This document shows positions 1 through 64,000 of a stretch of 64,000 nt of DNA, piece after piece. Position 1 is the first letter of the stretch. Every line of letters begins with the position of its first letter. Source of the stretch: Cunninghamella blakesleeana (Eukaryota > Mucoromycota > Mucoromycetes > Mucorales > Cunninghamellaceae). The stretch is taken from positions 1,159,501-1,223,500 of the forward strand of contig JAFCIZ010000001.1 of assembly GCA_017871115.1 (NCBI GenBank). Direction: 5' to 3'. Under the pieces are notes generated by a model. The model made no database searches, was not told where the DNA came from, and was given only the letters and a program-made list of their open reading frames with translations. Made by a program: the position numbers and the translations under genes.

Positions 1-507
1 GATAATAATAATAATATATGGTTCTAGTACCAAACCTATATGCAATCTTCGATTTGGTCAAGGGGAACACATTCATTGTCTTTCAAGTAAGTAAAACTTA
101 TTTATGTAACTATAATAAATGATAATAATAATGACAATAATAATACTAATAATAATAAATAAATAATATTGATAATAATTATACGTATACTGTTATAGAA
201 TGGGAAGTTGTTAATAAAGGGAAAACATATCATTATATATGTGTTGGTGTTGAAAATCGTATCGAAAATCGAGCAAGATATGAACATGACCCTTCAAAAA
301 CGTTTGGCTCCTTATACCTATATCGATTAAAAGCAAACCATCATAATACCATTAAACATTCAACCGCACCCTACACATTACGGTTGGCATGGCATATAAA
401 ACATATATCTGGTGGTGGTGTTCGTGCTATATGCCCTCATCCATCTGGGTAAGTTTAAATGAATTAGTATATATATATATATATGCTTTAATATTAATAT
501 ATATATA

Positions 508-543
<36 letters not shown>

Positions 544-1878
544 AATTTATATTCATTTGGTTGATATAAAATAGTCTTTTATTTTCATCCGGAAGCACTT
601 TACACCTTCACCAATTAGACTTGGACAAAGGAGAGTAAGTTAAAAAAAACTATACATAAACATATATATAAATATCTACTGATTATTATTATTTTATTTT
701 ATTTTTTTTATATATCAATAATTATTTAATATAAAATAGATTGGTAGAAATTACTCATAAGCTTCTTAGATTTCCTATAACTTCTATACATGTTGCTGGT
801 GATCGTATCTGCATTACTTCTCAAATTGACTCAGTCTCATTTTATAAATATGATCAAACTTCTAAACAATTAGAATTTTTAAATAGGTAATTTCCTAGGC
901 ATATCGTATATATAAATATATTTATACATCATAAATTCATATACTCATCATTGATATTCGCTTACATTTTTCTTTTTTAATAATATCAGTGATTCAATAT
1001 CTCGAAGTGTACATCGCTCCTTATTAATAGACGATCATACAGTAGTAGGTGCTTCCTTATCAGGAGGAATGTTTGCATTAAAGGAATCATCCAAAGCATC
1101 ATTTGAAGAAGAATCGTTACAAACTCTATTCTGCTTTCATTATCCTGATATGATTATTAGGCCTTTTTGTACAAAGTATCGTATCCAACTTTCAACGGAA
1201 TATCAAACTGGACTATTAGCAGATCATATTTTACAATGGAAAAAGGGATCAGCACCACCCACACAACTGCCACCATCCATCAAAAATAATCGATATAATA
1301 ACAATAACAATACCAGCATTAACAAGGATCATCATATCGGTCAAAGTGATCCAATTGTCGGATGTACTATTTCAGGCGGAATGATTGTAAATTATAGATG
1401 TACACAATCCTTATTTAAATTATTAAATGAATTACAATATCGGTTATTAGATTATACACCCACAAAACCATTACTTGGATCTAAAATAAAATATTTGAAA
1501 TGGTACTTAAATTTATCCGGACCTCCTCTTTCAACTATTCATGGGGATTATATTCAGCTGCATTTAAGATTAACTACGGAACAGCAATACGAAGTACTAG
1601 GTTATATAAAAAATGATGCCAATGATAATAATATGAAATTAGTTTTATCTATGTTGGATATATGCTTGGAATTTTATCGTGATACAATCTCTCGTCGTTA
1701 TCAAGAAACAATGTCCCATTTATCCGTAACCACCCATAACAGCTCTCTCTCTCCTAATAAAGAAGTTTTTAATTTATGGCCATCATATCCGTCCAAGGAA
1801 AATAAATTAGAAATAGTCAATTGGATAAACACACTTATCGTTCAAGTCTTAACTATTATGGAACTTTATTATTTTTAA
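1..1878 (+). CDS. CPSF-A / DDB1-MMS1-like protein, 3' part of gene
   Basis: Only the 3' part of this gene is in the window. Reading across splice sites gives exons <1-86, 199-448, 575-634, 740-886 and 990-1878, all in one frame with GT-AG introns. The last exon resembles the C-terminal beta-propeller of the CPSF-A family (DDB1, MMS1, CPSF160, SF3b130): a segment reading IDDHTVVGASLSGGMFAL near 1030-1080, then DPIVGCTISGGM near 1350-1380, then IHGDYIQLHLRL near 1540-1570, matching the order of the corresponding DDB1 segments. Family members are scaffolds in cullin-4 ubiquitin ligases, mRNA cleavage or splicing. The sequence is divergent, so I cannot say which paralogue it is; an MMS1/DDB1-like scaffold is my best guess. 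Bases 1-27 could be the tail of an intron (they end CTAG). The stop is TAA at 1876-1878. Confidence 0.7.
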
Positions 1879-4099
1879 AAAATCGTTGAATGAATAAAAA
1901 TTCGTTTTATTTTATTTTGTTTGTTTTCATCCATTATCTAATCGTTTAAACCGGCTTTCTTTATCCTAATACTCATTTATGTAGTTATATAGTTTATGCT
2001 ATTCTTAGGGTTTACATTGCATGTATTATGTAAATTACCTTGGATTCTAAAAAAGGAAATTCATACTCTAGTTTTTTTCTATTGTTCTTCCTTAATTCTC
2101 AAATTCTAAGTATTGCTTTGAATACTGATCAGTTAGTCATTTTCAACTATCGAAATATCATCGTAAATAAAATAACAAAATTACTATAAGATAGAAAGGG
2201 AGAATAAATATATTTGGTAAGTCAAAAAAAATTGACTTGGGATGTTTAGTTTTTTACTTTTACTTTCCTTTTACAAATTATATTTTTATAGTGTATATTA
2301 TTTTTTTCGTTTTATATACATAAGTATATATTTAAGTATAATCAACTAATATATATAAAAGTACTATTATTTTTTGAATTAATAAAATATATTTATTCGA
2401 TTTTTTAGTTATCACTGTAATGCTCCTGGTAATTTAATTTTAACTCTTGATAAATATATGTTTATTTTTTATGTTAAAAATATTATATATAATATAGCTA
2501 TTATTATATAACAAAACTAATATATCAATTTATTTTGCTTATTAAAACAAATTAAATTTATTTGCTCTATTATTATCTATGATTATTGATTGATCTTTTT
2601 TAATTTTGGAAAGTTGTATGTAATGGCTCTACTTGACTGTCTTTTATAATTACTGCTACTAGCGGTTTATTACCTCTTCTGATTGTCTTTTACAATTATA
2701 GGCGTTACTGTTTTAATATATATTCTTATTGGTAGTTATTTACTACTATTAGTGATCCCGGCTATTTGCTTCTGACGATGATTTTATTTGACCTTTGGTT
2801 TACTATTTATTCCTGGTAGTTCATTGTTAACGTTTTGTTTCATTAAACTTCTGATGTTAGCCAAATATAATTTTTGGTTACTTTTTTTAAATTACCAATG
2901 CTTCTGATTGATTTTTCATAACTCTTGGTTAACTTATATTTCAAGATGATGATTAATTTTTCTACGCAAAAAATTGGCTTTTTGATTATCTAATATGCTG
3001 GCCGTTTTTTTTCTTAAATATCATTAAATTAATACTACATGCGTTCTTTTTGTTTATAAAATAAACAAATGATTATTTGTCTTTATTTCCATGTATTTTA
3101 AATTGTATGGGTAAAATAACGAATGAATTAAAAAGAGAAAGAGAGAATGATTAGTATGGTATTTATAACATTTTATTTAAAACTTTATTATAAATGCTAT
3201 TATTTTATACCTTCCCTGCAATCAAGACTAATGGTAGCCATGCTTAATACAGTGAAAAAGACTGATCACAATTGCTTTAGCTATTTTACTCCATTACAAC
3301 CATTATGCCTACCACCACCTGCGTGATTAAAATATTAAGGTTATAAAAATTCATGGTTAACTAATATTAAAACCAAATTCATTAAATACCATTAAATAAA
3401 AAGTGACTATAAAAATAAAAAAGTATGTAAAGATTTTAGATAACATTATAACAATATTAATCGCAAAAAAAAATTCAGAACTTCTTGACCCAATAAATAT
3501 AGCATCATCCATATCGATACAGTTAAACAATAAAATATATTCATTTCATTTTATGATGTCATATTGATCAATAAAAAAAGTACATAATCCATTACTACAA
3601 TACAACGATAAAAACAATTTTTTTTTATTTTCTCTGCTCCTTTGATTTGCTGTTTTTATATTCAATAATGATAAAATAACACACTATTCTTTATTTTATT
3701 ACTTAAACAAAATATGTTTTACATTATTTATTATTATTGTTGTATAAACAATTTATTTTCACTGTAAGGAAGTTTGTTCGGGTTACTTGTGCGCCAAAAA
3801 TCACCTAATATTAGTAGTGTTTGTTTCTCTAATTTAGCAGGTACAATTTACGTAATTAATATATGTATATTCAAGTAACAATCTTAACTAAAGAAAGAAA
3901 ATAAAAAAATAAAAGAAAAATTCACACTTGAATAAAAAACGTACTATCCACTGAACGACGACCAGGAATTCAAGCGCATATACTTCACAGTATGATTAAA
4001 ATATCTGGGTTTAAATACCTCCCAAAAAAAATATATACCAATTGTTTTTTTTTTCCTCTTTTTTCTTTTTTCAACTAAAAACAATAATAATAATATATT
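1879..4099. other. Intergenic, no gene seen
   Basis: About 2.2 kb of AT-rich sequence between the CPSF-A-like gene and LSm6. I find no long ORF, no tRNA and no recognisable repeat. The last part (about 3950-4099), with pyrimidine runs just before the ATG, is presumably the LSm6 promoter and 5' UTR. Confidence 0.5.
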
Positions 4100-4541
4100 A
4101 TGGAAGGGCAAGCACACACAAGATCACCTACAGATTTCTTAAACTCAGTACTTGGACAAAACGTAGTAGTAAAATTAAATTCAGGAATTGATTATAAAGG
4201 TAGGTGGATTTTATTCATTAATATATATATAGGAATACATTCAAATAATTATTTTTATTATTATTATTTTTTAGGCGTCTTAGCTTGTTTAGATGGATAT
4301 ATGAATATTGCTTTAGAAAATACTGAAGAATATGTTGATGGCAAATTAAAAAATAAATATGGCGATACATTTATTAGAGGAAATAATGGTAAATTAAAGA
4401 AAAAATATACTAATACTAACACTATAATAATAGTATTTAATATACTATATTATTATATTTTTACTAAAACCAACATCCTCTTTTATTTTTATATTATATA
4501 CTTATTTAGTATTATATATTAGTGCTGATAAGTCTTCTTAA
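4100..4541 (+). CDS. LSM6: U6 snRNA-associated Sm-like protein LSm6
   Basis: Exons 4100-4199, 4275-4388 and 4510-4541 join to an 81-residue protein, the usual LSm6 length. The Sm1 motif (FLNSVLGQNVVVKLNSG), the loop VLACLDGYMNIALENTEEY and the Sm2 motif FIRGNNVLYIS are all present, the last reconstituted across intron 2 (phase 1). LSm6 is part of the LSm1-7 ring, which binds the 3' ends of deadenylated mRNA and activates decapping in the cytoplasm, and of the LSm2-8 ring on U6 snRNA in the nucleus. Intron 1 is a multiple of three and has no stop, so an unspliced reading frame runs through it; the family alignment and the GT-AG borders show it is an intron. The C-terminus ends SADKSS and lacks the basic tail of the human protein. 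Confidence 0.95.
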
Positions 4542-5545
4542 TGTCGAATAAAACCTATTGGAGGAATATATATATATATATAGATATATATATATATATA
4601 TATATATAACGCGCATATACATACAACAATATTTATTACAACCCTTTATATATATATCTAACTTTTTTATATAATAATTCACCAAAAAAAAAAAAAAAGA
4701 CTAATAAATTGACCCAATACAATAATATAATTTTTTTATCAATAAGCTTAATACTAATATATGAGGACGATTATATATATATATTGACATATGATATTCT
4801 ATTCTAATTATTTTAACTGTAATTATTTTGATAAACAGTCGATCATCTTCTATATTATTATACTTCAATAGACGACTTTTATTATTACTGGATACTCTAG
4901 AGGTAAGCCAAATATATATAGAAATGATAATAATAATAATAATAAATAACATATGGTAATAAAACAAAATAATAAAATAACAAAACGCATATTAAAAAAG
5001 GTGTGGGCAACTTTTTTTAAGAAAAAAAGTCATCAGGGATTAAGTGTAGTATCCTGTCCATGTATACATATGCGAAGATACATAGCTTACCATTCAATAT
5101 TTATTATTATTATACTCTTGTTTCAATACATATAATGATTCATTTATTTTTTCTTTTTTTAATCATAGATAATAAATCGACTAAAATCACTATCATATAT
5201 TTTATAAAAACGTTTAGAATTACATTATCGTTCATTCTTGATTCAAAATCTAAATACATTCACTAACATTCAATGGATCACATAATAGCATTATCAATTG
5301 TAACTCACATAATTATATTCCTTTTCTAAGATTTATATATATACAATAATTTTGATGATTATGTTAAAAAATAAATAAAGAAACATGGCGACTGTGAATT
5401 CAGAGCAATATATATAACATTATGTTAAGATATATAATAATACTTTTTTATTTTAAAAAATTCTCCATTTTAAAAATAAAAAAAATTGTTGTAGTAATTT
5501 TTGTTTTCTTTCCCTCCTTTTTTTTTATTATTTCGCATAAAAAAT
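4542..5545. other. Intergenic, AT microsatellite and low-complexity sequence
   Basis: Contains an (AT)n tract at about 4567-4609, homopolymer A near 4684-4699 and scattered short ORFs made of low-complexity codons that I do not regard as genes. The final part, with T-rich runs at about 5500-5535, precedes the E2 gene and probably holds its promoter. Confidence 0.5.
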
Positions 5546-6694
<1,149 letters not shown>

Positions 6695-7431
6695 AACTGG
6701 TTTTTTTTCCACGTATATTGAACAATTAGTACGTTCTTTAGAAATATAGCCTTTTCTTTTTTTTTTCTTTTTTTTTAAATATGAAATAAAAACTTAATAA
6801 TGCTTTTTAATTATCCATCAACTATTTTTTATTCATGCTTTTTAATCTTTCATGTGATTTGTTGGTTAATAGTGAAGAACCGGAATACGGAAGAAGTCGG
6901 TTTGTCAGTTTATTAGATTCTTTAGTGATTTTTATTTTGTTTTTAGTATGTACTTTTCATTTCTTTTTCATTTTGTTTCTTTTAAAAAAATAAAAGAGCA
7001 TTTTAAAAGGGTTTATTTAAAGATTGTGATCGATTGATTGATTTGATAAAAAAAATAGTAGCATTTTTATTTATGACGTTTTTTATATGAGATCAAAAAA
7101 AAAAAATAGTACGAGAACGAAAGCGGAGTTCTCCGATCTATGCCAATTATATGCCTGTGGTGTTTTGTTGGGTGTAAAATAATAAGTTAGGGCCATTTTA
7201 TATTTGGGGACATGCTTGAATGGTGATACAACAGCCAATCAAAAGTCGGAATATCAATGAAACTGGAGAGCAGATGGTGATGTAACCCAGAAAAAATAAA
7301 AAATAAAATTCAACCGCGTTTATAATTTCTTTTATATTTCCACGGTTCAGCTTTTTCTTTTCTTTTCTTTTCTTTTTTCTTTTTTTCTTTTTTTCATCTA
7401 TATTTTAAATTAATATATAAACTAAATCATA
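6695..7431. other. Intergenic; 3' UTR of E2 and aldolase promoter
   Basis: No gene seen. A pyrimidine-rich block of repeated TTTTC units at 7350-7395 directly precedes the aldolase start, as is common before the start codons of highly expressed fungal genes. Confidence 0.5.
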
Positions 7432-8132
7432 ATGGGTATTCTTGATATTGTTCCTGCTGGTGTTATTACTGGTGATGATGTTCGTAAGGTCTTCTCTTAT
7501 GGTAAGTTTAAATGAGATATATATATATATATATTTTAAAAGATTAATATGAAATAAGAAATAAGAACACTTGCTAAAAAAGTCTTTCTCTTTATTTTAA
7601 AATTATCACAATAGCCCGTGAACATAAGTTTGCCATCCCTGCTATCAACTGTACTTCTACTAGGTAAATATTATTGTATTATCCACTTTGTTAATTATAA
7701 ATATGGTAGTACTGACGAAAATAAAAAATTAATAATGGGCTGTGATATATAAAAAACAAATAAATAAAAAGCGGGGTACCCAAAATTAAAATAAACAAAG
7801 AGTTATGTACATATTAAAAAAAATAGCATTTTGTTAACTTTCTATTTTTTTTTTATTTAATATAATAATAATAGTACCGTAAACGCTGCTCTTGAAGCTG
7901 CCCGCGATATCAAATCTCCTATCATTATCCAATTCTCTAATGGTGGTGCTGCTTACTTTGCCGGTAAAGGTTTATCTAACAAGAACCAAGAAGCTTCTAT
8001 CATTGGTGCTGTTGCTGGTGCTCAATACGTCCGTGCTGTTGCTAAAGCTTACGGTATTCCTGTTATTGTTCACTCTGATCATTGTGCTAAGAAACTTCTT
8101 CCTTGGTTTGAAGGTAAATACATATACATATT

Positions 8133-8177
<45 letters not shown>

Positions 8178-8954
8178 GATGATGATTAAGATTAATAATA
8201 ATAATAATTGCTTTTTTATAAATAATTAATAGGTATGATCTCTGCTGATGAAGAATACTTCAAGGCCAACGGTGTCCCATTATTCTCTTCTCACATGTTG
8301 GATCTCTCTGAAGAAAGCAAAGAAGAAAACATTGAAATCTGTCTCCAATACTTAAGACGTATGGCACCTATGGGATGTTTATTAGAAATGGAAATTGGTA
8401 TTACTGGTGGTGAAGAAGATGGTGTTAACAATGAAAATGTTGACAATGCTGCCCTCTATACTCAACCCGAAGATATCTGGGATATCTACAAGGCCTTCAG
8501 CGAAATCACCGATTTATTCTCCATTGCTGCTGCTTTTGGTAATGTCCATGGTGTCTATGCTCCTGGTAACGTTCGTCTTCACCCCGAATTATTAGAAAAA
8601 CATCAAGCTTATGTTCATGAAAAATTAGGTGGTGGTGAACAATCCAAACCCGTTTACTTTGTCTTCCATGGTGGTTCCGGCTCTACCGAAAAAGATATTG
8701 CTACTGCTGTCAACAATGGTGTTGTCAAGATGAATGTTGATACTGATACCCAATGGGCTTACTGGATCGGTTTACGTGATTATTATGAAAGTAAGAAAGG
8801 TTACCTCCAAACTCAAGTTGGTAACCCTGAAGGTGAATCTAAACCCAATAAGAAATACTATGATCCTCGTGTCTTCATCCGTGAAGCTGAAAAGACCATG
8901 ATCACTCGTGTACAACAAGCTTGTAAGGATTTGGGTAATGTTGATCGTTTATAA
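7432..8954 (+). CDS. FBA1: Fructose-bisphosphate aldolase, class II
   Basis: Exons 7432-7501, 7615-7663, 7875-8113 and 8233-8954 give 359 residues, the usual size of fungal class II aldolase. It cleaves fructose-1,6-bisphosphate to dihydroxyacetone phosphate and glyceraldehyde-3-phosphate in cytosolic glycolysis. Visible hallmarks are the zinc-ligand region VHSDHCAKK (Asp-109/His-110 type), the LEMEIGITGGEEDG loop, the second zinc histidine in FGNVHGVYAPGNV, the FHGGSGS phosphate-binding loop and NVDTDTQWA. The start ATG opens MGILDIVPAGVITGDD, the standard fungal N-terminus. Codon use in exon 4 is richer in C/G-ending codons (GGT, GCT, ATC, AAG) than in neighbouring genes, fitting high expression. 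Intron 3 holds a long (AT)n run at 8141-8172. Confidence 0.97.
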
Positions 8955-9748
8955 ATATTTTTTAATCAACCAATCATAACAAACAATAATAACAAATAAC
9001 AACAATAATGACAAAGGCATATAAAACTAAAAAATGAAGTAGAATTTTTTTGAAGTATATATTTATATTATGTTTATTTTTTTTAATTTTTTTTTTAATA
9101 ATAAAAATGTATCATCATTTTGTATAATACTTATATACGTATATTTAATATGTTTTAAAATGAATGTAACGCCTGATAGTTCAATATGATAATAAACCTT
9201 AACAATGACCAAATCATTTTTTTTTTCTTTTAGTTATATATCATTTGATTTGATTTGTACTTTTTTTTTGTTTACTTTAAAAATGCATATTTAATTTAAT
9301 TAAATAAACAATTAATTCGTTTCTATATTTTTTATTTTTTTATAATGTATATCATCATTTATGCAAGGTCATGGTTACACCAGTATTGTCACCCTACCAT
9401 ATATAACGATATGTCATTCATTATTTATAATAATAATAAAATCAGCATTAATAAAAACATTTACAGAAAAAAACTTTACATATATATATATATATATATC
9501 ATTGTGTCATAACCTGTCGTTTTATGGAGACTAACTAACAGAAAAAAATAAGAGAGAGAGAGTTTAGAATTTAAAGTTAAATTTTCTCCTTTTCATTTTT
9601 TTAATATAAACTATAAAATTTCATTACTATTTTTTTTATTTTTTAATTTCTATATAAACTCCACTATCTTTTTACTTTTATTTCATTTCTTTTTTTTTTT
9701 TTTCTATCTTCCATCCCATTTTTTTCTTTATTACCATTTTAAATCATC
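8955..9748. other. Intergenic between aldolase and fucosidase
   Basis: AT-rich sequence with an (AT)n tract at 9479-9500 and T-rich runs before the fucosidase ATG. No gene or RNA seen. Confidence 0.5.
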
Positions 9749-12700
9749 ATGTTTTTTCGACTCTTTTTTATATTTTTTAATATTATTACCATAATAACAA
9801 CCCAATGTTCAGCCAAGTTAATACATCTCGATATACAATCGCAAATGAATCATAGAGCTTGTGGAGATGGGGCTGATGTTGATTCCTATGGAAATCATTA
9901 TGTAAAAAGAAATAACGAGCCTGCTATTATTAAAGTAGGTGGGGGTAGTATGTCTTTTTTAAATCCATTATATGGCAATAATGATCACAATGATAATATT
10001 CGTATCCAAAAAGAAAATGATGACTCTTTTACTATTCCATTTCCAACAACATCTACCTATAACGCATCGTCGTCCCTGAAAGGATTATATTTATTAATAT
10101 CTGCCTCGCATGGACCCGTCAGTGCTGAGTTTAAATTAGTTTTTAAAAATGGCCAATTTTTAAAAAATAAACTTGTTATTCCTGATTGGCAAACTGTTTC
10201 TCTTTCTTCCTCTACCTCCTCGCATCAAATTGAAAAATATGATTTATTACAACGATCTCTTTTCAACTCAGGAAATATGGGTAACATGTATTCTTTACCC
10301 CTTTTTATCAATACAACAATGCAATCACCTCCTATGAATCTTGAAATAAAAATTCTTTCTTCTTCAAAAATAACACCTGATCGTGGTAGTAATGGTGAAG
10401 TGGTTCAAAAAGAAAATAATGATAGCAATAATAATAGAAACAAGTTATTTTTAAATACGAATCAAAATGCTTTTCCTGCTTTACATCTCTTTTCCGCAAC
10501 TGCATTTTATACATTTGAATCAACCAATAATAACAATAATAATATTAACAATAACAATACAGAAAATAACTCAATAGTTATTACTTCAGCTCGAGCCACC
10601 CGTCGTTATTGGAAAGATGTTAAACCACTTTGTCCTATCTTTATTGTTCGTCTTCATAATACTGGTAAGGATTGGTTAAACGGCCTATTGGTTTATATTT
10701 CTTCTACTACCTCTATAAAAACAGTATACCCTGGTAAGATCATCCACTTGGCACCAGGACATATTACTTTAGTGGATATAGGCATAAATATTATAGATAC
10801 AATCAATAAACATAATGAACATCAAGATATTAATATAAAAATTATCTCTACCAGTGATAATAAAATTATTTATGATCAAACACTACATTCTATTTCCTTA
10901 AGTTTATATCAAAATATGGAATATGAACAATTATCAAGGTATGAATGAAACATAACTATATAGACAAGTTAAAAAACGATAATGATATAATAGTAACAAA
11001 TAAATAAGGTACTAAATTTTTATTCCTCTTTCTTTTATTTTTCTTTCTTTTTTTTTTTGCCGTTTTATAAATACTCATATATATAACAGCTCCTTACAAC
11101 AACATCAAGCACCAACCTGGTTTCAAGATGCTAAATTTGGAATATTTATCCATTGGGGACTTTTTAGTGTACCTGCATGGGCACCTGTTGGTAAAGAATA
11201 TGCAGAGTGGTACTGGTGGCAGATGAATCATTCAAATGACCCAACATATCAACATCATCTTGATACTTATGGTAGTAACTTCACTTATGATGACTTTATT
11301 CCCTTATGGAAACCTGATCAATTCAACCCTAGAGCTTGGTTAGATCTCATTGATAATTCCGGAGCTACTTATTTTGTTTTTACTTCAAAGCATCATGATG
11401 GATTTTCTTTGTTTGATACGTAAGTGTACATAAATAAATAATGATATGGAAAATGAGTAAATAAATATATATATATAATAAAAATAAAATAAAGGTAACC
11501 ATAATATTAGTTTACTAATGAAATACCTTTCATTATTATTTTGCTTTTTTTTTTTTATGAAAAAAAACTACGACTATAGTAAAGTAACCAATAGATCATC
11601 CGTTCATATGAACCCTCATCGTGATTTTGTACATGAGCTGATCACTACTTCAAAAAAGAATTATCCACATCTGAAACGAGGGATTTATTGTAAATGACAA
11701 TAACATTTAATAAAAAAAAAAAAAAAAAAGGTCATGGGAACAAAATAAATTCAAATTGAATTTCTTATTCTTACATGCATATTATTATTATTACTATTAT
11801 AGTTTCATTACCTGAATGGTATAATCCTTATTACCACAATGATCAATTATCTGATTGGCATGGTCCTCCTATGAACCCATATACAAACAAAGAAACTCCA
11901 TATACCGGCAACCCCTACCTTAATGACTTTGTTAATGAATTGCAAGTACCTCAATTTTTAGAATTAATAAACCAATATGAGCCTGATATCCTTTGGTACA
12001 TTTAAAATAAAATAAAATAAATGAAAACAGATTAAAGATAGGATATAATAATTAAATATAAACTAAACTAACTAACTATATATATATGTACTTATTATTA
12101 TCGTTACTTATATATTAGGTGTGATATTGGTGGCATAAACAATTCAACAGTATGGCAAACTGAATTTTTTAATCAAGCATATAGACAAAACCGTCAAGTT
12201 ACTATTAATGATCGTTGTGGTAATGATGTATCGGATTTTACTACTTTAGAATATCAGCAAACAACTACACCTCCATCAAGATTTTGGGAAGCAACTAGAG
12301 GTAATATTAAAAATAAAATAAAAATAAAAAATAAAGTAGTTCAAGCACTCTTAAATATAACACATTATATTTATTTTTACTTTTCTTTTTCTTATTTTTG
12401 GCAATATTATTTTTTTAGGCATTGACCCTATGTCTTTTGGTTATAATCAAGCAACACCACCATCATCCTATGCAACAACAAAAGAATTAATTCATCAATT
12501 GATAGATACCATAGCCATGGGAGGTAACTTTTTATTAAATATTGGACCTGAAGCAAATGGAAACGTCTTCCAAACCATGGTAGACCGATTAAATGAAATA
12601 GGGCAATGGCTAAAACAAAATCATAACAGTGTTTTCCAATCAAAACCTTATTGGTTATTAAGTCAAGATGATCATGTACATTATATGACAAGTATGGACC

Positions 12701-12966
12701 ATTCTACTTTTTATATATTTATCATGGATACTTCTATTTTAAAAAAAGGATATGATAATCAACAACAACTTATTCTTCAAACACCTTTACCTATTTCATC
12801 ATCATCTTCCATTATCACTTCTTTAGATGATCCCAAAAACACTTCTTTACCTTGGGATATGAACCAACCCTCTCATAGTCAAACACAATACATTATTCAT
12901 ATTCCTAATTCTATACTAAACAATGGCAAATACGTTTGGGTACTAGAATGTAATATTATTAATTAA
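9749..12966 (+). CDS. Secreted alpha-L-fucosidase, GH29 family
   Basis: Six exons (9749-10938, 11090-11419, 11580-11689, 11803-11995, 12119-12300, 12419-12966) give 850 residues. The protein starts with a hydrophobic signal peptide (MFFRLFFIFFNIITIITTQCSA). About 370 residues of N-terminal beta-rich sequence with Asn tracts follow, then the GH29 barrel: TWFQDAKFGIFIHWGLFSVPAW, SKHHDGFSLFDT, and PDILWCDIGG, where the Asp after WC fits the catalytic nucleophile, and later GGNFLLNIGPEANG. It should release terminal alpha-L-fucose from glycans outside the cell. The long N-terminal extension makes it nearly twice the length of a minimal GH29 enzyme; something similar occurs in some other fungal members as far as I recall. 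It is convergent with an O-fucosyltransferase-like gene, so two fucose genes sit tail to tail. Confidence 0.9.
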
Positions 12967-13336
12967 TAGTTATCTCTTTTTTATTATATATAATTTATTT
13001 ATTTATTTCAATATATAATTTATTAAATGTAAAAATAATAATAATAATAATAAAATTATTAATCTATTCAGATCAATAGTCTACTTCTTTTTTAATATAA
13101 ATATTACTTTAGTAAATATTGAAAAAAAAAAAAATTATAAATATATCCAGACACTTTTTTTTTCCAACTTGATAATTTCCCAGTTTATTTCTATATACAA
13201 ACAAAAGATTAAAAAAATAAAAGAATAAAAGAATAAATAGTAATGGTAATGTTAATGATAATAATAATATATAGTAATAATAACGAAAGAATATTATATA
13301 AAAGAAAAAAAGAAAAAGAATGGTGGTAATATAATT
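12967..13336. other. Convergent 3' intergenic region
   Basis: A 370-bp AT-rich gap between two converging genes. It should contain both 3' UTRs. No gene seen. Confidence 0.5.
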
Positions 13337-15269
13337 TTATAATAAATCTTCTTGATTTTCTTTTTCAATAATATCATCTACTATAGCATGTCTATATTGA
13401 AGAATATAATTCTATATACATTAAAAAATGAAAAATAAAAAATAAAATAAAATTAGTACCATATACAATCCATTCTCTACGAATTTTTATTATCATTATA
13501 ATTGGCATTATATTCATTTATTAAATATATATAAACTTACAGAGAAAGTAGAAGTTCGAGTTCCCACAAACCGTTCAGCCCAAGCACAAATGGTAGCATC
13601 CACAAACATTAAAAGATCATTTGTTAATTCTTTATGAGGATCTAAAGAAGATCTTAAAGATTTCAAAGGTTCACGCCAATCTAAATAATCAAAATCAGCC
13701 ATAACAAACGTACAAGGGAAAGCATCAAAAATAGGCTGTAAATCAGGATTTTCGCGCGGTTTGATTGCATCTGTAGCCACATATAAAATCATTTGATTCA
13801 AGGAAGTACATTTTTTCAATCGATCCGTAATGGATAAATGAGTCAACTGTTTATGAATAGAAGCTGGCGCTTTAGGTAAAGGACCATCTGGATACACTTT
13901 GGTATTTAAAATATCTTCCATAGCTGTTTTATTATTGGAAAAACCAACTAAATCATTTGCGATAGTTTCATTGCCATTCTTAATAGCCCATAATTCCCAT
14001 ACAAACTGTGGTACTCTGTTTTTTAATCCTTTCAAAAAATCAGCATCACCTGCACGTACATGAGCTGCTACAAATTTAGGTAGTTCTTCCTTCTTTTCCT
14101 CTTGGGATAACTGTTGTTGCTCTTGTTGTGCTTGAATGGAATCCAAAGGCATTAGTTCATCTTTTGATTTATCTAATCCATTTAATAATTGCTCTAATAT
14201 CATAGATGAACTATCCATAACTACTGGGTGCTTAATTAATAGGGATTGTTGAATTTTTAATCGATAATATTCACTTTCTGTTGATGTTAAACTGATACGA
14301 TCATATCCAAATATACCATAAAAATGTATTACTTTTTGTTCATAAGCTGCTAGTTGGTTAATCGATATTTCATTTTCGTATCTAGGATTTACTTGAATAG
14401 GGTCATCATTTCCTTCATAATAATGCCATTGATACCTCTATTTAAATAAATAAATAAAAAAGAATAGAAAAAGAAGAATAAGAAGAATAAGAAGAAGAGC
14501 CTTTTTTTTTTTTTAATAAACATATCTATTTATACTAAATATATGTGTAACTTACAGAAGAATCTGACATTAAATAAATATCTTTATCATCCAAGATATT
14601 CAATTGATTTTTTAAAGTAGATAAAGACATATCAGAACGTTCAATAATTTTCACCCCAAGACCACCTTTCTCTTCGGGTTTAGATAATTGTTTCAAATCT
14701 GTTACTTCACTCCAAGGAACAATAGTATAGGCAGTAAAATTAAAACAGCCAAAAGTAGGCATATCCAAAGTCACTATAGGCTCTTCTGGTACCAAAACAC
14801 CATCACTATCAAAGCATTTCTCTTGTAAACGTGGATCTGTCATATGGTCCAAGACAGAATACAATAAGGGGCCTGGCGACCAACCATTTGCATAGCCTAA
14901 AAATAATGGTGGAACAACTAGTGTACGATTCAAATATTTAGCTAATAAGATGGCATTTAATAAGATTCCCCGTTGATTGGAAAACCTTGAATAAGGAAGA
15001 TATGTTAAATATTTTTCAGTAGATTGAGATGAGGAAGATGAAATTGATTTATCTTTATGGTGATTGCTGTTGGTCTTATTATCATTCATATCATTAGTTT
15101 CTTCCTCTATAGATATAGAATCGTCTGTTCCCCATATTAATAAAGAATCAGGTATAGTTAATGAATCATAATCGTATGGAATAAGTTGAACAAAAATAAA
15201 TAAGACTGAAAAAACAGATATTGCTATTAAAGTTGCTCTTTTTCGAGGATTGGAATTTAAGAATAACAT
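13337..15269 (-). CDS. O-fucosyltransferase-like type II membrane protein
   Basis: Minus-strand exons 15269-14556, 14437-13541 and 13411-13337 give 561 residues. A short basic N-terminus (NPRKRATL) precedes one membrane segment (IAISVFSVLFIFVQLI), the layout of a Golgi type II glycosyltransferase. The stem is Ser/Asn-rich. The catalytic part has a GDP-fucose O-fucosyltransferase pattern: LTYLPYSRFSNQRGILLNAI with LLAKYLNRTLVVPP, then an HVRAGD motif (HxRxxD type) near 14060, and TSTFS followed across the last intron by NYI. POFUT-family enzymes move fucose from GDP-fucose to Ser/Thr or to glycans; the acceptor here is unknown. An unspliced reading would end just after TSTFS; the short third exon restores the expected C-terminus. 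Confidence 0.78.
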
Positions 15270-16760
15270 TTTGTTTTAAAAGTAGACAATTTATATTTAG
15301 GTGTAGTTTGTGTGTGGTAGTGTTTATATTTATACGACCTTTTTAATTATAATTATAAATAAAACGAGAAAGAATGAAGTATTAATTAATTATTTTTCTT
15401 TTTTTAATAATGAGCATTCGAAAAAGAAGGTGATAACAAGAGAAAAGAGAGTAAAAAAAAGGAGCGAGATGGGGAAAGAGAGATAAAAAAAAAGTTTTTC
15501 CAAGACAAATAGAAAAAGAGAAAGAAAAAGGGAGCTAAAATAAAAAAAAATTTGATTTTTTTTAATTTTTAAAGGCTAATTTTTAAATTCCGCTAATTTT
15601 TTTTTAGTTGTTGTTTTATTATTATTATGATTATTTTAATATTATTTTTCCTTATATGACAGAATTAATTAGGAATCCAGTTTATGTACCACCTTAAGCA
15701 TAGCTATTGGAAGATCCCTATTTATTTTAAAATAACCTTATCTACTATAACCTTTTTTTATTATTTTATAATGGTTGTTTTTATAAAATATATACCTGGC
15801 AATATTAGATATATAATATACAAAGAATTCAGCGATTAATTCTTGGGCCATTGGGGTGACTATCTCCAGAAGCAAATGAACTTAAACTTCCACTGCATTT
15901 TTCTTTTTTTTTTTTCATATAAAATACATTTAGTATAAAAATAATAAGCCCTATATATTTAGTATATATTCTAATTTTATAGTAACTCTACCACTGATTT
16001 TCGTTGTAAGTTTACTAAGCAAAAATTAATCTACTTAAAAGAGAATAAATATATTTTTCACTCTTTAAAATTTAAGGCTGATAAGTTTATTATCAATGAA
16101 AATAAATATATTAAATTCTAATATGATACATTACATAAATTATTAAATATTCATGATCATCCCATGGAGATTATCATTAATATAGGTAATGATAATATCA
16201 GCAATATTTTATAGTGTAGAACCATACTGTTTATTATTTACGGAAATAAATGAATATTCAACTCTAGCATAATTCTTTCATTTAACCAATTGATATCCAA
16301 GATCATCTTACGAAAATTGACCAACATATAGAGAATAATAATACTACTAACCTTATAAAATTTCAAGCCGATTGGTTTATTACTTATAGGAATAAGTAAA
16401 TATCTAACTTGAATATAGTTTTTTTAAACCAACCCTTGATTATCCATGATCTTTTAATGTAAAATATAAAAAAACCCATCATAAATGGAACTACAAGTAT
16501 ATGAATACTTTCTATTTTATAGTGATCATGCGTTGTTGTCATAAAAAAATAATGTCAGGTGAAAGTGAAACTTGCTCTCACTCTCACTCTTCTTTCGGCA
16601 TTTTAAAAAAAAATAAAAAATGATTTTTTATTATTTTTCTCTCTCACTCTTATTTTCTTTGTTTTACTTTTATTTTTACTTTTACTTTTATTTTTATTAT
16701 TGTATATAATAAAAAAAAAGATATATTATATCAATTAAAAAAAAAGCTGTATATTATAAT
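15270..16760. other. Divergent intergenic region with a degenerate ~145-bp repeat
   Basis: About 1.5 kb between the divergent O-fucosyltransferase-like and TBC genes. No ORF is convincing. Around 16060-16470 three similar but diverged units follow each other, with the shared TTTATTA...AATAAATA part starting at 16086, 16230 and 16376. Both promoters must be in this region. Confidence 0.5.
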
Positions 16761-17808
16761 ATGGATTCCTTAATTAAAGAAGAATATTCTGTAAAATGAA
16801 AAACATATACATACATACATACAAATATACAAAAAAGGGAAAATGCCAAGGAAATAAAAAGAGTTCCTAATATCTATATACTACTTATTTTTTTTTTTAG
16901 TTTGTAAACGATCCACGTGTTGATAATACTAATTCTCCTCATGCTAAATTATTATATTCTAAGTCTAAAGTCTATATTCATCCTTCAGCAAATAGTCAAG
17001 ATTATATACCTGGGTTTTTATCCTTGGTGGAAGCAAAATTAAAAAAGGAATATTTAATTGCTTGGACTCCTGAAGTATTAATCCCTTCTCACGACTTGGA
17101 AGCCTTTGTACAAGTAGATAATAATCCTGAACAAGAAAACGACCAAGGTAAAAGAAGTCGATAAATAAATAATGAAATAGCATTTATATATACTAATGAA
17201 ATGATATACTATTATATATCCTTTTTTTATATAGTCTCTACAGTATTAATACCTTCTAGTGGTTGTGAAACATCTTCCCTTTATGCATTCTCAACTCCGA
17301 TTACTCAAATCCATTCACTGGTGATTCATCCTCCTTCTTTTACAAAGTGGTATGGTAGTATTGTTATTAATTTTAAAGATGGTCACTCTTCTAGCCCCTT
17401 ATGGTTCCATGATGATGAAAGTAATAGTACTATTCTTCAAAAAAAAACTCAAGGTGGCAAGTTTTTTCAAAATAATAACAGTGATCATCAAAAAATAAGA
17501 TGGGGTGGCGATGAATTTATGGAAAGATTATCTACTGTTTTATCTATTGAAATGTAAAAGTATATATAAATATATAATCAATAATATATATATAATTATA
17601 ATCATATGATTAATAATACTATTCTATTATCATTTATTTATTATTTTTATATACCTATAGATCAGAAAAGGATGATACATTATATTACGTAAATGAAAAC
17701 ATATCAAAACCAAAAAGACAATCAGCTTCAACTTCTTCGGTATTTGATTCTATTCAAATGGACCCTTGGGTAGCGGTAAAAATAATATGAATCATCATTA
17801 TTGCTACC

Positions 17809-17856
<48 letters not shown>

Positions 17857-19876
17857 TATGCTATTTATTTTTATTTTTTATAATTATTACAGTCTTTAAA
17901 AGAAGTCAGGTGGGGAATATTGGAAAAATTTTCAAAAGTAACACAGTTTTCAAGAAATACAGCTCAACAAATATTGAATCATCAAACTACATCCTCTTTC
18001 TTACCTTCTAAATATCAAAATAATGCAAATGTACGTAGAACAATGGATGATTATGATTCTGCAAGATTATTTTTAGCAAAATGGGCAGCTGATTTAACAA
18101 AACATTCTAATCAATATGCTTCTGATGAACAACGATATCGAAATGTGGGTTTATGGGGCCATCAAGGTGGCTGGGATGAAGAAAATACTGACCTTGGTAT
18201 TTTTGAAATTTTAAATGTAAACTGATGGAAAATAATAAAAATAAAAGAGAAAAAAGGAAATAAAAATGATCATCATTACTGACTTTGTACTTTTTCTCTT
18301 TCTAGTCCGAAAATGATTTATCTATACCTACTCATACAAGAACATCACCCGTTACTATGGAAAAATGGAATTCATTTTTTGATAAAACTGGAAAATTATC
18401 TATTGGTGAACCTTATGTATTAGAATGTATATTCCGTGGCGGTTTAGATCCTTCTATTCGTAAAGAAGCTTGGCTTTTTTTATTAAATGTATTTGAGTGG
18501 GAATCTACTACTTTGGAACGTGAAGAATTAATAAAAACAAAAAGGTTAGTAGATAAAAACATATGTATATATATATATATATATAAATGGATTAATATAT
18601 TTTATTTCATTTTATTTTATCCTACAAACTTATAGGGAACAGTACCTTGGTTTAAAAATGAAATGGAAAGAACAACTTTCAACAGACAATGCTCATCTAC
18701 AGGACCAAAAACATAGAATAGGTATTAAAAAATAAATAAAAAATAATGTTTAATAGTAACCATAAAAAAATTAAAACTTTTTATTATTATTAATTATCTA
18801 TATTTTATTCTTTTACAAAATAATAGATAAAGATATACATCGAACAGATCGCACAACACCATTTTATGCCAAAGACGACCTTCCTAACCCAGATTCACTT
18901 ATGAATATTGGCACAAATGCTAATTTAGAAACATTAAAAGATATACTATACACTTATAATATATACAACTCAGAATTAGGCTATGTACAAGGTATGTCAG
19001 ACCTTTTATCACCATTATACGCCGTTATTGGGGATGAAGCTTTAGCATTTTGGGCATTTGTTGGCTTTATGGAAAGAACTGTAATTTCATACGAATTCAG
19101 ATATATATATTTTTTTAAAAAAAAAAATGAATACATTATTATATTATTGATTATAATTGATATTCCTCTCTTTTCTTTTATTTAATTTAAACATTATGTA
19201 GAAGTCTAATTTCCTTATGGATCAATCTGGAATGCATCAACAATTATTAACAATGGACAATTTATTACAAATGATGGATCCAAATCTCTATAAGCACTTT
19301 CAACATACAGATAGCTATAATCTCTTCTTTTGCTTCCGATGGTTATTGGTTTGGTTTAAACGTGAATTTTCATGGAATGATACATTAACTTTATGGGAAG
19401 TATTCTGGACAAACTATTTGACTCATCAATTCCATTTATTTGTTGCTTTAGCTATTCTTGATCAGGTAGAGTAACGAAAAATAGAAAATAAAAGTAACTC
19501 TATAAACTTATTAACTTTATTCTTTTCTCTCTCAATTTAGCATCGTGATGTCATGATTGACCACCTAAAAAACTTTGATGAAATATTAAAGGTATGCAGA
19601 ATTATATAGATATATAATAACGGAAATGCTATGTTATTGATTAATACTAATGACTATTGGATAATATTTCTTATTTTCTTTTATATTACATTATATTAAA
19701 CATAGTATATAAATGATTTAGCGCTAACAATGGATGTACAAGAAATATTACAAAGAGCAGAAATATTATTTTATCAATTTAAACAAAGAATAGAACATTT
19801 GGATGCTAAAAAATTAAAAGAAAAAAATCAATCACTTCCTATTATTAGCCCATCATTAAGAGATTTATTAAAATAA
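16761..19876 (+). CDS. TBC-domain Rab GTPase-activating protein (Gyp7/TBC1D15-like)
   Basis: Eleven exons (16761-16790, 16901-17147, 17235-17553, 17661-17775, 17893-18216, 18306-18544, 18636-18721, 18827-19080, 19202-19465, 19541-19591, 19706-19876) give 699 residues. The N-terminal half (KLLYSKSKVYIHP, IPGFLSLVE) matches the N-terminal domain of Gyp7/TBC1D15. The TBC domain begins at IFRGGLDPSIRKEAWLFLL and holds both catalytic fingers: Arg in IDKDIHRTDR (IxxDxxR, split by intron 7) and Gln in YVQGMSDLL. These residues speed GTP hydrolysis on Rab proteins; Gyp7 acts on Rab7/Ypt7 at the vacuole, which I infer for this one. Exon 1 is only 10 codons, so the start is the least certain part. Intron 4 carries an (AAT)n microsatellite at 17811-17853. 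Confidence 0.9.
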
Positions 19877-20232
19877 ACTATTTCTTTTTTATTTAATTAT
19901 TTTACTCAACTTTTATTATGTGTACGTAATAAGTATATGAATAGATATGATCAACAAACAAGATAAAGGATGGCAGTAATTATAGAAATGGTAAGACAAA
20001 AAAAACTAGCTTGTAATAAAAAAAGATTAAAAAATCTGGACATTGGTGTAACGTCTATTTAAAATTTTTAAAAAGAAAAAAAAAATTTTTTTCTCTCCCT
20101 TTTCTTTTCTTTCTTTCTTTTTACATTTATATATAAATATATAGGTTTATTATTACTATCATTATTATTGTTACTATTATATATATCTTTATACATTTAA
20201 GATAGGTTTATGACAAAAAAAAAAAAGTAGAT
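19877..20232. other. Intergenic, probable promoter of next gene
   Basis: 356 bp with a pyrimidine-rich tract at about 20085-20125 and AT-rich sequence. No gene seen. Confidence 0.5.
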
Positions 20233-21243
20233 ATGGCTTCACTTCAACATAAAGATTCAGTACCTAATTTTACAGACTTCACTCTTGATCCTTTTAAAGT
20301 ATCCGGAAGTTCTCATTTACTTTTACCACATCAACATAGAGAAGCAACTCGTTTATTCACTTTGAGGTTACAGCCAATAGCTAATACACAATTAGCAACT
20401 TCTTTAAAACAGTTTCAAGATCAATCTTATTTAAAATATGGACCTAATCAAGGACATCATGAACCACCTCATTTAAAACTCTTGAACAAAGTACCTATTG
20501 ATAAAAGTCATGATTTTAAATTCAAATGGAAAGCTGTGGATGATTTTATCGATATGGTCAACGAAGAAATCAACAACTTAAAAACAAACCCTGTATTACA
20601 ATCCCATTTAAACAACTTGACTTTTGGTGGCTATACAATGAAAACTAAACCTACACGATCTGTCAGTATGCGTATAGCTATTCCTAAACTTTATTCACAA
20701 CTTATTTATACACTTCAATCAAGATTAAATAAAGAATTAGATATTAAATTAGATCAACCGCTTCCTTCTTATGTATCAAGCAATAGCAGTGTAGCTAACC
20801 CTTCCACATTAACTTCTACCAGCGTTGAACGAATGCTCTTAGCTTACAATGTATTAACATCTATATCTGAAGAAGATGCTCTCTCAATTAAAACCATGGC
20901 TAATGATATGATTAATGTAAATAAATGGGTAAATGGTAAAGAAATCAGTTGGGAAATTGTTTTATATGAAATTTTATTAGAAAGTCAAGTGATTGGTGAA
21001 ACTACACAAATGTCAATAATTAAATCTTGGCCTTTAATTAATAATAATGATACAATGGTGATGGAGAAGGATGATAGCCAATCAAACAACAATAATGCTT
21101 TAGCTTTAATACCTTATAAAAATAAAAATATCAACCAACAACAGCAACAACAACAACAACCTCAAAGAGCTGGCTTTTTTCATTCTTGGATACCTACTAG
21201 TTTACGTGTTAAACTATCTGTTTTATCAACACGTTTTCGTTAA
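20233..21243 (+). CDS. Hypothetical protein, 336 aa, intronless
   Basis: A single uninterrupted ORF of 336 residues, unusual here because every other complete host gene has introns. I do not recognise the family. The N-terminal two thirds look globular and mildly basic, with a helix-rich middle (WKAVDDFIDMVNEEINNL and later SVERMLLAYNVLTSISEEDA). The C-terminal third is low-complexity with Asn and Gln tracts (a Gln run near residue 310), ending in a Trp-containing basic tail. I see no signal peptide and no membrane segment. The start chosen is the first ATG after an A-run (20218-20226). Not clearly part of any pathway in the window; the reading frame and ordinary codon use suggest a real gene rather than chance. 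Confidence 0.65.
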   Translation: MASLQHKDSVPNFTDFTLDPFKVSGSSHLLLPHQHREATRLFTLRLQPIANTQLATSLKQFQDQSYLKYGPNQGHHEPPHLKLLNKVPIDKSHDFKFKWKAVDDFIDMVNEEINNLKTNPVLQSHLNNLTFGGYTMKTKPTRSVSMRIAIPKLYSQLIYTLQSRLNKELDIKLDQPLPSYVSSNSSVANPSTLTSTSVERMLLAYNVLTSISEEDALSIKTMANDMINVNKWVNGKEISWEIVLYEILLESQVIGETTQMSIIKSWPLINNNDTMVMEKDDSQSNNNNALALIPYKNKNINQQQQQQQQPQRAGFFHSWIPTSLRVKLSVLSTRFR

Positions 21244-21977
21244 ACCTTTTTAGTTATTTTAAATATTATTAATATTACTTTCATTATTTTATTATTATAA
21301 TTATTTATTTATTATTTATTTATTTATTTTTAATTCAAGGGATAATCATCAACATTATCTATCATCCATCATAAATAAAACCTTATTCCATTTTATTTTA
21401 TATTTATATATATCATTGTTCTTTTTTAAATAAAATATAATAAAAAAGCATCCCGACCCAAAAAGGAAACTGATCATTATTACACAACTATCACCATTGT
21501 TTAAATAATAAAGAATTAACGTGAAAAAAAAAAAAAAAAAATATTTATATTTTATTTTTTTAACAGCTGTTAATAATTATCAAATGGATCTAATGGATTA
21601 AAAAAAAATAATTAAATCGCTTATAAAAATAGGTTGAAAAATTACATCATTAGTTTTGTTTTTCTTCTGCTTTTTCTTTTTTTTATTTTTGATTAATAGC
21701 AGAATCAATCGTTTACATATTCATAGAGTTATAAAAAAAAATACCAATGACTATAAATATATTTTATTTTATTTTATAAAAAAATAAAAAAATAAAAAAA
21801 TAAAAAAATAAAAAAATAAAAAAATAAAAAAATAAAAAAATAAAAAAATAAAAAAATAAAAAAATAAAAAAATAAAAAAATAAAAAAATAAAAAAAAATA
21901 ACATTAATAAATTACAAACAAAAATAGCTAATAATATTTATTATATATAATAGTACTTGCAAACCAATTCATCAAAT
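21244..21977. other. Intergenic with octamer microsatellite
   Basis: AT-rich gap before the tRNA gene. It contains a poly(A) run at 21525-21540 and a long TAAAAAAA octamer array at about 21778-21898. No gene seen. Confidence 0.5.
21778..21898. repeat. (TAAAAAAA)n microsatellite
   Basis: About 14 copies of an 8-bp unit, one T followed by seven A, seen as T at every eighth position from 21785. It ends about 80 bp upstream of tRNA-Val. It could act as a nucleosome-depleting tract. Confidence 0.9.
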
Positions 21978-22050
21978 GATTCCTTGGTGTAGTCGGTTAT
22001 CACGCCTGTCTAACACACAGGCGGTCGCCAGTTCGAATCTGGCAGGAATC
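21978..22050 (+). tRNA. tRNA-Val (AAC)
   Basis: A 73-nt cloverleaf: acceptor GATTCCT pairs perfectly with AGGAATC, the anticodon stem CCTGT/ACAGG closes a seven-base loop CTAACAC (anticodon AAC, valine), and the T arm is GCCAG TTCGAAT CTGGC. The D stem has three good pairs. The internal B box (GTTCGAATC) and A box region are present, no intron, and CCA is not encoded. The gene sits just upstream of the nested Gypsy cluster. Confidence 0.95.
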
Positions 22051-22054
22051 ATTC

Positions 22055-22059
22055 TTTTT
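22055..22059 (+). terminator. RNA polymerase III terminator of tRNA-Val
   Basis: A run of five T starts four bases after the tRNA 3' end, with a second T5 run a few bases on. Confidence 0.8.
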
Positions 22060-22102
22060 ATTTTTGAAAAAATAATTTACCGGTGCCCATAAGAATCATC
22101 AT

Positions 22103-22160
22103 TGTTATGGATTATTTTAATAGTTTTTAAGATTTCTTTTTTGAAATGAGGAATGAGTAT
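22103..22160 (-). repeat. Truncated, diverged Gypsy LTR fragment (G)
   Basis: The last about 35 bp (AAGATTT...GAAATGAGGAATGAGTAT) match bases 20-55 of the LTR of elements C and D. The start TGTTATGG at 22103 would be its LTR end. The match stops at the GTAT target duplication of element C. Only this fragment is visible, so the age and origin of the element are inferred. It begins 53 bp after the tRNA 3' end. Confidence 0.55.
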
Positions 22161-22229
22161 TGTTGTGTGGGTTTTTGTTTAAGATTTATTTTTTTTTAAA
22201 TGAGGAATGAGTATTATAAGTAATATTTG
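22161..22229 (-). repeat. Element C 3' LTR, outer piece
   Basis: First 69 bp of C's left LTR, cut off from the rest by element B. The TTTG at 22226-22229 is repeated at 37065-37068 on the far side of B. Confidence 0.9.
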
Positions 22230-22234
22230 TGTTG

Positions 22235-22963
22235 TGTTGTGTAAATTTTTGGTTGTTTGAAAAATAGAATTTCCTTTTATAGTTTTGGAAAGTAGATAGC
22301 TTTGTAGTTTAGTTTAGTTGTCAGTGAGCACCAGTATCTTGTTTTATAAGTAGATACAACTTAGTTTAGATTGATAGTTTAAAATAAAAATAAAATAATA
22401 AAATAAAATAAAATAAAATAAATTATATAATCGGATAAAGATCAACAATTATATAGACAAAATAATGAAATTAAAGTAAAATAAATATAATATCGGATAA
22501 AGATCAACGATTATTATAATAATATAATATAAAATAATATTGGATAGTAATCAACAATATTAATATAAAGCAAATATAATCTTTAGCTAAAAAGATGAGT
22601 TAAGAGAATTTAATATATATAAATCTTTATTTCAAATTAACTGAATATTAACTTCGTATTAACTGATTTTTTCAAATAAAATAAAATTTCGCTCCTTTAT
22701 ATATAAAAATGATCTGAATTCAAACCCAGATTGGTAGGTAAGTTATAAAGACCATTATAACAAGGAGGAGTATAAATTGATAAAGTTATAAAAGATAAAA
22801 TAAATAAATATATATAAAATTATGAAATACTATTGGATAAAATATAAAGTTAATATATATATATATGCATATATTTATATATGCAAAAACACTTGTTTAA
22901 AAATATATTTAAAAATTATTTTTAGGATTATTTAGGTATGATAAGTTCAACCATACCATAACA
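22235..22963 (-). repeat. Element A 3' LTR
   Basis: Contains the internal PBS-like motif CAGTGAGCACCA at 22322-22333, a small hairpin after it, and three spaced repeats of a GGATAAAGATCAAC-type motif near 22432-22555. The ORF4 stop codon (22909) lies inside it. Confidence 0.92.
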
Positions 22964-23457
22964 TCCCTCCACCACGATTTAGATGACGCCGCATCTTTTT
23001 CATGCGTCCAGGTATCTAAATTTATTATCCTTTTGATCATAACCTGGTCGAGTTCATCATAAGAACCACTTTTAAATAGCTTCTTCAGTGTTTCTCTTCT
23101 TGCCCTAACATACTTATGGTAGCCTATTTTGTTTGGGTGAGCGCAACTTTGATGTATGTATTCCAAGGTTTGTGGAATAATAAAATTATCTACCAAATTT
23201 TCCTTTTCCCATCTTGCTTTTAATTCAGTAACCAAAATATCGAGTAGATTTTTATAGTTTTCCTGAATTTGAAACTTGATCCATTCACTAGTAGATATAT
23301 CCGTGTTTAACCAATATAGAAGTTCAGGAGTTAAAAAATTTAAGTCAATAGGTTCGGTTATAGGTACCAATTCATCGAGTATGTTGTCAACTTCATGGGA
23401 ATCAACAAGATCTTCTTGAGAGAGTAGTTTGTTTGTTTGGTTATCTTGTGGAGTCAT
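22909..23457 (-). CDS. Element A ORF4, accessory protein of unknown function
   Basis: 182 residues, placed after integrase where env would sit, but with no signal peptide or membrane segment. It matches ORF4 of element B over most of its length: LTPELLYWLNTD, KIQxxN, WEKENLVDN-IIP, a YIH, an RRETLKKLF block, then a WT and the SWWRDVMVWL end. The C-terminal 18 residues are encoded by the polypurine tract and the start of the 3' LTR. Acidic N-terminus, basic and helical middle. I do not recognise a known domain and do not assign a function. Present in all four family members here, in one case interrupted by T1. Confidence 0.75.
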   Translation of the reverse strand: MTPQDNQTNKLLSQEDLVDSHEVDNILDELVPITEPIDLNFLTPELLYWLNTDISTSEWIKFQIQENYKNLLDILVTELKARWEKENLVDNFIIPQTLEYIHQSCAHPNKIGYHKYVRARRETLKKLFKSGSYDELDQVMIKRIINLDTWTHEKDAASSKSWWRDVMVWLNLSYLNNPKNNF

Positions 23458-23622
23458 CTTTAATATCGTTAATATTATTTTTTTTTTTTTGAATAAAGAA
23501 AAATTATAATATAATTTTTCCTTATTTATAGTTTTTTTTTTTTCGGAATTTTAAATATATATATAAAGTTTTTCTTTTTTTTTTTTTTTAAATTTTCTTT
23601 TTCCCATAAATTTTTTTTTTTT
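23458..23622. other. Spacer between integrase and ORF4 of element A
   Basis: 165 bp of T runs around a GGAATTTTAAATATATATATA segment, which is also found in the pol-ORF4 spacer of B (about 31754-31775). The T runs are where B lost integrase. Confidence 0.6.
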
Positions 23623-24936
23623 TTATACGATTGTCTTTTTAGCAAAGTCAATCCAAAATACGTCAGGCATCTGCAACAACTTCAATTTATTGCCGTGTAT
23701 TCTTCTTAATTTGGTATTGGTCACGTTGAATTCTTTTATCAGATAAGTACCTTTACCTAAACTTTGATGAACAATATATTTGCCTTTCCAGTTATCTGAT
23801 ATTTTGCCACCCCAAGAGTTTGATTTTCTTCCAATATACATCATAACAATATCACCAATCCTAAAAGGCGGTTTCCATTCCTTCTTTTCATTATTAATCT
23901 TCTTGTCAATGGCCTTCTTTTGATTCTTTTGGGATTTCTTTATAAATTCTGCAGCGTCTTCTCTTATCTGTTTTAGTGACAATAATTCTTTTGCAGCGCG
24001 TACGTGTAACTGATATTGGAATCTTGCAGAATTTACTTCTATTGGTATATCCATAAATAAATCATAAGGTGTCTTTGCTTCATGCCCGTAAGTTAAATAA
24101 AAAGGAGAATAATTTGTTGATTTTTGTTTGATAGTACGATAGGCAAATAGAACGGATGGTAAATATTGATCCCATACTTGTTTTTCTTTATTGTTTAACT
24201 TTTTTAGAATAGCGCCTAAAGTGGAATTAAACTTTTCTATCAACCCGTTTGCTTGCGAATTCCCAACACTTATAGTTTTATGGTGGATATTGTATTGGAA
24301 ACAGACTTTTTTTATTAATTCACCTATAAATGGCTTTCCATTATCTGTAATTATTATGTGTGGCGCACCGTGTCGACAAATAATATCTTCATAAATAAAC
24401 AATGCTATTTCGGCTGCAGTTTGGAATTTTAATGCACGAGCTTCAACCCATTTCGTTAGATAATCAATACCTGCAACTATATATCTATATCCATTTTTAG
24501 ATGTAGAAATATGTTTGACATCTAATGCCCATTGGAAGAAAGGTTTGGATGTTGTTGGAATAGGGTGTAATAATTCGTTATGTTTAGCAGGACCTGTAGT
24601 TTGACATCTACTGCATTTCTTGACGTAATTCTGTACATCTTTTGTCATATTTTCCCAATAATAATGATTTGCAAGTTTGAATAATGTGTTGTGGTAACCC
24701 ATATGTCCTCCTAATGGATGTTGATGATGCATGTATAATGCTTCTGACACTTGATCTTTATTCAAAACTTTTCTTATCGTCTGCAGGTTAATATTATATC
24801 GGTACAATTCGTTGTTGTGTATGATAAATTTGTGGGAATGTTTTTGTAAATAATTTTTTTCTTTATCGGTGATGTTGTCAGGTAATTTTAATGTTGATAA
24901 ATAATTTTTTATTAAATCAATTTTGTTTTGTTCCAT
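23623..24936 (-). CDS. Element A integrase (separate ORF)
   Basis: 437 residues with its own ATG, 266 bp after the stop of the RT-RNase H ORF. The N-terminal zinc domain is HPLGGH followed by CSRC (HHCC), the catalytic triad is Asp in WALDVKH, Asp in TDNGKPF and Glu in NGLIEKF, with 35 residues between the last two (DD35E). A GPY/F-like region follows (FRIGDIVMMYIG, GKISDNWKGKY). There is no chromodomain; the end is QMPDVFWIDF. It inserts element DNA, giving 4-bp duplications here. Gypsy integrases are normally the end of the Pol polyprotein, so a free-standing ORF is unusual; C and D have the same arrangement. Confidence 0.92.
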   Translation of the reverse strand: MEQNKIDLIKNYLSTLKLPDNITDKEKNYLQKHSHKFIIHNNELYRYNINLQTIRKVLNKDQVSEALYMHHQHPLGGHMGYHNTLFKLANHYYWENMTKDVQNYVKKCSRCQTTGPAKHNELLHPIPTTSKPFFQWALDVKHISTSKNGYRYIVAGIDYLTKWVEARALKFQTAAEIALFIYEDIICRHGAPHIIITDNGKPFIGELIKKVCFQYNIHHKTISVGNSQANGLIEKFNSTLGAILKKLNNKEKQVWDQYLPSVLFAYRTIKQKSTNYSPFYLTYGHEAKTPYDLFMDIPIEVNSARFQYQLHVRAAKELLSLKQIREDAAEFIKKSQKNQKKAIDKKINNEKKEWKPPFRIGDIVMMYIGRKSNSWGGKISDNWKGKYIVHQSLGKGTYLIKEFNVTNTKLRRIHGNKLKLLQMPDVFWIDFAKKTIV

Positions 24937-25202
24937 TTTTACTGATATTTGTTGTAAATTTCTTGTATTTAGATTCTTGAATATATTGTTGAATAATATT
25001 TTAGTAATACTGATAAATAGTGTTGATCGATTATAAGTGTAGGTATGCAGCTTTTTACGACTTCAGCAAAACTTGGTCGATTGGTAAGTAATTGAATTTT
25101 TTTTTTTTTTGTTTTTGTTTGTTTTTTGTTTTTTGTTTTTTTTTTTTTTTTTTTTTTATATATATATATATATATGTATTTATATTTTTGCATTTTGTTA
25201 TT
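24937..25202. other. RT-integrase spacer of element A
   Basis: 266 bp of untranslated sequence, A-rich in the sense direction, with long T runs at about 25098-25156 on the plus strand and an (AT)n tract. The short Lys/Tyr ORF in it is low-complexity and not counted as a gene. I see no GT...AG pair that would join RT to integrase. Confidence 0.55.
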
Positions 25203-28200
25203 TTAGTAGCCTAGTCTTGAAAGAAAATCGGCAGCTTCTTGTTTTCTTCCAGCCCTATATTTGATTTCAAATTCATAATCGGCCAAATATGTGATCCATC
25301 TTGCAACAATTCCAGTAGCTTTTGGCGATTCAATTAACCATTTTAGCGGCGAATGATCAGATATAACAGTAAACTTCTTTCCCAATAAATACGGTCTGAA
25401 TATTTGTAAACTCCATACCAAAGCAAGACATTCTAATTTAGTAGCACCATAGTTTAATTCATTATTCTTCAATCCTCTACTAGCAAATATTATTGGATGT
25501 TCACGACCATCATCATCTAGTTGTGTTAATATAGAACCTAATCCTAGTTGTGAAGCATCGCATACAACAATGAATGGTTTATCAAAATCAGGTCTTCTTA
25601 ATATTGGAGCATTGATTAGATTTTCCTTTAATTTTTCAAAAGCTTTTGTTGTATCTTCTGTCCATGGTATTCTCTTTTTGGTTTTTGTTTGATCATGTAA
25701 TGGCCTAGCAGTAGCAGCAAATCCTTTTACAAATCTTCTGTAATAAGAAGCTAAACCTAAGAAGCCTCTAACTTGTTTAATTGTTTTTGGTATTGGATAA
25801 TCTTTAACCTTTGCAATTTTATCTGGATCTGTCTTGATTCCTTCAGCAGTTATTATGTAGCCTAAAAATTTTAATTCATCTTTAAAGAATATACACTTTT
25901 CAATATTAAACACCAATCCACCTCTTCTAGTGTATTCAAATAATCTTTCCAAGTCAATTAGGTGTTGATCCAAGTTTTTAGAATGTACATTAAGATCATC
26001 AATAAATGCAACTAGATTACTATGCAGCAAATCTTTATAACAGATATCAATTAATCTTTGGAAGGTAGCAGGACTATTCACCAATCCCATTGGCAGCATT
26101 TCGTATTGATAAGTACCAAATTTAGTTGTAAAGCCAGTTAATTCTTTACTTGATTCTTTTAATGGAACTTGATGGAAACCAGATCTTAAATCCAAAGCAG
26201 AAAATATTTTTGATTTTCCAAGTTCATCAATTAAATCATCAATACGTGGTAGTGGATATGAATCAACCTTTGTATGTGTATTCAGTTTACGATAGTCAAC
26301 TACCATACGATATTCACCATTCTTCTTTTTGACTAAGATAATTGGTGCAGTAAAAGGAGAATTTGAAGGTTTTATAATTCCCAATTCACAAAGACGGTTT
26401 AATTCATTCTTCAAATATTCTTGTTCACTTGGTCCCAATCTATATGGTCTATGTCTGATAGGTAATGTATTTTCTTTTAATATTATTTCATGTTCGATTA
26501 ATGTAGTTTTTCCCATTTTATCATTATTCCAATCAAAGATATCTTGATAGTGGTGTATTAATTTATAAAATTTCTTTTTGTATTCTTCAGGTATGTCACC
26601 CATTTGGATTTTTCCTTTTATATTTGGATCAAGAATAATTTCTTCAGTATCATCTTCCAGCAGAGAAGGTGGTAATTCTCTATAGTGGTCTTCAAAATCA
26701 TAACCAGTATATTCGACATATGGATCCTTTTGTATTGGAAATTGTTTCCTATTTATGAATTCACCTAGTATGTTGTTTGGCGGTATTTCCATCATGTCTT
26801 CAGTTTTATTTATAATTTCCAAGATTACATCAAAGTCTTCGTGCTTGTCCAAAAATTCGTCAAGATGTTTAAAATGTGGAACAATTATATTTTCATCAAT
26901 AGCATAGTTGATTTGACAAATATGGTAAGGTGGTATTGATAAACCAGTACTTCCACTTAATATCATCATAGTACCTTCATCTTTATTTGGACGTGTTTGG
27001 ATTACTGGACTTTTTGCATGATCATCCATTAAATAAAAGTCTTCATCATCTTGTACAGCATCTTCTTCATTGCTATCAGTAGAATCTCCATCATCAGTAG
27101 AATCTTCATCATTAGAATCAGTATCATCTTCTGAATCACTAGCACTTGATATATTTTCAGCTACATCTTCACCTTGCGGCTGTTCCAATTCATATCTTGC
27201 ATTTGTAACACGTTGGTATGTATATGGACGTTCATTTGATTTTATATATGTAATTGGAATTTCTTGTGTACGACGTTTATAAGTCACCTTTAAAGTACCC
27301 GTTTTAAAGTTAATCACCGCTTGTGCATGATCCAACCAGCTAGTACCTAACACTATATGTGGTGGACACTTTGGTAATACTTCAACATCAATTGGTATAG
27401 TCAATCCTTTACCAACAGTAATAGGAACATCATGAATTACACCTAACGCAGGTTGTTTAGTACCATTTCCCATTACAAAAATACTTGTAGATGGTGCATC
27501 AATTTCTAGATCTAATGATTTCATCATTGCCCTGGACATACAAGCTCTTGCAGCTCCACAATCAATTAATCCAGTAACCTTTACATCATTCACCATTATA
27601 TCGGCATATGCAGCGGTAGTTACAACATCACTATTATCAATAGAATTTAATTGTACATCTTTTTCTTTACCTTTATCAATTGGTCTTTTTATTCTTGATT
27701 GTCTACAAGCTGTAATCAATTCTCTTCTTAATGGAGCAGATATAGTTATAAGATCACCAACATTAATATTAGCTTTTTGATGTAATGTATCTTCAGAAAT
27801 ATTATAATTTATTGATAATGGTTGTGATTTCCTTTTTGGTGTCTTCTTCTTTTTATCCACAGGTGGTTCTTGAATGGATACTTTTTTCCTTTTATCATTT
27901 ATTATTTGTACTTCTTCCATCATATCATTATTATTTGATTTAGAAGGTTCAGCTACATCTTGATTTGGATGCTGTGAAAATACGTTTTGGAAAAATGGAT
28001 TATTTTGTGGTGGAACATGTGTATGATCACGAATATCTTGTTGTATTTGTTGTGGAATAGATTTTGTAGCAGCTGCTGATGTACTTGGTTTTTCTATAAT
28101 CTTCCTTGTACGTGGTTTTCTTATTGCTTTTTCAACAACTGGTGGTTTTGGATTTGCAGCAACATTAAAATCACAATCATTGATTTCTTGATCACTATCT

Positions 28201-28448
28201 AATATATTTTGAAGATAATAATGATTTTGTGCTGATAAATAATCATTATGGTTGTCCATTATGTTATGTGGAACGTAAGTAGTGGGATTATAATTTCGTG
28301 TATTTAAGTTGTCATTATTTGGTGTATTATAGTTGTGATATTTATTAATATTATTTTCTTGATATAGTTGATTATTATTTGGATGGATGGATTTTGTAAT
28401 AGGGATTCCCAATTGACCATCTGTTACAATTGCCCTATTTAGTTTTTT
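25203..28448 (-). CDS. Element A Pol: protease, reverse transcriptase, RNase H
   Basis: The frame from the slippery site (28442-28448) to the stop at 25203 covers about 1,080 codons; the first ATG is at 28412. Frame sequence upstream of that ATG (NRAIVTDGQL) matches the fused gag-pol of C (DRAIASNGQL), which shows that translation enters by -1 frameshift. Domains in order: an Asn-rich linker, a retropepsin-like domain with LIDCG where DTG/DSG is usual, RT with FIDDLNV (YxDD box) and LPMGLVNSPATF, and RNase H with Asp in VVCDAS, Glu in KLECLAL and Asp in ISDHSPL. It ends AADFLSRLGY without integrase. The protein is nearly identical to that of B. Confidence 0.93.
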   Translation of the reverse strand, partial: KKLNRAIVTDGQLGIPITKSIHPNNNQLYQENNINKYHNYNTPNNDNLNTRNYNPTTYVPHNIMDNHNDYLSAQNHYYLQNILDSDQEINDCDFNVAANPKPPVVEKAIRKPRTRKIIEKPSTSAAATKSIPQQIQQDIRDHTHVPPQNNPFFQNVFSQHPNQDVAEPSKSNNNDMMEEVQIINDKRKKVSIQEPPVDKKKKTPKRKSQPLSINYNISEDTLHQKANINVGDLITISAPLRRELITACRQSRIKRPIDKGKEKDVQLNSIDNSDVVTTAAYADIMVNDVKVTGLIDCGAARACMSRAMMKSLDLEIDAPSTSIFVMGNGTKQPALGVIHDVPITVGKGLTIPIDVEVLPKCPPHIVLGTSWLDHAQAVINFKTGTLKVTYKRRTQEIPITYIKSNERPYTYQRVTNARYELEQPQGEDVAENISSASDSEDDTDSNDEDSTDDGDSTDSNEEDAVQDDEDFYLMDDHAKSPVIQTRPNKDEGTMMILSGSTGLSIPPYHICQINYAIDENIIVPHFKHLDEFLDKHEDFDVILEIINKTEDMMEIPPNNILGEFINRKQFPIQKDPYVEYTGYDFEDHYRELPPSLLEDDTEEIILDPNIKGKIQMGDIPEEYKKKFYKLIHHYQDIFDWNNDKMGKTTLIEHEIILKENTLPIRHRPYRLGPSEQEYLKNELNRLCELGIIKPSNSPFTAPIILVKKKNGEYRMVVDYRKLNTHTKVDSYPLPRIDDLIDELGKSKIFSALDLRSGFHQVPLKESSKELTGFTTKFGTYQYEMLPMGLVNSPATFQRLIDICYKDLLHSNLVAFIDDLNVHSKNLDQHLIDLERLFEYTRRGGLVFNIEKCIFFKDELKFLGYIITAEGIKTDPDKIAKVKDYPIPKTIKQVRGFLGLASYYRRFVKGFAATARPLHDQTKTKKRIPWTEDTTKAFEKLKENLINAPILRRPDFDKPFIVVCDASQLGLGSILTQLDDDGREHPIIFASRGLKNNELNYGATKLECLALVWSLQIFRPYLLGKKFTVISDHSPLKWLIESPKATGIVARWITYLADYEFEIKYRAGRKQEAADFLSRLGY

Positions 28449-29560
28449 GAACCATTAACTGGTGTGTTGTTTTGATTATTATTTGGTGGATTATTATAAT
28501 TATTTTGTTGTGGATAGTTATATTGTGGATTATAATTATTATTATTATGCATTTGATTTCCTTGGTAATAATAATCTCTGTTGTTATAATTATCTTCAGG
28601 TAAATATTGATTGTTATAATTATGATTATTGTTGTTGTTATTATTATTATTATATTGACGATAATTGTTATACTGATTATTTCTGTATTTTTGATTATTA
28701 TTTCTGTTGTAATTATTAGGTCCATTATATGTTTGGTTGTTACGAGTATTATTGTTGTTGTTTCTTTGGTTATTGTACGAACCTCTTTTGTCTTCCAATT
28801 TGGTGTTTATCAATTTTTCCATATGACCTAAAAGTTTTTGCATGAATGCAGATTCTCCATCAACATGTTCAGCTGTATTTAATGATATATTGCCATTATG
28901 ATCACCATAATTATTATTTGACTTCTTTTTATGGCCTCCAGCAAATCTATTAGCATTGGTAAGATTACATACAGATGGTAATGATTGTATATGTCTTGTC
29001 TTCCACCAATTTTCAGCATAGTTATACCATTGATTCAATGTTTCAGCACCTTGATCCATACAGTGTATTCTGATTTCTTCTTTTAAACCAGCACGGAATC
29101 TCATCAATATAATATGGTCATCCTTCAATTGTGCCAATCTTGCCATTTCTTGGATACGTGCCAAAAAGTTCTTTGGTCTTTCGTCATTGCCTTGTTTAAT
29201 AGTACCAAGTGCAATTTCGTATGATAATATCAATTCTTTGGTGACATACTTTTCCCTTAAAGCATTCATCAATTTTTGATAATCATTAGCCATATTAGGA
29301 TCTTGTTCTAATTGTTCAAAATAGAATTCAGCAGGACCAGACAATTGCACCTTCAAGATAATTGCCCTTCTATCCATACCAACTCTAGATAATTTAAAAT
29401 AATTTTCCAAGGACTTTTCAAAATAACGAAAGTCTTCGTCATCAGAACCTGAAAAAGTTAAAAGATTAAGCTTCAGCTTAGCAGCAAGGTTAGGATCATG
29501 GTGATGATCATGATTTTCCAACGCGGTTTGCTCGATACTTGATTTTTGTGGATTTTCCAT
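28439..29560 (-). CDS. Element A Gag
   Basis: 373 residues starting MENPQKSSIEQ. The capsid-like core (LNLLTFSGSDDEDFRYFEKSLENYF, then FYFEQLEQDP and MARLAQLKDDHIILMRFRAGL) fits Retrotrans_gag. The C-terminal 120 residues are Asn/Tyr/Arg/Gln-rich and have no CCHC zinc knuckle, so RNA binding may depend on the basic Asn-rich tail. The stop TAA directly follows an A AAA AAC heptamer, allowing a minority of ribosomes to enter Pol. Confidence 0.9.
   Translation of the reverse strand: MENPQKSSIEQTALENHDHHHDPNLAAKLKLNLLTFSGSDDEDFRYFEKSLENYFKLSRVGMDRRAIILKVQLSGPAEFYFEQLEQDPNMANDYQKLMNALREKYVTKELILSYEIALGTIKQGNDERPKNFLARIQEMARLAQLKDDHIILMRFRAGLKEEIRIHCMDQGAETLNQWYNYAENWWKTRHIQSLPSVCNLTNANRFAGGHKKKSNNNYGDHNGNISLNTAEHVDGESAFMQKLLGHMEKLINTKLEDKRGSYNNQRNNNNNTRNNQTYNGPNNYNRNNNQKYRNNQYNNYRQYNNNNNNNNNHNYNNQYLPEDNYNNRDYYYQGNQMHNNNNYNPQYNYPQQNNYNNPPNNNQNNTPVNGSKN
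28442..28448 (-). promoter_or_regulatory. -1 ribosomal frameshift slippery site (element A gag/pol)
   Basis: The sense strand reads A AAA AAC in the gag frame, followed at once by the gag stop TAA. Slipping back one base gives AAA AAA CTA AAT and enters the Pol frame. This is the canonical X XXY YYZ heptamer. Confidence 0.8.
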
Positions 29561-29710
29561 TGGAATATAAAGATAAGTTTTTGAAATAGGATGATAAAGT
29601 TTGTGTATTTTTAAAGTAGTTGTTTAACTTGAATTTAAGTATTCTTGATTATATTCTTTTATAGATTTAGTTATTCCTTGATAATTAGTGTTTCCCCGGT
29701 TTTTAGTATT

Positions 29711-29730
29711 ATCCCCGCCAGTGAGCACCA
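29711..29730 (-). other. Primer-binding site of element A
   Basis: The sense strand reads TGGTGCTCACTGGCGGGGAT, five bases inside the 5' LTR end. It should pair with the 3' end of a tRNA ending AGTGAGC-A-CCA; I cannot name that tRNA. Confidence 0.75.
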
Positions 29731-29735
29731 AAATA

Positions 29736-30464
29736 TGTTGTGTAAATTTTTGGTTGTTTGAAAAATAGAATTTCCTTTTATAGTTTTGGAAAGTAGATAG
29801 CTTTGTAGTTTAGTTTAGTTGTCAGTGAGCACCAGTATCTTGTTTTATAAGTAGATACAACTTAGTTTAGATTGATAGTTTAAAATAAAAATAAAATAAT
29901 AAAATAAAATAAAATAAAATAAATTATATAATCGGATAAAGATCAACAATTATATAGACAAAATAATGAAATTAAAGTAAAATAAATATAATATCGGATA
30001 AAGATCAACGATTATTATAATAATATAATATAAAATAATATTGGATAGTAATCAACAATATTAATATAAAGCAAATATAATCTTTAGCTAAAAAGATGAG
30101 TTAAGAGAATTTAATATATATAAATCTTTATTTCAAATTAACTGAATATTAACTTCGTATTAACTGATTTTTTCAAATAAAATAAAATTTCGCTCCTTTA
30201 TATATAAAAATGATCTGAATTCAAACCCAGATTGGTAGGTAAGTTATAAAGACCATTATAACAAGGAGGAGTATAAATTGATAAAGTTATAAAAGATAAA
30301 ATAAATAAATATATATAAAATTATGAAATACTATTGGATAAAATATAAAGTTAATATATATATATATGCATATATTTATATATGCAAAAACACTTGTTTA
30401 AAAATATATTTAAAAATTATTTTTAGGATTATTTAGGTATGATAAGTTCAACCATACCATAACA
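29736..30464 (-). repeat. Element A 5' LTR
   Basis: 729 bp, same as the 3' LTR where compared. The internal PBS-like motif is at 29823-29834, 87 bp from the LTR end. Confidence 0.92.
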
Positions 30465-30468
30465 GTTG

Positions 30469-31098
30469 TGTAAATTTTTGGTTGTTTGAAAAGTAGAATT
30501 TCCTTTTATAGTTTTGGAAAGTAGATAGTTTTGTAGTTTAGTTTAGTCGTCAGTGAGCACCAGTATCTTGTTTTATAAGTAGATACAACTTAGTTTAGAT
30601 TGATAGTTTAAAATAAAAATAAAATAATAAAATAAAATAAAATAAATTATATAATTGGATAAAGATCAACAATTATATAGACAAAATAATAAAATTAAAA
30701 TAAAATAAATATAATATCGGATAAAGATCAACGATTATTATAATAATATAATATAAAATAATATTGGATAGTAATCAACAATATTAATATAAAATAAATA
30801 TAATCTTTAGCTAAAAAGATGAGTTAAGAGAATTTAATATATAAAAATCTTTATTTCAAATTAACTGATTTTTCAAAAATAAAAATAAAAATGTCGAGTA
30901 TTTATACTATTTTTTAGAAATAAGGTTTGACTTTTTATCTTCTGAGAGAAGGTAAAAGTATAGAACTTTTTATCTTCCAAGAGAAAGTAAAAGTAATATA
31001 TAAACTTTTTATCTTCCCATGAAAGGTAAAAGTATAAAATAAGGTTTAAAATTTAAACACCGTTTTTGAAGTGATCCAAACGAATCCACTTCATAACA
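30469..31098 (-). repeat. Element B 3' LTR, main piece
   Basis: Completes the 635-bp LTR with 22230-22234. Its first about 400 bp match A's LTR; the U3 part (30880-31098) is different and holds three tandem imperfect palindromes at 30930-31034. The ORF4 stop (31053) lies inside. Confidence 0.9.
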
Positions 31099-31670
31099 TC
31101 ATCCCACCAGGAATGAGATGGACCTCCATCTTTTCTTGTCCACTTGTCTTTGGCATTCGTCTTTTTGATAATTTCATTTTTAAAATCTTGATACCCCAGA
31201 CCTTGAAATAATTCTTCCAATATCTTTCTTCTTTTTCCATAATAAATTTTCTTTTCAGAAAGCGTGTTTGGTTTCTTGAGCGTTTCATGGATATATTGCA
31301 AGGCATCAGGAATGATAATATTGTCTAACAAATTTTCCTTTTTCCATTTGTTGTCCAATTCAGCGATACAAAGGTTAACAAACTTATTAAAATTGTTCTT
31401 GATTTGTATTTTTAAATGGTCTTCCATCGTAAAATCATTATTTAGCCATAGCATCATTTCAGGCGTGAAGATGCTATTCATTATTTGCATATCACCATTT
31501 GGCATGGAAGTATCGCTATTGTTTATTTCCATATTAAGAAGATTATCAATATCTTGTTTCAAAAATTCATTTAAGAAATCTTGATTCGTATCCATAGCTT
31601 CGGCCATATATCCAGAATCACAATCCATGGTTTCGAGGTTTAAATCAAAGATATTTGAGAGAGTGTTCAT
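31053..31670 (-). CDS. Element B ORF4, accessory protein
   Basis: 205 residues, homologous to A's ORF4 but much more diverged than the pol genes: FTPEMMLWLNND, KIQIKNNF, WKKENLLDNIIIP, YIHETLKKPN, RRKILEELF, KDKWTRKDGGPS and SHSWWDDVMKWI. The N-terminus is acidic (four Asp in the first 30 residues). No signal peptide or membrane segment. The polypurine tract and LTR start encode the end. It persists although B has lost integrase. Function unknown. Confidence 0.75.
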   Translation of the reverse strand: MNTLSNIFDLNLETMDCDSGYMAEAMDTNQDFLNEFLKQDIDNLLNMEINNSDTSMPNGDMQIMNSIFTPEMMLWLNNDFTMEDHLKIQIKNNFNKFVNLCIAELDNKWKKENLLDNIIIPDALQYIHETLKKPNTLSEKKIYYGKRRKILEELFQGLGYQDFKNEIIKKTNAKDKWTRKDGGPSHSWWDDVMKWIRLDHFKNGV

Positions 31671-31809
31671 GTTGAAGAGATAAAAGTTATTATTATTATT
31701 TATAATTTTTTTTTTTTTTCAAAATTTTCCTTATTTATAGTTTTTTTTTTTTCGGAATTTTAAATATATATATAAAGTTTTTCTTTTTTTTTTTTTTCTT
31801 TTTCCCATA

Positions 31810-31855
<46 letters not shown>

Positions 31856-31887
31856 TATATGTATTTATATTTATGCATTTTGTTATT
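31671..31887. repeat. Poly(T)-rich deletion junction in element B
   Basis: The left part (around 31754-31810) matches A's integrase-ORF4 spacer, the right part (31850-31887) matches A's RT-integrase spacer, and a run of about 38 T joins them. The integrase ORF has been lost between the two. Confidence 0.8.
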
Positions 31888-34800
31888 TTAGTAGCCTAGC
31901 CTTGAAAGAAAATCAGCAGCTTCTTGTTTTCTTCCAGCTCTATATTTGATTTCAAATTCATAATCGGCTAAATATGTGATCCATCTTGCAACAATTCCAG
32001 TAACTTTTGGTGATTCAATTAACCATCTTAACGGCGAATGATCAGATATAACAGTAAACTTCTTTCCCAATAAATACGGTCTGAATATTTGTAAACTCCA
32101 TACCAAAGCAAGACATTCTAATTTAGTAGCACCATAGTTTAATTCACTATTCTTCAATCCTCTACTAGCAAATATTATTGGATGTTCACGACCATCATCA
32201 TCTAGTTGTGTTAATATAGAACCTAATCCTAGTTGTGAAGCATCGCATACAACAATGAATGGTTTATCAAAATCAGGTCTTCTTAATATTGGAGCATTGA
32301 TTAGATTTTCCTTTAATTTTTCAAAAGCTTTTGTTGTATCTTCTGTCCATGGTATTCTCTTTTTGGTTTTTGTTTGCTCATGTAATGGCCTAGCAGTAGC
32401 AGCAAATCCTTTTACAAATCTTCTGTAATATGAAGCTAAACCTAAGAAGCCTCTAACTTGTTTAATTGTTTTTGGTATTGGATAATCTTTAACCTTTGCA
32501 ATTTTATCTGGATCAGTCTTGATTCCTTCAGCAGTTATTATGTAGCCTAAAAATTTTAATTCATCTTTAAAGAATATACACTTTTCAATATTAAACACCA
32601 ATCCACCTCTTCTAGTATATTCGAATAATCTTTCCAAGTCAATTAGGTGTTGATCCAAGTTTTTAGAATGTACATTAAGATCATCAATAAATGCAACTAG
32701 ATTACTATGCAGCAAATCTTTATAACAGATATCAATTAATCTTTGGAAGGTAGCAGGACTATTCACCAATCCCATTGGCAGCATTTCATATTGATAAGTA
32801 CCAAATTTAGTTGTAAAGCCAGTTAATTCTTTACTTGATTCTTTTAATGGAACTTGATGGAAACCAGATCTTAAATCCAAAGCAGAAAATATTTTTGATT
32901 TTCCAAGTTCGTCAATTAGATCATCAATACGTGGTAGTGGATATGAATCAACTTTTGTATGTGTATTCAGTTTACGATAGTCAACTACCATACGATATTC
33001 ACCATTCTTCTTTTTGACTAAAATAATTGGTGCAGTAAAAGGAGAATTTGAAGGTTTTATAATTCCCAATTCACAAAGACGGTCTAATTCATTCTTCAAA
33101 TATTCTTGTTCACTTGGTCCCAATCTATATGGTCTGTGTCTGATAGGTAATGTATTTTCTTTTAATATTATTTCGTGTTCTATTAATGTAGTTTTTCCCA
33201 TTTTATCATTATTCCAATCAAAGATATCTTGATAGTGGTGTATTAATTTATAAAACTTCTTTTTATATTCTTCAGGTATATCACCCATTTGGATTTTTCC
33301 TTTTATATTAGGATCAAGAATAATTTCTTCAGTATCATCTTCCAGCAGAGAAGGTGGTAATTCTCTATAGTGGTCTTCAAAATCATAACCAGTATATTCG
33401 ACATATGGATCCTTTTGTATTGGAAATTGTTTCCTATTTATGAATTCACCTAGTATGTTGTTTGGCGGTATTTCCATCATGTCTTCAGTTTTATTTATAA
33501 TTTCCAAGATTACATCAAAGTCTTCGTGCTTGTCCAAAAATTCGTCAAGACGTTTAAAATATGGAACAATTATATTTTCATCAATCGCATAGTTGATTTG
33601 ACAAATATGATAAGGTGGTATTGATAAACCAGTATTTCCACTTAATATCATCATAGTACCTTCATCTTTATTTGGACGTGTTTGGATTACTGGACTTTTT
33701 TCATGATCATCCATTAGATAAAAGTCTTCATCATCTTGTACAGCATCTTCTTCATTACTATCAGTAGATTCTTCGTCATCAATCGAATCTTCATCATTAG
33801 AATCAGTATCATCTTCAGATTCACTAGTATTTGATAGATTTTCAGCTACTTCTTCACCTTGTGGCTGTTCCAATTCATATTTAACATTTGTAACACGTTG
33901 ATATGTATATGGACGTTCATTTGTTTTTATATATGTAATTGGAATTTCTTGTGTACGACGTTTATAAGTCACCTTTAAGGTACCTGTTTTAAAGTTTATT
34001 ACTGCTTGTGCATGATCCAACCAACTAGTACCTAACACTATATGTTGTGGACACTTTGGTAATACTTCAACATCAATTGGTATAGTTAACCCTTCACCAA
34101 CAGTAATAGGAACATCATGAATTACACCTAGTGCAGGTTGTTTAGTACCATTTCCCATTACAAAAATACTTGTAGATGGTGCATCAATTTCTAAATCTAA
34201 TGATTTCATCATTGCCCTGGACATACAAGCTCTTGCAGCACCACAATCAATTAATCCAGTAACTTTTACATCATTCACCATTATATCGGCATATGCAGCG
34301 GTAGTTACAACATCACTATTATCAATAGAATTTAATTGTACATCTTTTTCTTTACCTTTATCAATTGGTCTTTTTATTCTTGATTGTCTACAAGCTGTAA
34401 TCAATTCTCTTCTTAATGGAGCAGATATAGTTATAAGATCACCAACATTAATATTAGCCTTTTGATGTAATATATCTTCAGAAATATTATAATTTATTGG
34501 TAATGGTTGTGATTTTCTTTTTGGTTTCTTTTTATCAACAGGTGGTTCTTGAATGGATACTTTTTTCCTTTTATCATTTATTACTTGTACTTCTTCCATC
34601 ATATCTTTATTATTTGATTTAGAAGGTTCAGCTACATCTTGATTTGGATGCTGTGAAAATACGTTTTGGAAAAATGGATTATTTTGTGGTGGAACATGTG
34701 TATGATCACGAATATCTTGTTGTACTTGTTGTGGAATAGATTTTGTAGCAGCTGCTGATGTACTTGGTTTTTCTATAGTCTTCCTTGTACGTGGTTTTCT

Positions 34801-35127
34801 TATTGCTTTTTCAACAACTGGTGGTTTTGGATTTGCAGCAACATTAAAATCACAATCATTGATTTCTTGATCACTATCTAATATATTTTGAAGATAATAA
34901 TGATTTTGTGCTGATAAATAATCATTATGGTTGTCCATTATGTTATGTGGAACGTAAGTATTGGGATTATAATTTCGTGTATTTAAGTTGTCATTATTTG
35001 GTGTATTATAGTTGTGATATTTATTAATATTATTTTCTTGATATAGTTGATTATTATTTGGATGGATGGATTTTGTAATAGGGATTCCCAATTGACCATC
35101 TGTAACAATTGCCCTATTTAGTTTTTT
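31888..35127 (-). CDS. Element B Pol: protease, reverse transcriptase, RNase H
   Basis: Open frame from the slippery site at 35121-35127 to the stop at 31888; first ATG 35091, 1,067 residues from there. It is almost the same protein as element A's Pol, with the same LIDCG protease motif, FIDDLNV, VVCDAS, KLECLAL and ISDHSPL. Differences cluster in the acidic linker after the protease (ESEDDTDSNDEDS region). No integrase follows. The frame is intact, so B could be mobilised with integrase from A-type copies. Confidence 0.93.
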   Translation of the reverse strand, partial: KKLNRAIVTDGQLGIPITKSIHPNNNQLYQENNINKYHNYNTPNNDNLNTRNYNPNTYVPHNIMDNHNDYLSAQNHYYLQNILDSDQEINDCDFNVAANPKPPVVEKAIRKPRTRKTIEKPSTSAAATKSIPQQVQQDIRDHTHVPPQNNPFFQNVFSQHPNQDVAEPSKSNNKDMMEEVQVINDKRKKVSIQEPPVDKKKPKRKSQPLPINYNISEDILHQKANINVGDLITISAPLRRELITACRQSRIKRPIDKGKEKDVQLNSIDNSDVVTTAAYADIMVNDVKVTGLIDCGAARACMSRAMMKSLDLEIDAPSTSIFVMGNGTKQPALGVIHDVPITVGEGLTIPIDVEVLPKCPQHIVLGTSWLDHAQAVINFKTGTLKVTYKRRTQEIPITYIKTNERPYTYQRVTNVKYELEQPQGEEVAENLSNTSESEDDTDSNDEDSIDDEESTDSNEEDAVQDDEDFYLMDDHEKSPVIQTRPNKDEGTMMILSGNTGLSIPPYHICQINYAIDENIIVPYFKRLDEFLDKHEDFDVILEIINKTEDMMEIPPNNILGEFINRKQFPIQKDPYVEYTGYDFEDHYRELPPSLLEDDTEEIILDPNIKGKIQMGDIPEEYKKKFYKLIHHYQDIFDWNNDKMGKTTLIEHEIILKENTLPIRHRPYRLGPSEQEYLKNELDRLCELGIIKPSNSPFTAPIILVKKKNGEYRMVVDYRKLNTHTKVDSYPLPRIDDLIDELGKSKIFSALDLRSGFHQVPLKESSKELTGFTTKFGTYQYEMLPMGLVNSPATFQRLIDICYKDLLHSNLVAFIDDLNVHSKNLDQHLIDLERLFEYTRRGGLVFNIEKCIFFKDELKFLGYIITAEGIKTDPDKIAKVKDYPIPKTIKQVRGFLGLASYYRRFVKGFAATARPLHEQTKTKKRIPWTEDTTKAFEKLKENLINAPILRRPDFDKPFIVVCDASQLGLGSILTQLDDDGREHPIIFASRGLKNSELNYGATKLECLALVWSLQIFRPYLLGKKFTVISDHSPLRWLIESPKVTGIVARWITYLADYEFEIKYRAGRKQEAADFLSRLGY

Positions 35128-36254
35128 GAACCATTAACTGGTGTGTTATTTTGATTATTATTTGGTGGATTATTATTTGATGGATTATTATAAGGATTTT
35201 GTTGTGGATAATTATATTGTGGATTATAATTATTGTTATTTTGCATTTGATTTCCTTGATGATAATAATCTCTGTTATTATAATTATCTTCAGGTAAATA
35301 TTGATTGTTATAATTATGATTATTGTTGTTGTTATTATTATTATATTGACGATAATTGTTATACTGATTATTTCTGTATTTTTGATTATTATTTCTGTTA
35401 TAATTATTAGGTCCATTATATGATTGATTGTTACGATTATTATTGTTGTTGTTTCTTTGGTTATTGTACGAACCTCTTTTGTCTTCCAATTTGGTGTTTA
35501 TCAATTTTTCCATATGACCTAAAAGTTTTTGCATGAATGCAGATTCTCCATCAACATGTTCAGCTGTATTTAATGATGTATTGCCATTATAATCACCATA
35601 ATTATTATTATTTGACTTCTTTTTATGGCCTCCAGCAAATCTGTTAGCATTGGTAAGATTACATACAGATGGTAATAATTGTATGTGTCTTGTCTTCCAC
35701 CAATTTTCAGCATAGTTATACCATTGATTCAATGTTTCAGCACCTTGATCCATACAGTGCATTCTGATTTCTTCTTTTAAACCAGCACGGAATCTCATCA
35801 ATATAATATGATCATCTTTTAATTGTGCCAATCTTGCCATTTCTTGGATACGTGCCAAAAAGTTCTTTGGTCTTTCGTCATTGCCTTGTTTAATAGTACC
35901 AAGTGCAATTTCGTATGATAATATTAATTCTTTGGTGACATACTTTTCCCTTAAAGCATTCATCAATTTTTGATAGTCATTAGCCATATTTGGATCTTGT
36001 TCTAATTGTTCAAAATAGAATTCAGCAGGACCAGACAATTGCACCTTCAAGATAATTGCCCTTCTATCCATACCAACTCTAGATAATTTAAAATAATTTT
36101 CCAAGGACTTTTCAAAATAACGAAAGTCTTCGTCATCAGAACCTGAAAAAGTTAAAAGATTAAGCTTCAGCTTAGCAGCAAGGTTAGGATCATGGTGATG
36201 ATCATGATTTTCCAACGCGGTTTGCTCGATACTTGATTTTTGTGGATTTTCCAT
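35118..36254 (-). CDS. Element B Gag
   Basis: 378 residues, nearly identical to A's Gag in the capsid part; the Asn-rich tail differs in repeat length (an added NNPSNNNPPNNN segment). Ends GSKN at the slippery site as in A. No zinc knuckle. Confidence 0.9.
   Translation of the reverse strand: MENPQKSSIEQTALENHDHHHDPNLAAKLKLNLLTFSGSDDEDFRYFEKSLENYFKLSRVGMDRRAIILKVQLSGPAEFYFEQLEQDPNMANDYQKLMNALREKYVTKELILSYEIALGTIKQGNDERPKNFLARIQEMARLAQLKDDHIILMRFRAGLKEEIRMHCMDQGAETLNQWYNYAENWWKTRHIQLLPSVCNLTNANRFAGGHKKKSNNNNYGDYNGNTSLNTAEHVDGESAFMQKLLGHMEKLINTKLEDKRGSYNNQRNNNNNNRNNQSYNGPNNYNRNNNQKYRNNQYNNYRQYNNNNNNNNHNYNNQYLPEDNYNNRDYYHQGNQMQNNNNYNPQYNYPQQNPYNNPSNNNPPNNNQNNTPVNGSKN
35121..35127 (-). promoter_or_regulatory. 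-1 frameshift slippery site (element B gag/pol)
   Basis: A AAA AAC in the gag frame, followed by the gag stop, conserved with element A. Confidence 0.8.
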
Positions 36255-36403
36255 TGGAATATAAAGATAAGTTTTTGAAATAGGATGATAAAGTTTGTAT
36301 ATTTTTAAAGTAGTTGTTTACTTGAATTTAAGTATTCTTGATTATATTCTTTTATAGATTTAGTTATTCCTTGATAATTAGTGTTTCCCTGGATTTTTAG
36401 TAT

Positions 36404-36424
36404 ATCCCCCGCTAATGAGCACCA
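36404..36424 (-). other. Primer-binding site of element B (two changes)
   Basis: Same place as in A, five bases inside the LTR, but the plus strand reads GCTAATGAGCACCA rather than GCCAGTGAGCACCA, which weakens pairing to the presumed primer. Confidence 0.7.
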
Positions 36425-36429
36425 AAATA

Positions 36430-37064
36430 TGTTGTGTAAATTTTTGGTTGTTTGAAAAGTAGAATTTCCTTTTATAGTTTTGGAAAGTAGATAGTTTTGT
36501 AGTTTAGTTTAGTCGTCAGTGAGCACCAGTATCTTGTTTTATAAGTAGATACAACTTAGTTTAGATTGATAGTTTAAAATAAAAATAAAATAATAAAATA
36601 AAATAAAATAAATTATATAATTGGATAAAGATCAACAATTATATAGACAAAATAATAAAATTAAAATAAAATAAATATAATATCGGATAAAGATCAACGA
36701 TTATTATAATAATATAATATAAAATAATATTGGATAGTAATCAACAATATTAATATAAAATAAATATAATCTTTAGCTAAAAAGATGAGTTAAGAGAATT
36801 TAATATATAAAAATCTTTATTTCAAATTAACTGATTTTTCAAAAATAAAAATAAAAATGTCGAGTATTTATACTATTTTTTAGAAATAAGGTTTGACTTT
36901 TTATCTTCTGAGAGAAGGTAAAAGTATAGAACTTTTTATCTTCCAAGAGAAAGTAAAAGTAATATATAAACTTTTTATCTTCCCATGAAAGGTAAAAGTA
37001 TAAAATAAGGTTTAAAATTTAAACACCGTTTTTGAAGTGATCCAAACGAATCCACTTCATAACA
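36430..37064 (-). repeat. Element B 5' LTR
   Basis: 635 bp, TGTTGTGTAAA...TTCATAACA. PBS-like motif begins at 36517, 87 bp from the LTR end. Confidence 0.92.
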
Positions 37065-37068
37065 TTTG

Positions 37069-37799
37069 ATATGTATAATATAATTCCAGTGAGCACCAGT
37101 TCCTGTTTTATAAGTAGAACGACTTAATATAAAGGAATAAAAAAATAAAATAAAATAAAGTAAAAATAAAGAAATAAAAAATATAAAAATTTTAAAAGGT
37201 GTAATATAATTACAGGATTAAAGAGAGATTTCAGTAACCGCAATGTAAAATAAATATAATAAGAAAATTTAAAAAGTAATTTAAATTTGAGTGGTTGAAA
37301 AATATTTAAGTAAATAAATATAAAAATATAATATAAAATAATATAGTTTGTTATAAAAAAAATAGATAAATTCAGTAATTTGAATAAGTTATAAGTAAAA
37401 TAAGTTAAAATTATAAAATATGATTTATAAAGTGGACAAGTTCAATAATTATTTAATAGATAATAATTTATTATAAAAATTTGACAATTTAAAAGAAAGA
37501 AAGAGAGAAAAATTGGTTCTATTTATATTTAAAAAAAAAATTAAAATTTATAAGGATCGGGTAAGGAACAAAAGCACCTTGGTGTTTTTGTACCTTTGGT
37601 GTTTTTGCACCTTTGGTGTTTTTGCACCTTGGTGTTTTTGCACCTTGGTGTTTTTGCACCTTGGTGTTTTTGCACCTTGGTGTTTTTGCACCTTGGTGTT
37701 TTTGCACCTTTGGTGTTTTTGCACCTTGGTGTTTTTGCACCAGTAGCACAAAGCCAATCCAAAAAAGGAAAGAAAAATCAGAGAGCGTTATTGCTAACA
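37069..37799 (-). repeat. Element C 3' LTR, inner piece
   Basis: Continues from 22229. It carries the PBS-like motif at 37086-37098 and, in U3, a 16-bp minisatellite with 10 units; the right LTR has 11 units, which accounts for most of the length difference. Confidence 0.9.
37572..37743. repeat. 16-bp LTR minisatellite, 10 units
   Basis: Unit CACCTTGGTGTTTTTG, with some 17-bp units having an extra T. Each unit holds a CACC..GGTG dyad. The several overlapping ORFs through it are artefacts of the repeat. Confidence 0.95.
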
Positions 37800-38236
37800 C
37801 CCCCAACGCCAACAAAAGATGGACCTCCATCTTTATTAAATCCCACTTGGCTCCAAAGATCATTCTTATTAACATTTCTTGCAAATATTTTATTGAATTT
37901 AGAGTTACCTAAACCAGAGAGCAAATAATTTACAAGCTTTGATCTTTCCATCTTATACGCAATGAGTTCTTCTTTAGTAGCAGGAGGTTGGAGCTTTGTA
38001 TGTACAAACCGAACAACAACTGGACTAAGTTGCTTGGAGAAGGTAGTTTGCATCTTCACTTTTAACTTCTTTATTTTTTCATAATCATTGACATACATAG
38101 GATAGATAAACTTAATAAACGTCTTGTATGAGTCTTCTTCATTAAGTGAGTCAAATTCAGCGAGGGCTTGTAAAGTTTCGTCATAAAGATTATCTTCGTC
38201 CAAAGGAACCCGTTCGGTATTAATTGGCATATCCAT
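37778..38236 (-). CDS. Element C ORF4, accessory protein
   Basis: 152 residues, intact. Starts MDMPINTERVPLDEDNLYDE, acidic, then basic helices (KIKKLKVKMQTTFSKQL, FVHTKLQPPATKEELIAY, GLGNSKFNKIF), then NDLW and KDGGPSF, and ends in the LTR (GGVSNNAL). Although shorter, its layout and the D-x-W...KDGGPS block place it with ORF4 of A and B. No known domain seen, no signal peptide. Confidence 0.72.
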   Translation of the reverse strand: MDMPINTERVPLDEDNLYDETLQALAEFDSLNEEDSYKTFIKFIYPMYVNDYEKIKKLKVKMQTTFSKQLSPVVVRFVHTKLQPPATKEELIAYKMERSKLVNYLLSGLGNSKFNKIFARNVNKNDLWSQVGFNKDGGPSFVGVGGVSNNAL

Positions 38237-38327
38237 TTTATAAAAATATATTTTTGTATTATTAAAATAAGTGTTTTTGTATTGTTAAAAGATTTTCAAA
38301 AGAAAATGTGAATATGTGAATGAAAGT

Positions 38328-38361
<34 letters not shown>

Positions 38362-38576
38362 TTTTTTCTTTTTTTTCGTAGTTTGAAAAATATACTTCTT
38401 TTTTTTTTGTAATCATCTTTTTGGTTCTTCCTTTTTTTTTTTTTTTTGTTTATGTTTATCTTTTATGTATATTATTTTAATGTAGTTATTATATAAATTC
38501 TTCTTCGGGTAAACACGTGAATTAATATTTTAAATTTCATTATTAATTATATTTATATATTTCTTTTTTTTTTTTT
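38237..38576. other. Integrase-ORF4 spacer of element C
   Basis: 340 bp of T runs and AT sequence, with a CACGTG hexamer near 38513 inside a GGGTAAACACGTG segment that is also present in D (near 49458). No ORF. Confidence 0.5.
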
Positions 38577-39895
38577 TTATATGTCCAATCCATAGGTTTT
38601 ATTTACGTGATTATTCCAATATACATCTGGTAATTGCAATATTTTTAGTCTGTTTCCGTGTATTCTTCTTAATTTTGTTCTTGTTGTATCCAAGGATTTT
38701 ATTATATACGTGCCTTTTCCAAGTGATTGATGTATTGTATATTTTCCTTGCCACATATCGGAAATCTTACCAGACCAAGAATTTGATTTTATACCAGTAT
38801 ATAAAGTTACTATATCCCCAATTCTAAATGCTGGTTTCCATTCTCTATTACTGTTTAAAACTTTTTTATCAATAGCCCGTTTTTGGTTTTCTTGAGATTT
38901 TTCTATCATTTTTGCAGCTGTCGATCTTATCTGATTGAGTGATATAATTTCCTTATTTGTACGTAATTTTAATTGTGTATCAAAATTATAAGAATTAAAA
39001 TCTATAGGTTTGTCATGTTGATCGAATGGGGTTTTAACATTATATCCGTAAGTTAAAAAGAATGGTGATTGTTGAGTAGATGCCTGTCTGATTGAACGAT
39101 AAGCAAATAGAACTGATGGTAGATATTGATCCCATATTGATTTTTCCGTGGAAGTTACCTTTTTTATAATAGACCCAAGTGTAGAATTAAATTTTTCAAT
39201 TAATCCATTGGCTTGAGAATTTCCAACTGAGATTGTGTTGTGATGAATATTATATTGATAGCAAACTTTCTTTATAAGGTCACTGATAAATGGTTTACCA
39301 TTGTCGGTTATAATTAAATGAGGAGTACCATGCCGACATATTATTTCTTCATAAATAAACAAAGCAACTTCGGATGTAGTTTGATAACGAAGCGCACGCG
39401 CTTCTACCCATTTTGTTAAATAATCTATTCCTGCAATAATATATCTATAACCGCCTTTAGATGTGGGAACATGTTTAACGTCTAATCCCCATTGTTCAAA
39501 AGGTTTTGACTTGACAGGTATTGGATATAAGAATTCATTTAACTTTCTTGAACCAGTTGATTGACATCTTGGACATTTTTTATATATATTTGTATATCTT
39601 TTGCCATGCCATCCCAATAATATCTTATAGATAGTTTATATAAAGTATTGTGATAACCTATATGACCACCTAAAGGATGTTGATGATACATATAAAGTGC
39701 TTCTATGGCTTCTTGTTTATTTAATACTTGTCTTAAGGTTTGGTGATAAATATTAAACTTATATAATTTATTATTGCGAATGATAAAGTTGTGTGAATTA
39801 CGTTGTAAGTATCTTTTCATTTTTGCTGTTGTGTTTTCAGGTATTTTTAATGTAGTAAGGTACTCTTTTAATTTATCTATAGTTTGTTGGTCCAT
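38577..39895 (-). pseudogene. Element C integrase, frameshifted
   Basis: Start at 39895 (MDQQTIDKLKEYL), stop at 38577. The frame breaks near 39576-39582: C has six T where D has seven, just before the CPRC of the zinc domain. Past this the second frame holds an intact catalytic core with Asp in WGLDVKH, Asp in TDNGKPF and Glu in NGLIEKF, and a GPY/F-like end. Like A's integrase it is a separate ORF with its own ATG and has no chromodomain. The break is one homopolymer base and may be a sequencing error. Confidence 0.85.
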
Positions 39896-40448
39896 TTTTT
39901 TTTTTTTTTAAGTATAATTATATATATTTGTTGTTTTTATTATTGTTGTTAGATTTGTTGTTTAGGCTTTGTTGTAAGTTATTTTAATAATATAATTTAA
40001 TAAGTGTTATTTATGTTGTAATAATTATGTATTTTGTTGGTTTGGATATAGCTTTTAATGTCTTCAATCACCTTTGGACAAATATATTTTTTTTTTTTTT
40101 TGTGCTGTTTTTTTTTTTTTTTTTTAAATTGATGTTGTTGGAATAATTGTTTGTTAAATAACTGTTATAAAAGATTTGTTGTAATATAAATAATTGTTGT
40201 AAATAAATGAAATATATGTTGTAAATAAATAAAATAACTATTGTAAAATATAATTTTTTGTTGTATGTGTTGTTGAAATAATAATAATTGTTGTAGAATG
40301 TTGTCTTTTGTATAATAATTGTAATATAATAAATTGTTATGTTAATATTTGTCTAGCTTTTATCGTCTTCAATTTCCCTTGGACGTATAATAATAATATT
40401 TTTTATAATAATTCTTTTTTTTTTTTTTTAAAATATTTTTTTTTTTTT
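39896..40448. other. RT-integrase spacer of element C with repeated motif
   Basis: 553 bp without ORF. It has several T runs, many TTGTTGTA-type repeats, and two copies of a 30-bp motif (TAGCTTTTA..GTCTTCAAT...TTGGAC) starting near 40049 and 40352. D has the same structure. Confidence 0.6.
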
Positions 40449-43400
40449 TTAATACCCAAGTCTTGAAAGAAAATCTGCAGACTGTTGTTTTTTTCCACTA
40501 CGATACTGTATTTCAAAATCATAATCAGCCAAGTAAGTAATCCATCTTGCCACCATACCAGTAGGTTTAGGTGCTTTTATTAGCCATCGTAAAGGAGAAT
40601 GATCAGAAAGGACTGTAAACTTTTTTCCTAAAAGATATGGTCTAAAAGTTTGTAAACTCCATATGAGAGCCAGACATTCTAGTTTAGTTGCACTATAATT
40701 TTGTTCACTTTGCTTTAAACCTCGGCTTGCATATACTACTGGATGTTCTTGATTGTCATCATCCAATTGTGTGAGTACACAGCCTAATCCTTCCATAGAT
40801 GCATCACATACAATTATAAATGATTTATTAAAATCAGCCCTTTTAAGAATCGGTGCTTCTGTTAGTTTTTGTTTTAAAAGTTCAAATGATTTTGTTGTTA
40901 TTTCAGTCCATGGTGATTTATTTTTTGTTTTTGTTACGTCATGTAAAGGTCTTGCTATTGCTGCAAAATTTTGTATGAATCGTCTGTAATAAGAAGCTAG
41001 TCCAATAAATCCCCTGATTTGCTTAACTGTTGTCGGTTGAGGAAAATCTTTTACTTTTTCTATTTTTGCTGGATCTGTTTTTATTCCATCTTGCGTTATT
41101 ATATATCCCAGGAATTTTAATTCATTTTTAAAGAAGACACATTTTTCTATATTAAAAAGTAGTCCACCTTTACGAGCACATTTGAATAATTCTTCTAAAT
41201 CTAATAAGTGTTGTTCTATACTTTTTGAGTGTACATTCAAATCATCTATATAGGCTACTAGACATCTATTAATCATTGATCTAAAACATATATCTATTAA
41301 CCGTTGGAATGTTGCAGGACTATTAACTAAACCCATTGGTAGCATTTCATATTGATAGGTGCCAAATTTTGTGACGAATCCAGTTAATTCTTTACTATTA
41401 TTTTTTAAAGGTACTTGGTGAAATCCTGACCTAAGATCTAAAGCTGAAAATATACTTGAAGTACCAAGTTCATCAATAAGATCATCAATTCTAGGTAATG
41501 GGTAAGCATCTACTTTAGTTTGTGCATTTAATTTTCTATAGTCTACTACCATTCTGTAATCGCCATTTTTCTTCTTAACTAATATAATAGGAGCAGTATA
41601 AGGTGTATTAGCAGGCTTAATTATTCCCAATTCACATAGTCGATCCAATTCCTTTTTTAAATATTCTTGTTCCATTGGACTCATACGATAAGGTCGATGT
41701 CTAATGGGTACTGTATTATCTTGTAAAATTATTTCATGTTCAATCATAGTAGTACATCCCATTCTATCATTGTTCCAGTCAAAAACATCTTGATAATGAT
41801 TTATTAGTTTCCAAAATTTAATTTTATAATCTTCAGGTATATTTCCAAGTTGTAGTTTTTCTTTAAGAGATTCATCCAGTGTTTCATCATCATCCATATT
41901 ATCAATATTAAATAATTCTTCTGTTAATCCATTCATGTCAAGTGATTCAACTATATCATAACCTTTCAGATCATCAGCTTCTAATACACATTCATTATTC
42001 ATTAAATTATAATATTCACTAATTATATGATGAGGTGGTAAATCAATATCATTATCAGATCTATTAATTAAATTTAATGTAAATTCGTTTGGATTAGCAA
42101 TAGCATTTTGATCATCTTGAGTAAGAAGTATAGGTTCAGATGTATGCATAGAAGGATTTACATAGAATTGACAATTTGTATGAGGAGGTATGGTCATCCC
42201 TTGAATACCAGTAGATATAATTAAACTATTTTCATTTGATTACGATCAATATTAATTCTAACGTCATCTTCCATATAATAATTTTCTTCATCAGAGTATT
42301 CATCATGTTCCCAATCATCATCAGTTTCAGTGTCTGTTGTTGTTTCAAGATCACTATTTGTTGTATCAAAATTATTATCTATTTCGTTAGTATCCTTTGT
42401 TGTATTATCTTGTGTTGAGTTTGCAGATTGATATTTAATATTAATTGATTTAATTGTAACTAACGGCTTATCTGTTTCTTTTAAAAATGTAATTGGTAAT
42501 TCAGCTGATTTATGTTTATACAAAACTTTAAGAGTACTTGTCCTAAAATTAAGAAGAGCTTGAGCATGACTTAACCAATTATTGCCTAAAACCAAGTGAG
42601 CAGGACATTTAGGTAATACTTCCATATTAACAGGTATTATAATGTCAGGTGTTACTTGTATTTGTACATCATGTATTGTTCCAAGAGTTGCTTGTTTTGT
42701 ACCATTTCCTAAAATAAAGATATTAGTAGAAGGAGCATCAATTTGTAAACCTAATAATTTCATCATTGATTTTGACATGCAAGATTTCGAGGCACCGCTA
42801 TCAATCAATCCTCTTATTCTTTTATCATTAATAATTAAACTTGTATAAGCTGCTGTTGTAGTAAGTTCTGTGTTAGTTAATGTATTTAATGGTATGTCTG
42901 TTGCAGTTGTATCGGTTTGATCTTTTATTTTTGTTGCTTTTCTTTTAGGTCTACATGCAGTTAATAATTGACGTCGTAAAGTATGTGATGATTTAATTAA
43001 ATCTCCAACATCAATATTGGCTTTTTGTTTAAAAACATCATCTACTATGTTATAGTTTATTTGCACTGGAGATGGTGGTTGTCGTTTACGTTTTGTTTTA
43101 TTTTCTGGTTCAATAGTATTATCCATAATATAATCATTAATCATGTCTTGTTGAGATAGCTGTTGTTCAGTAATATCTTCAATTAATTTAGATGTATTAT
43201 TTATATTTAATTTTTGTTTTCCTTTGTTGATTGTTTTTGGAGTCTTAGAAGATGAAGGTATAACTGCAGGTGGTTTGTCTAATCTGGCTGCATAAAGATC
43301 TTCATCATCATAATGTGTATATTCATTTTCATCCCATAATTCATGTTGATCAAATATTGCATTCATATTTTGTTGATTATTTTCTGTATTATTGTCTTTT

Positions 43401-44569
43401 GTATTGTTTTTATTATTTTTATAAAAGTTATTGTTGTTATTGTGATTATTATTGCTAATATTGTTATTATTATTATTGTTATTAATGGATTTGTTATCAG
43501 GGACTGCCAATTGACCATTAGATGCAATTGCCCTGTCTAGTTTTTGATTGAGTTTGTTGATTATATTGTTGTTGATGTGTTGTTGGTTAGGTAAATAATT
43601 ATGATTATTATTATCATAATTATTATCTTGATTATATTGTTGGTTGTTATAACGTCTTGATCCATAGTTATTTTTATATGGTCCATAATTATGAGATCCA
43701 TGGTAATTATTATAGTTATTACTTCTATTAGATTTCGATAGTTCATTTCGTACTATTTTAACAATATCATCACTGGTAAGGTTATCATTTTTAAGAGGTT
43801 TCTTAGTCGATTGATTCAATTGTTCCATTCTATCATTCATTTTCTTTTCCATGGTTTCCATATTAGTAACTAAGCGTTCTAATAATGTTACAACTGGATC
43901 AGAATGAATAGACGATTTAGAATCCATGGCACGTTGACTAGAATCCATCATTGTAAAAGAATCTACATTTCCAAGTGGATAATTGTTCGATTGTACATCA
44001 GTACTAGAATAATTATGAGTAATACCATAAGTCTTATTAGCATTCCACCATGATTCTGCATACTTCAACCATTGTTGTTCAGTAATGGAACCATGTTCAA
44101 TACAATGTTTACTGATGGCAGGTAATAATCCATAACGAAAACGCATCGATACAATGTCTTTGTCATCTTTTTTTGCTAATCGCGCAACTTCTTGTAACCT
44201 AGAATAAAAATCACGTGGATGTTCATCAGTACCTTGACGCATATCATTAAGAATTAACTTATAAGATTCAAGTAGTTCTGGAGTTACAAACTTTTCTTCT
44301 AAAGCATCCATCGCTACATCAAAAGTTAAACTATCTTGAAATTGATCTTTGAGCGAATCCAAATAAGTTTTAGCCGATTTTCTGACTTGTATCTTCAATA
44401 TAGCAAGTTTTCTACTATCTGTAGTATTGTTAGAGAGTTCCAAGAATGTTTCTAGAATTTGTCTGAAGTGACGGAAGTCTTCACGTTCACCACCAGAAAA
44501 AGGAATAAGTTGAGGTTTGAAGTCCATGAATGGTTGTTTTTGAGCCAACACGGTATAATCGTAAGACAT
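40449..44569 (-). pseudogene. Element C Gag-PR-RT-RNase H, one frameshift
   Basis: One long gag-pol frame from 44569 (MSYDYTVLAQKQP) to the stop at 40449, interrupted near 42235 where C has ATTTG and D has ATTTTG. Part one (782 codons) holds Gag with an Asn-rich tail and the protease motif LIDSGASKSC; part two holds RT with YIDDLNV, LPMGLVNSPATF, and RNase H (IVCDAS, KLECLAL, LSDHSPL), ending ADFLSRLGY. Unlike A and B, gag and pol are fused without a slippery site: sequence matching A's frameshift window (NKLNQKLDRAIASNGQL) is simply in frame. Related to A but clearly a different subfamily. Confidence 0.88.
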
Positions 44570-44670
44570 CCTATAATTAATTATTTTCAGTTTGCTTGAT
44601 TATTGTTTAGTAGTTTATATAGAATGAATATCTTTCCCAGTAGTTATTGAAAGTATAAGCTTGTAGAAAA

Positions 44671-44691
44671 GATCCCCGCCAGTGAGCACCA
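44671..44691 (-). other. Primer-binding site of element C
   Basis: Sense strand TGGTGCTCACTGGCGGGGAT, four bases inside the 5' LTR. Same presumed primer tRNA as A. Confidence 0.75.
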
Positions 44692-44695
44692 AATA

Positions 44696-45512
44696 TGTTG
44701 TGTGGGTTTTTGTTTAAGATTTATTTTTTTTTAAATGAGGAATGAGTATTATAAGTAATATTTGATATGTATAATATAATTCCAGTGAGCACCAGTTCCT
44801 GTTTTATAAGTAGAACGACTTAATATAAAGGAATAAAAAAATAAAATAAAATAAAGTAAAAATAAAGAAATAAAAAATATAAAAATTTTAAAAGGTGTAA
44901 TATAATTACAGGATTAAAGAGAGATTTCAGTAACCGCAATGTAAAATAAATATAATAAGAAAATTTAAAAAGTAATTTAAATTTGAGTGGTTGAAAAATA
45001 TTTAAGTAAATAAATATAAAAATATAATATAAAATAATATAGTTTGTTATAAAAAAAATAGATAAATTCAGTAATTTGAATAAGTTATAAGTAAAATAAG
45101 TTAAAATTATAAAATATGATTTATAAAGTGGACAAGTTCAATAATTATTTAATAGATAATAATTTATTATAAAAATTTGACAATTTAAAAGAAAGAAAGA
45201 GAGAAAAATTGGTTCTATTTATATTTAAAAAAAAAAATTAAAATTTATAAGGATCGGGTAAGGAACAAAAGCACCTTGGTGTTTTTGTACCTTTGGTGTT
45301 TTTGCACCTTTGGTGTTTTTGCACCTTGGTGTTTTTGCACCTTGGTGTTTTTGCACCTTGGTGTTTTTGCACCTTGGTGTTTTTGCACCTTGGTGTTTTT
45401 GCACCTTGGTGTTTTTGCACCTTTGGTGTTTTTGCACCTTGGTGTTTTTGCACCAGTAGCACAAAGCCAATCCAAAAAAGGAAAGAAAAATCAGAGAGCG
45501 TTATTGCTAACA
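44696..45512 (-). repeat. Element C 5' LTR
   Basis: 817 bp, TGTTGTGTGGG...GCTAACA, followed by the duplicated GTAT at 45513-45516. PBS-like motif at 44782-44794. Confidence 0.92.
45276..45461. repeat. 16-bp LTR minisatellite, 11 units
   Basis: Same repeat as in the left LTR of C with one unit more. Confidence 0.92.
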
Positions 45513-45516
45513 GTAT

Positions 45517-45577
45517 TGTTGTGTAAATTTTGGGTTGTTTGAAAAGTAGAATTTCCTTTTATAGTTTTGGAAAGTAG
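45517..45577 (-). repeat. Fragment of a B-type LTR (F), interrupted by element D
   Basis: 61 bp matching the first 61 bp of B's LTR with one change (TTTTGGG for TTTTTGG). Element D starts directly after GGAAAGTAG. The rest of F must lie beyond D, outside the window. C sits exactly at its left edge. Confidence 0.8.
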
Positions 45578-46341
45578 TGTTGTGTGGGTTTTTGTTTAAG
45601 ATTTATTTTTTTTGAAATGAGGAATGAGTATTATAAGTAATATTTGATATGTATAATATAATTCCAGTGAGCACCAGTTCCTGTTTTATAAGTAGAACGA
45701 CTTAATATAAAGGAATAAAAAAAATAAAATAAAATAAAGTAAAAAATAAAGAAATAAAAAAATAAAAATTTTAAAAGGTGTAATATAATTGCAGGATTAA
45801 AGAGAGATTTCAGTAACCGCAATGTAAAATAAATATAATAAGAAAATTTAAAAAGTAATTTAAATTTGAATTGTTGAAAAATATATTTAAGTAAATAAAT
45901 ATAAAATAAAAAAATAAAATGATATAGTTTGTTATAAAAAAATAGATAAATTCAGTAATTTGAATAAGTTATAAGTAAAATAAGTTAAAATTATAAAATA
46001 TGATTTATAAAGTGGACAAGTTCAATAATTATTTAATAGATAATAATTTATTATAAAAATTTGACAATTTAAGAGAAAGAAAGAGAAAAAAAATGATTCT
46101 ATTTATACAAAAAAAAAAAGATAAAAATTAAAAATTTATGAGAGTGAGGAGAGATAAAATAAAGTTTGGAGTCATAACGCTGGAGTCATGACGCTGGAGT
46201 CATAGCACCGGAGTCATGACGCTGGAGTCATAGCACCGGAGTCATGACACTGGAGTTATGGCTCTGGAGTCATGGCACCAGTAACACAAAATCAGGCCCA
46301 AATAAGGAAAAAAAAAATATTAAAGAGCATTATTGCTAACA
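45578..46341 (-). repeat. Element D 3' LTR
   Basis: 764 bp. Very similar to C's LTR in the first about 550 bp, but the U3 minisatellite is a different sequence. PBS-like motif begins at 45665, 87 bp from the LTR end. Confidence 0.9.
46168..46279. repeat. 14-bp LTR minisatellite, about 8 units
   Basis: Unit GGAGTCATGACGCT with variants ending GCACC. It lies where C has the unrelated 16-bp repeat. Confidence 0.9.
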
Positions 46342-47189
46342 CCTCCGACGTCAACAAAAGATGGACCTCCAGCTTTATCGAATTCTTCTTCAGTCCAATG
46401 ATCATGACGATTTACCCTTCTGCAGAAAATCTTGTTAAACTTTTTATTTCCAATACCAGTGAGCAATCCTCCAAGTAATTTTGATCTTTCTATCTTATAT
46501 AAGATGAGTTCTTCTTGTGTCTTTGGAATTTGTAACTTAGTATGAATGAGTGAAATAATACTTGGACAGAGTTGATTGGCGAAGGTAGTTTGCATCTTAA
46601 TTTTCAACTTTTTTATTTTTTCATGATCATTTACATACATAGGATATGTACACCTCAGTCCAAAATGCCCAAGTGTTTTGCAATTTTTAATATTTTTTGT
46701 ATTTCATTTAAATATTTATTAATAAATCTATAACAGCTAATGTATATTGTGTAGCACTAATAAAGCTCTATCTATCCATGAATAACAATTGTGAGAATAC
46801 ACTATTGCATGGCTTCAATATACCACATTTAAATTTTTTATTAAAAAAAATAAAATAAAAAAGAGTAGTGTACATGACATTTCTTTTTATCTAAAGCTAC
46901 TAATAAGGGATACGACCACCTTTATTTTTTATTATTAATTGACATCTGTGTGGCATTGAATTAACGACTTTAATTGCCATATCATTCATATATTTACTTT
47001 CCCAAATCACTTCAATACGTTCCCATAGTTCATCTAGTGATTTAGCTGGTTCATCATAGTTTTTCACCAGCTGTTGCTTAAGTAATGACCACATATTCTC
47101 TATTGGGTTTAAATCTGGAGAGTATGTTGGCCAATATAATAATTCGGATGTATGTCAGGATAATTGACAAGATTTAAAAATTGTTTGAG

Positions 47190-47228
47190 ATGGATAAAAA
47201 ATTGAATTTGTCTTATTTTAAAAAATAA
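47190..47228 (+). other. Possible upstream ORF in element X
   Basis: A 12-codon ATG-TAA frame ending five bases before the main ATG. The sequence around both ATGs is nearly the same (TTGAGATGGATAA), and a third copy follows the main stop. Confidence 0.4.
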
Positions 47229-47233
47229 TTGAG

Positions 47234-47890
47234 ATGGATAATATTGATGATTTTGAAAATATAGTTAATGAGGAATCATTCATAAAAAATATTAAAAGAA
47301 TGTTTATAGTAAAACAAATGGAAGCATATAATATTAATAAAATAAATATAGAATATGAAGAAAATACGAAATCCTTTAAAATTAATATTGAAAAACAAAA
47401 TGCTAAATATTTTTTAGATTACAAAATAAAACGAAGAAAAAAAAAGGAATTAAATAAAAGTGTTAAAAAAAGAAAAATTGATTACGAAATTAATAATATA
47501 AATGATAATAGTGAAAATATAGAAAATAAAAATAATGAAGAAGGGCAGATACATGATAATTCCTCCAAATATAATATTGAAAACAATATAAATTCTCCTC
47601 TTTATCATGAATCTCAACAATTGAAAAAAAGTATCAATACAATTAAAGAAATAAATAATGAACCTAATAATTTTGAAAATATAATTTTTAAAAGAGATTC
47701 AAATATTGAAAGTAAAAATAAAATTGATTATAGTAAAGATGAATTATGTAAAAAATTATATAGATATATTAAACTTTTTATTAAAACAAATAATTTAAAA
47801 ATTAGTAAAAATAATATTTATGTTAAGCATATATTAAAAGATATAGAAAATGTTTTTAAAAATTATGGTATAATAAATAAAATTGATTGA
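47234..47890 (+). CDS. Element X protein, 218 aa, unknown
   Basis: I do not recognise this protein. It is dominated by Asn, Lys, Ile and Glu, almost all from AAT, AAA, ATA and GAA codons. The N-terminal 80 residues look folded and end in a basic run (YKIKRRKKKELNKSVKKRK), a likely nuclear localisation signal. The middle is Asn-rich and probably disordered. The last 50 residues (DELCKKLYRYIKLFIKTNN, ISKNNIYVKHILKDIENVF) look like a helical domain. It is opposite in strand to T1's transposase. An open frame this long in such AT-rich DNA is unlikely to be chance, since stop codons are AT-rich. It might be a DNA-binding factor or a cargo gene. Confidence 0.6.
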   Translation: MDNIDDFENIVNEESFIKNIKRMFIVKQMEAYNINKINIEYEENTKSFKINIEKQNAKYFLDYKIKRRKKKELNKSVKKRKIDYEINNINDNSENIENKNNEEGQIHDNSSKYNIENNINSPLYHESQQLKKSINTIKEINNEPNNFENIIFKRDSNIESKNKIDYSKDELCKKLYRYIKLFIKTNNLKISKNNIYVKHILKDIENVFKNYGIINKID

Positions 47891-49232
47891 AATGGATAAA
47901 ATAAAAAGTTTGTCAATGATATTGGGAATTATTCAATAATTCTACATTATGCTTCTGGTACCATTTTTGGGATGCAATAGATTTATGCTTAGGATCGTTG
48001 TCTTGCAAAAGTAAAACGTGACTTTTGTCAAAGTTATACCAATCCAAAGTCTTTATGAATTCATCATCCATTATTTCTAGAAATAATGGAGTATCCATGT
48101 AGGAATGTAGTCGTGATAAAAAGCCTACACCTTTAGCAGTGATGCAGCCCCAAACGGAAATTGAACCACCAAACCCCTTTGGCACCTCGGAGAAAGAAAA
48201 GTCTTGTCGAGGTACATTCTTTTTCCCCCAAGTCCATAAATTGCCGTCATCACCAAAACGATTCACTCTACTTTCATCTGCGAAGATAACCTTTGACCAC
48301 TCCGCTTCTCCCCAATCCTTGTACCTTTTAGCAAATTCTAGGCGCTTTCGTTTGGTGCTCTTAGTTAGTGGAGGAACCGTTTTTTTTTTTCGTGCAACCA
48401 AATCCTTCCCAACAAGTACCCTACGAATTGTTGATTTGCTAACTTTAACATTATAACTACGTCCTATGGACTTTACTGCTTCTACTGTATTCATTAATTT
48501 TCCTCGCTGGAAAGATGTCACCAAATGAGATTCGCATTCCTTAGAGATTCTATGTGGCCGACCAGCATTATTTTTAGGAATGTTCTTTAAAGTCTTACTA
48601 ATGTTTAATACTGTTCCTTTAGAAACTTTAAATTTACGAGCTATATCTCTGTGTGGTTCGCAATGTTGCAAAGCTACTATTATGTCTGACTTCTTTGCTT
48701 TGTTAATTGGGTGCATTGTGAAATGTCGAAATTACGAAATTAGAGATCAATTAATTTAAAAAAAAAAAAAAAAAACTAGATATTCAAGAAAGAAATGAAG
48801 AAAAAGTAATTCTCCGATAACGACCATATTTTATATAAAAAGCATAAACCAATAAAACCTATTTTTCAAAAAAAAAATTTTTTTGGGCACCAAGGTTCAA
48901 AATTGCCCAAATGAATTTTTTTTTTCAGCAACATATTACGCGGGACTGGATATGTATATAAACATAGCGCTTTTAATATAAAAGGACAATTACTAGGACA
49001 TTATATTCATGCAGTATATACACATATTTAATATAGAAATTAACTTGAATTATTTCGAAAAAAAAAAAAAATGTAAACACTTGGGCATTTTGGACCGAGG
49101 TGTAAATTTAATAAATGCCCTGTAGGTTTCTTCTTGTGATAGAGTGTCAAAGTCAGCCAATACTTGTAGTGTTTCGTCATAAAGTGGATCTTCATCCAGT
49201 AGGACTCGTTCGGTATTGAATGGCATATCCAT

Positions 49233-49538
49233 TTTTTTTTTTTTTTTAAAAAAGTTTGATATTATTAAGTAAATTATTTCAAAAAGAAATATGTATATAT
49301 AAAAAAATATTTTTTTTTTTTTTTCTTATATATATATATATATATATATATATTTTTTTCGTAGTTTGAAAAATATACTTCTTTTTTTTTTTTTTGTTTT
49401 ATGTCTATCTTTTATGTATATTATTTTGATGTAGTTATTATATAAATTGTTTTTCGGGTAAACACGTGAATTAATGTTTTAAATTTCATTATTAATTATA
49501 TTTATATATTTCATTATCATCCTTCTCTTTTTTTTTTT
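49233..49538. other. Integrase-ORF4 spacer of element D
   Basis: 306 bp of T runs, an (AT)n tract and the GGGTAAACACGTG segment shared with C. No ORF. Confidence 0.5.
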
Positions 49539-51006
49539 TTATATGTCCAATCCATAGGTTTTATTTACGTGATTATTCCAATATACATCTGGTAATTGCA
49601 ATATTTTTAGTCTGTTTCCGTGTATTCTTCTTAATTTTGTTCTTGTTGTATCCAAGGATTTTATTATATACGTACCCTTTCCAAGTGATTGGTGTATTAT
49701 ATATTTTCCTTGCCACATATCGGAAATCTTACCAGACCAAGAGTTTGATTTTATACCAGTATATAATGTTACTATATCCCCAATTCTAAATGCAGGTTTC
49801 CATTCTCTATTACTGTTTAAAACTTTTTTATCAATAGCCCGTTTTTGGTTTTCTTGAGATTTTTCTATCATTTTTGCAGCTGTCGATCTTATCTGATTGA
49901 GTGATATAATTTCCTTATTTGTACGTAATTTTAATTGTGTATCAAAATTATAAGAATTAAAATCTATAGGTTTGTCATGTTGATCGAACGGGGTTTTAAC
50001 ATTATATCCGTATGTTAAAAAGAATGGTGATTGTTGAGTAGATGCCTGTCTGATTGAACGATAAGAAAATAGAACTGATGGTAGATATTGGTCCCATATT
50101 GATTTTTCCGTGGAAGTTACCTTTTTTATAATAGTCCCAAGTGTAGAATTAAATTTTTCAATTAATCCATTGGCTTGAGAATTTCCAACTGAGATTGTGT
50201 TGTGATGAATATTGTATTGATAGCAAACTTTCTTTATAAGGTCACTGATAAATGGTTTACCATTGTCGGTTATAATTAAATGAGGAGTACCATGCCGACA
50301 TATTATTTCTTCATAAATAAACAAAGCAACTTCGGATGTACAGTGGCTTCCAGAAGTGTTCGAATGTTTTCGTTTTTTTTATAAAATCAATTGTATCAAT
50401 AAAACTTATTATTTAACCATGCATGATTTATACATCAATCGAAAGCCCTATTGATTGGCTTTCATATGAATATATTTATATGCATTTCCATATTTGGGTT
50501 GCGGAGTAAATGGTGTTTGAAAATTATTGGTACATTCGAACAGTTGTGTTGCGATGCCAAAAAAATACCACAACTTGTGATAAAACAATAATAGAGTATA
50601 AAATAATCTATAAAATGTTAGAATAAACCTGTTTCGCACTTTCTTAGTTCAAATCTATAGCTAATATTCTATTTTTTATATATTTTTTATATCAATATTG
50701 TCCATTTTTTAGTGATCTGTTATCAACATGCGTCCTATTCAAAATTCCATTAAGAACCAAGTCATTAACCTTCTCAAACAAGGTAAATCTATGCGTCAAG
50801 TAGCAAAGGATGTTGGTGTAAGTTGTACAACTGTCCACAAGTACTCTGCAGGTCTTGAACGGGAGATTCCTATGGCTGTTGGTGGTGCTGTATCCAAGCT
50901 CACTGGTAGAGACAAGTCCTTTTGTGTGCATCAAGTGACCAAAGGAGGTAAAAGTAATGCTACTGAGGTGCGAAAGGCATTAAAGCAACATTTGGAAATC
51001 GATATA

Positions 51007-52686
51007 CAGTGGCTTCCAGAAGTGTTCGAATGTTTTCGTTTTTTTTATAAAATCAATTGTATCAATAAAACTTATTATTTAACCATGCATGATTTATACA
51101 TCAATCGAAAGCCCTATTGATTGGCTTTCATATGAATATATTTATATGCATTTCCATATTTGGGTTGCGGAGTAAATGGTGTTTGAAAATTATTGGCACA
51201 TTCGAACAGTTGTGTTGCGATACCAAAAAAATTAAAAATATAATTAAAACACAATATAAATGGTACAAAAAGTCTTTATTTAATAATCAATCCAATAGCC
51301 CTTTGCTTTTATTACATCATTACAACGTTTAGGCATTGTTTCTATCACTTTTTTACAATCTTCAGCCGTGATTGTATTCCATACTTCCTGAGTACGGTCC
51401 CACAAGTCTAACATCCCTTTTGGTGGTGTAGTATAGTTGCTAAAGAGTCTGTTTTTCACCAAAGCCCATATATTCTCAATGGGATTCAAGTCAGGTGACT
51501 GTGCAGGCCATTCCATTACCGAAAAAGGCTGGTTTTCCAAGTATTCTTTGACTGTTTTGGCTGTGTGTTTTGGATCGTTATCTTGTTGAAAGACCATTTT
51601 GCTTTGATCCATGCCATACCAGTCAAATGTATGCACTAATTCATGCTCCAAAATAGCTTGGTAGAGTTCCTTATCTAAAACTGTATCAATTTTAGTCATG
51701 TAACCCGGGCCATCGTACGAAATGCATCCCCAAACCATTATATTTCCACCACCATGTTTGACTGTTTGCTTGACATGTTTAGGTTGAAGCTTTTCCTCGG
51801 CCCTTTTCCAAGCATAGCGGCGTCCATCCGATCCAAAACGATTAATTTTGGTTTCGTCTGACCAAATGACACGACTCCAGTCATCTAAAGTCTAATCTTT
51901 GTGTGCTTTTGCCCAAGCTAAACGAGCTTTAACATTTTTGGCACTGAGGAGAGGTTTCTTTGGCTTGACAAAGGACCCTAATCCTTTTTCTTTAAGTGCT
52001 CTACGGACTGTTTGAGCACTTATATCGATTTCCAAATGTTCCTTTAATGCCTTCTGCACCTCAGTAGCATTACTTTTACCTCCTTTGGTCACTTGATGTA
52101 CACAAAAGGACTTGTCTCTACCAGTGAGCTTGGATACAGCACCACCAACAGCCATAGGAATCTCCCGTTCAAGACCTGCAGAGTACTTGTGGACAGTTGT
52201 ACAACTTACACCAACATCCTTTGCTACTTGACGCATAGATTTACCTTGTTTGAGAAGGTTAATGACTTGGTTCTTAATGGAATTTTGAATAGGACGCATG
52301 TTGATAACAGATCACTAAAAAATGGACAATATTGATATAAAAAATATATAAAAAATAGAATATTAGCTATAGATTTGAACTAAGAAAGTGCGAAACAGGT
52401 TTATTCTAACATTTTATAGGTTATTTTATACTCTATTATTGTTTTATTACAAGTTGTGGTATTTTTTTGGCATCGCAACACAACTGTTCGAATGTGCCAA
52501 TAATTTTCAAACACCATTTACTCCGCAACCCAAATATGGAAATGCATATAAATATATTCATATGAAAGCCAATCAATAGGGCTTTCGATTGATGTATAAA
52601 TCATGCATGGTTAAATAATAAGTTTTATTGATACAATTGATTTTATAAAAAAAACGAAAACATTCGAACACTTCTGGAAGCCACTG
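51007..52686 (-). mobile_element. Tc1/mariner element T2' nested in T2
   Basis: 1,680 bp, opposite orientation to T2, with TA at 51005-51006 and 52687-52688. It landed in the transposase between the codons for the residues DI and SAQTVR. Confidence 0.95.
51280..52299 (-). pseudogene. T2' transposase with one premature stop
   Basis: Full-length 339-codon frame from 52299 to 51280, broken only by TAG at 51892-51894 (codon 136), where T2 has TGG (Trp). A second G-to-A change lies a few codons on. All catalytic motifs are otherwise as in T2. Confidence 0.93.
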
Positions 52687-54222
52687 TAAGTGCTCAAACA
52701 GTCCGTAGAACACTTAAAGAAAAAGGATTAGGGTCCTTTGTCAAGCCAAAGAAACCTCTCCTCAGTGCCAAGAATGTTAAAGCTCGTTTAGCTTGGGCAA
52801 AAGCACACAAAGATTGGACTTTGGATGACTGGAGTCGTGTCATTTGGTCAGACGAAACCAAAATTAATCGTTTTGGATCGGATGGACGCCGCTATGCTTG
52901 GAAAAGGGCCGAGGAAAAGCTTCAACCTAAACATGTCAAGCAAACAGTCAAACATGGTGGTGGAAACATAATGGTTTGGGGATGCATTTCGTACGATGGC
53001 CCGGGTTACATGACTAAAATTGATACAGTTTTAGATAAGGAACTCTACCAAGCTATTTTGGAGCATGAATTAGTGCATACATTTGACTGGTATGGCATGG
53101 ATCAAAGCAAAATGGTCTTTCAACAAGATAACGATCCAAAACACACAGCCAAAACAGTCAAAGAATACTTGGAAAACCAGCCTTTTTCGGTAATGGAATG
53201 GCCTGCACAGTCACCTGACTTGAATCCCATTGAGAATATATGGGCTTTGGTGAAAAACAGACTCTTTAGCAACTATACTACACCACCAAAAGGGATGTTA
53301 GACTTGTGGGACCGTACTCAGGAAGTATGGAATACAATCACGGCTGAAGATTGTAAAAAAGTGATAGAAACAATGCCTAAACGTTGTAATGATGTAATAA
53401 AAGCAAAGGGCTATTGGATTGATTATTAAATAAAGACTTTTTGTACCATTTATATTGTGTTTTAATTATATTTTTAATTTTTTTGGTATCGCAACACAAC
53501 TGTTCGAATGTGCCAATAATTTTCAAACACCATTTACTCCGCAACCCAAATATGGAAATGCATATAAATATATTCATATGAAAGCCAATCAATAGGGCTT
53601 TCGATTGATGTATAAATCATGCATGGTTAAATAATAAGTTTTATTGATACAATTGATTTTATAAAAAAAACGAAAACATTCGAACACTTCTGGAAGCCAC
53701 TGTAGTTTGATAACGTAGCGCACGCGCTTCTACCCATTTTGTTAAATAATCTATTCCTGCAATAATATATCTATAACCGCCTTTAGATGTGGGAACATGT
53801 TTAACGTCTAATCCCCATTGTTCAAAAGGTTTTGACTTGACAGGTATTGGATATAAGAATTCATTTAACTTTCTTGAACCAGTTGATTGACATCTTGGAC
53901 ATTTTTTTATATATATTTGTATATCTTTTGCCATGCCATCCCAATAATATCTTATAGATAGTTTATATAAAGTATTGTGATAACCTATATGACCACCTAA
54001 AGGATGTTGATGATACATATAAAGTGCTTCTATGGCTTCTTGTTTATTTAATACTTGTCTTAAGGTTTGGTGATAAATATTAAACTTATATAATTTATTA
54101 TTGCGAATGATAAAGTTGTGTGAATTACGTTGTAAGTATCTTTTCATTTTTGCTGTTGTGTTTTCAGGTATTTTTAATGTAGTAAGATATTCTTTTAATT
54201 TATCTATAGTTTGTTGGTCCAT

Positions 54223-54848
54223 TTTTTTTTTTTTTTTTTAAGTATAATTATATAAATTTGTTGTTTTTATTATTGTTGTTAGATTTGTTGTTTAGGCTTT
54301 GTTGTAAGTTACTTTAATAATATAATTTAGTAAGTGTTATTTATGTTGTAATAATTATGTATTTTGTTAGTTTGGATATAGCTTTTAATGTCTTCAATCA
54401 CCTTTGGACAAATAATAATGATATATATATATATATATATATTTTTTTTGTGTGTGTGTTTGTTTTTTTTTTTTTTAATTTTGATGTTGTTGAAATAATT
54501 GTTTGTTAAATAACTGTTATAAAAGATTTGTTGTAATATAAATAATTGTTGTATAAAGTAAAATTAATTGTTGTAAATAAATAAAATGTCTGTTGTAAAT
54601 AAATAAAATGTCTGTTGTAAATAAATAATATAACTATTGTAAAATATAACTTTTTGTTGTATGTGTTGTTGAAATAATAATAATTGTTGTAGAATGTTGT
54701 CTTTTGTAAAATAATTGTAATATAATAAATTGTTATGTTAATATTTGTCTAGCTTTTATCGTCTTCAATTTCCCTTGGACGTATATTAAAAATATAATTT
54801 ATAATAATTCTTTTTTTTTTTTTTTAAATATTATTATTATTATTATTT
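54223..54848. other. RT-integrase spacer of element D
   Basis: 626 bp, no ORF. Same build as in C: T runs, an (AT)n tract near 54421-54442, TTGTTGTAA-type repeats, and the two copies of the GTCTTCAAT...TTGGAC motif near 54379-54414 and 54749-54784. Confidence 0.55.
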
Positions 54849-57179
54849 TTAATACCCAAGTCTTGAAAGAAAATCTGCAGACTGTTGTTTTTTCCCACTA
54901 CGATACTGTATTTCAAAATCATAATCAGCCAAGTAAGTAATCCATCTTGCCACCATACCAGTAGGTTTAGGTGCTTTTATTAGCCATCGTAAAGGAGAAT
55001 GATCAGAAAGGACTGTAAACTTTTTTCCTAAAAGATATGGTCTAAAGGTTTGTAAACTCCATATGAGAGCCAGACATTCTAGTTTAGTTGCACTATAATT
55101 TTGTTCACTTTGCTTTAAACCTCGGCTTGCATATACTACTGGATGTTCTTGATTGTCATCATCCAATTGTGAGAGTACACAGCCTAATCCTTCCATAGAT
55201 GCATCACATACAATTATAAATGGTTTATTAAAATCAGCCCTTTTAAGAATTGGTGCTTCTGTTAATTTTTGTTTTAAAAGTTCAAACGATTTTGTTGTTG
55301 TTTCAGTCCAAGGTGATTTATTTTTTGTTTTTGTAACATCGTGTAAAGGTCTTGCTATTGCTGCAAAATTTTGTATGAATCGCCTGTAATAAGAAGCTAG
55401 TCCAATAAATCCTCTGATTTGTTTAACTGTTATCGGTTGAGGAAAATCTTTTACTTTTTCTATTTTTGCTGGATCTGTCTTTATTCCATCTTGTGTTATT
55501 ATATATCCCAGGAATTTTAATTCATTTTTAAAGAAGACACATTTTTCTATATTAAAAAGTAGTCCACCTTTACGAGCACATTTGAATAATTCTTCTAAAT
55601 CTATTAAATGTTGTTCTATACTTTTTGAGTGTACATTCAAATCATCTATATAGGCTACTAGACATCTATTAATCATTGATCTAAAACATATATCTATTAA
55701 CCGTTGGAATGTTGCAGGACTATTAACTAAACCCATTGGTAGCATTTCATATTGATAAGTGCCAAATTTTGTGACGAATCCAGTTAGTTCTTTACTATTA
55801 TTTTTTAGAGGTACTTGGTGAAATCCTGACCTAAGATCCAAAGCTGAAAATATACTTGAAGTACCAAGTTCATCAATAAGATCATCAATTCTAGGTAATG
55901 GATAAGCATCTACTTTAGTCTGTGCATTTAATTTTCTATAGTCTACTACCATTCTGTAATCGCCATTTTTCTTCTTAACTAATATAATAGGAGCAGTATA
56001 AGGTGTATTAGCAGGCTTAATTATTCCCAATTCACATAGTCGATCCAATTCCTTTTTAAATATTCTTGTTCCATTGGACTCATACGATAAGGTCGATGTC
56101 TAATGGGTACTGTGTTATCTTGTAAAATTATATCATGTTCAATCATAGTAGTACATCCCATCCTATCATTGTTCCAGTCAAAAACATCTTGATAATGATT
56201 TATTAGTTTCCAAAATTTAATTTTATAATCTTCAGGTATATTTCCAAGTTGTAGTTTTTCTTTAAGAGATTCATCCAGTGTTTCATCATCATCCATATTA
56301 TCAATATTGAATAATTCTTCTGTTAGTCCATTCATGTCAAGTGATTCAACTATATCATAACCTTTCAGATCATCAGCTTCTAATGCACAATCATTATTCA
56401 TTAAATTATAATATTCACTAATTATATGATGAGGTGGTAAATCAATATCATTATCAGATCTATTAATTAAATTTAATGTAAATTCGTTTGGATTAGCAAT
56501 AGCATTTTGATCATCTTGAGTAAGAAGTATAGGTTCAGATGTATGCATAGAAGGATTTACATAGAATTGACAATTTGTATGAGGAGGTATGGTCATCCCT
56601 TGAATACCAGTAGATATAATTAAACTATTTTCATTTTGATTACGATCAATATTAATTCTAACGTCATCTTCCATATAATAATTTTCTTCATCAGAGTATT
56701 CATCATGTTCCCAATCATCATCAGTTTCAGTGTCTGTTGTTGTTTCAAGATCACTATTTGTTGTATCAAAATTATTATCTATTTCGTTAGTATCCTTTGT
56801 TGTATTATCTTGTGTTGAGTTTGCAGATTGATAATTAATATTAATTGATTTAATTGTAACTAAAGGTTTATCTGTTTCTTTTAAAAATGTAATCGGTAAT
56901 TCAGCTGATTTATGTTTATACAAAACTTTAAGAGTACTTGTTCTAAAATTTAGAAGAGCTTGAGCATGACTTAACCAATTGTTGCCTAAAACCAAGTGAG
57001 CAGGACATTTAGGTAATACTTCCATATTAACAGGTATTATAATGTCAGGTGTTACTTGTATTTGTACATCATGTATTGTTCCAAGAGTTGCTTGTTTTGT
57101 ACCATTTCCTAAAATAAAGATATTAGTAGAAGGAGCATCAATTTGTAAACCTAATAATTTCATCATTGATTTTGACATG
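54849..57179 (-). pseudogene. Element D PR(part)-RT-RNase H, frameshifted
   Basis: Continues the gag-pol frame after element E. First part 57179-56021 starts within the protease domain (after IDSGASKSC; MSKSMMKLLG) and runs into RT; second part 56048-54849 holds YIDDLNV and RNase H and ends ADFLSRLGY. The frame breaks near 56053-56057, where D has five T and C six, in the EQEYLKKELDRL region. At C's own frameshift position D is intact, so the two copies were broken independently. Confidence 0.88.
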
Positions 57180-57736
57180 TGTCGTATCAGGCTATTTTAT
57201 CTTATAGTAAACAAATATAATGCTATGATTATATAATAGTAAATAGTATAAAGTAAAATAATGATAATGATCGTCAAGTGCACTGAGATTAAAATATATA
57301 ATCTTTTATTTAAATGGATAGCTATACTAAATAAGGAGTTAAATCTAACTCAGATATATTATTATCTTTAAACTGTCAAACTTAACCTTATAAACTGAAT
57401 GTTAAAAGTCCCTATATTGAATCTAACTATATTACTACATTAATATATAAAAGAACCAATGACAGTTATCATGGATCATCATATAGTAATAATAAAATAT
57501 ATGAAAGATCGTCATAATGGGGTTATAAATCATATTGATTAATATCACTAATCATATGAAAAGTGAAATATTATTTTATATAAATACTAAAGCAGAATTA
57601 GATTATTATTACAATCTTCATCTTATATTTATAATAAAAACAACCAACTAAGGAATTTCACTTAATTATTTTGTTTTTCTCTTTTATATATAAAAACTAT
57701 TTATTTTACCTATTTTTAATTTTAACATATTTTTCA
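57180..57736 (+). repeat. Element E 5' LTR
   Basis: 557 bp. A TATATTTATAATAAAA stretch at about 57625-57640 is a good TATA candidate for a start near 57655. Confidence 0.93.
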
Positions 57737-57741
57737 TTTTT

Positions 57742-57750
57742 TTAAGTGAA
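57742..57750 (+). other. Self-priming PBS candidate of element E
   Basis: TTAAGTGAA, six bases after the LTR, is the exact reverse complement of TTCACTTAA at 57657-57665 in the LTR, close to the expected RNA start. No tRNA-type TGG site is present. This is how Tf1 primes. Confidence 0.6.
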
Positions 57751-57779
57751 TCTTCCACATACAAAAACCCTTACCTATC

Positions 57780-60700
57780 ATGTCTATTCTTACCTCTAGT
57801 TCAACTGATTCTGCTATTTCACAAATGAATACTATGGATAATACTGTGGCTACACAAGATAACCTCCAAAATCTTACCTTAGCCGATGTAGTTACTAATA
57901 ACAATCCTATTGATAATGGTGTTCAAGATAGTTTATCAATTAGTTTCCAAAATCAAGATACCCTGATGATGAATAATACAGTTGATGCTATTACTGGTTC
58001 TCCTGTTCAAATAAATAGAACTTCAAAATCAGTGATGATTAATATTACTTTGCAATCATTAGTGGCTGCTGAAAATCAACTTCAAGATGCCCATCAAGAA
58101 TATCTTCAACTTTTGGTGAATAATCCTACAAGAGAACAGCTAGAACAAAATGACAGAACAAGAAGTGATGCCTTGAATCGTGTTAAATCACTACAAGATA
58201 CTTTAGATTTTTATGTTCAACAAAAGAATAAACAAGAATATAAAGTCAAATTACCTTACAACCTACCTGTATTGCAGTTTTCCAATGATTCTGACAAGAA
58301 AAATAATGGTACCATATTTGAAACCATAGATAAATTTTTGGACCATTTTGAAATGATACTTTATCAGCACAAATTGAAACTTGATGATGTATGGGAATCT
58401 TGCTATATTGGTGCCATACAACATTCTGAAAACAAGTTATCATGGTTTAAAGCTAACTTGATGAACAAGAATTTTTCTTGGGAACAAGCTAGATCCATGA
58501 TAAAAAAGAAGTACGCTGGTGATCGTAGTGAAGGATGGTACATGCAAAGATTAAATGCCATGATCTTGAAGAAAGGTGATAATCCATTAGAATTTATTGA
58601 AAAATTCAATGTCACAAGAATCAATGCAGGTGTTGAAGATAGTATGGCATTTGGTTTCATGCTTCTTCAAAAGATGGATGTAAATTTTTATTATTTAGCA
58701 CAGCAAATAAGACAAACCCATGCTGGTATGGCTGTTGAAGTACGTCCTATATTAAATTGTAAATTTATAATGGATACTGCTGCTTTGCTATATAATCCTG
58801 ATAAGATGGATATAGGTGTTTCTGCTGCTACCATTGGTGCTAAATCCTATAAAAAATATAATAAAGGTTATTCTAAACCTTATGAAAATAAGAAACATAA
58901 AAAGTTTAATAAGTCTTCGGACATAAAAAACAAAATTAATAAAAATAACAATGAATGTTATTATTGTCATAATGAATGGATACCTGGTCATCGTTGTGCG
59001 AAGGGCTATGAACTTCGTGCAGCAAATAAGGAATTCAAATTTCGTATGGCACAGCTAAATGCTAAACAAAATGAAGCTGAACTTATCAAAAATCCTATGG
59101 ATTTAGATAACTGTAAGTTAATTAATAAAAAATTAAATCAAAAAGAAAAAGAAAATGAATTTAAAAACAAAAATACTGATTCTATCATTGTACCTGTTAT
59201 TATAGGATCTTTCAAAACATTTGCTCTTGTAGACACTGGTTGTAACTTCAGTTGCATTAGTAATAGTTTTGTCCTTAAAAACAATTTTATTTTTAATAAA
59301 ATCAATGATGGTATCATTAGTTTAGCATCTAATAATAATATAATAAAAAGAATTGGTGTTACTAAAAGCTTATCATTCACACATGGGAAGTACAATATTG
59401 ATCATTGTTTTGAAATAATGGACTTACCTGAAGATGAGAATTATAAAATAGTAATAGGAACTGATATTATGAATAAACTTGGAATCTACTTACAAGGATT
59501 GGCTGTATCACATGGTGATCACCAACAAATGGAAGTAGAAGAAATTATTGATGAAGTTGAGCCTGATAATTGTCCTTATGGATCATTAGAAGATCAACAA
59601 CAATTCATAAATAATATTCAATCCAGTATAAATAATAATCAATCCATTCCTAATGACGCTTTTTGTACAGTACCTGAATCAATTGTACATTTAGACACAC
59701 CACCTAATGAATCATGTTATCGTCGCCAATATCCTATTGCTGAAGCTGATATGCATTTGGTTGATGAAGCTGTTGAAGCATGGTTCAAAGAGGGTACCAT
59801 TACTAAAGCTAGTGTAAATAATCAATGGAATAGTCCAATTACACTTGCACCAAAAAAAGATGAAAATGGAAAGAAAACTAAAAAACGAGCTTGTCTTGAT
59901 CCACGACACATAAATAAGTTGTTGCAAGATGATAAGTACCCTTTACCTTTGATTAGTGAGATTTATTTAACTTTACAAGGATCATCGGTATTTACAACAC
60001 TTGACTTAAAAAGTGCTTTTCATAGATTTATGATTGCACCTGAAGATCAACATAAAACCACCTTCACACATAGAGGAATACAATACATGTTTAGAGGTTG
60101 TCCATTTGGATTAAAACCTTTATCTAGTAAATTCCAGAGGGTGACTGCATTAATATTGGAAGACATGCCTTTTGCTACATCCTTTATTGATGATATTGTT
60201 GTATTTTCCAAAAATATAAAAGAACATGCTGATCATGTAAAAATAGTAATAAACAAATTAACTGAAGTCAACTTGTTGTTAAATCCTAATAAATGCCATT
60301 TTGCACAACAATCCGTCCATTTGCTTGGATTTTGTGTATCAGATAAAGGTATTTCTTTGGATAAAAGAAAATTAACAAACGTAGAAAATTGGCCAAAACC
60401 TAAAACAGGAAACGATATTGAACGATTCTTGGGTGTCATTAATTATTTTAGGGAACATATTCCAAAAGTTTCCACACTAACAAAACCACTTGATAAATTA
60501 AGAAAAGTTAAAGAATTAAAAAATAAATGGGATGACCAGTGTGAACACGCCTTTATTACTTTAAAAAAGGTTATAAGCCTTACACCTGTTATTTCGTATC
60601 CGTTAATGCATAAACCTTTTTATGTTGCTACTGATGCTTCTAACGTGGGTATAGGTGCTGTGTTATTCCAATTGAATGATAATAATAAAATAAGACACCT

Positions 60701-62600
60701 TGGTTTTATGGCGCGCTCGTTATCTAAATCTGAAATAAATTATTCCACAACAAAAAGAGAACTGTTAGCAATTGTATTTGCTTTAAATAAATATCATAAG
60801 TTCTTATGGGGTAATCATTTCGTTTTATATACTGATCATAGAGCTCTAACTTACATACATACGCAAAAAATAATGAACGCTATGATGAATAACTGGCTGG
60901 ATACTATTTTGCAATATAACTTTACTGTTGCCCATATACCTGGTTTAAATAATATATTACCAGATGCCTTATCTCGTCTTTTTACAGTAGAAAAAGAACT
61001 GGAAGGGGGTGATGGCATAGAAAAAATAAAAACAATTAAAAATATTAAAGAAATAGAAAATAAAAAATCAGAAGAAAAGGAAGAAAAAATGAAAAATTAT
61101 TCTTCCAAAAACAAAAATAATCACAGCCACACCGGATCTGATTCCGAAAAAGAATTCCATAATGAAAGTAAAAATAAAAATACTATTGATGACTACATAA
61201 TAATAGATAATAAAAAAGAAAGAAATGATATTATTAGAAAATATCATAGAAGTGCTGCTATTTATTCTATTAATCATCTTCAACAACCAGAAGAATTAAA
61301 TAAAAGAATAATTATAGATCAGGACGAAAAATTAAAAATATTAAATAATCATCATGCTTTTGGTCACTTCGGTGCCGAAGCAATAGAAAAAGCAATACAT
61401 GCTGATGGATTGCATTGGCCTAATATAAAAAATGATGCAATTGAATTAATTAAAAAATGTCATCAATGTATGCAATATAATATTGCAAAGAAAGGTTACC
61501 ATCCTTTAGCATCTATAACAGCTAATCTACCTTGTGATCATTGGGCCATAGATTTAGCTGGTCCGTTAGATGAATCACATAGAGGTAATCATTATATCTT
61601 AGTAATGGTAGATATCTGTACTAAATTTGTTTTACTCAAACCTTTAATTGATAAAACATCTTTTACAATTGCTGAAACATTGGTAAATATCTTTTGTGAT
61701 TTTGGATTTCCAAAAATAATCCAATCTGACAATGGAACAGAATTTGTAAATGAAATAATAAAAGATATGTGTAAGATTACTGGAATTGATCATAGACTAG
61801 TATCACCATATCATCCTAGAGCAAATGGTGCAGCTGAAAAAACAGTTCAAACCGCTATGAATACAATAAAAAAGAAAATTAAAGGAAAAGCAAGAGATTG
61901 GGACTATTATGTAAAAAGTGCTCAGTTAGAAATTAATAATAAATATGTAAGACTACATAATTCTACGCCTTTTGCATTAATGTTTGCTAGAAAATTAAAT
62001 GAATTCAAAGATTATTCTGATATTTCAATTAATGAAAATCATATAGAAAGAATAAAAGAAGTTCATAATAGAATAAATGATATGGCAAACATTATCCTAC
62101 CTGCTATAATAAAAAGAACAAAAGAAATAAGAAATGCTTCTCAAGAAAAATTTAATAAAAATAATAAAATAATAGAATTTAAAGTAGGTTCTCTAGTTAG
62201 TATGATAACCCCTTATAAAACCTCAAAACTAGAACCTAAATATATAGGACCCTTTACTGTTATTGAAAAGAATAAAGGTGGTGCCTATAAGTTAATGGAT
62301 AAAAGAGGAAAACCATTACCTTCTAAATATCCTCCAAACTTATTAAAAAGTGTATCCGAGGATCCAGAATTTGCTGATGAGCAAAGATGGGAAGTAGAAA
62401 AAATAATTGATCATCGTTTAACTTCTGATGGTGATTATGAATACCGAGTACGTTGGAAAAGCTATAAAGCTGACGATGATACATGGGAAAAAGAAAAACA
62501 GTTTGATGATATCAATACAATTATATCTTATTGGAGAAAAAAATCTGAAATTAATCTAGATCATAAACAAACTGTAAGAAATAAAAGAAGAAAGTTATAA
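57780..62600 (+). CDS. Element E Gag-Pol polyprotein with chromodomain
   Basis: One intact ORF of 1,606 residues. In order: N-terminal acidic region; gag core around residues 160-320 (LPYNLPVLQF, WESCYIGAIQ, FSWEQARSMIKKKYAG); zinc knuckle CYYCHNEWIPGHRC near 393; protease VDTGCNFSCIS near 484; RT with FIDDIVVFSKN near 801; RNase H with ATDASNVGIGAV near 949, TKRELLAI and YTDHRALTYI; a Lys/Glu/Asn-rich linker; integrase with HAFGHFG and CHQC (zinc), Asp in AIDLAGP near 1256, Asp in QSDNGTEF near 1314, Glu in GAAEKTV near 1352; and a chromodomain from about 1537 (WEVEKIIDHR, YRVRWKSY, TWEKEKQF). Chromodomains steer integration to modified histones. A single Gag-Pol ORF fits Tf1-type elements. 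Confidence 0.96.
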   Translation: MSILTSSSTDSAISQMNTMDNTVATQDNLQNLTLADVVTNNNPIDNGVQDSLSISFQNQDTLMMNNTVDAITGSPVQINRTSKSVMINITLQSLVAAENQLQDAHQEYLQLLVNNPTREQLEQNDRTRSDALNRVKSLQDTLDFYVQQKNKQEYKVKLPYNLPVLQFSNDSDKKNNGTIFETIDKFLDHFEMILYQHKLKLDDVWESCYIGAIQHSENKLSWFKANLMNKNFSWEQARSMIKKKYAGDRSEGWYMQRLNAMILKKGDNPLEFIEKFNVTRINAGVEDSMAFGFMLLQKMDVNFYYLAQQIRQTHAGMAVEVRPILNCKFIMDTAALLYNPDKMDIGVSAATIGAKSYKKYNKGYSKPYENKKHKKFNKSSDIKNKINKNNNECYYCHNEWIPGHRCAKGYELRAANKEFKFRMAQLNAKQNEAELIKNPMDLDNCKLINKKLNQKEKENEFKNKNTDSIIVPVIIGSFKTFALVDTGCNFSCISNSFVLKNNFIFNKINDGIISLASNNNIIKRIGVTKSLSFTHGKYNIDHCFEIMDLPEDENYKIVIGTDIMNKLGIYLQGLAVSHGDHQQMEVEEIIDEVEPDNCPYGSLEDQQQFINNIQSSINNNQSIPNDAFCTVPESIVHLDTPPNESCYRRQYPIAEADMHLVDEAVEAWFKEGTITKASVNNQWNSPITLAPKKDENGKKTKKRACLDPRHINKLLQDDKYPLPLISEIYLTLQGSSVFTTLDLKSAFHRFMIAPEDQHKTTFTHRGIQYMFRGCPFGLKPLSSKFQRVTALILEDMPFATSFIDDIVVFSKNIKEHADHVKIVINKLTEVNLLLNPNKCHFAQQSVHLLGFCVSDKGISLDKRKLTNVENWPKPKTGNDIERFLGVINYFREHIPKVSTLTKPLDKLRKVKELKNKWDDQCEHAFITLKKVISLTPVISYPLMHKPFYVATDASNVGIGAVLFQLNDNNKIRHLGFMARSLSKSEINYSTTKRELLAIVFALNKYHKFLWGNHFVLYTDHRALTYIHTQKIMNAMMNNWLDTILQYNFTVAHIPGLNNILPDALSRLFTVEKELEGGDGIEKIKTIKNIKEIENKKSEEKEEKMKNYSSKNKNNHSHTGSDSEKEFHNESKNKNTIDDYIIIDNKKERNDIIRKYHRSAAIYSINHLQQPEELNKRIIIDQDEKLKILNNHHAFGHFGAEAIEKAIHADGLHWPNIKNDAIELIKKCHQCMQYNIAKKGYHPLASITANLPCDHWAIDLAGPLDESHRGNHYILVMVDICTKFVLLKPLIDKTSFTIAETLVNIFCDFGFPKIIQSDNGTEFVNEIIKDMCKITGIDHRLVSPYHPRANGAAEKTVQTAMNTIKKKIKGKARDWDYYVKSAQLEINNKYVRLHNSTPFALMFARKLNEFKDYSDISINENHIERIKEVHNRINDMANIILPAIIKRTKEIRNASQEKFNKNNKIIEFKVGSLVSMITPYKTSKLEPKYIGPFTVIEKNKGGAYKLMDKRGKPLPSKYPPNLLKSVSEDPEFADEQRWEVEKIIDHRLTSDGDYEYRVRWKSYKADDDTWEKEKQFDDINTIISYWRKKSEINLDHKQTVRNKRRKL

Positions 62601-62865
62601 AATAAAATAAAATAAAATAAAATAAAATAAAATAAAATAAAATAAAATAAAATAAAAATAAATAAATAATTGTATGTATATACAAATAAGATATATTTAA
62701 TATATATAAAATGTGTTATAAGAATAACAACACATACAGACATTATCAAAATATCGCGATTAATAAATACTATTATAAATAAATAAATATGTGTATATAA
62801 ACATATCTAGATACTGACTAGCCTGCTTTTCTGTTGGAGACGTCTAACAGACTGGAAGGGGGTAA
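62601..62865. other. 3' untranslated part of element E with (TAAAA)n
   Basis: A pentamer (AAAAT) repeat at about 62600-62656 directly follows the stop. AT-rich sequence comes next, then the polypurine tract just before the 3' LTR. Confidence 0.8.
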
Positions 62866-63422
62866 TGTCGTATCAGGCTATTTTATCTTATAGTAAACAA
62901 ATATAATGCTATGATTATATAATAGTAAATAGTATAAAGTAAAATAATGATAATGATCGTCAAGTGCACTGAGATTAAAATATATAATCTTTTATTTAAA
63001 TGGATAGCTATACTAAATAAGGAGTTAAATCTAACTCAGATATATTATTATCTTTAAACTGTCAAACTTAACCTTATAAACTGAATGTTAAAAGTCCCTA
63101 TATTGAATCTAACTATATTACTACATTAATATATAAAAGAACCAATGACAGTTATCATGGATCATCATATAGTAATAATAAAATATATGAAAGATCGTCA
63201 TAATGGGGTTATAAATCATATTGATTAATATCACTAATCATATGAAAAGTGAAATATTATTTTATATAAATACTAAAGCAGAATTAGATTATTATTACAA
63301 TCTTCATCTTATATTTATAATAAAAACAACCAACTAAGGAATTTCACTTAATTATTTTGTTTTTCTCTTTTATATATAAAAACTATTTATTTTACCTATT
63401 TTTAATTTTAACATATTTTTCA
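62866..63422 (+). repeat. Element E 3' LTR
   Basis: 557 bp, same as the 5' LTR where compared. Confidence 0.93.
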
Positions 63423-64000
63423 ACATGCAAGATTTCGAGGCACCGCTATCAATCAATCCTCTTATTCTTTTATCATTAATAATTAAACTTGTATAAGCTG
63501 CTGTTGTAGTAAGTTCTGTGTTAGTTAATGTATTTAATGGTATGTCTGTTGCAGTTGTATCAGTTTGATCTTTTATTTTTGTTGCTTTTCTTTTAGGTCT
63601 ACATGCAGTTAATAATTGACGTCGTAAAGTATGTGATGATTTAATTAAATCTCCAACATCAATATTAGCTTTTTGTTTAAAAACATCATCTACTATGTTA
63701 TAGTTTATTTGCACTGGAGATGGTGGTTGTCGTTTTCGTTTTGTTTTATTTTCTGGTTCAATAATATTATCTATAATATAATCATTAATCATATCTTGTT
63801 GGGATAATTGTTGTTCAGTAATATCTTCAATTAATTTAGATGTATTATTTATATTTAATTTTTGTTTTCCTTTGCTGATTGTTTTTGGAGTCTTAGAAGA
63901 CGAAGGTATAACTGCAGGTGGTTTGTCTAATCTAGCTGCATAAAGATCTTCATCATCATAATGTGTATATTCATTTTCATCCCATAATTCATGTTGATCA
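63423..64000 (-). pseudogene. Element D Gag-PR, partial
   Basis: Frame open from the window end to element E. It covers the linker after the Asn-rich Gag tail (AARLDKPPAVIPSSSKTP) and the protease up to LIDSGASKSCM, where E interrupts. The sequence is close to element C at 42775-43350. Confidence 0.88.

What the first reader, a model, noticed from the sequence alone, without database searches (positions are those of the whole stretch)
21978..45580. A pile of same-oriented Gypsy insertions just downstream of tRNA-Val
Seen: six related LTR ends follow tRNA-Val. Once later insertions are subtracted, insertion points fall about 52 bp (G), 110 bp (F and C), 171 bp (D in F), 179 bp (B) and 184 bp (A) after the tRNA 3' end. 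All are in minus orientation with the 3' LTR facing the tRNA, and A, B and C have exact 4-bp duplications. Known: Ty3 in yeast and TRE, DGLT-A and Skipper elements in Dictyostelium target tRNA genes. Inference: this family has integration directed to a window 50-190 bp downstream of Pol III genes. Nesting in LTRs would then be a result of position, not of LTR sequence.
Basis: partly seen in the sequence, partly recalled or inferred. Interest (0 to 1): 0.86.

Follow-up and report, generated by a model that had tools for sequence, protein, structure and literature searches.

The report
One-way jumping genes behind tRNA genes
In a mould of the Mucorales, related virus-like jumping genes pile up just behind tRNA and U6 RNA genes, nearly always pointing the same way, which suggests that their insertion machinery docks on the transcription apparatus of those genes and can tell its two DNA ends apart.

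Summary
Behind tRNA-Val (21977-22052 +) lies a nested pile of Ty3/gypsy LTRs. With later insertions subtracted, the gaps are G 51, F and C 108, D 169, B 177, A 182 bp. The 3' LTR always faces the tRNA, and TSDs are exact for A, B, C and D. The host is a Mucorales fungus.

51 of 90 have a listed Pol III site within 400 bp on the U5 side, all on the same strand; random sets gave mean 0.15, maximum 3. With only the 63 Rfam-scored tRNAs it is 27 of 90, again all same-strand. On the other side: 0 of 90. Both U6 genes found have such an LTR 52 and 64 bp behind them, so the target is Pol III genes, not tRNA alone.

No chromodomain was found in the integrase. Ty3 and Tj1 insert upstream; Skipper-2 inserts downstream in amoebae but has a chromodomain. 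tRNA co-localisation was already reported in Rhizopus. Downstream insertion with fixed antisense orientation in a fungus appears new. The tether is inferred.

The parts
21977..22052 (+). tRNA-Val(aac) gene, the target of the pile
   Evidence: ARAGORN; Rfam RF00005 63.6 bits
22104..22160 (-). G: gene-proximal remnant of a family-2-like LTR
   Evidence: read by eye against C's LTR start
22161..22229 (-). C: U5 end of its 3' LTR (family 2), left piece before B
   Evidence: TSD GTAT
22230..22234 (-). B: first 5 bp of its 3' LTR (family 1) before A
   Evidence: TSD TTTG
22235..30464 (-). A: complete family-1 Ty3/gypsy element, LTRs 22235-22963 and 29736-30464
   Evidence: LTRs 729 of 729 identical, TSD GTTG; RT, RNase H, protease, integrase domains
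23623..24936 (-). integrase ORF of A (H2C2, rve), no chromodomain found
   Evidence: Pfam; model mean pLDDT 82.8
25203..28412 (-). protease-RT-RNase H ORF of A
   Evidence: Pfam
28439..29560 (-). probable gag ORF of A (by position only)
   Evidence: no Pfam family
22909..23457 (-). extra ORF of A after the integrase, function unknown
   Evidence: counterparts in B and C
30465..37064 (-). B: rest of the element (starts with the TSD copy GTTG); no integrase region
   Evidence: RT/protease ORF 31888-35091
37065..45512 (-). C: rest of the family-2 element (starts with the TSD copy TTTG); 5' LTR 44696-45512
   Evidence: Pfam
45517..45577 (-). F: gene-proximal 61 bp of a family-1 solo LTR; the rest lies beyond the window
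45578..64000 (-). D: family-2 element, interrupted by other transposons; 3' LTR 45578-46341, 5' LTR beyond the window; TSD GTAG

Best explanation
At least two related Ty3/gypsy families without a recognisable chromodomain, in a Mucorales fungus, integrate just downstream of RNA polymerase III genes (tRNA and U6), mostly 40-200 bp past the gene, and essentially in one orientation: the U5 end of the 3' LTR toward the gene, so the element is transcribed toward the gene. Shown here: side, distance, orientation, spread over many tRNA types and U6, youth of the window copies, and nesting concentrated in the gene-proximal 150 bp of older LTRs. Inferred: the integration complex is tethered to a factor shared by tRNA and U6 genes (TFIIIC, TFIIIB or Pol III itself), and the tethered complex tells the U5 end from the U3 end. 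Because old LTRs fill the same window, newcomers nest in them and push earlier ones outward, which builds piles.
For: 51 of 90 clusters have a listed Pol III site within 400 bp on the U5 side, 51 of 51 same-strand, random mean 0.148, maximum 3 of 2000 sets; other flank 0 of 90 within 1.4 kb of the last U5 end. With Rfam-scored tRNAs only: 27 of 90, all same-strand. Contig 1, all flanks read: 17 of 27 clusters with a tRNA at 60-324 bp and one with U6 at 53 bp, all same-strand; no tRNA in the trailing flanks fetched. Both U6 genes found have an LTR behind them. Ten amino-acid types on contig 1, with different junctions, so insertions are independent. Exact TSDs (8 of 27 contig-1 lead LTRs also show a matching 4-bp repeat at LTR length). 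LTR pairs without mismatches.
Against: 39 of 90 clusters have no listed site within 400 bp. On contig 1, 8 of the 9 such are in or at other LTR-element sequence, but one (L040) is in unique DNA without a recognised Pol III gene. Gene by gene there are two exceptions to orientation or side: one downstream with U3 facing (an element apparently lying between two convergent tRNA genes) and one upstream with U3 facing. Four opposite-strand tRNA placements lie 866-1950 bp from contig-1 leads. A local GTNN target preference exists. No tether was tested; U6 has no B-box word within 1.27 kb downstream, so TFIIIC is not shown to be shared. 5S genes show no listed LTR nearby. The orientation could in principle come from selection.
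Confidence: 0.85

Rival explanations
1. Insertion happens on both sides and in both orientations near Pol III genes, and selection removed all but downstream antisense copies.
For: The Tj1 authors name selection as a formal possibility for their own fixed orientation (PMC4600332, passage). Upstream insertions might harm tRNA expression (general knowledge).
Against: The window copies have LTR pairs without mismatches, leaving little time for selection; 51 of 51 is very one-sided; copies transcribed toward the tRNA are not obviously the least harmful (inference).
Confidence: 0.08
2. The elements prefer LTR sequence; the first insertion happened to be near a tRNA and the rest followed it.
For: 46 of 71 distinct outer junctions lie in LTR sequence; GTNG preference at the duplicated bases; some LTR positions are used more than once.
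Against: Founding insertions in non-LTR DNA behind tRNA genes exist at several loci (for example L014, L022, L047); 35 of 46 LTR junctions are in the gene-proximal 150 bp; LTR preference alone does not put 51 of 90 clusters behind Pol III genes in one orientation.
Confidence: 0.03
3. A sequence-specific protein bound to a palindromic motif behind tRNA genes, rather than the Pol III machinery, is the tether (compare Sap1 and Tf1 in fission yeast, seen in passages of PMC7175516).
For: YGGRTAAA-type motif 18-27 bp behind 12 of 25 tRNA genes read, against 0 of 25 upstream (the pattern was chosen after looking).
Against: Not found at the other occupied tRNA loci read, nor in the 52 bp between U6 and its LTR.
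Confidence: 0.07
4. tRNA plus LTR units were copied together by segmental duplication.
For: Some gene copies share downstream sequence (two tRNA-Ala loci, L028 and L046).
Against: Those two have their LTR at different gaps (323 and 153); tRNA-Val and tRNA-Glu copies have different flanks; ten amino-acid types plus U6 are involved.
Confidence: 0.01

Closest known systems
Tj1 of Schizosaccharomyces japonicus (PMC4600332, passages)
   Same: LTR retrotransposon at Pol III genes with fixed orientation; by geometry the U5 end also faces the gene (my inference).
   Different: 5-11 bp upstream of tRNA genes and in the sense direction; here downstream, tens to hundreds of bp, antisense.
Ty3 of Saccharomyces cerevisiae (PMC8632968 and PMC5911963, passages)
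   Same: Ty3/gypsy order of domains; targets Pol III genes; integrase fold similar (7q5b).
   Different: Upstream, a few bp from the start site; inserts in both orientations when TFIIIC is intact; docks on TFIIIB partly by a vestigial chromodomain that is not found here.
Skipper-2 of dictyostelids (PMC5006619, section 6 part 1, section 11 and passages)
   Same: Ty3/gypsy LTR element downstream of tRNA genes (7-136 bp in the species listed).
   Different: Has a diverged chromodomain and no canonical primer binding site; amoeba host; orientation not stated in the text seen.
Ty3-like elements of Rhizopus oryzae (PMC2699053, passages)
   Same: Mucorales; said to be often co-localizing with tRNA genes; Rhizopus integrases are among the closest named proteins.
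   Different: No side, distance or orientation in the text seen; the figure is not held.
TRE3 of dictyostelids (PMC5911963, passages)
   Same: 40-150 bp downstream of tRNA genes with a fixed orientation.
   Different: Non-LTR element, sense direction; a different integration chemistry (general knowledge).

Membership tests
Ty3/gypsy (Metaviridae) LTR retrotransposon | LTRs with short TSD, and order protease-RT-RNase H-integrase | tested here: met
   (A; TSD 4 bp)
Ty3/gypsy (Metaviridae) LTR retrotransposon | tRNA-type primer binding site (TGG) next to the 5' LTR | tested here: met
   TGGTGCTCA 5 bp (A, B) and 4 bp (C) past the LTR; which tRNA primes was not found
Chromovirus / Skipper | chromodomain after the integrase C-terminal domain | tested here: not met
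   no Chromo hit at E up to 10 in A or C integrase ORF; A's ORF ends 17 residues after the last modelled strand. A very diverged or separately encoded domain is not excluded
Skipper-2 | insertion downstream of tRNA genes | tested here: met
Skipper-2 | polypyrimidine tract in place of a primer binding site | tested here: not met
   TGG primer-binding motif present in A, B and C
Tj1-like targeting | fixed orientation relative to the Pol III gene | tested here: met
   51 of 51 clusters; two gene-level exceptions
Tj1-like targeting | insertion upstream, near the transcription start | tested here: not met
   no U5-facing LTR end within 400 bp upstream of 134 listed sites; one U3-facing within 1.4 kb
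Rhizopus Ty3-like elements | shared element lineage | tested here: inconclusive
   integrase 51-56% identical to named Rhizopus proteins over most of its length; no tree was built
Pol III-tethered integrase | direct contact of integrase with TFIIIB, TFIIIC or Pol III | not testable with these tools
   needs protein interaction work

The most novel reading that the evidence does not exclude
A Ty3/gypsy integrase without the chromodomain is tethered to the 3' side of Pol III transcription units (tRNA and U6 alike) and reads the two ends of its own DNA apart, so that the U5 end always lies next to the gene. With Tj1, which by geometry also puts the U5 end next to the gene but from the upstream side, this suggests a general rule: a Pol III-docked integration complex can be polar, U5 gene-proximal, whichever flank is used.
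Probability: 0.5. Interest if true: 0.86.

Novelty: new variant of a known kind. Interest (0 to 1): 0.76.

Why it matters
[quoted passage not shown] A further case on the opposite flank, with dozens of natural insertions and including U6 genes, makes the question of what polarises an integration complex testable by comparison. It also takes downstream tRNA targeting out of the dictyostelids, to which a 2018 review confined it, and gives an archive of repeated insertions at single Pol III genes.

Tried and rejected

Segmental duplication of tRNA-LTR units: rejected from differing junctions.

Other Pol III RNAs near the ten contig-1 loci left without a tRNA: Rfam at gathering score found only U6; a loose scan of 8 of those loci found nothing convincing.

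B box near U6: no B-box word on the sense strand within 1.27 kb downstream of the one U6 locus held, so whether TFIIIC is the common factor stays open.

Structure of the extra ORF: poor model (pLDDT 59.8, pTM 0.45), not used; Pfam hits to it are below cut-off. The fold list was used only to place the integrase; no fold is excluded by it.

The 1606-aa ORF 57780-62600, tried as a host gene, is another retroelement.

Limits: only the first 100 places were listed for each LTR pattern (194 and 168 in all), ordered by mismatches, then contig. The list of 134 Pol III sites holds 54 B-box sites, some surely not tRNA genes (reversed-pattern controls 8, 3 and 11 hits for the three words). Nine B-box hits on contigs 11 and 12 with rDNA-like spacing were dropped before counting. 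The three words and two of the three tRNA queries were chosen from tRNA genes that lie beside LTRs, so the 134 list is not wholly independent of the LTRs; the 63 Rfam-scored tRNAs are (27 of 90 clusters). Outside contig 1 the flanks were not read.
Full report
WHAT IS THERE. tRNA-Val(aac) sits at 21977-22052 on the plus strand. From 52 bp past its end onward the sequence is a stack of LTR elements, all on the minus strand. Junctions: A 22235-30464, TSD GTTG, 5 bp into B's LTR; B, TSD TTTG, 69 bp into C's LTR; C 22161-45512, TSD GTAT, beside G's remnant (22104-22160) and exactly at the start of F. D starts 61 bp inside F. The flank beyond the window (L013, fetched) shows D's 5' LTR, then GTAG and the rest of F, a solo LTR; F's two outer flanks do not match. 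Behind it lie a solo LTR of a third family and another family-1 LTR.

HOST. A class II aldolase ORF in the window (8235-8954 +) has its best named matches, 90% identical, in Cunninghamella blakesleeana and Chlamydoabsidia padenii. The genome held is 31.94 Mb in 12 contigs; the window has 23-35% GC in 2-kb steps. Mucorales, perhaps Cunninghamellaceae; the species was not determined.

GENOME-WIDE TEST. Patterns for the two LTR U5 ends occur 194 and 168 times with up to 3 mismatches, reversed-pattern controls 0; 100 places of each were listed. These 200 form 90 same-strand clusters. Using only the 63 tRNAs that Rfam scored, 27 of 90 clusters have one within 400 bp on the U5 side, all same-strand. 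Using 134 listed Pol III sites (63 Rfam tRNAs, 54 B-box sites, 15 tRNAs from DNA searches, 2 U6), 51 of 90 do, all 51 same-strand; random placements give mean 0.148, maximum 3 in 2000 sets. Beyond the other end of the clusters 0 of 90 have a site within 1.4 kb of the last U5 end, that is about 0.6-0.8 kb past the LTR. Per gene, LTR ends found are: 65 downstream with U5 facing (within 400 bp), 0 upstream with U5 facing (400 bp), 1 downstream with U3 facing and 1 upstream with U3 facing (1.4 kb). The downstream U3 case is an element that seems to lie between two convergent tRNA genes. 53 of the 134 sites have a listed LTR end within 400 bp behind them: 29 of 63 Rfam tRNAs, 10 of 15 from DNA searches, 12 of 54 B-box sites, 2 of 2 U6. 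These are lower bounds, since 162 ends were not listed.

CONTIG 1 IN FULL. The flanks of all 27 clusters of contig 1 were read. 17 have a tRNA at 60-324 bp and one has U6 at 53 bp, all same-strand on the U5 side; the trailing flanks, about 5 kb each, hold no tRNA by ARAGORN. Four opposite-strand placements lie 866-1950 bp away on the U5 side. Of the other nine, L013 is D's 5' LTR of the present pile, L033 and L037 are 5' LTRs next to a primer binding site, five (L016, L020, L024, L044, L045) sit in or at the end of other LTR-element sequence by BLAST and by eye, and one (L040) is in unique DNA without a recognised Pol III gene, with a B-box-like word 118 bp before the LTR. So 18 of the 19 not beginning in element sequence beyond the fetched range lie behind a Pol III gene, although LTR scraps often lie between gene and LTR.

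DISPLACED MEMBERS. With one further tRNA from contig 1 added, 38 clusters remain without a site within 400 bp. 21 of them have a same-strand Pol III site within 25 kb on the U5 side, against 7 opposite-strand, and 1 and 2 on the trailing side. Piles that push older members outward would give this.

U6 AND 5S. Two U6 genes were found (47 of 3424 candidates scored). Both have an LTR end 52 and 64 bp behind them on the same strand, one family 2, one family 1. U6 is not a tRNA, so the common target is the Pol III transcription unit. The 5S genes found lie on contigs 11 and 12 with no listed LTR near; the truncated list and repeat arrays make this weak evidence either way.

POSITION OR LTR SEQUENCE. 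Of 71 distinct outer junctions in held DNA, 46 lie in LTR sequence: 35 in the 150 bp nearest the U5 end, 4 at 151-300 and 7 beyond (binomial 4e-15 against an even spread over 700 bp). Matches to LTRs on the opposite strand were 4 of 62, all short and weak. This fits position. But GTNG at the duplicated bases is seen in 15 of 71 against 2.5%, and the family-1 LTR start is GT-rich, so local sequence matters too.

MECHANISM. Shown: side, distance, orientation, breadth of targets, youth. Inferred: a tether between the integrase complex and a factor at Pol III genes, and recognition of U5 against U3 by the tethered complex. In Ty3 a vestigial chromodomain contacts TFIIIB (PMC8632968, passages); none is found here, so another contact would have to serve. 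A palindromic motif of YGGRTAAA type lies 18-27 bp behind 12 of 25 tRNA genes read (13 of 25 by the pattern, one of them inside an LTR; 5 on the other strand), 0 of 25 upstream, 3.1% of random 60-mers. It may mark a bound factor, but it is missing from other occupied loci, including the stretch between U6 and its LTR, and the pattern was chosen after looking.

WHAT IS KNOWN. A 2018 review lists fungal LTR elements at tRNA genes as upstream and says that downstream insertion is found only in dictyostelids, comparing with S. cerevisiae (PMC5911963, passages). Skipper-2 is the downstream case, with a chromodomain (PMC5006619, section 6 part 1, section 11 and passages). Tj1 is the fixed-orientation case, upstream and sense (PMC4600332, passages). 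In Rhizopus oryzae, LTR elements were said to be 'often co-localizing with tRNA genes' (PMC2699053, passages), so association in Mucorales is not new. I found no report of downstream, single-orientation insertion in fungi in searches, which cover open-licence PMC papers only.

Noticed in passing
30465-37064: Element B lacks the integrase region yet has TSD and LTRs without mismatches, so it was probably mobilised in trans.
   Followed up: partly
22909-23457, 31053-31670, 37778-38236: Extra ORF next to the 3' LTR in A, B and C, kept even in integrase-less B, 16-35% identical to A's; no known domain; model too poor to use.
   Followed up: partly
behind tRNA genes in L002, L005-L007, L010, L014, L022, L026, L029, L039, L042: Palindromic YGGRTAAA...TTTAYCC-type motif 18-27 bp past the tRNA 3' end in 12 of 25 flanks; in some loci followed by GGTGCGC or TTTTATTGG. 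Looks like a common element behind tRNA genes.
   Followed up: partly
45578-64000 and L013: D is broken by Tc3/mariner-like ORFs (47913-48716 -, 52821-53429 +) and by a plus-strand retroelement ORF with a chromodomain (57780-62600).
   Followed up: partly
22323-22334 and 45664-45675, and the copies in other LTRs: LTRs of both families carry a primer-binding-site-like word (CAGTGAGCACCA, the complement strand of TGGTGCTCACTG) roughly 80-95 bp in from the U5 end.
   Followed up: no
L040, 118 bp before C1:6251569 (-): B-box-like AGTTCGAATAG beside the one contig-1 element in unique DNA without a recognised Pol III gene; possibly an unannotated Pol III transcript.
   Followed up: no
G000 C1 3.74-3.83 Mb, C2 1.36-1.48 Mb, C5 3.27-3.34 Mb, C6 3.27-3.38 Mb: Dense groups of LTR ends and tRNA genes in both orientations; could be pericentromeric, not examined.
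   Followed up: no
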